The notes under the pieces were generated by a model that worked only from the letters and a program-made list of their open reading frames with translations, had not been told where the DNA came from and did no database searches. A stretch of 20,059 bases of DNA from a virus. The stretch covers positions 1 to 20,059 of IMG/VR virus record IMGVR_UViG_3300020404_002217; one strand, given 5' to 3'. Of this stretch, positions 1-20,059 are shown piece by piece. Both the position numbers and the translations under genes were made by a program. The number at the start of each line of letters is the position of its first letter. Positions within the stretch are counted from its first letter, which is position 1.

Positions 1-134
1 TTGTTGATTATACTAATTTAGCTTTAACAGAGTATCCTAATGTACATTTTGTAGGTGATGCTTTATCAGCTAGGGGTATAACAGTAAGTGGTGCACAAGG
101 TACTTATGTTGCTGAATCACTTTTGGAGAATTAA
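1..134 (+). CDS. C-terminal end of a possible FAD-dependent oxidoreductase (5' truncated)
   Basis: An open frame enters from the left edge (codons in phase with position 3) and stops with TAA at 132-134, leaving about 43 residues. The visible tail reads N-V-H-F-V-G-D-A-L-S-A-R-G followed by S-G-A-Q-G and V-A-E. A hydrophobic strand, then GD, then a glycine/alanine-rich helix is the usual C-terminal FAD-contacting segment of amine-oxidase or UDP-galactopyranose-mutase type flavoproteins. That family link is inferred from a short motif only. It is a real coding end, because the reading frame is clean and the next gene follows after a short leader carrying a promoter-like motif. The substrate cannot be told. 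Other nucleotide-binding folds are possible. Confidence 0.45.
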   Translation, partial: VDYTNLALTEYPNVHFVGDALSARGITVSGAQGTYVAESLLEN

Positions 135-147
135 AATAAACTTCGTA

Positions 148-160
148 TATTTACAATAAA
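148..160 (+). promoter_or_regulatory. Variant copy of the TATTTATAA promoter-like motif
   Basis: TATTTACAATAAA lies 21 bases before the start at 169. It differs from the consensus TATTTATAATAAA by a single C. It fills the short gap after the upstream stop codon, which fits a transcription start for the small gene cluster 169-1389. A promoter role is inferred from recurrence in front of several genes. Confidence 0.4.
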
Positions 161-168
161 CAAAAATT

Positions 169-435
169 ATGGCTAAAATAGAAAAAACACCATTTCCACA
201 AAGTAAAAAATTAAAAAAAGTAGACGGAACTATTGCCTATGTTTGGGATGGTAAACTTCATAATTGGGAAGGATATGCTTTAATCCCTGAAGGTATAGAA
301 AAAAATGGAGAGTATCATTTATATGGTATTAAAATGTCTAAAGAAGAATGGAGTGAAGCTAGAAAACAAAGGGAAGGATTACCTTATTACAAAAACCAAT
401 CAATGAAAGCACATCTTTCAGATTATAGAAATTAA
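169..435 (+). CDS. Small conserved-looking hypothetical protein, 88 aa
   Basis: I do not recognise a named family. The protein is soluble, with a lysine-rich N-terminus, a tryptophan/tyrosine-rich core (YVWDGKLHNWEGYALIPEG near residues 24-42) and a C-terminal helix with EEW and KQREGLPYY. The WDGK..NWEG pattern looks like a compact beta domain, and I see no catalytic motif. ATG at 169 follows an A/T-rich leader with a promoter-like motif and no Shine-Dalgarno sequence. Its stop overlaps the next start as TAATG, so it is probably co-translated with the nucleotidyltransferase. A role in the same small-molecule pathway is possible but unsupported. Confidence 0.8.
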   Translation: MAKIEKTPFPQSKKLKKVDGTIAYVWDGKLHNWEGYALIPEGIEKNGEYHLYGIKMSKEEWSEARKQREGLPYYKNQSMKAHLSDYRN

Positions 436-857
436 TGAAAAGAGAAGCAGTTATAGTATCTGGTTATTTTAATCCACTCCATGTTGGGCATTTAGAATTA
501 TTTGAAAAATCATCTAGTGAGGGAGCATTCTTAATTGTCATTGTTAACTCAGATTTACAAAGGGAATTAAAAGGTTCTAAAGAGTTTATGCCCGAAGATG
601 AAAGGTTAAAAATAGTACAATCAATTAAAGGTGTTGGAACTGCTTTAATTTCAATTGATAAAGATTCTACCCAAAATGAAACATTAACCCATTTACATGA
701 GTTATATAGTGGAAATTGGGATTTACATTTTGCAAACGGGGGTGATCAGAATAATGATACTATACCAGAAAGCGTGATTTGTAATAAATTGGGTATTACA
801 TTGATAGATGGATTAGGTGATAAAATACAATCTAGTAGTTGGTTATTAAATAAATAA
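435..857 (+). CDS. HxGH-type nucleotidyltransferase (cytidylyltransferase-like), 140 aa
   Basis: This is a member of the nucleotidylyltransferase superfamily that transfers AMP or CMP to a phosphorylated small molecule. The signature is a first beta strand followed by GYFNPLHVGH (residues 10-19), with the catalytic-type H16-x-G-H19 pair. The C-terminal SSSW (133-136) sits where the ISSTxIR-type loop that binds triphosphate lies in this family. The N/D-rich region around residues 100-108 (NGGDQNN) resembles the substrate loop of HldE-C/TagD-like enzymes. About 140 residues is the usual length for a single-domain member. It overlaps the previous gene by one base (TAATG) and is followed one base later by a P-loop kinase, so the two probably act in one pathway. 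The substrate (sugar phosphate, NMN, glycerol phosphate) cannot be decided from sequence. Confidence 0.82.
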   Translation: MKREAVIVSGYFNPLHVGHLELFEKSSSEGAFLIVIVNSDLQRELKGSKEFMPEDERLKIVQSIKGVGTALISIDKDSTQNETLTHLHELYSGNWDLHFANGGDQNNDTIPESVICNKLGITLIDGLGDKIQSSSWLLNK

Positions 858-858
858 T

Positions 859-1389
859 ATGAAAATAGGTTTATGTGGTACAATGAGTGTAGGTAAAACT
901 ACATTAGTTAATGCTTTAAAAGAAACACAACAGTTTAAAGACTATATGTTTAGAACAGAACGTTCTAAATTTTTAATGGAGCAGGGTATCCCACTTAATA
1001 CTGATTCTACATTAAAAGGTCAAACAGTATTTTTAGCTGAACGTTGTGCTGAATTAATTCAAACGGATATTATAACAGATAGAACTGTAATTGATGTTAT
1101 GGCCTTTACAATGAATGCTAAATCTATTCCTTACCAAGATAAAGAAGCATTTGAAACTTATGCTAGTGAATTTATTAGAGAATATGATTATATATTTTAT
1201 ATTTCTCCTTATGGTTTACCTATAGAAGATAATGGAGTTAGAGAAACTGATGAATATTATAGAGATCTAATAGATTTTACTATTACTACACTAATCAAAA
1301 GATACGGTCATAGATGCAAATCAGTAGAAAAAATATCAGGATCTACAGATGAACGTATTCAACAAATATTGAATATTACAGGGCTTTAA
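859..1389 (+). CDS. NadR-like P-loop ATPase/kinase (AAA_28-like), 176 aa
   Basis: The protein opens with a beta strand and Walker A motif GTMSVGKTT (residues 7-15). It then shows ERSKFLMEQG and a TDR segment (residues 74-76) with hydrophobic strand YIFYISPYG, the layout of NadR C-terminal ribosylnicotinamide-kinase-like proteins (AAA_28 family). Such proteins phosphorylate small nucleosides or related metabolites in the cytoplasm. The gene starts one base after the nucleotidyltransferase stop (TAATATG). In bacterial NadR an HxGH adenylyltransferase domain and this kinase domain are fused, so the adjacent pair here may be a split version. That is inference, since many phage AAA_28 proteins have no known substrate. 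Confidence 0.75.
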   Translation: MKIGLCGTMSVGKTTLVNALKETQQFKDYMFRTERSKFLMEQGIPLNTDSTLKGQTVFLAERCAELIQTDIITDRTVIDVMAFTMNAKSIPYQDKEAFETYASEFIREYDYIFYISPYGLPIEDNGVRETDEYYRDLIDFTITTLIKRYGHRCKSVEKISGSTDERIQQILNITGL

Positions 1390-1390
1390 C

Positions 1391-1405
1391 ATATTTATAA
1401 TAAAA
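1391..1405 (+). promoter_or_regulatory. Candidate phage promoter motif ATATTTATAATAAAA
   Basis: An exact copy of the recurrent intergenic motif lies immediately after the stop at 1389. Its TATTTATAA core starts 25 bases before the ATG at 1417. It contains TATAAT, and the reverse complement of its TATTTATA core is TATAAATA, the T4 late promoter core. Promoter function is inferred. Confidence 0.55.
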
Positions 1406-1416
1406 CCCTTATTACG

Positions 1417-1965
1417 ATGAAAAAATCTGAGTTAAAAAACTTTATTAGAGAAGAAATTGTGTCCACATTATCCGAAAATCTTGATGATGAAATTAAAGCA
1501 TTAGATGCATATGATGCCAAATTAGATGATGTAATTAAGAAAAAAGAAGAGGCTGGTATTGAAGAAAAAGTAGCTAAATCAGTAGATGATGTTATTGACC
1601 CAGCTGATTATGGTCTTATTGGTTCAGGTTATTTAAAAGGCTTTAATAGACCTCATTCTTTAGATGCTGATCAATTAGAGACTCTTGGACGTAAAATTGT
1701 TAAACAATTATATAAAGGGGATTTTGATAAGGCTAAAGCTAAATTTATTAAAGAAGATGAAGTTAAAGAACCATCTGATGCTGAAATAAAAAAAAACAAA
1801 AGTTTAGCTAAGGCAGCTGAGGAATTAGCTGTATTAACTCGTGAGATGAAATCATTAGCTAAAAAATATTCTAAGGCTGAAGGGCAGGAAAAAGAAGATT
1901 TATTAAATAAATTGAAATCTAAAACTAAATTAAAAAAAGAATTAGATAAAATTTTAGATAAATAA
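1417..1965 (+). CDS. Coiled-coil probable virion-associated protein with IREEI N-terminus, 182 aa
   Basis: I do not recognise a characterised family. The N-terminus MKKSELKNFIREEIVSTLSE forms an amphipathic helix, a type of opening I associate with structural proteins of marine T4-like phages. The middle has an acidic/lysine-rich helix (21-60) and a more globular segment with DYGLIGSGYLKGFNRP (about 64-79). The C-terminal third (about 118-182) is strongly helical and charged, rich in K, E and L, and probably forms a coiled coil. No enzymatic motif is seen. It has its own promoter-like motif upstream. It lies two genes before the large terminase, where a small terminase could be expected. Length and coiled coil would allow that, but nothing specific supports it. 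Confidence 0.78.
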   Translation: MKKSELKNFIREEIVSTLSENLDDEIKALDAYDAKLDDVIKKKEEAGIEEKVAKSVDDVIDPADYGLIGSGYLKGFNRPHSLDADQLETLGRKIVKQLYKGDFDKAKAKFIKEDEVKEPSDAEIKKNKSLAKAAEELAVLTREMKSLAKKYSKAEGQEKEDLLNKLKSKTKLKKELDKILDK

Positions 1966-1967
1966 AA

Positions 1968-2351
1968 ATGGAGTCTAAAGAAAGGGTTATTTACATATTA
2001 AAAATCGTAGTACTATTCTGTATAATATTTTGGTTATTATTTTCAGATAAGGAAGAATATGTTGAAGATTATAATGCTAAAATAGAAGCATTAGAACAAA
2101 AAGTCGATTCGTTACATCATATAAATGACGAATTGACTTTTAAAATCGACACTTTAAATGGCCAGATAACAAAATTAGATAAACAAATTGATATTAAGGA
2201 TAACAGAATAAATAGCTTGAAATATGAAATTAATACAAAAGTTAATGCCGTTGATGATTTTGATGATGATGAGCTTGAAAAGTTTTTCACAGAGCGTTAC
2301 AGACAGTACCTCGATTCAACTGAAAAAACCAATAGCACGTCTAGTAATTAA
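1968..2351 (+). CDS. Membrane-anchored coiled-coil protein, candidate inner spanin (Rz-like), 127 aa
   Basis: One N-terminal membrane segment (about residues 7-26, VIYILKIVVLFCIIFWLLFS) is preceded by a short charged cytoplasmic start. It is followed by a heptad-patterned helix (about 36-90) with regular L/I/V spacing (IEALEQKVDSLHHI and onwards), then an acidic DDFDDDELEKFF tail. A single N-terminal anchor with a periplasmic coiled coil is the architecture of inner-membrane spanins (Rz), which link inner and outer membranes at phage lysis. The last 128 bases overlap the next gene in another frame, as Rz/Rz1 genes often do. No lysozyme or holin is visible nearby, so the lysis role is inferred from architecture alone. 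A generic membrane-bound coiled-coil protein is the alternative. Confidence 0.6.
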   Translation: MESKERVIYILKIVVLFCIIFWLLFSDKEEYVEDYNAKIEALEQKVDSLHHINDELTFKIDTLNGQITKLDKQIDIKDNRINSLKYEINTKVNAVDDFDDDELEKFFTERYRQYLDSTEKTNSTSSN

Positions 2352-2637
2352 AGATTTAATAACTGGAGATGGAGCTAAAAATGAGTTAGCTTTAACATTA
2401 GATAAAATACAATTATTAGAACAAAAAGTTGTTTTAAAAGATAGTGTTATTTTAAATCTTACTTCTCAAGTAGGAAATTTTGAATCTATAATGTCTACTA
2501 AAAGTGATCAATTAGCTTTATCTCAAGAATTATCCAAAAAACTCCAAACAGATTTAAAAAAACAAAAACTAAAAACTAAATTAATGGGGGGAGCAGGAAT
2601 ACTAGTAGCTGTAGGGGTTGCTATTTTAGTTAAGTAA
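2224..2637 (+). CDS. Secreted/periplasmic coiled-coil protein overlapping the upstream gene, candidate spanin partner, 137 aa
   Basis: The reading frame begins inside the upstream gene (+2 relative frame) and shares 128 bases. The N-terminus is a good signal peptide: basic MKLIQK, hydrophobic LMPLMILMMMSL, then KSFSQ with likely cleavage after Q23, a form common in Bacteroidota. The mature part has KKPIARLVIKDLITGDG (about 34-50) and a helical coiled-coil region (60-115). It ends with a basic stretch and a hydrophobic C-terminal segment (about 120-136, MGGAGILVAVGVAILV). No lipobox cysteine is present, so it is not a classical outer-membrane spanin lipoprotein. The next in-frame ATG beyond the signal region is far downstream, which supports a start inside the overlap. 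A role together with the upstream protein in envelope disruption is inferred. Confidence 0.65.
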   Translation: MKLIQKLMPLMILMMMSLKSFSQSVTDSTSIQLKKPIARLVIKDLITGDGAKNELALTLDKIQLLEQKVVLKDSVILNLTSQVGNFESIMSTKSDQLALSQELSKKLQTDLKKQKLKTKLMGGAGILVAVGVAILVK

Positions 2638-2638
2638 T

Positions 2639-4210
2639 ATGAGCCAAGATTTAAAAAAAGTTATACGTCAGGAATATCTTAGATGTGCTAAAGACCCAGT
2701 TCATTTTATGCGCAAGTATTGCTATATTCAACACCCACAAAGAGGACGTATTCAATTTAATCTTTATCCATTTCAAGAAAAAGTATTAACATTAATGAGA
2801 GATAATCCTTATTCGATTATCCTAAAATCTAGACAGTTGGGTATATCTACTTTATCAGCTGGTTATTCATTATGGTTAATGACTTTTCATAAAGATAAAA
2901 ATATACTTTGTATCGCAACAAAGCAAGAAACAGCTAAAAACATGGTTACAAAGGTAAAATTTATGTATGAAAATTTACCTTCTTGGCTTAAGGTTAATTC
3001 TGCAGAAAATAATAAATTAAATTTACGACTAGTAAATGGATCCCAAATTAAAGCAACATCAGCAAGTAGTGATGCTGGTAGATCAGAAGCAGTATCCTTA
3101 TTATTAATTGATGAGGCAGCGTTTATTGACAACATTGGAGAAATTTGGGCATCAGCTCAACAAACATTAGCTACTGGAGGTGGTTGTATAGCATTAAGTA
3201 CACCTTATGGTACGGGTAATTGGTTTCATCAAACATGGACTAGAGCGGAATCAGCAGAAAATGAATTTTTACCTATAAAACTACCATGGTATGTCCACCC
3301 AGAAAGAGATGAAGCATGGAGAAAAAGACAAGATGAACTTTTAGGTGATCCTAGAATGGCAGCCCAAGAATGTGATTGTGATTTTTCAACTTCTGGTGAT
3401 ATTGTATTTTATCCTGAATATATAGATTTTTATGAAAAAACCTATGTAAAAGATCCTTTAGAAAGAAGAGGTGCTGATCAAAATTTATGGGTTTGGGAAT
3501 CACCTGATTATACAAGAGATTATGTTGTTGTAGCTGACGTATCTAGAGGAGATGGAAAAGACTATTCGGCATGCCATGTAATTGATGTAGCAAATAATAC
3601 CCAAGTTGCTGAATATAAAGGACAATTAGGTACAAAAGAATATGGTCATTTACTAGTAGGCTTAGCTACAGAATATAATGAAGCAATGTTAGTAATTGAA
3701 AATGCTAATATTGGTTGGGCCACTATACAAGTTGCTATTGATAGAGGTTATCAAAATCTTTATTATTCACAAAAGAGTGACTCCCCAAATGCTAGTTCGT
3801 ATTTTGATAAATACCAAGACCATTCAAAGATGGTTCCTGGTTTTACTATGTCTTCTAGAACACGTCCTATGGTAATAGGTAAATTCCAAGAGTACATTAG
3901 TGATAAAGGAGTAACAATACAATCAAAAAGGTTAATAGAAGAAATGAAAACCTTTATATGGAAAAATAATAGAGCCGAAGCTCAATCTGGGTATAATGAT
4001 GATTTAGTTATGTCATTTGGGATAGCTATGTACATTAGAGATACAGCCCTAAGACTAAAGCAACATGGATTAGCAGCAACAAAAAGTGCTTTAAGTAATA
4101 TGACGGTAACTAGAACAGCTTATCAAGGTGGTTATTTTTCCAAGGGCACTGATAATCCTTATCATATTGATACCAAAGATGGTAAAGAGGATATTAGTTG
4201 GCTCCTATAG
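2639..4210 (+). CDS. 17: Terminase large subunit (T4 gp17-like), 523 aa
   Basis: This is the ATP-driven DNA packaging motor and headful nuclease, which docks on the portal. The N-terminal ATPase shows a Q-motif-like YPFQ (43-46) and a variant Walker A, KSRQLGIST (63-71). In it the usual GK(T/S) lysine is replaced, leaving K63/R65 as the basic residues. Walker B is LLLIDEAA (154-161, D158/E159), and STPYGTGN (188-195) fits the coupling motif. The C-terminal RNase-H-like nuclease shows VVVADVSRGDG (D300), VIENANIGW (E354) and YNDDLVMSF (D454/D455). It is somewhat shorter than T4 gp17 (610 aa). It starts one base after the upstream stop (TAATATG) with no Shine-Dalgarno sequence. Portal follows directly, without the tail sheath and tube genes that separate them in T4. 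Confidence 0.95.
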   Translation: MSQDLKKVIRQEYLRCAKDPVHFMRKYCYIQHPQRGRIQFNLYPFQEKVLTLMRDNPYSIILKSRQLGISTLSAGYSLWLMTFHKDKNILCIATKQETAKNMVTKVKFMYENLPSWLKVNSAENNKLNLRLVNGSQIKATSASSDAGRSEAVSLLLIDEAAFIDNIGEIWASAQQTLATGGGCIALSTPYGTGNWFHQTWTRAESAENEFLPIKLPWYVHPERDEAWRKRQDELLGDPRMAAQECDCDFSTSGDIVFYPEYIDFYEKTYVKDPLERRGADQNLWVWESPDYTRDYVVVADVSRGDGKDYSACHVIDVANNTQVAEYKGQLGTKEYGHLLVGLATEYNEAMLVIENANIGWATIQVAIDRGYQNLYYSQKSDSPNASSYFDKYQDHSKMVPGFTMSSRTRPMVIGKFQEYISDKGVTIQSKRLIEEMKTFIWKNNRAEAQSGYNDDLVMSFGIAMYIRDTALRLKQHGLAATKSALSNMTVTRTAYQGGYFSKGTDNPYHIDTKDGKEDISWLL

Positions 4211-4212
4211 CA

Positions 4213-4230
4213 ATATTTATAACAATAAAA
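4213..4230 (+). promoter_or_regulatory. Candidate phage promoter motif before the portal gene
   Basis: ATATTTATAACAATAAAA lies between the terminase stop and the portal ATG at 4238, and its TATTTATAA core starts 24 bases before that ATG. It keeps the ATATTTATAA core exactly, with CA inserted before the A-rich tail. Confidence 0.55.
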
Positions 4231-4237
4231 TAATATT

Positions 4238-6157
4238 ATGGCTGATAAAAGCATATTTTCAAGATTACAAAGATTATTTTCAACTGACGTTATTATCAGA
4301 AATGTTGGTGGAAACCAAATAAAAACAATAGACTCAGGGCATATTCAATCTAGTGGGGAATATGAAACTAATTCTTTAATGGATAGATATAATAGAATCT
4401 ATTCTACAGCTCCTTCTTCTTTATATGGGGCACAATTTAATTTAAATTATCAATATCTTCGTACTATGATTTATTCAGAGTATGATGTAATGGATCAAGA
4501 TGCTATTGTAGCATCGGCACTTGATATTTTAGCAGATGAATCCACATTAAAAAATGATATGGGAGAAGTACTTCAAATTAGGAGTGCTAATGAAGACATA
4601 CAAAATATTCTATATAATTTATTTTATGATGTATTAAATATTGAGTTTAATCTTTGGATGTGGATTAGACAAATGTGTAAATATGGTGATTTTTTCTTGA
4701 AATTAGAAATAGCAGAAAAATTTGGTGTTTATAATGTTATACCTTATACAGCCTATCACATGGAAAGACAAGAAGGATATAATGAAGAGAACCCACAAGA
4801 AATTAGATACGTTTATAACCCAGAGGGTTATGTAGGAGGTGGAACTAGTAGTTCAGGTTATTATACAGTAAATCAAAATCCGGATAATACAACAGGTATT
4901 ATATTTGATAATTATGAAATGGCTCACTTTAGGTTAGTAGGAGATGTTAACTATTTACCCTATGGTAGGGCTTATATTGAACCAGCTAGAAAATTATTTA
5001 AACAATATACTTTAATGGAGGATGCTATGTTAATTCATAGAATTGCTCGTGCGCCTGAAAAACGAATTTTTTATGTAAATGTTGGAGCTATTCCACCTAA
5101 TGAAATAGAAACATTTATGCAAAAAACTATTTCGAGTATGAAGCGTACTCCATTTATGGATGAAAAAACAGGTGAATATAATTTAAAATATAACATGCAA
5201 AATATGTTAGAAGACTTTTATATTCCTGTTCGTGGAAATGATAACACAACTAAAATAGATACTACCCCTGGTTTACAGTATGATGGAATTCAGGATGTAG
5301 AATATTTAAGAGGTAAGTTATTTGCTGCTCTTAAAATCCCTAAAGCATTCTTAGGATATGAAGAAGGGTTAGAAGGTAAAGCAACACTAGCACAACAAGA
5401 CATTAGATTTGCTCGTACAATTGATCGTATCCAAAGAATTATTCTATCAGAACTTAATAAAATAGCACTTGTTCATTTATATACTCAAGGATACACAGAT
5501 GAAACATTAACTAATTTTACTTTAAACATGACTACTCCTTCGATCATTTATGATCAGGAAAGAATTGAGTTAATGAAATCAAAAGCTGAATTATCTGCTA
5601 CTTTATTAGAACAAGGTTTAGTACCATCAGATTGGATCTATGATAATATTTATCACTTTAGTGAAGATCAATATGATGAATATAGAGATTTAGTTAGAGA
5701 AGATGCTAAACGTAAATTTAGAATAGCACAAATAGAAGCAGAGGGTAATGACCCTGTAGAAACGGGTAAATCATATGGTACACCACATGATTTAGCTTCA
5801 CTATATGGTAAAGGTAGAATGTACTCAGAGCCAGACAATGTACCAGATCCAGAAAAATATGCTTCAGATGACCCTAAATTAGGTAGACCAAAAAATACTA
5901 ATGTAAAACGTAATACACAAGATGACAATTTTGGTAAAGATAGATTAGGTACTAAACGAATGAAGGATACAGATAAAAATGATTCTAATTCTATTAGACC
6001 AAAATTTAAAGGAGGGAGCCCATTAGCTTTAGAAAGTGCTAAAACTACATATTTAAAAAATAAAGATATGTTTAAAAAAATAAATCAAAAAAGGCTAATT
6101 TTTGAAGAAGATAAAGATACATCTTCATTATTAGATGAAAACCAATTAAAGAAGTAA
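4238..6157 (+). CDS. 20: Portal vertex protein (T4 gp20-like), 639 aa
   Basis: This protein forms the dodecameric ring at the head vertex through which DNA is packaged and to which neck and tail attach. Hallmarks shared with T4 gp20 are MWIRQMCKYGDFF (about 141-153), RAPEKRIFYVNVG (from 271), NMLEDFYIPVR (about 325), and DVEYLRGKLFAALKIP (about 352-367) followed by a G/E-rich loop. It is about 115 residues longer than T4 gp20 (524 aa). The extra length is a C-terminal low-complexity, charged tail with D/N/K-rich stretches, ending LIFEEDKDTSSLLDE. The tail may be bound by scaffold or trimmed by the prohead protease. ATG at 4238 follows a promoter-like motif with no Shine-Dalgarno sequence. Confidence 0.95.
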   Translation: MADKSIFSRLQRLFSTDVIIRNVGGNQIKTIDSGHIQSSGEYETNSLMDRYNRIYSTAPSSLYGAQFNLNYQYLRTMIYSEYDVMDQDAIVASALDILADESTLKNDMGEVLQIRSANEDIQNILYNLFYDVLNIEFNLWMWIRQMCKYGDFFLKLEIAEKFGVYNVIPYTAYHMERQEGYNEENPQEIRYVYNPEGYVGGGTSSSGYYTVNQNPDNTTGIIFDNYEMAHFRLVGDVNYLPYGRAYIEPARKLFKQYTLMEDAMLIHRIARAPEKRIFYVNVGAIPPNEIETFMQKTISSMKRTPFMDEKTGEYNLKYNMQNMLEDFYIPVRGNDNTTKIDTTPGLQYDGIQDVEYLRGKLFAALKIPKAFLGYEEGLEGKATLAQQDIRFARTIDRIQRIILSELNKIALVHLYTQGYTDETLTNFTLNMTTPSIIYDQERIELMKSKAELSATLLEQGLVPSDWIYDNIYHFSEDQYDEYRDLVREDAKRKFRIAQIEAEGNDPVETGKSYGTPHDLASLYGKGRMYSEPDNVPDPEKYASDDPKLGRPKNTNVKRNTQDDNFGKDRLGTKRMKDTDKNDSNSIRPKFKGGSPLALESAKTTYLKNKDMFKKINQKRLIFEEDKDTSSLLDENQLKK

Positions 6158-6167
6158 AATATTTTAC

Positions 6168-6182
6168 ATATTTATAAATAAA
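6168..6182 (+). promoter_or_regulatory. Candidate phage promoter motif before the 6193 gene
   Basis: ATATTTATAAATAAA has its TATTTATAA core starting 24 bases before the ATG at 6193, right after the portal stop. This copy also carries TATAAATA (T4 late promoter core) on the + strand. Confidence 0.55.
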
Positions 6183-6192
6183 TATATTTTTA

Positions 6193-7056
6193 ATGAAAAT
6201 AAAACACTCAAAGTACAAAAATACGGGAATATTATTTGAATTATTAGTACGTCAAATAACGGCTGATACATTAAAAGGTGGGGATTCCCCAGCTATTGAT
6301 ATTCTAAAAGAGTATTTTGTAAAAACTGAATTAGGAAGAGAATATAAATTATATGAATCTATAATTAAGTCTAAAGTATTAACGGAAAGCAAAGCTATTT
6401 TAGTTATTAATTCTATTTTAGAAATAAATAATAAATTAAATAGAAAAGCTATTAAAAGACAAAAATATAATTTAATAAATGAGATTAAAAAAAGCTACAA
6501 TTTAGAATCTTTCTTTGGTTCAAAAATTAAAAATTATAAAGAATTAGCATCTTTGTATACATTAATAGAATCATATAATGCAGATAATACAATAGCAACA
6601 GAACAAATTATTGATAGCAAACTTACTTTATTAGAGTATTTAACTGAAAAAGTTATAAAACCTGATACTAAACAAACAGTATTAGAAGAATTTTCTTCAT
6701 ATGATAAAGATGTAAGAACCCTTACATATAAAGTATTATTAGAAAAATTTAATAGTAAGTATGATGTTTTATCCAATGATCAAAAACAAATACTTAAAGA
6801 ATATATCAACTCAGTAGATTCAACTCCTGATTTAAGAAATTTTTATAATATAAAAATCACAGAATTAAAATCTACACTATCTAAAATCAATAAATTAGTT
6901 AAAGATAAAGTTACACAAATAAAAATTACTGAGGTATCTAAGTTTTTAACCGAATTAAAGAAAACTGATAAAGTTGGAGATGATAATTTAGTTGATTTGT
7001 TACGTTTTTATGAATTGGTACAAGAAATAAAAGTAGCAAATGGCGTTCAGATATAA
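6193..7056 (+). CDS. Head-region hypothetical protein, mostly helical, 287 aa
   Basis: I do not recognise a characterised family. It is an alpha-helical, lysine/isoleucine/leucine-rich cytosolic protein. It begins MKIKHSKYKNTGILFELLVRQI and carries a KQKYNLINEIKKSY segment (about 90-103) with repeated amphipathic helices to the end. No signal peptide, membrane segment or catalytic motif is seen. It sits between portal and prohead protease, where T4 keeps its small prohead-core genes (67, 68), so an assembly or internal head role is a positional inference. It has its own promoter-like motif. Its last 17 bases overlap the next gene in another frame, so the two are likely translated together. 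Confidence 0.82.
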   Translation: MKIKHSKYKNTGILFELLVRQITADTLKGGDSPAIDILKEYFVKTELGREYKLYESIIKSKVLTESKAILVINSILEINNKLNRKAIKRQKYNLINEIKKSYNLESFFGSKIKNYKELASLYTLIESYNADNTIATEQIIDSKLTLLEYLTEKVIKPDTKQTVLEEFSSYDKDVRTLTYKVLLEKFNSKYDVLSNDQKQILKEYINSVDSTPDLRNFYNIKITELKSTLSKINKLVKDKVTQIKITEVSKFLTELKKTDKVGDDNLVDLLRFYELVQEIKVANGVQI

Positions 7057-8224
7057 ACTTAAGGAAATGTCTAAAACTGCTTCTCCTGAAGCAGCTGAAA
7101 AGGAAACGGGAATCTCAAAAGATGAACAACGTGTAGGGAAAGTTACCTATAGTAAGGATGGTGATACGAAATTTACTGTTACTAATATAAATCCTGACAC
7201 AGGTCAAATATCTTGGAAAGTTACTGATCTCCCTGCTTTTGATAAATTACTTGATGATGCTGATGCATTAATTGCTACATCTAAAGGTGTTTATACTAAA
7301 ACTAAAGATGATGAAAAATTTAGAGAGTTTTATGAAGAAGCAAGAGTAATTAGAAATAAAATTAGAAAACATCTTAGAAACGAATATCCAGAAGAATATA
7401 AAAGAATGCAAATGTTCAAGGAAGGAGAAATAGATGAAATATCCACTACAGGAGGTGGAGCTGGAGCAGCAAGTTTTAGTGCCGGTACAGGGATGCAATA
7501 CGCTACACCTTATGCTTTTAGAAAAAAAGGTGCTAAACCCGATGATGAGGAATATATGAAACTTGGTTATAGATTAGCCAAAGAGGGCACTTGTGGTTAT
7601 GATAGAGATAATAAGGGGAAAAAATTAAAGGGACCAGGTGGGTTAGGTGAAGGTGATACTTACGAAAAAATGGCTGCCAAAGGTAAAAAAGCAGGTAGTT
7701 TAAAACAAGGTACTGTTAGAAAAAGATTAGGTATTAAAAAAGGAGAAAAAATTCCATTATCTAAAATAAATAAAGAATTAGCACGTCTTAAAAAAATGGA
7801 TAAAGATGATGATAAAAAAGGTGTGCAATTAGGGGATAAAAATCAAAAATATTATAAGGCATTACAATTATCAAAAACATTAAAAACAACAACTAATGTT
7901 AATGAAGAAGTAAAAGTAGGGGATATACTTACTAAAGATGGAAGAAAAGGTAAAGTTGTGAAAGTAATGGATGATATGGCTAATGTAGATTTTGGTAATG
8001 GGGACGTTTATGGAATTACTTTTAGACGAATAAAAGGAAATAAAATAGTAAATGAAAATGACAAAGACCCAGGAGCTACATTAGGACCTGGTCCTAAAGC
8101 AACGGAAGATGGGGTAAAGGATAATTATTACGTAAAAGCATTTAAATATAAATTAGTCCCTAAAACTAAAGATGGTACTTATGTACAAAAAGGCTCAGGA
8201 CTCGACGTAAATAAATTATTTTAA
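7040..8224 (+). CDS. Multi-module head-region protein carrying the GGGAGA tag shared with the capsid protein, 394 aa
   Basis: The family is unknown. Modules seen: an N-terminal region (1-130) opening MAFRYKLKE; a probable protease site IDE (131-133); then TGGGAGAASFSAGTGMQYA (137-155), which matches the major capsid protein at 13 of 19 positions; a basic segment AGSLKQGTVRKRLGIKKGE (218-236); an SH3/KOW-like beta module (about 291-332, VGDILTKDGRKGKVVKV and onwards); and a C-terminal AFKYKL (367-372) that echoes the N-terminus. It overlaps the previous gene by 17 bases. ATG at 7067 is a possible alternative start. The (I/L)-x-E pattern is the T4 prohead protease preference, so this may be an internal or capsid-associated protein matured with the head. 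Basic and SH3-like parts could bind DNA. These roles are inferred. Confidence 0.83.
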   Translation: MAFRYKLKEMSKTASPEAAEKETGISKDEQRVGKVTYSKDGDTKFTVTNINPDTGQISWKVTDLPAFDKLLDDADALIATSKGVYTKTKDDEKFREFYEEARVIRNKIRKHLRNEYPEEYKRMQMFKEGEIDEISTTGGGAGAASFSAGTGMQYATPYAFRKKGAKPDDEEYMKLGYRLAKEGTCGYDRDNKGKKLKGPGGLGEGDTYEKMAAKGKKAGSLKQGTVRKRLGIKKGEKIPLSKINKELARLKKMDKDDDKKGVQLGDKNQKYYKALQLSKTLKTTTNVNEEVKVGDILTKDGRKGKVVKVMDDMANVDFGNGDVYGITFRRIKGNKIVNENDKDPGATLGPGPKATEDGVKDNYYVKAFKYKLVPKTKDGTYVQKGSGLDVNKLF

Positions 8225-8225
8225 T

Positions 8226-8462
8226 ATGTATAATAAAAATATTAAAGAACAAGAAGATAAAGTAGAACAATTCCAAAAAGAAAGAATTGAAGCGTTTGAT
8301 AAACTTGAATCTGAATTAGAAGATATAAAAAAATTATTACGTCAAGGTAAAATAAGTACAGTAAAATATTATAGAGAAAACCCAGGAAGTTTCGGGGTAC
8401 ATATTGGAACAGATTTAATTGGCGACTATTTTAAAGATATTAAAACACTATTAGATAAATAA
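8226..8462 (+). CDS. Small helical head-region protein, 78 aa
   Basis: The first half is a charged helix likely to form a coiled coil (KEQEDKVEQFQKERIEAF, then LESELEDIKKLL). The second half is globular, with RENPGSFGVHIGTDLIGDYF. No known family is recognised. It starts one base after the previous stop (TAATATG), ends four bases before the next gene, and lies in the interval occupied by the small prohead-core genes 67/68 in T4. A core or chaperone role is a positional guess. Confidence 0.78.
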   Translation: MYNKNIKEQEDKVEQFQKERIEAFDKLESELEDIKKLLRQGKISTVKYYRENPGSFGVHIGTDLIGDYFKDIKTLLDK

Positions 8463-8465
8463 ATT

Positions 8466-9764
8466 ATGAAATCACCAGAACAATTACATAAGGAATTAAC
8501 AGAAAAGTTAATAACTGAAAATTATATGGATTTAAATCCTATAACTACATTTGAGGCTTCTCCAAAAGCAGATTTTGAAACAAAATTTGCCCAATTTTTA
8601 GCTGAAAAAAAAGGAGATGAATTAAAGCCTATTGTTAATACCGAAGAAAAATTTAACACTAAAGAAGAATTAGATAAAATCCCAGCTGAATCAAAAGCAA
8701 AACCTCAAGGTGAGGGATTTCAAATTTCTTATAAAGTAGATAAAACTTTAGAAAATGTTGATTCTCATAATTATGACTATTCCCCTTCAGTAGAAAATAT
8801 TAATAATGTTAATGGTCAAGAATTACTTCAGGGTTTTTATACCGAAATGAAAAATAATCCTGATATGACAAAAACAGAAATCCAGGAAAAAGTAATTAAA
8901 AATTTAGCTAAAGATCCTTTACATTATGTAAAAGAAGGACAATTTGGAGTTGAAGGTTTAGGATATACTGAACAAAAATCTACAGAAAGTGGTGATAAAA
9001 ATTATGGTGGAAGTGGATACAGTGAAAAAACTAAAGACAGTTCTAATAAAATGGAAATTGTTAAAGAAAGTATTGGTGGTATAGTTACTAATGGTTCCAA
9101 TCCATGGACTGAAATTATAAATGATATTATTAGAGAGGAAGAAGATTTACCAATGGATGAAAATGAAGCGGCTAGTGCTAGACAAGAAGCTATAGAAGCA
9201 TCCCAAAAAGCAGCTGGTATAGATGTAAATGAAGAAGAAAAAGAAATAGATGAAGCTAAAAAAGATCATGATGGAGATGGTGATGTAGACTCAGATGATT
9301 ATTTAGCAGCTAGAGATAAAGCTATCAAAAAAGCAATGGGTAAAAAACCTAAAAAAGAATCTATTGATACTAAATTAGCTGAAATAGGAAAAGCTGGTGA
9401 AATTACTAAAATGGAAGCTCAATTAGAATTTTTATCTAATCATATTGATGAAAAAATTCAAAGAGTAAGTTCAATTAATGAAGATGATAATCTTAAAGAA
9501 TTAGTTGATAAAAAGAAAATGAAAGACATGCAAAAAGAAATCAAGCTTTTAGAAAAAAGAAAAGGCAAGATGGAAAAAATGTATGAAAAAATGGCTGGTA
9601 AAAAATACCAAAAAGCTGAAATGGTAGACGAAATGGATGCCGTTTCTTGGAATGAAAAAAATAATCCAACAAGAAGTAAAGCAGTTGGGGAAAGAGATCC
9701 CAAAAAAGTAGGTCAATCAACATCTGCTTACGCAGTAAATGTTAATGAAGTAGAATCTATATAA
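8466..9764 (+). CDS. Acidic/lysine-rich head-region protein with EF-hand-like calcium loop, 432 aa
   Basis: It is a low-complexity, highly charged protein without a recognised family. Residues 267-278 read DHDGDGDVDSDD, a textbook 12-residue EF-hand/dockerin-type loop with acidic residues at positions 1, 3, 5, 9 and 12 and glycine at 6. It is flanked by EIDEAKK before and YLAARDKAIKKAM after, as the two helices. The remainder has E/K-rich helices (about 315-385) and several (I/L)-x-E sites such as EIDE just before the loop and LITE near residue 17, which the gp21-type protease could cut. It lies directly before the protease gene (TAATG overlap), so it is probably a prohead core or scaffold-associated protein. 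Calcium binding is predicted from the motif only. Confidence 0.82.
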   Translation: MKSPEQLHKELTEKLITENYMDLNPITTFEASPKADFETKFAQFLAEKKGDELKPIVNTEEKFNTKEELDKIPAESKAKPQGEGFQISYKVDKTLENVDSHNYDYSPSVENINNVNGQELLQGFYTEMKNNPDMTKTEIQEKVIKNLAKDPLHYVKEGQFGVEGLGYTEQKSTESGDKNYGGSGYSEKTKDSSNKMEIVKESIGGIVTNGSNPWTEIINDIIREEEDLPMDENEAASARQEAIEASQKAAGIDVNEEEKEIDEAKKDHDGDGDVDSDDYLAARDKAIKKAMGKKPKKESIDTKLAEIGKAGEITKMEAQLEFLSNHIDEKIQRVSSINEDDNLKELVDKKKMKDMQKEIKLLEKRKGKMEKMYEKMAGKKYQKAEMVDEMDAVSWNEKNNPTRSKAVGERDPKKVGQSTSAYAVNVNEVESI

Positions 9765-10372
9765 TGAGTAAATCACTTTTAATAGAAACAACTCCTTTTA
9801 AAGCAAACCCAATTAAGTTAACAGAAAACGTTAATAAAGAAAATGGAAATTTGCTCGTAGAAGGTATTTTAGCAACTGCTGAAGTAAAAAATGGTAATGG
9901 TCGTTATTACTCAAAAAGTCTTTGGGATAGAGAAATGGAAAAATATAATGAGCTAATTGAACAAAGAAGATCATGTGGTGAATTAGACCACCCAGAATCT
10001 ACAGTTGTAAATTTAAAAAATGTATCTCATTTAATTAACGATTATTGGTGGGATGGAGATAATGTAATGGGTAAAATAGAAATACTCCCTACTCCTTCGG
10101 GTAATATATTAAAAGAACTTATTAAAAGTGGTGTTACAGTAGGTGTATCATCCAGAGGTATGGGTTCATTAGAACAAAGAGGTGATCTAATGGAAGTACA
10201 AGATGATTTTGAATTATTATGTTGGGATTTTGTATCTACTCCTTCGAACCCAGGTTCATATATGCATGAAATAATTAAAGAAGGTAAAGAAAAATTTATT
10301 TACGATTATACAAATGTAAATAAAATTTTACACGAAATACTTTGTTCCAAAGGATCTTGTCCTATTCTGTAA
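9764..10372 (+). CDS. 21: Prohead maturation protease (T4 gp21-like), 202 aa
   Basis: This serine protease sits in the prohead core, cleaves scaffold, internal proteins and the capsid protein N-terminus, and so allows head expansion. The herpes/T4-type protease layout is clear: NGNGRYYSKSLW (43-54), GELDHPEST with catalytic-type H76 (72-80), GVTVGVSSRGMG with the nucleophile at S129 or S130 (123-134), and CWDFVSTPSNPG with a possible third residue D155 (153-164). Length (202 aa) is close to T4 gp21 (212 aa). The start overlaps the previous stop as TAATG, and no Shine-Dalgarno sequence is seen. A 124-base leader with two hairpins separates it from the scaffold gene. Confidence 0.94.
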   Translation: MSKSLLIETTPFKANPIKLTENVNKENGNLLVEGILATAEVKNGNGRYYSKSLWDREMEKYNELIEQRRSCGELDHPESTVVNLKNVSHLINDYWWDGDNVMGKIEILPTPSGNILKELIKSGVTVGVSSRGMGSLEQRGDLMEVQDDFELLCWDFVSTPSNPGSYMHEIIKEGKEKFIYDYTNVNKILHEILCSKGSCPIL

Positions 10373-10406
10373 TTTTACAAAATCTACATATACGTATAAT
10401 CGCAAT

Positions 10407-10430
10407 GTGTCATGAATCTGAATATGACAC
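10407..10430 (+). promoter_or_regulatory. Perfect inverted repeat (7-bp stem) between protease and scaffold genes
   Basis: GTGTCAT at 10407-10413 and ATGACAC at 10424-10430 are exact inverted copies separated by 10 bases. No T-run follows, so it is not a standard intrinsic terminator. It could be an operator, an RNA processing or stability element, or a hairpin at the 5' end of the scaffold/capsid mRNA. Function is unknown. Confidence 0.45.
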
Positions 10431-10451
10431 CGATATATAATTAATTCTTAT

Positions 10452-10471
10452 TACGATTCCTAATAATCGTA
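10452..10471 (+). promoter_or_regulatory. Second inverted repeat (7-bp stem, 6-base loop) before the scaffold gene
   Basis: TACGATT at 10452-10458 pairs with AATCGTA at 10465-10471. It is AT-rich and lies 25 bases before the scaffold ATG. Together with the hairpin at 10407-10430 it structures the whole leader. A role in mRNA stability or translation of the abundant scaffold and capsid proteins is a guess. Confidence 0.4.
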
Positions 10472-10496
10472 TTTCACAAACTTAAATTTTGAGATT

Positions 10497-11702
10497 ATGG
10501 CAAACAATGATTTGTTAAAAGAAGCAATTGCTGATGCTAAAGCTGTTAAAGAAACTGCTATCGCAAATGCTAAACTTGCTCTTGAGGAGGCTTTTACTCC
10601 ACATTTGAAATCTATGCTTTCTGCAAAATTAGAAGAAATGGACAAAGAAGACGTTGACGAAGGATACGGTAAAAAGTATGAAGAAGACGACGTAAAGAAA
10701 GAAGAAATGGATTCTAAAGATGATATGAAAGAAGAGAAAGAAGATATGGATGAAGCTAAAGAAGAGCTTGATGAGATTAACTTAGACGAATTACTTGCTG
10801 AACTTGAATTGGATGAAGACAAACGTACAGATGCTGAACAAGAAGGCTATAAGGACGGATTCGAAGACGCTAAAGACGACATCGAAGCTGAACTTAAAAA
10901 AATGAAGGTATCAGAAGAGATGGAAGACAAAGACGATGTCAAAGAAGAAATGAAAGACAAAGACGATGTTAAAGAAGATGCTCGAACTGATGCTGAAGAA
11001 GAAGGCTACCTTGATGGTATGAAGGACGAAAAAGAAGACATGGATGACAAAGACGACGAGGAAATTGACCTTGAAGATATGTCAGAAGATGACTTAAAAG
11101 GATTCATTGAGGATGTTATTAAAGATTTAGTAACAGACGGAACAATTGAAGCAGGTGAAGATTTTGAAGAAGTAGACGTAGAAGATTCTGTAGATGTTGA
11201 TGTTGAAATTGACGAAGAAATGAAATCTGAAAAAGATGACATGGACGAAGAAATGAAAAAAGACGACGACAAAATGGAAGAAGAAATGTCAAACCCAGTA
11301 ATGCGTAAAGGTCTTAAAGGTGATAATGAAACCGAAAAAGAAACTGAAAAAATGAGATTCAAAGAAGCAATTGATGAAATCAATGAGCTTAAAAAAGAAT
11401 TGAATGAAGTAAACCTTTTAAATGCAAAACTGCTTTACACAAATAAAATCTTTAAGTCTAAAAACTTAACTGAAGATAAAAAAGTTAAAGTGCTTAAAGC
11501 ATTTGACAAAGCGTCAACAGTAAAAGAAGCTAAAGTTATTTTTGAAACATTAAATGAAGGTTTAATGTCTAAAACAGAAGCCCCAGCAAGACCAAAAGGT
11601 AGTGCCTCAAGAGCAACTGGAACAATAACGGAAGCTAAAAAACCTATTATTGAAAGCAATGATGTATACAATCGTATGCGTAAACTTGCTGGACTAATTT
11701 AA
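10497..11702 (+). CDS. 22: Prohead scaffold protein (T4 gp22-like), 401 aa
   Basis: This is the main scaffold of the prohead core, around which the capsid protein assembles and which is later degraded by the prohead protease. The N-terminal 45 residues are an alanine/lysine-rich helix of gp22 type (LLKEAIADAKAVKETAIANA). The middle (about 47-270) is extremely acidic, rich in D, E, K and M, with internal repeats: RTDAE-x-EGY at residues 110 and 163, and a 10-residue unit DKDDVKEEMK repeated at 144 and 154. The C-terminal third is helical (NLLNAKLLYTNKIFKSKNL, about 308-326) and ends YNRMRKLAGLI. Candidate (I/L)-x-E cleavage sites include ITE and IIE near the C-terminus. It is longer than T4 gp22 (269 aa) because of the acidic expansion. 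It lies between protease and capsid genes, as in T4. Confidence 0.9.
   Translation: MANNDLLKEAIADAKAVKETAIANAKLALEEAFTPHLKSMLSAKLEEMDKEDVDEGYGKKYEEDDVKKEEMDSKDDMKEEKEDMDEAKEELDEINLDELLAELELDEDKRTDAEQEGYKDGFEDAKDDIEAELKKMKVSEEMEDKDDVKEEMKDKDDVKEDARTDAEEEGYLDGMKDEKEDMDDKDDEEIDLEDMSEDDLKGFIEDVIKDLVTDGTIEAGEDFEEVDVEDSVDVDVEIDEEMKSEKDDMDEEMKKDDDKMEEEMSNPVMRKGLKGDNETEKETEKMRFKEAIDEINELKKELNEVNLLNAKLLYTNKIFKSKNLTEDKKVKVLKAFDKASTVKEAKVIFETLNEGLMSKTEAPARPKGSASRATGTITEAKKPIIESNDVYNRMRKLAGLI
10926..10979 (+). repeat. 30-base tandem duplication inside the scaffold gene
   Basis: Two near-identical copies, starting at 10926 and 10956, encode DKDDVKEEMK and DKDDVKED (residues 144-161). They differ at a synonymous C/T and near the end of the second copy. 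This looks like recent in-frame duplication in a low-complexity acidic region. Confidence 0.75.
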
Positions 11703-11736
11703 AAATAATTAATTAACCCTATTAAAACTTAAAAAA

Positions 11737-13398
11737 ATGAGCTTAAATACTCTTTTAGAAAGCGCAAACCCATATCACTCAATGCAGAGTGATGCAGCCA
11801 AATTGGCATCAAAATGGGAAAAAACAGGTTTATTAGAAGGTTTAGAAGGAGCAAATAAATCCAATATGGGTATTATCCTTGAAAACCAAGCTAAGCAACT
11901 TGTTGTAGAGGAATCTAACACTGGTGGTGGTGCTGGAGCAGGTAATTTTACACCTGGTACTGGTGCACAGTGGGCTGGAGTAGCTTTACCATTGGTAAGA
12001 AAAGTATTTGGTCAAATTGCAGCGAAAGAATTCGTTAGCGTTCAACCAATGAACTTACCTTCTGGTCTAGTATTCTACCTAGATTTCCAATATGGAACTG
12101 GAAAAGTTCCATTTTCAGCAAATTCATCAGTATATGGTGATGCTGGAACAAATCCATCAACTGCTCCTTTCGGGAACACTAATTCAGGTGGTCTTTATGG
12201 AGAAGGAAGATATGGATATTCTATTAACACTACTGCATCGGTATTCACTGCTGAAGCACAAATTACTACAGGATCAGCTACTTTACACTCAATCAATTAT
12301 GATTCAGCATTCTCAGCTTCTGTAGCAAGTGGTGCTGTTGTAACTGCATCTGTAGCTATTGCTGCTTTAGATGGTCAGTATGATGCTGAAGCAATTAGAA
12401 GTTTCTACTTAGTAGGTGACTCTAATGCTCCTTCATTATCACAACAATACCCACAGTTTACACAGCTTAATGCTGCTGGTGACAGAATTGAATTCGTAAT
12501 TGATCAAAATTCTATTGTACCAGATCAGTATGCTGCTTCAAACCTTGGTGTATCTTACTCATTAGCTCCAACGGATGCTGATAGAGGTGATTTTGAAGAT
12601 GGAAATAATAACCTAAATGGAAATAACACTCCAATTAGTATTCCAGAAATCAATGTACAGATGCAATCATCTGCTATTGTTGCTAAAACTAGAAAATTAA
12701 AAGCTGTTTGGACTCCTGAGTTCGCTCAAGATCTTAACGCTTATCATGCTCTAGATGCTGAAGCGGAATTAACTTCTATTTTAAGTGAGTACATTTCATT
12801 AGAAATTGACTTGGAAATCTTAGACATGCTACAAGAATCAGCTGCTGCTGGAACTGAAGTATGGTCAGCCGTAAACAACAGAGCAATTATTGATAATGGT
12901 GTAAATGGTACTGTAGATACTTTAGGTTTCTACAATAGCCAAGGACAGTGGTTCCAAACTTTAGGAACTAAAATCCAAAAATTAAGTAACATCATCCACC
13001 AGAAAACTCTACGTGGTGGTGCTAACTTTATGGTAATTTCTCCAACAATCGGTACAATCCTAGAATCAATTCCTGGATATGCTGCTGATGCTGATGGTGA
13101 TGTATCTAAATCAACTTACGCCTTTGGTGTACAAAAAGTTGGTGCGTTCAACGGAAGATATAAAGTGTACAAAAATCCTTACATGACTGATAATTTAGTA
13201 TTACTAGGATTTAGAGGTTCACAATTCCTTGAAACGGGTGCTGTATTTGCTCCATACATTCCATTAATCATGACTCCACTTATCTACGATCCATCTACAT
13301 TCACTCCAAGAAAAGGATTGATGACTAGATATGCGAAGAAAATGGTACGTCCTGAATTCTATGGTAAGATCTTAATTAATGGTTTAGATACTATCTAA
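11737..13398 (+). CDS. 23: Major capsid protein (T4 gp23-like), 553 aa
   Basis: This protein forms the hexamers of the head shell (HK97 fold). Residues 1-59 form a charged propeptide helix ending QLVVEE, after which the gp21-type protease probably cuts. T4 gp23 is cut at E65. The mature start is then SNTGGGAGAGNFTPGTGAQWA (60-80), followed by LPLVRKVFGQIAAKEFVSVQPMN, matching the T4 gp23 MVRRAIP...GVQPMN region. A VFYLDFQYG strand follows, as in gp23. Near the C-terminus VGAFNGRYKVYKNPYM and MTRYAKKMVRPEFYGKI are characteristic of this family. The sequence uses more C-ending codons (TTC, TAC, AAC) than the portal or flanking genes, as expected for the most abundant protein. The start follows an A-run (AAAAAAATG) with no Shine-Dalgarno sequence. 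A strong terminator follows. Confidence 0.96.
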   Translation: MSLNTLLESANPYHSMQSDAAKLASKWEKTGLLEGLEGANKSNMGIILENQAKQLVVEESNTGGGAGAGNFTPGTGAQWAGVALPLVRKVFGQIAAKEFVSVQPMNLPSGLVFYLDFQYGTGKVPFSANSSVYGDAGTNPSTAPFGNTNSGGLYGEGRYGYSINTTASVFTAEAQITTGSATLHSINYDSAFSASVASGAVVTASVAIAALDGQYDAEAIRSFYLVGDSNAPSLSQQYPQFTQLNAAGDRIEFVIDQNSIVPDQYAASNLGVSYSLAPTDADRGDFEDGNNNLNGNNTPISIPEINVQMQSSAIVAKTRKLKAVWTPEFAQDLNAYHALDAEAELTSILSEYISLEIDLEILDMLQESAAAGTEVWSAVNNRAIIDNGVNGTVDTLGFYNSQGQWFQTLGTKIQKLSNIIHQKTLRGGANFMVISPTIGTILESIPGYAADADGDVSKSTYAFGVQKVGAFNGRYKVYKNPYMTDNLVLLGFRGSQFLETGAVFAPYIPLIMTPLIYDPSTFTPRKGLMTRYAKKMVRPEFYGKILINGLDTI

Positions 13399-13426
13399 TC
13401 AGATAATTAATATTTCTTAATAAATT

Positions 13427-13452
13427 AACCCGGCTTTATGCCGGGTTTTTTT
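13427..13452 (+). terminator. Intrinsic terminator after the major capsid gene
   Basis: The stem AACCCGGC (13427-13434) pairs perfectly with GCCGGGTT (13440-13447) around a TTTAT loop, and the T-run spans 13446-13452. It is one of the few GC-rich spots in the window. It closes the head transcript 29 bases after the capsid stop. Confidence 0.93.
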
Positions 13453-13461
13453 ATGTTTTTA

Positions 13462-13476
13462 ATATGTATAATAAAA
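13462..13476 (+). promoter_or_regulatory. Promoter-like motif just after the capsid terminator
   Basis: ATATGTATAATAAAA differs from the consensus ATATTTATAATAAAA by one base (G for T) and starts 10 bases after the terminator T-run. It would give phoH a leader of over 100 bases. No other gene is credible in the 13453-13594 interval. Confidence 0.42.
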
Positions 13477-13594
13477 TGCGTTGTATTAGAACTATATTTA
13501 TCTTTTTATATAGCTATATTAAAATTACCCTGTCTTTTAACGTATTTACTTCGGTTTTATCCAATTATTGTATAATCCCTAATTTCAAGAATTT

Positions 13595-14332
13595 ATGGCA
13601 AGTAAACACCATACGGACGAAGTTTATCGTCCTAAGAGAATTCCTAAGAACCCAATTAAGTTTAAACTACAACTTAATGCCGAACAAAAAGAAGCTAAAT
13701 CATCTATCCTCGATAATACAATCACACTCCTTGGAGGGAGTGCAGGTAGTGGTAAAACATTATTAGCATGTAATGTTGCATTAGACGGACTGTTACGAAG
13801 ACAATATGATAAAATTATTATCACCAGACCTACAGTATCAAAAGAAGAAATAGGATTTCTACCTGGTGATTTAAGAGAAAAAATGGATCCTTGGGTTCAA
13901 CCTATATATCAAAACTTTTTTGCTTTATATGATAAGGTTAAAGTAGAAAAATTAATTGAAGATGGAAAAATAGAAATTGTACCCGTATCTTTTATGAGAG
14001 GTAGAACATTTTTAGACTCAATGATTATTGTGGATGAAGCACAAAATGTTACCCACGAACAAATGGAAATGATTACTTCACGTTTAGGATTAAGAAGTAA
14101 AATGATGATATGTGGTGATCAACACCAAACAGATTTAAAGAAAAAATCTGATTCTGGGTTTAAATTTTTATATGCTGCAGCCAGAAAAATAAAAAACCTA
14201 GAAGCAATCACATTAATCGCTAATCATAGAAATGAAATTGTTGAAGATTTATTAGATTATTATAATGAAGCAGTAGATAAAGGAGCAAGCATTACTGTTT
14301 CTGGTTCATATATTTATAATAATAAAAATTAA
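13595..14332 (+). CDS. phoH: PhoH-like P-loop ATPase, 245 aa
   Basis: This is a RecA-fold ATPase of the PhoH family, widespread in marine T4-like phages. Its biochemical role in phages is unsettled, though related proteins act on RNA. Visible motifs are Walker A GGSAGSGKT (47-55), ITRPTVSKEEIGFLPGD (76-92), Walker B IIVDEAQN (144-151, D147/E148) and MICGDQHQTD (171-180), all in the family's usual order. Length is typical for a single-domain phage PhoH. ATG at 13595 is chosen because the conserved fold begins soon after, and the leader is A/T-rich without a Shine-Dalgarno sequence. It sits directly after the head module, and its own 3' end contains a promoter-like motif for the next gene. Confidence 0.93.
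   Translation: MASKHHTDEVYRPKRIPKNPIKFKLQLNAEQKEAKSSILDNTITLLGGSAGSGKTLLACNVALDGLLRRQYDKIIITRPTVSKEEIGFLPGDLREKMDPWVQPIYQNFFALYDKVKVEKLIEDGKIEIVPVSFMRGRTFLDSMIIVDEAQNVTHEQMEMITSRLGLRSKMMICGDQHQTDLKKKSDSGFKFLYAAARKIKNLEAITLIANHRNEIVEDLLDYYNEAVDKGASITVSGSYIYNNKN
14310..14328 (+). promoter_or_regulatory. Upstream tandem copy of the promoter-like motif, inside the end of phoH
   Basis: ATATTTATAATAATAAAA, with the exact ATATTTATAA core at 14310-14319, overlaps the codons for the last phoH residues. A second copy follows 27 bases later, so the gene at 14359 may have tandem starts of transcription. Confidence 0.42.
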
Positions 14333-14336
14333 TTTC

Positions 14337-14351
14337 ATATTTATAATAAAA
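14337..14351 (+). promoter_or_regulatory. Candidate phage promoter motif before the 14359 gene
   Basis: ATATTTATAATAAAA is an exact consensus copy whose TATTTATAA core starts 21 bases before the ATG at 14359, just after the phoH stop. Confidence 0.55.
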
Positions 14352-14358
14352 TTATAAA

Positions 14359-14901
14359 ATGGCAAAATGTGTAACTAGTGGATCTTTAAAGGTCCTTATA
14401 CAAGAAAGTATAACTCTACCTAATAAAAATGAAGAAGTTTGTATTAATGAAGTTACAATACCTGGTATTAACCAAACAGTAAGAAGAGTAGATACAATTT
14501 CAACTACATTTAGTGGTAGCGGAATAGAAATTTTAAGATTTGTTGATTCTGAAGAACAACAAGTAGCTGGTTCATTTGTTAGAGATACAGTTAAATATAT
14601 GAGGTTTACTAATTTATGTACAACTAATTATTTATCTCTTTATTTAATTCAAGATAGCCCTGATGCTCAAAACCCAAACACAGATGATGTTGGTTCAGGT
14701 GATGATGGTTTATTTAAAATAGACCCAGGCAAATCAATGGTATTTTCTAATGGACAATTTGATAGTAATAATTTTTATGATTATGTAGTTGAAGGGTATG
14801 TTGATGAACAATATTTTGCTGGATTTGCATCATTAACTTCAATTAAGGCAAAAGCAGATACTAAAGACGTTCAAATAGAATATTTTGTAGCTTCTTCTTA
14901 A
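14359..14901 (+). CDS. Unknown, probable virion structural protein, 180 aa
   Basis: I do not recognise a family. The protein is predicted to be mainly beta-structured, with alternating hydrophobic strands (LKVLIQESITL, about 10-20; KYMRFTNLCTTNYLSLYLIQD, about 79-99). A D/N-rich loop (100-118) follows, then KIDPGKSMVFSNG (about 120-132) and a C-terminal DVQIEYFVASS. The pattern of a strand-rich domain with a PGKS-type turn resembles phage virion decoration or baseplate-associated small proteins, but this is only impression. It has its own promoter-like motifs and is followed by a short fibre-like gene with another motif, so both may be expressed late. No signal peptide is present. Confidence 0.75.
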   Translation: MAKCVTSGSLKVLIQESITLPNKNEEVCINEVTIPGINQTVRRVDTISTTFSGSGIEILRFVDSEEQQVAGSFVRDTVKYMRFTNLCTTNYLSLYLIQDSPDAQNPNTDDVGSGDDGLFKIDPGKSMVFSNGQFDSNNFYDYVVEGYVDEQYFAGFASLTSIKAKADTKDVQIEYFVASS

Positions 14902-14915
14902 TATTTATAATAAAA
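14901..14915 (+). promoter_or_regulatory. Candidate phage promoter motif before the 14933 gene
   Basis: ATATTTATAATAAAA is an exact consensus copy starting at the last base of the 14359 gene's stop. Its core starts 31 bases before the next ATG. Confidence 0.55.
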
Positions 14916-14932
14916 TTAAATTTAAATAAAAA

Positions 14933-15253
14933 ATGGCATTAACATATAGATCAGTAAAAGGTTCAGCATTAACAATAACTGAATTAGATGACAATTTTAG
15001 ATACTTTACAGGTTCTCATAGTGTAACAGGATCATTAGATATAAATGGTGGTTTAATAGTAACTGGATCAATTGAATTAGTTGATGGTGGGTCTCTAGTT
15101 GGAGGAGGAGTAAATCTTACAGGTTCCTTTTCGGGATCATTTTCTGGATCAATAGATGGAGCTGAATTATTTGTAGGCAATTTACCATCAGCAGACCCAG
15201 GTGTTGCTGGTCAACTTTATAATGACAGTGGAACAATAAAAATATCTTTATAA
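14933..15253 (+). CDS. Short fibre-like virion protein with TGS repeats, 106 aa
   Basis: The N-terminus MALTYRSVKGSALTITELDDNF is of a type I associate with the start of phage fibre and appendage proteins (LTYRxVKGxxLTxxELDxNF). It is followed by G/S-rich short beta repeats (VTGSLDINGG, VTGSIELVDGG, LTGSFSGSFSGS). The end, LPSADPGVAGQLYNDSGTIKISL, also resembles fibre modules that precede or cap trimeric beta structure. It is far shorter than usual fibres. In T4 the fibritin (whisker) gene wac lies directly before gene 13, and this gene is directly before the gp13-like gene here. A whisker- or collar-type role is therefore a positional idea, not shown by sequence similarity. Confidence 0.78.
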   Translation: MALTYRSVKGSALTITELDDNFRYFTGSHSVTGSLDINGGLIVTGSIELVDGGSLVGGGVNLTGSFSGSFSGSIDGAELFVGNLPSADPGVAGQLYNDSGTIKISL

Positions 15254-15281
15254 AATTTATTAATTTTTAAAGTAAAAAATT

Positions 15282-15307
15282 AGACCTCAATTTGAGGTCT
15301 TTTTTTT
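15282..15307 (+). terminator. Intrinsic terminator after the fibre-like gene
   Basis: AGACCTCA (15282-15289) pairs with TGAGGTCT (15293-15300) around a 3-base loop, followed by a T-run to 15307. It lies 28 bases after the fibre-like gene's stop. Confidence 0.92.
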
Positions 15308-15308
15308 C

Positions 15309-15323
15309 ATATTTATAACAAAA
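15309..15323 (+). promoter_or_regulatory. Candidate phage promoter motif directly after a terminator, before the neck genes
   Basis: ATATTTATAACAAAA begins two bases after the terminator T-run, and its core starts 22 bases before the ATG at 15332. It would restart transcription for the gp13/14/15-like block. Confidence 0.6.
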
Positions 15324-15331
15324 TATAAATT

Positions 15332-16504
15332 ATGAATGTACCTATTTGGCCTGGTTCAAGTTCATTCGCACCTGGAGAAACACCATTTGGCTTTTATGAT
15401 AATGATCCCGAATTTAGACAAGATGCAGATAAAGTAGCAACTTTTTGTGCTAATAGAATGGGATATCCTTTAGTTGACATAGAATTACAATCAGGATCCT
15501 TTTATACAGCATTTGAAGAAGCTGTAACCATATACGGAAATGAAATTTGGGCATATATTATTAGGGATAATTTTTTAGATTTAGAAGGTCTTTCTATATT
15601 TGAAGAATTAAATGAAACTATTGTTACTCCTAGTATGAAAACAATAGTTAGGTTAAGCCAACAATATGCAGATGAAGCTGGAGTAGGAGGAACAATTCCA
15701 TGGTACTCGGGTTCATTTGATCTTGTTGATGGTCAACAAAATTATAATTTTGAAACTTTTATGACAGCTAGTGGATTTACAGGATCTGCATACTCAGAAG
15801 GTATTGAAGTAAAAAGAGTATTTTGGCAAAGACCAATCCCAGCATCAGCACAATATTTAGATCCTTATACAGGATTTGGATTTGGAGGAGCAATAGCTGC
15901 TGGTTTAGTTGGTGTAGGAGGATTTGGTGGTGATATGGGATATTTAATGATGCCACTTAGTTATGATATGCAAGTAATCCAATCTATTGAAATGAATGAA
16001 ATGGTTAGGTTTGCAGATTATAGTTTTGAAATACATGCTAATGAATTAAAAGTATTCCCTATACCCAGAAAAAGAGATGTTGGGGGAGATGGATTAGGTA
16101 AAATTTGGTTTCAATATATTTTTGAAAAAGATAGAGGAACTATAAAATGTGCTGAAGATAAGGTTAATAATGTTGGAAATGCTAATTTTAAAAATCCAAA
16201 ATATTCATTAATTAATTCAATTGGTAGACAATGGATATTTGAAATGACTTTAGCAATAGCAAAAGAAATGTTAGGGTATGTTAGAGGTAAATACTCTAGT
16301 ATCCCAATACCAAATTCAGAAGTTAATTTAAATCAAGGAGACTTATTATCAGCTGCAACAGCAGAAAAAACAGCTTTAATAGAAAGATTAAGGGCTTACT
16401 TAGATGAAACTTCTAGGGCTGCTTTATTAAACAGAAAAGCACAAGAAGCGGAATCTAAAATGGTTGAATTACAACAAGTTCCTTGGACAATTTTTATAGG
16501 ATAG
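15332..16504 (+). CDS. 13: Neck protein (T4 gp13-like head completion), 390 aa
   Basis: T4 gp13 and gp14 form the neck that closes the filled head and accepts the tail. This assignment rests on domain style and order. The N-terminal block (about 30-90) is a helical segment with FRQDADKVATFCANRMGYP and FEEAVTIYGNEIWAYIIRDN. A beta-rich middle follows with IEVKRVFWQRPIP (about 159-171), then a glycine-rich insertion (183-210) and a helical C-terminal domain (IGRQWIFEMTLAIAKEMLGYVRGKYSSIPIP). It is longer than T4 gp13 (309 aa). It is followed after one base (TAGTATG) by a gp14-like gene and then a gp15-like gene, the same order as T4. Confidence 0.75.
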   Translation: MNVPIWPGSSSFAPGETPFGFYDNDPEFRQDADKVATFCANRMGYPLVDIELQSGSFYTAFEEAVTIYGNEIWAYIIRDNFLDLEGLSIFEELNETIVTPSMKTIVRLSQQYADEAGVGGTIPWYSGSFDLVDGQQNYNFETFMTASGFTGSAYSEGIEVKRVFWQRPIPASAQYLDPYTGFGFGGAIAAGLVGVGGFGGDMGYLMMPLSYDMQVIQSIEMNEMVRFADYSFEIHANELKVFPIPRKRDVGGDGLGKIWFQYIFEKDRGTIKCAEDKVNNVGNANFKNPKYSLINSIGRQWIFEMTLAIAKEMLGYVRGKYSSIPIPNSEVNLNQGDLLSAATAEKTALIERLRAYLDETSRAALLNRKAQEAESKMVELQQVPWTIFIG

Positions 16505-16505
16505 T

Positions 16506-17036
16506 ATGGCAATGTTTACAGGACAGAGAGATGTTTCTCTGGTAAGAAAGCTTAACAGAGAATTGATGGGTAATATTATTACCCAACAATGTGCATTGTA
16601 TCAATTTAAATTAGAAGAAACTAAGGTTAATATCTATGGGGAAGCTGCAGAATCAAAATTTTATAATGGTCCTTTTTTATTTAATGTTTTAATAAATAGG
16701 TCAAATGAAGAATATGGTGAAAACGAAGAAGGTATTCAATTTGGACAACCTATAGAATTTTACTTTTTAAGAGCAGATTTAGTAGATGCCGATATAGTAC
16801 CTGAAGTTGGAGATATTATATTATACCAAGAAGGGTACTATGGAGTACAAAGCACAGTATCAAACCAATATTTTGGGGGCAAAAACCCAGATTACCCTAA
16901 TAATAACTCAGACGGCACTCCAAACCCATTAAATCCGGGATTAGAAAAGTTTGGAAGTAATTTATCTGTTTTAGTTTCTACGTATTATATCCCAGCAGAT
17001 AAAGTAGCAATATCACCTTATATAGAAAGAATGTAA
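16506..17036 (+). CDS. 14: Neck protein (T4 gp14-like), 176 aa
   Basis: This is a head-completion protein that joins the gp13-type ring with the tail. Family-like features are the NIYGEAAES segment (42-50), FYFLRADLVDADIVPEVGDII (about 85-105), and NQYFGGKNPDY (120-130), where T4-type gp14 proteins carry a similar VVENQYFMGKDP-like turn. The end has beta strands (LSVLVSTYYIPADKVAI). It is shorter than T4 gp14 (256 aa) but close in layout to marine relatives. The start lies one base after the upstream stop, and its own stop overlaps the next start (TAATG), indicating coupled translation of the three neck genes. Confidence 0.8.
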   Translation: MAMFTGQRDVSLVRKLNRELMGNIITQQCALYQFKLEETKVNIYGEAAESKFYNGPFLFNVLINRSNEEYGENEEGIQFGQPIEFYFLRADLVDADIVPEVGDIILYQEGYYGVQSTVSNQYFGGKNPDYPNNNSDGTPNPLNPGLEKFGSNLSVLVSTYYIPADKVAISPYIERM

Positions 17037-17977
17037 TGAGTAAAATTAGAAAACCTATACCAAAAACACAGCGACAATTAAGTGTTGAACAACAAAAAGC
17101 TTTTGACACTAGAAGAGGTAATCCTAATGCTCGTATAAACCCTAATGAATCTGAAACAGGAATACCTTTTAATAGATCTACAAAATTAAGTTATAGAGAG
17201 GATGGTGTTAAACCCTTTTCTATTGGTATACAAGATTTAGATGAAGCTGTGTTTTTTTATTTTGAAAATGTTATTAAACCTTTTGTTTATCAAAATGGAG
17301 AAAGAAGAAACGTTCCCATAATATATGGTGCCCCTGAAAGATGGAAATCTTTTCAAAGAGATGGGTATTATAGAGATAAAAAAGGTGCTATAATGTTGCC
17401 TATTATAGTATTAAAAAGAGATACTATATCAAAAGATAGATCTGTGTATAATAAGTTAGATGCTAATGGAGTAAATTTATATGGTTCATTCCAGAAAAAA
17501 TATAGCCCCGATAATTTTTATAATAATTTTTCTGTATTAAATAATAAAAAACCCGTAAAAGAACATTATGCCGTTGCAGTTCCCGATTTTGTAACATTAG
17601 AATATAGTTGTCTAATACAAACTTATTACATGGAGCAATTAAATAAAATTATTGAAGCATGTGAATATGCTTCTGATGCATATTGGGGTAACCCTGAAAG
17701 ATTTAAATTTAGAGCTTTTATAGATAGCTTTACAACTGCAACAGAATTAACCACAGGCAAAGATAGATTAGTAAAAGGTACATTTAATATTAGTTTGCGT
17801 GGTTATATTATTCCTGATACTATACAAAAGGAAATGAATTCTATTTCTAAATTTAATAGTAAATCTAAGGTTACAATTAATTTTGAAACTACAAGTAATA
17901 GTGATAATTTTAAACCTGGTGTTCAATCTGTCCCAGCTAATAGAACATTTCCTAACGGGCAAACAAGACAAGAATAG
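17036..17977 (+). CDS. 15: Tail completion/sheath-stabiliser protein (T4 gp15-like), 313 aa
   Basis: T4 gp15 caps the tail tube and sheath and connects the tail to the neck. Matching layout: a disordered N-terminus of about 60 residues, then a helix (AVFFYFENVIKPFVYQNGE, 71-89). The VPIIYGAPERWKS strand-turn (93-105) parallels T4 VPITYASKEHF. The next parallel is LEYSCLIQTYYMEQLNKIIE in place of T4 YELSIFTRYEDDMFQIVE. A final FNISLRGYIIPD precedes a loose C-terminal tail. The length is slightly above T4 gp15 (272 aa). It is third in the gp13-gp14-gp15 block, overlapping gp14 by one base. The extended N-terminus is not part of T4 gp15. Confidence 0.78.
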   Translation: MSKIRKPIPKTQRQLSVEQQKAFDTRRGNPNARINPNESETGIPFNRSTKLSYREDGVKPFSIGIQDLDEAVFFYFENVIKPFVYQNGERRNVPIIYGAPERWKSFQRDGYYRDKKGAIMLPIIVLKRDTISKDRSVYNKLDANGVNLYGSFQKKYSPDNFYNNFSVLNNKKPVKEHYAVAVPDFVTLEYSCLIQTYYMEQLNKIIEACEYASDAYWGNPERFKFRAFIDSFTTATELTTGKDRLVKGTFNISLRGYIIPDTIQKEMNSISKFNSKSKVTINFETTSNSDNFKPGVQSVPANRTFPNGQTRQE

Positions 17978-18014
17978 CTTGGATTAATAAATATAATTAC
18001 TTATATTATGGTTG

Positions 18015-18026
18015 TATTTAAAATAA
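18015..18026 (+). promoter_or_regulatory. Weak promoter-like motif before the APS-kinase-like gene
   Basis: TATTTAAAATAA lies 18 bases before the ATG at 18033. It departs from the consensus (AAAATAA for ATAATAA), so this is a weak call. The gap 17978-18032 otherwise holds no gene. Confidence 0.25.
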
Positions 18027-18032
18027 CGTTAT

Positions 18033-18545
18033 ATGATATATTGGTTTACGGGTCAACCCTGTTCGGGAAAGACCGTTTTAGCAAACATGCTTAAAGAAAA
18101 ATATCTTCCTCATGCTTATCGCATAGATGGAGATGAAATGAGAGAATTATTTACAAATAAAGATTATTCTATAAAAGGTAGAATAACTAATGTAGATGCT
18201 GCTCAAAAAATTGCCCATTATTTACATAATCAAGGAAAAGATGTAATTGTATCCTTAGTTTCTCCCTATTTAGATCAAAGAGAAGAATTTAAAGATATAA
18301 TGAAATGGCAATTACATGAAATTTTTGTACATTATGATGTAGAAAAAGGAGCTAGAGGTAGAGAAAATTATCACGTTATGCAATTCCAAAAACCAGATTT
18401 AGATTATATTGATATTGATACTACTAACCAAACACCAGAAGAATCATTAAATATAATAGCTAAAAAAGCTGGTTTGGATGTAGTATATCCTAAAGGATCA
18501 TTACTAAATGAATTACCACCTTCAGATTACCAATTAGATAATTAA
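18033..18545 (+). CDS. cysC: Adenylylsulfate (APS) kinase-like protein, 170 aa
   Basis: APS kinase phosphorylates adenosine 5'-phosphosulfate to PAPS, the activated sulfate used for assimilation or sulfation. Motifs are Walker A GQPCSGKT (7-14), DGDEMR (32-37), a helix containing NVDAAQKIAHYL, and VIVSLVSPYLDQREEF (71-86), which matches the VSPY...R signature of this family. The C-terminal lid region (GARGRENYHVMQFQKPDLD) is shorter than in bacterial CysC but in the right place. The length is a little under the usual 195-210 aa. It leads an overlapping cluster with a HAD protein, a nucleotidyltransferase, a DUF2061-like protein and a glycosyltransferase. Similar small kinases exist for other substrates, so the symbol is a family-level call. 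Confidence 0.75.
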   Translation: MIYWFTGQPCSGKTVLANMLKEKYLPHAYRIDGDEMRELFTNKDYSIKGRITNVDAAQKIAHYLHNQGKDVIVSLVSPYLDQREEFKDIMKWQLHEIFVHYDVEKGARGRENYHVMQFQKPDLDYIDIDTTNQTPEESLNIIAKKAGLDVVYPKGSLLNELPPSDYQLDN

Positions 18546-18546
18546 T

Positions 18547-18891
18547 ATGGAGAAAAAAAATACATATTTTTGTGATATAGATGGTACTATATTCAAATAT
18601 CGTAAATTTGAAACATATGAAAATGTAAAAGCTGAAGGAATAAAATCTACTATAAATTATTTAGACAAAGCAATAGAAGAGGGGCATATGGTTATTTTAA
18701 CAACTGCTCGTCCTGAATATCTTAGAATGCATACCGAAATAGAATTGTATGAAAATGAAGTACCTTATCATAGATTAATTATGGGAATAGAAAGAGGACC
18801 TCGTTATTTAATTAATGATATGGACCCAAATAAACCAGGAAAAAGAGCAATAGCAATAAATTTAGAAAGAGATGGCGGAATTAAAAGCTAA
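18547..18891 (+). CDS. Small HAD-superfamily phosphatase-like protein, 114 aa
   Basis: HAD motif I is FCDIDGT (residues 8-14), with nucleophile D10 and acid/base D12. Motif II is VILTTARPEY (about 57-66). A metal-binding acidic motif is likely in YLINDMD (about 92-98). It lacks a cap domain, as expected for 110-130-residue HADs of polynucleotide- or sugar-phosphate type. It starts one base after the kinase stop (TAATATG) and overlaps the next gene by 20 bases. It probably dephosphorylates a metabolite of the same pathway. The substrate is unknown. Confidence 0.78.
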   Translation: MEKKNTYFCDIDGTIFKYRKFETYENVKAEGIKSTINYLDKAIEEGHMVILTTARPEYLRMHTEIELYENEVPYHRLIMGIERGPRYLINDMDPNKPGKRAIAINLERDGGIKS

Positions 18892-19273
18892 AGCAGACAA
18901 AGAAAGTTCAAGTACAGAAGTAAAATATTCATTTTTTGCTGGGAGATGGCAACCTTTACATAAGGGTCATTTATGGTTAATTAATGAAAGATTAAAAGAG
19001 GGTTATAATGTTTGGTTAGGTATTAGAGATGTAAAACCAGATGAAAAAAATCCTTGGACTGCAGAACAGATATTAGAAATGGTTAAAGAAGGTGAATTAA
19101 AAGAACTTATAGAAGCTGGTAAAGTGTTACCAACAATTATTCCAGATATTGAATCTATTAATTACGGTAGAGGAGTAGGATATGATATTATAGAACATAT
19201 CCCCCCAAAAGAGATTGGTAATATATCTGCTACTTCTATTAGGGAACAAATGAAAAAAGATGGTAAGTTATAA
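18872..19273 (+). CDS. HxGH nucleotidyltransferase (NMNAT/cytidylyltransferase-like), 133 aa
   Basis: This is the second nucleotidylyltransferase of the window. Signature residues are FFAGRWQPLHKGH (21-33) with H30-x-G-H33, IRDVKPDEKNPWTAEQ (51-66), VLPTIIPDIESINYGRGVGYD (85-105) and the adenylyl-binding ISATSIR (118-124). The GR-Q-LHKGH and ISATxIR pair is that of NMN adenylyltransferase-like enzymes, a superfamily that also includes ATP sulfurylase. An untypical lysine/serine-rich leader of about 17 residues precedes the fold. It overlaps the HAD gene by 20 bases and the DUF2061-like gene by 14, consistent with one operon. Beside an APS kinase, an adenylyl transfer to sulfate is a testable idea but not shown. 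A nucleotide-sugar step is equally possible. Confidence 0.82.
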   Translation: MAELKAKADKESSSTEVKYSFFAGRWQPLHKGHLWLINERLKEGYNVWLGIRDVKPDEKNPWTAEQILEMVKEGELKELIEAGKVLPTIIPDIESINYGRGVGYDIIEHIPPKEIGNISATSIREQMKKDGKL

Positions 19274-19478
19274 AAGACATATTGCAAAAACAATTTCATG
19301 GAGAATAATAGGAACACTAGATACAATAATACTTTCAGGAATAATAACGGGTTCATGGGAGATAGGATTGGCTATTGGAGGCGTAGAAGTAATTACCAAA
19401 ATGGTACTATATTTCCTACACGAAAGGGCTTGGTATAAATTAAGTAAGTTTGGAATAAATGGTAAAAAACAAACCTAA
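19260..19478 (+). CDS. DUF2061-like small membrane protein, 72 aa
   Basis: The protein matches the DUF2061 pattern: SYKRHIAKTISWRIIGTLDT (3-22), a hydrophobic ILSGIITGSWEIGLAIGG (24-41) and the signature KMVLYFLHERAWYKL (47-61). Two short membrane segments are likely (about 15-30 and 36-53). The function is unknown. In bacteria DUF2061 proteins are often found near sulfate-activation genes, as I recall, and here the APS-kinase-like gene lies three genes upstream. It overlaps the preceding gene by 14 bases and contains the start of the next one. Confidence 0.85.
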   Translation: MVSYKRHIAKTISWRIIGTLDTIILSGIITGSWEIGLAIGGVEVITKMVLYFLHERAWYKLSKFGINGKKQT

Positions 19479-20059
19479 AATTTTTGCCCATGGTAGTTAC
19501 ATTGGGACTACAGGTTATGCTAATCATACAAGGTCTTTTTATAGAGAACTTTCCCACTATTATGATTTAAAAGTTAGAAATTTTACTATAGGCAAATCAT
19601 GGGATGGTTTTAATGATGAACCCCACAATAGTGAAAACTATATTAATGATTTAGATAAAAAATTATTAGTAGAACAATCTTTATGGAATAATGATAATGA
19701 ATTAAATCACCATTCGTTTTATTCTGAATATCCTAACAATTTTAATCATAATGTAAATATTGTTTTAAATGAAACAAACCACCATTTTTTCTACCAGAAT
19801 TATGATGGCCCTAAAATAGCATATAATGTTTGGGAATCAACAAGGCAACCAGAAGGATTTTTTAACCAATTAAAAACTTTTGATCAAGTTTGGGTAGCAT
19901 CTAAATGGCAAAAAGAATGTACAATAGAACAAGGAATAGAAGCCGATAAAATCAAAGTAATACCCGAAGCAGTAGATGGATCAATTTTCCAACCAAATGA
20001 TAATGCTACTCTCCCAGAATATAACGATAAAAGGTTTAAGTTTGTATTATTTGGGAGAT
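19459..20059 (+). CDS. Glycosyltransferase, GT-B fold (GT4-like), 3' truncated
   Basis: An open frame begins ATG at 19459, inside the last 20 bases of the DUF2061-like gene in another frame, and runs off the right edge after about 200 residues. The visible N-terminal Rossmann-like domain has KIFAHGSYIGTTGYANHTRSF (7-27). Later come IAYNVWESTRQPEGF, QVWVASKWQKEC, and IKVIPEAVDGSIFQP just before KFVLFGR, where the second domain of GT4-type enzymes begins. The pattern 'AYNVWES ... VASKWQ ... IPEAVD' is typical of GT4-family glycosyltransferases that act on surface glycans. The donor and acceptor are unknown. The start could be slightly later, but ATG-GTA-AAA-AAC fits the spacing. Confidence 0.82.
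   Translation, partial: MVKNKPKIFAHGSYIGTTGYANHTRSFYRELSHYYDLKVRNFTIGKSWDGFNDEPHNSENYINDLDKKLLVEQSLWNNDNELNHHSFYSEYPNNFNHNVNIVLNETNHHFFYQNYDGPKIAYNVWESTRQPEGFFNQLKTFDQVWVASKWQKECTIEQGIEADKIKVIPEAVDGSIFQPNDNATLPEYNDKRFKFVLFGR

Follow-up and report, generated by a model that had tools for sequence, protein, structure and literature searches.

What reads the short sequence ATATTTATAA, which recurs again and again before the genes of a 20,059-nt stretch of viral DNA (IMGVR_UViG_3300020404_002217, hereafter the window)? The best-supported answer is that it belongs to a class of phage promoters served by a phage sigma-like factor, as the first-pass annotation had proposed, because strand bias, conservation at orthologous positions, the gene region occupied in Flavobacterium phage immuto, a missing -33 box and a conserved gene for a sigma2-like protein all point the same way. 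Specifically, ATATTTATAA is quite probably the -10-type box of immuto-related late promoters; the annotation's further link to T4 through the reverse complement did not survive analysis. The consensus of the box is ATATTTATAAnAAnA.

ATATTTATAA is the most frequent 10-mer in the window, occurring exactly seven times on the plus strand, at the coordinates already annotated (first bases 1391, 4213, 6168, 14310, 14337, 14901 and 15309), and never on the minus strand; the main genes of the window all lie on the plus strand, as do all features described below. Among 2000 dinucleotide shuffles, the plus strand carries a mean of 0.43 exact copies and a maximum of 4, so that seven is never reached. Matches with up to one mismatch, counted on both strands of the window, number 20 against 17.7 expected, which is not above chance. 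A generic sigma-70 scan likewise returned promoter-like sites at chance level (100 vs 111), and a megablast comparison of the window with phages gave no match.

Six of the exact copies have their 5' ends 26, 25, 25, 22, 32 and 23 nt upstream of a start codon, compared with an annotated spacing of 21-31 bases; the copy at 14310 lies 49 nt before the start at 14359. The site at 1391-1400 precedes hyp182 (1417-1965) and is exact at the orthologous position in 22/22 cases. The copy at 4213-4222 precedes the portal gene gp20 (4238-6157), where 67/75 orthologues keep it exactly and 72/75 with at most one mismatch; the best 10-mer of those 70 nt that does not overlap it reaches 24/75. At 6168-6177, before hyp287 (6193-7056), all 56 orthologues carry an exact copy, with a flanking 10-mer also kept in 43/56. 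The copies at 14310-14319 and 14337-14346 form a tandem pair before hyp180 (14359-14901), assessed jointly, and at least one exact copy lies within 70 nt upstream in 2/2 and 10/10 orthologues from two locus sets. The copy at 14901-14910 precedes hyp106 (14933-15253; exact in 8/9 orthologues). The last, at 15309-15318, precedes the neck gene (15332-16504), directly 3' of an intrinsic-terminator-like hairpin (15282-15300), and is exact in 7/8 and 50/69 orthologues of the two locus sets, against 7/69 for the best non-overlapping 10-mer. The kept sites stand out against adjacent 10-mers at the portal and neck genes, the flanking 10-mer of hyp287 being also high. The placement of the copies in intergenic gaps holds with two exceptions: the front copy of the tandem pair lies within the 3' end of PhoH, and the first base of the copy at 14901 is also the last of a stop codon.

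Two one-mismatch relatives had also been annotated. The first, ATATTTACAA, starts at 147 rather than 148 (147-156; 22 nt before an ORF at 169) and is doubtful, because its orthologues show no exact copy (0/34) and a copy with at most one mismatch in 6/34, compared with 3/34 in the antisense control. The second, ATATGTATAA at 13462-13471, is present as described and is a possible variant promoter for PhoH (13595-14332), 133 nt downstream; it follows an intrinsic-terminator-like hairpin at 13427-13447, 3' of the capsid gene, and overlaps a short, probably spurious ORF. PhoH orthologues carry an exact copy in 6/48 cases within a test region of 70 nt upstream, which the copy at 13462 falls outside.

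The same arrangement recurs in relatives. Eighty terminase loci contain 228 forward and 4 reverse copies of ATATTTATAA, with 207 of the forward copies in the 60 nt preceding a start, and 80 capsid loci contain 233 forward and 2 reverse copies, 194 of the 233 standing before a start; the two sets share five contigs. At orthologous positions the sites are kept or missing gene by gene, terminase orthologues having the motif upstream in 0/75. Contig G022 (62 kb), whose terminase, portal and capsid are 77%, 75% and 74% identical to those of the window, carries 14 exact copies forward and none in reverse, 12/14 of them no more than 60 nt ahead of a start.

The scaffold and capsid genes lack the motif, as had been annotated: exact copies within 70 nt are found in 0/15 and 0/37 scaffold orthologues and in 0/18 and 0/76 capsid orthologues, the two counts for each gene coming from the terminase-locus and capsid-locus tests. 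In its place the head operon has a covarying structured RNA leader at 10387-10499, delineated by RNAalifold, pair counts and a covariance model, which ends in the scaffold start codon and carries a motif-like ATATACGTATAA at its 5' end. Helix 1 (10407-10430) pairs 10407-10413 with 10424-10430, with changes on both sides in 5/7 pairs, while helix 2 (10452-10471) pairs 10452-10458 with 10465-10471, with 100% of cells paired and both-side changes in 2/7 pairs. Helix 3 (10474-10494), beside the scaffold start codon and placed by RNAalifold and pair counts, is the weakest helix; a 4-pair part of it is 88.6% paired in the larger set. The covariance model matches before scaffold in 65/80 capsid loci, in addition to the window itself. 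Between 10300 and 10600, no Rfam 15 model matches at E of 1 or below; the available part of PMC2864571 concerns other phage RNAs, manA and wcaG.

The cultured phage immuto, examined over 160,000 of its 160,366 bases, separates two promoter classes. It carries 8 exact copies of ATATTTATAA forward and none in reverse, and the shorter core TATTTATA stands upstream of 24 of its 213 starts in sense and 6 in antisense orientation (6 vs 1 of 25 starts in the window). Among genes preceded by a gap of at least 20 nt, and with the region border set after the sites had been seen, TATTTATA precedes 15/30 structural-region genes vs 6/57 others (p=1e-4), while a second sequence, TATATTTAG, precedes 0/30 and 17/57, respectively (p=4e-4). 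Over all starts, 8/24 of those with TATTTATA lie outside the structural region. The TATATTTAG class matches the host -33/-7 promoter and precedes non-structural-region genes: TTG lies exactly 23 nt upstream in 17/17 of its sites, fitting the Bacteroidota housekeeping pattern (-33 TTTG / -7 TAnnTTTG), for which PMC6847099, in the part available, gives the consensus TTTG/TANNTTTG. The late class differs from this sigma-ABfr pattern in standing before other genes and in having no -33 box, with TTG at -23 in 0/24 sites and no common TTG offset among the 24. In the terminase loci TTG does peak at -23 and -16 (28 and 37 of 179 sites), peaks that by eye look like terminase coding sequence before the portal gene.

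These comparisons bear on two other explanations of the box. It might be a degenerate host promoter, with the Bacteroidota housekeeping sigma reading a variant of the -7 element; ATATTTA does fit TAnnTTTG with two mismatches, the other immuto class obeys the host rule, and the base on A-11 is A in 99% of terminase-locus sites. We regard this as unlikely, since every TATATTTAG site and no immuto late site has the -33 TTG, C stands at the A-11 position in 42% of immuto late sites, the base on T-12 is T in only 25% (immuto) and 14% (terminase loci), the base on G-5 is A, and the two immuto classes occupy different regions. Equally, the motif might act in the RNA, as a translation-start or mRNA-processing signal in hosts without Shine-Dalgarno sites, a reading that draws on the terminase loci, where the motif most often lies 24-25 nt from the start codon. 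Distances nevertheless range over 10-49 nt in those loci, 9-41 nt in immuto and 11-58 nt in the capsid loci, the capsid gene has no copy, copies 14310 and 14337 stand in tandem, and the copy at 15309 directly follows a terminator-like hairpin, making an RNA-level role quite improbable.

Late transcription in T4 is a classic of gene control. Its promoter, which gp55 recognizes together with gp33 and gp45, resembles the present one in having a single AT-rich box, no -35 element, AT-rich sequence downstream and a position before structural genes (features as given in part of PMC2988020). The T4 late consensus TATAAATA, quoted in a portion of PMC5587285, shares TAT..ATA with the immuto-type box and differs at two central positions, the box here being TATTTATAA in the sense direction. 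The annotation had connected the two through the reverse complement, which is misleading and the wrong way round, because T4 itself reads TATAAATA in sense, whereas here TATTTATA reads in sense. Oriented with transcription, TATAAATA leads the upstream 8-mers of a 50-kb portion of T4 (11/54 starts in sense, 5 in antisense). The sense vs antisense counts of TATAAATA before starts are 1 vs 7 in the window and 6 vs 24 in immuto, which is not the T4-type orientation. That the box is an ordinary T4 late promoter, read in the opposite or both directions, is accordingly very improbable: the reverse complement of the motif includes TATAAATA and some copies run on as TATTTATAAATA, but all main genes lie on the plus strand, sense TATAAATA is rare before starts, and the same script detects it in T4. 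A single Pfam model for the gp45 clamp, PF02916, finds the T4 protein but gives no match in immuto, in Mel-JY01 or in two contigs (162 and 167 kb); LR756508 reaches 14.8 bits, under the cut-off.

The candidate for the phage sigma factor is a conserved, unannotated protein of the group, some 230-260 residues long and encoded by gene 152 in immuto, which combines a sigma region 2 type domain with a C-terminal helical domain. It is probably distantly related to T4 gp55. Aligned with nine gp55 proteins by hhalign, its profile gives E 2.4e-4 and a probability of 44% over 102 columns, falling to 5.9% without divergent members. A gp55-family profile matches the immuto candidate weakly (12.7 bits, E 0.008) and the Mel-JY01 copy not at all, and the phrog_234 profile finds 4/14 members at E up to 0.5, the best at 0.026. 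Searched against 214 immuto proteins, a gp55 profile ranks the candidate first, but at an E of only 0.08; the Mel-JY01 copy is absent from the six best listed, and the LR756508 copy reaches E 5.8e-5 among only 11 proteins. The candidate and the gp55 late sigma family (phrog_234) share a sigma region 2 type domain across the 102 aligned columns, while the candidate is longer, has the C-terminal helical domain, extra also with respect to T4 gp55, and matches only marginally in sequence. With T4 gp55 as lone phmmer query no ORF in the loci matched, and Pfam Sigma70_r2 gave no immuto or Mel-JY01 match and sub-threshold scores only in 2/8 members, none of the eight scanned having any Pfam match above cut-off.

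Structural comparison points in the same direction. Residues 1-116 of the candidate model superpose on sigma2 domains, at Z 8.3-9.1 for the top five (rmsd 2.5-4.5, 90-108 residues), and the matches listed (Z 6.9-9.1) are nearly all titled as sigma factors or polymerase-sigma complexes, in a Z range for which the tool warns of arrangements common among helical proteins. Neither the candidate profile against PDB sequences nor Foldseek against the PDB (E under 0.001) gave a match. In a viral library Foldseek returned one match under E 0.001, the unnamed protein UPI00000381BA (264 aa, E 8.3e-5), with several entries named RNA polymerase sigma factor at lower ranks. UPI00000381BA has the same length as RM378 p020, the two being compared by length alone. 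The C-terminal domain is modelled at pLDDT 88, and its fold resembles nothing clearly (best Foldseek E 0.79); the best VIA-align rows are a SigN polymerase chain (Z 6.1) and a sigma54 core-binding domain (Z 5.5). It may still be a sigma4, a type absent from the matches of these structure searches. By sequence match, the sigma gene is absent from the record of the window and from 18/18 terminase and 11/12 capsid contigs searched, all of them fragments; the related G022 carries it, ending just before the first of its 14 exact copies.

Promoter activity, late timing and the pairing of sigma factor with box are what we infer from these observations, the word "late" reflecting association with the immuto structural region only. 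In the proposed mechanism, ATATTTATAA would act as a -10-type box throughout a large immuto-related T4-like group. Late in infection the phage sigma, presumably the sigma2-type protein with its extra C-terminal helical domain, would probably redirect host RNA polymerase to the box. If the T4 geometry applies, transcription would begin roughly one helical turn beyond it, which would place mRNA 5' ends shortly before the start codon. Other, presumably early, genes would use host-like promoters.

More tentatively, and as a possibility we hold to be rather less than even, the lineage of immuto and Rhodothermus phage RM378 may use a single-chain late sigma, in which the C-terminal domain joined to sigma2 takes over the role of gp33 or stands in for the clamp, with the box co-shifted from TATAAATA to TATTTA-A and the structured head-operon leader as a second control layer. 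No fused late sigma had been found as of the 2010 T4 review (PMC2988020, in the portion available). Multi-domain sigma factors of gp23-type phages already appear in the accessible part of a 2021 jumbo-phage survey (PMC7824862); like the candidate, these complete factors are phage-coded and have more than one domain, but the same part describes them as close to cellular RpoD, a distinction drawn by description rather than sequence, and reports gp33 orthologues in their phages as well. No paper on promoters of immuto-group phages or on the scaffold leader appeared among the matches listed in the literature searched, which included few subscription journals, and the available text of PMC7077304 contains neither "promoter" nor "immuto". 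How these phages switch to their virion genes becomes directly testable, given a defined box, a sigma candidate and the split between two promoter classes in immuto, which is cultured on Flavobacterium sp. LMO8. The box would also allow operon prediction in many related uncultured contigs, and the system would offer a natural case of sigma factor and box diverging together, with a candidate fused late sigma.

Three further phages were compared for the box. Exact ATATTTATAA is missing from Mel-JY01, where the TATTTATA signal is also weaker (of 228 starts, 13 in sense and 3 in antisense, against 1.3 expected). In LR756508, which encodes the sigma candidate, none of 40 starts examined is preceded by TATTTATA, and 3 are preceded by TATTTA[AT]A. 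RM378 encodes a homologue of the sigma candidate (E 1.6e-8, annotated hypothetical) and, over the 50 of 130 kb searched, shares the TATTTA heart and its sense bias on both strands, the box there being TTATTTAA rather than TATTTATAA (11 sense and 5 antisense of 60 starts, 0.1 expected).

The 10-mer ATATTTATAA that precedes many window genes is a real and strongly conserved feature, best read as a late promoter class that would be recognized by a diverged phage sigma. The first-pass annotation had proposed promoters read by a phage sigma-like factor; this remains the best reading, now with comparative evidence behind it, while promoter function itself stays a prediction. Recurrence of the exact motif is borne out in the window, with seven copies on the + strand, which carries the main genes, and 0 on the − strand; shuffled sequences held 0.43 copies on average, and 0/2000 shuffles reached seven. 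Matches with at most one mismatch occur at chance level (20 versus 17.7 expected), so the signal sits in the exact core and the single-mismatch copies at 147 and 13462 need a separate argument. A terminator-like hairpin (15282–15300) lies directly 5′ of the copy at 15309.

The window (20,059 bases, a whole IMG/VR virus record carrying no completeness estimate) encodes a T4-type head module by PHROGs matches, comprising terminase gp17, portal, head protease, major head protein, PhoH, and head–tail adaptor. By terminase identity, its nearest named phages are Flavobacterium phage immuto (60%) and Microcystis phage Mel-JY01 (54%), followed by uncultured phage LR756508 (43%) and Rhodothermus phage RM378 (32%); from immuto, we infer a Bacteroidota host. 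Two separate cytidylyltransferase-like genes (435–857 and 18872–19273) occur within this one 20-kb stretch, the second adjoining genes for an APS-kinase-like protein, a HAD-like hydrolase, and a DUF2061 protein.

IMG/VR contains many relatives of the window, at least 600 by match count, of which the best 80 were used. In 80 terminase loci (712,514 bases; 797 ORFs on + and 3 on −), the motif occurs 228 times forward versus 4 reverse, with 207/228 copies within 60 nt before a start, and 80 capsid loci (783,423 bases) give 233 versus 2, with 194/233 so placed; the two sets share five contigs by name and relatives share ancestry, which makes the counts partly dependent on one another, and since ORFs were called with a simple script, a number of starts will be incorrect. 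The motif is also the top upstream 10-mer in the terminase loci, preceding 204 starts, while 164 other 10-mers of the same letters seen upstream average 6.7, several of the highest overlapping the motif itself.

Conservation was assessed in the 70 nt upstream of window-gene orthologues with matching N-termini, excluding one near-identical locus. The exact motif is present upstream of the hypothetical genes hyp182 (22/22), hyp287 (56/56), hyp106 (8/9), and hyp180 (2/2 and 10/10 in the terminase and capsid sets), as well as portal (67/75) and neck (7/8 and 50/69 in the same sets). It is absent upstream of hyp88 (0/34), nucleotidyltransferase (0/4), AAA protein (0/45), hyp127 (0/1), hyp137 (0/53), terminase (0/75), both genes that follow neck (0/62, 0/56), and, in two sets each, hyp394 (0/29, 0/19), hyp432 (0/12, 0/19), and protease (0/22, 0/60), and is infrequent before hyp78 (3/22, 5/35) and PhoH (1/7, 6/48). 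Orthologues of the four right-end genes were found in neither set, and the antisense control gave 0 exact copies for every gene. The best non-overlapping 10-mer reaches 24/75 upstream of portal and 7/69 upstream of neck, against 67 and 50 for the motif, which is mostly kept in portal orthologues down to 67% identity (every fourth row inspected). The case of hyp287 is weaker, because a flanking 10-mer is also present in 43/56. Immuto and Mel-JY01 carry the motif with one mismatch before portal and hyp287.

Across 179 distinct sites anchored on the motif's heart, TATTTATA, the box shows A immediately before (99%) and after (99%), continuing downstream as n, A 68%, A 97%, A/T, and A 94%, at a commonest distance of 24–25 nt from the start codon (range 10–49). 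The proposed link to the T4 late promoter through the reverse complement is misleading: TATTTATA is the sense box in immuto (24 sense versus 6 antisense), Mel-JY01 (13:3), and the window (6:1), whereas the identical script run on 50 kb of T4 returned TATAAATA as the top upstream 8-mer (11/54 starts versus 0.4 expected; 11:5), and P-HM1 has NATAAATA (5 sense, 0 antisense, of 35 starts). The T4 box reads TAT-AA-ATA and the late box TAT-TT-ATA, and their resemblance on reverse complementation arises because both are near-palindromes.

In immuto, TATTTATA precedes 24 starts and a second box, TATATTTAG, precedes 17, with TTG exactly 23 nt upstream in 17/17 versus 0/24 late-box sites. The second box is highly uniform at 22–26 kb and 60–76 kb of MW353177.1, with GTTG about 20 nt ahead of it. 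A Bacteroidota promoter with −33 TTTG and −7 TANNTTTG is described in PMC6847099; the TATATTTAG class fits this host rule, whereas the late box lacks the −33 TTG. For genes with gaps of 20 nt or more, the late box precedes 15/30 in the structural region, which starts at 78.8 kb, versus 6/57 elsewhere, and TATATTTAG 0/30 versus 17/57, the associated p-values being optimistic since the border was taken from annotation after the site list had been seen.

The candidate reader is immuto gene 152 (78130–78828, annotated hypothetical), the single immuto match to the gp55 family profile phrog_234, and a weak one (12.7 bits, E 0.008). The gene has conserved counterparts in at least 600 IMG/VR stretches, of which the best 80 were kept; in named phages, tblastn places it only in four immuto records, Mel-JY01, and LR756508, which are the six best terminase records. 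Mel-JY01 (PP395634.1), recorded as a Microcystis phage, shares terminase type and sigma candidate with the window and immuto; its recorded host may be questionable. Against nine gp55 proteins, the candidate profile scores E 2.4e-4 and probability 44% with divergent members, and 5.9% without them. Structurally, residues 1–116 of its AlphaFold2 model (pLDDT 76.6) match sigma region 2 of solved structures, for example S. aureus sigB (Z 9.1, rmsd 2.5 over 90 residues), Z values in this range being middling for helical proteins according to the alignment tool. Judged by entry title, the 50 listed matches comprise sigma factors and polymerase complexes of bacteria or phages, with the exception of three cross-linking models (rows 1, 3, and 40); two rows exceed rmsd 20, and the aligned chains are those already ranked by Foldseek. 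Comparisons of the C-terminal domain (residues 134–228, pLDDT 88) gave no assignable fold. RM378 p020 (264 aa, annotated hypothetical; NC_004735.1 17032–17826) is a homologue of the candidate, matching its profile at positions 5–219 (E 1.6e-8), a span that takes in much of the C-terminal part. A jumbo-phage survey (PMC7824862) reports that gp23-type phages encode gp33 as well as sigma factors, some of which have several domains, so a multi-domain phage sigma would not by itself be new.

The sigma gene was found in 0/18 terminase contigs and is absent from 11/12 capsid contigs, all fragments; the twelfth, G022 (62,078 bases), shares synteny with the window (identities of 77% for terminase, 75% for portal, and 74% for capsid) and carries the gene, which in the orientation analysed lies at 6601–7302. 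A late box stands next, at 7318, ahead of the baseplate operon, an arrangement also seen in immuto. Exact copies on G022 number 14 forward and 0 reverse, 12/14 within 60 nt before a start, and 7/12 sigma-gene contigs carry a relative of the window portal. TATTTA-type sense boxes occur in phages with the candidate sigma, namely the window lineage, immuto, Mel-JY01, and RM378, the last with TTATTTAA at 11 sense (six on +, five on −; 0.1 expected) and 5 antisense of 60 starts; LR756508 gives a thin signal (TATTTA[AT]A before 3/40 starts, 0 antisense). T4 and P-HM1 have gp55 and ATAAATA. Box type may go with sigma type, a suggestion drawn from five lineages against two, all of them non-independent. 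At 40–90 kb of RM378 (NC_004735.1), a TTATTTAAA box precedes genes on both strands.

The head operon start lacks the box, as first described, with the exact motif upstream of 0/15 and 0/37 scaffold and 0/18 and 0/76 capsid orthologues. In its place, a conserved, covarying RNA leader of about 110 nt (10387–10499; L087:15473–15590 and L091:23764–23872 in two relatives) precedes the scaffold gene. RNAalifold on the window plus 20 loci (21 sequences, excluding the near-identical locus and Mel-JY01) gives three helices, the third adjoining the start codon, with 98.6% of cells paired and both-side changes at 8 pairs. Both-side-changed cells number 41 versus 10.4 in shuffles (0/500 as high), and sliding the helix partners destroys this signal; further pair types show no excess (16 versus 16.0). 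A larger set gives 196 versus 51, though in a structure-fitted alignment that includes the seven weak matches described below. Rfam returned no match to the leader. A covariance model places it before scaffold in 65/80 capsid loci; in the remaining 15, the sequence ahead of the capsid gene is shorter than 1.5 kb. The sole matches in immuto (E 0.049) and Mel-JY01 (E 0.08) both end at scaffold starts and are convincing through position only, five other weak matches elsewhere (E 0.099 to 0.82) probably being chance; hairpins 1 and 2 are recognizable by eye in immuto, and Mel-JY01 probably shares the leader with immuto and the window. The window leader begins with ATATACGTATAA, and ATAYGTAT lies near the 5′ end in 64/73 model matches, an element that may be a variant promoter, in which case transcription would begin immediately ahead of helix 1.

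Follow-up and report, generated by a model that had tools for sequence, protein, structure and literature searches.

The window, that is, the whole stretch of viral DNA analysed here (20,059 nucleotides), carries two genes on the + strand that overlap in different frames. ORF1 (1968..2351; ATG start, 127 aa) is predicted to encode an i-spanin-like protein with a short N-terminus, one transmembrane segment and a long helical periplasmic domain. The transmembrane segment covers residues 7-25 (1986..2042) according to hydropathy and summed apparent free energy, and AlphaFold2 places helices at residues 3-96 and then 100-125. Alignments revealed a C-terminal motif, ELEKFFTERY (2271..2300), which is also conserved in the lineage of Flavobacterium phage immuto and in which E102, L103, F106, F107, T108, R110 and Y111 are invariant.

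ORF2 (2224..2637; ATG start, 137 aa) begins inside ORF1 and is predicted to encode an exported coiled-coil partner that lacks a lipobox. Its predicted signal peptide (residues 1-22; 2224..2289) ends in SFS and is followed by Gln23 (2290..2292), which is invariant in the aligned homologues and is the predicted mature N-terminus according to the Bacteroidetes Q-rule. The highest conservation in the alignments is found in the block IQLKKPIARLVIKDLITGDGAKNEL (residues 31-55; 2314..2388), and the conserved block IQLKKPIARLVIKDLITGDGA lies between the signal peptide and the long helix. This coiled-coil-like helix extends over approximately residues 49-118 (2368..2577), with a pLDDT of ~80-93 in the core of the AlphaFold2 model. 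A C-terminal hydrophobic tail, seen in hydropathy and free energy, occupies residues 120-136 (2581..2631), with a Lys-rich stretch before it and one Lys after it. The next gene, from 2639, encodes a T4-type large terminase.

An earlier note on this DNA had described a 128-base overlap of two such genes, an N-terminal anchor and a coiled coil in the first protein, and a signal peptide in the second starting within the first gene. All of these were recovered: the genes lie at 1968-2351 and 2224-2637, the hydrophobic segment of ORF1 is strong and precedes a long predicted helix, and the sequence starting at 2224 resembles a signal peptide. The hydrophobic C-terminal segment that the note ascribed to ORF2 was also found, though its hydrophobic character is clear only in the marine lineage, to which the window belongs.

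The overlap (2224..2351, 128 nt) codes in both frames, as it is kept in relatives and pN/pS is below 1 in each. Nucleotides 2281-2300 code twice, for the invariant FFT.RY of ORF1 and for the near-invariant SFSQ of ORF2. When ORF1 was recoded synonymously, the ORF2 frame stayed open across the overlap in 0.4-0.7% of trials; the open frame is hence more than chance. Both ORFs are present in 141 loci, and the overlap is kept in 86 of 87 distinct related pairs, the exception being a 120-kb marine relative (G001), where ORF2 is frameshifted (L159, at ~8525), the other relatives being intact. Among 33 same-length pairs, pN/pS in the overlap was 0.33 in the ORF1 frame and 0.53 in the ORF2 frame, while the control, non-overlapping parts read in the wrong frame, gave 1.0-1.5. 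Nucleotide identity in these pairs was 0.87 inside the overlap versus 0.75-0.77 outside. These substitution patterns indicate that purifying selection is acting on both overlapping frames.

Relatives and genomic neighbourhood

The closest terminase from an isolate is that of immuto, with 60% identity. The carrier of the window is considered to be a phage of marine Flavobacteria (Flavobacteriia), a host group that fits because the host of immuto is a Flavobacterium and because ORF2 has a Q-rule export signal. In immuto, gp84 and gp85 are homologous to ORF1 and ORF2 (35% and 42% identity) and are annotated as hypothetical proteins only. They share with the window pair the gene order, the overlap (89 nt), the FSQ site and the C-terminal tail; unlike the window pair, they lie inside a lysis cassette, and gp85 has a Cys in a GDGC motif. 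The deposited start of gp85 (L152:46087-46488) is at 46129, 42 nt late, by which most of the signal peptide is lost; an in-frame ATG at 46087 restores it in full. With the immuto ORF2 as query, 80 contigs including immuto itself were retrieved, in which ORF2 occurs in 52 distinct versions and the overlap ranges from 74 to 119 nt. The overlapped architecture is seen in ~140 distinct pairs, always in the order ORF1 then ORF2. A search of a bacterial and archaeal genome collection for the family yielded a single MAG contig.

All pairs of the marine lineage (139/139) lie directly upstream of the T4-type terminase, a position that says nothing about lysis. Two further genes of the window, noted by eye downstream of the head genes, may encode an adenylylsulfate-kinase-like P-loop protein (18033-18545) and a small two-helix membrane protein (19260-19478). 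In immuto, the terminase is ~73 kb away from the pair, which closes a unit of gp79, a GH19 endolysin, a holin, a small membrane protein, gp83, ORF1 and ORF2, bounded by terminator-like sites before gp79 (L001:3226) and just after ORF2 (L001:6359). The terminase neighbourhood was also considered as a hint of a packaging function, and this was ruled out by the place of the pair in the immuto lysis operon.

Of the 47 immuto-type loci whose upstream sequence was long enough, 36 have a GH19 endolysin and a Phage_holin_4_1 holin close upstream of the pair; given the relatedness of the loci, these do not count as independent events. The endolysins match the endolysin family phrog_181 (E ~1e-61) and Pfam GH19 above its cut-off. 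The loci that were drawn out mostly have endolysin, holin, ORF1 and ORF2 as immediate neighbours, with the holin gene typically overlapping ORF1 by 14 nt. In another context, of the L182 type, an Amidase_2 protein (E=5e-13) is encoded two genes upstream of the pair. Association with holin or endolysin genes is therefore seen in the immuto lineage and, as an amidase, in the L182 type, and is absent from the window's own lineage. A G001 protein with an endolysin match (phrog_33083, E=2e-17) is encoded between genes homologous to immuto gp79 and gp86, at ~48 kb from the pair; the gp79-gp86 block is where immuto keeps its pair. Just upstream of this endolysin-like gene, three G001 genes in a row (L161:13678-15765) encode a Q-rule protein of 413 aa resembling an outer-membrane beta-barrel, a lipoprotein (183 aa) and a membrane protein (94 aa), and no homologues of this trio were found in immuto or the other loci. 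Since the pair changes its genomic place and is twice found near lysis genes, with two types of endolysin, the best interpretation is that of a lysis module.

Export signal and C-terminal tail of ORF2

The absence of a lipobox from ORF2, as claimed in the earlier note, holds across the family: none of the ~136 distinct homologues has a consensus lipobox. Nor did any of the + strand frames up to 1.5 kb from the pair contain a conserved ORF with a lipobox. A lipoprotein frame hidden in or near the pair was considered and rejected, as none is conserved and the one match lying inside the pair in the marine set is the non-conserved transmembrane Cys of ORF1 itself. Four immuto-type ORF2 members carry Cys17 within SLNC, a sequence that does not match the lipobox consensus, and retain FSQ. 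When cysteines were surveyed with periplasmic cysteines and covalent dimers in mind, ORF2 of the immuto lineage was found to have a conserved Cys and marine-lineage ORF2 none; in the first set of 85 sequences, the only Cys is that of immuto, at position 46.

The Gln of the (F/S)SQ site is present in all 85 ORF2 sequences of the first set, and FSQ in all 52 of the second, immuto-seeded set. Under the Q-rule described for Bacteroidetes (PMC5837995), a Gln becomes the first residue once signal peptidase I has cut. The invariant SQ of ORF2 fits such a cleavage, as far as can be judged from the sequence.

The summed apparent free energy of the tail is below zero in 83 of 85 marine-lineage sequences (median -1.13), while in the immuto lineage the median is +1.5, which is marginally hydrophobic. 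The tail is preceded by approximately five net positive charges and followed by one. By default, such a tail would be an inner-membrane stop-transfer segment; a stable N-out/C-in segment is weakly disfavoured by the positive charges on the periplasmic side. The outer membrane, to which the tail might attach according to the earlier note, and the inner membrane are equally plausible destinations, each at somewhat less than an even chance; that the tail enters no membrane at all is less likely. ORF2 has no lipid anchor that would tie it to the outer membrane.

Comparison with known spanins and alternative explanations

The pair resembles the overlapped two-component spanins typified by lambda Rz/Rz1 (Kongari et al. 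2018, PMC6139136) in that a type II inner-membrane coiled-coil protein is encoded first, the exported partner starts inside the first gene in another frame and ends beyond it, and the genes lie, in relatives, in a neighbourhood of lysis genes. It differs from that class in that ORF2 is a non-lipoprotein with a signal of the signal peptidase I type and an invariant SQ, has a hydrophobic C-terminal tail, is helical and not proline-rich, and matches no sequence family. On the i-spanin side, an N-terminal transmembrane segment and a periplasmic coiled coil are predicted, and the genes form a pair of the overlapped kind; on the o-spanin side, an outer-membrane lipoprotein with a lipobox was not found. 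The earlier note had proposed a variant of the Rz/Rz1 type. A spanin-type pair is supported by the relatives, where it directly follows the endolysin and holin genes within what looks like a lysis operon, but the proposal does not extend to strict Rz/Rz1 membership, as the lipobox of the o-spanin is missing. Without it, ORF2 is by definition not an Rz1-type o-spanin, and hence the pair was not filed as a member of the class; ORF2 nevertheless probably works like one. ORF1 does match the spanin family phrog_739 (best 1.5e-6), no better than unrelated coiled coils do, and PHROG and Pfam matches were rejected as proof of spanin homology for ORF1, since unrelated coiled-coil families score equally. 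A structure search of the PDB with the ORF2 model gave no match.

Unimolecular spanins such as T1 gp11 share with ORF2 an export signal at the N-terminus and a hydrophobic segment at the C-terminus, and marine-lineage ORF2 is likewise without periplasmic Cys. Unlike gp11, which is beta-rich, ORF2 is helical, has no N-terminal lipobox and is accompanied by an i-spanin-like protein; compared with the C-terminal segment of the unimolecular type, its tail is hydrophobic in marine-lineage members but reaches only a marginal value in the immuto lineage. The canonical unimolecular form, with a lipobox (VSC) and a C-terminal transmembrane segment, is seen in Flavobacterium phage FCL-2, where the protein (L171:11415-11798) looks like a unimolecular spanin and is annotated as hypothetical. 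A closer parallel in gene arrangement is offered by the Croceibacter phage P2559S (NC_018276), in which an N-terminally anchored ORF (27300-27674), directly after the endolysin, is overlapped by 167 nt by an exported ORF (27508-28065); the chance of an open frame across this overlap is ~1%. The second ORF resembles ORF2 in its Q-rule signal peptide (LALSQ) and in containing a coiled-coil-like stretch; unlike ORF2, it ends in a beta-type, aromatic-ended segment and not in a hydrophobic helix, and sequence similarity between the P2559S pair and the window pair was not detected. The start of this ORF (L166:27508-28065) is annotated at 27826 and was probably mis-called. In phages B124-14, P2559Y and phi38:1, proteins with an N-terminal anchor are encoded next to the endolysin, and no ORF2-like partner was seen there.

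The pair is real and conserved and very likely a lysis pair, and it is regarded as a distinct variant of the two-component spanin. That it is a two-component lysis device of a Flavobacteriia phage, functioning like Rz/Rz1, is considered likely with fairly good confidence. It probably breaks the host outer membrane at lysis without the lipid-anchored partner of known systems, a role made probable by the position of the relatives' pair directly behind the cell-bursting genes. In the proposed mechanism, ORF1 would be anchored in the inner membrane through its N-terminal segment, and its helix and the conserved FFT.RY end would lie in the periplasm. ORF2 would be translated from the start inside ORF1, exported by Sec and cut by signal peptidase I before Gln23, to leave a periplasmic coiled coil attached to a membrane by its C-terminal tail. 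Once holin and endolysin had removed the peptidoglycan barrier, ORF1 and ORF2 would engage, and the outer membrane would be disrupted or fused. Binding between ORF1 and ORF2, the choice of membrane by the tail and the outer-membrane disruption itself are inferred parts of this mechanism.

The strongest rival to a lipobox-free pair is a separately encoded lipoprotein, because a small one occurs in three loci and others are encoded elsewhere in the genomes. Here ORF1 would be the i-spanin, the real outer-membrane partner would be that lipoprotein, and ORF2 would be an accessory periplasmic or inner-membrane subunit, e.g., a regulator or scaffold. In L190, L206 and L209, Pro/Tyr/His-rich lipoproteins of 63-72 aa with a lipobox SC or AC (L190:5533-5751, L206:4152-4346, L209:1756-1947) are encoded 7-8 nt after ORF2, with a terminator-like sequence following in L206, and they look more Rz1-like than ORF2. 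They are confined to these three loci; none occurs in the other loci read, the complete immuto genome and the 120-kb G001 among them. Both lineages do have a lipoprotein in common, gp149 of immuto with a homologue of 40% identity in G001, and T4-like phages do not have their lysis genes in one cluster (PMC6139136), but the gp149-type protein is ~210 aa long and distant from the lysis genes. The lipoprotein common to immuto and G001 (211-217 aa; L153:26244-26897, L156:6359-6994) has no family match. The only constant partner of ORF1 is ORF2, and the separate lipoprotein is accordingly thought unlikely to be the answer.

Exported antiholins have a precedent in T4 RI. A pair that regulated the timing of lysis, as an antiholin or in lysis inhibition, with ORF2 sensing the state of the periplasm and with no disruption of the outer membrane, would agree with this precedent, with the envelope-targeting signals of both proteins and with the holin adjoining the relatives' pair. 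The overlapped architecture resembling i- and o-spanins and the long helices are typical of spanins and not of antiholins, and the pair is kept together even where no holin is nearby, which leaves a timing role very improbable. Slightly less probable again is a function outside lysis, in envelope modification, superinfection exclusion or the virion, for which the lysis neighbourhood in immuto would be a coincidence of operon structure. The marine-lineage pair does adjoin terminase and head genes, and other Q-rule secreted proteins, of unknown function, are encoded by Bacteroidetes phages (PMC10367356). Against this, the pair is accompanied by GH19 in one context and by an amidase in another, which are different types of endolysin, the immuto pair lies inside a terminator-bounded lysis unit, and a Sec signal peptide would be unusual for a virion protein.

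Significance for flavobacterial phages

In the spanin survey, ~13% of phage genomes, including those of the flavobacterial phages P2559S and P2559Y, were without a recognisable spanin; its authors noted that they had left other topologies unconsidered, e.g., an outer-membrane protein or an inner-membrane protein of type I (Kongari et al., PMC6139136). A survey of North Sea flavobacterial phages reported unimolecular spanin candidates in two phages (PMC8776804). No report of a lipobox-free spanin pair was found in a literature search that mainly covered freely accessible papers. The pair is a concrete and widespread spanin candidate for which an isolate is at hand, immuto on Flavobacterium sp. 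LMO8. Such pairs are overlooked by spanin searches that begin with the lipobox, and gene callers clip the starts of the second genes, as for gp85 in the deposited immuto genome. It is tentatively proposed, at a little under even chances, that flavobacterial phages have a lipobox-free two-component spanin, in which the lipid-anchored o-spanin is replaced by a C-terminally attached coiled coil processed by signal peptidase I, with P2559S suggesting a repeated origin. If this replacement is true, the polarity of the anchor is reversed; a repeated origin of lipobox-free partners in Bacteroidota phages, if true, would explain some of the phages filed as spanin-less.
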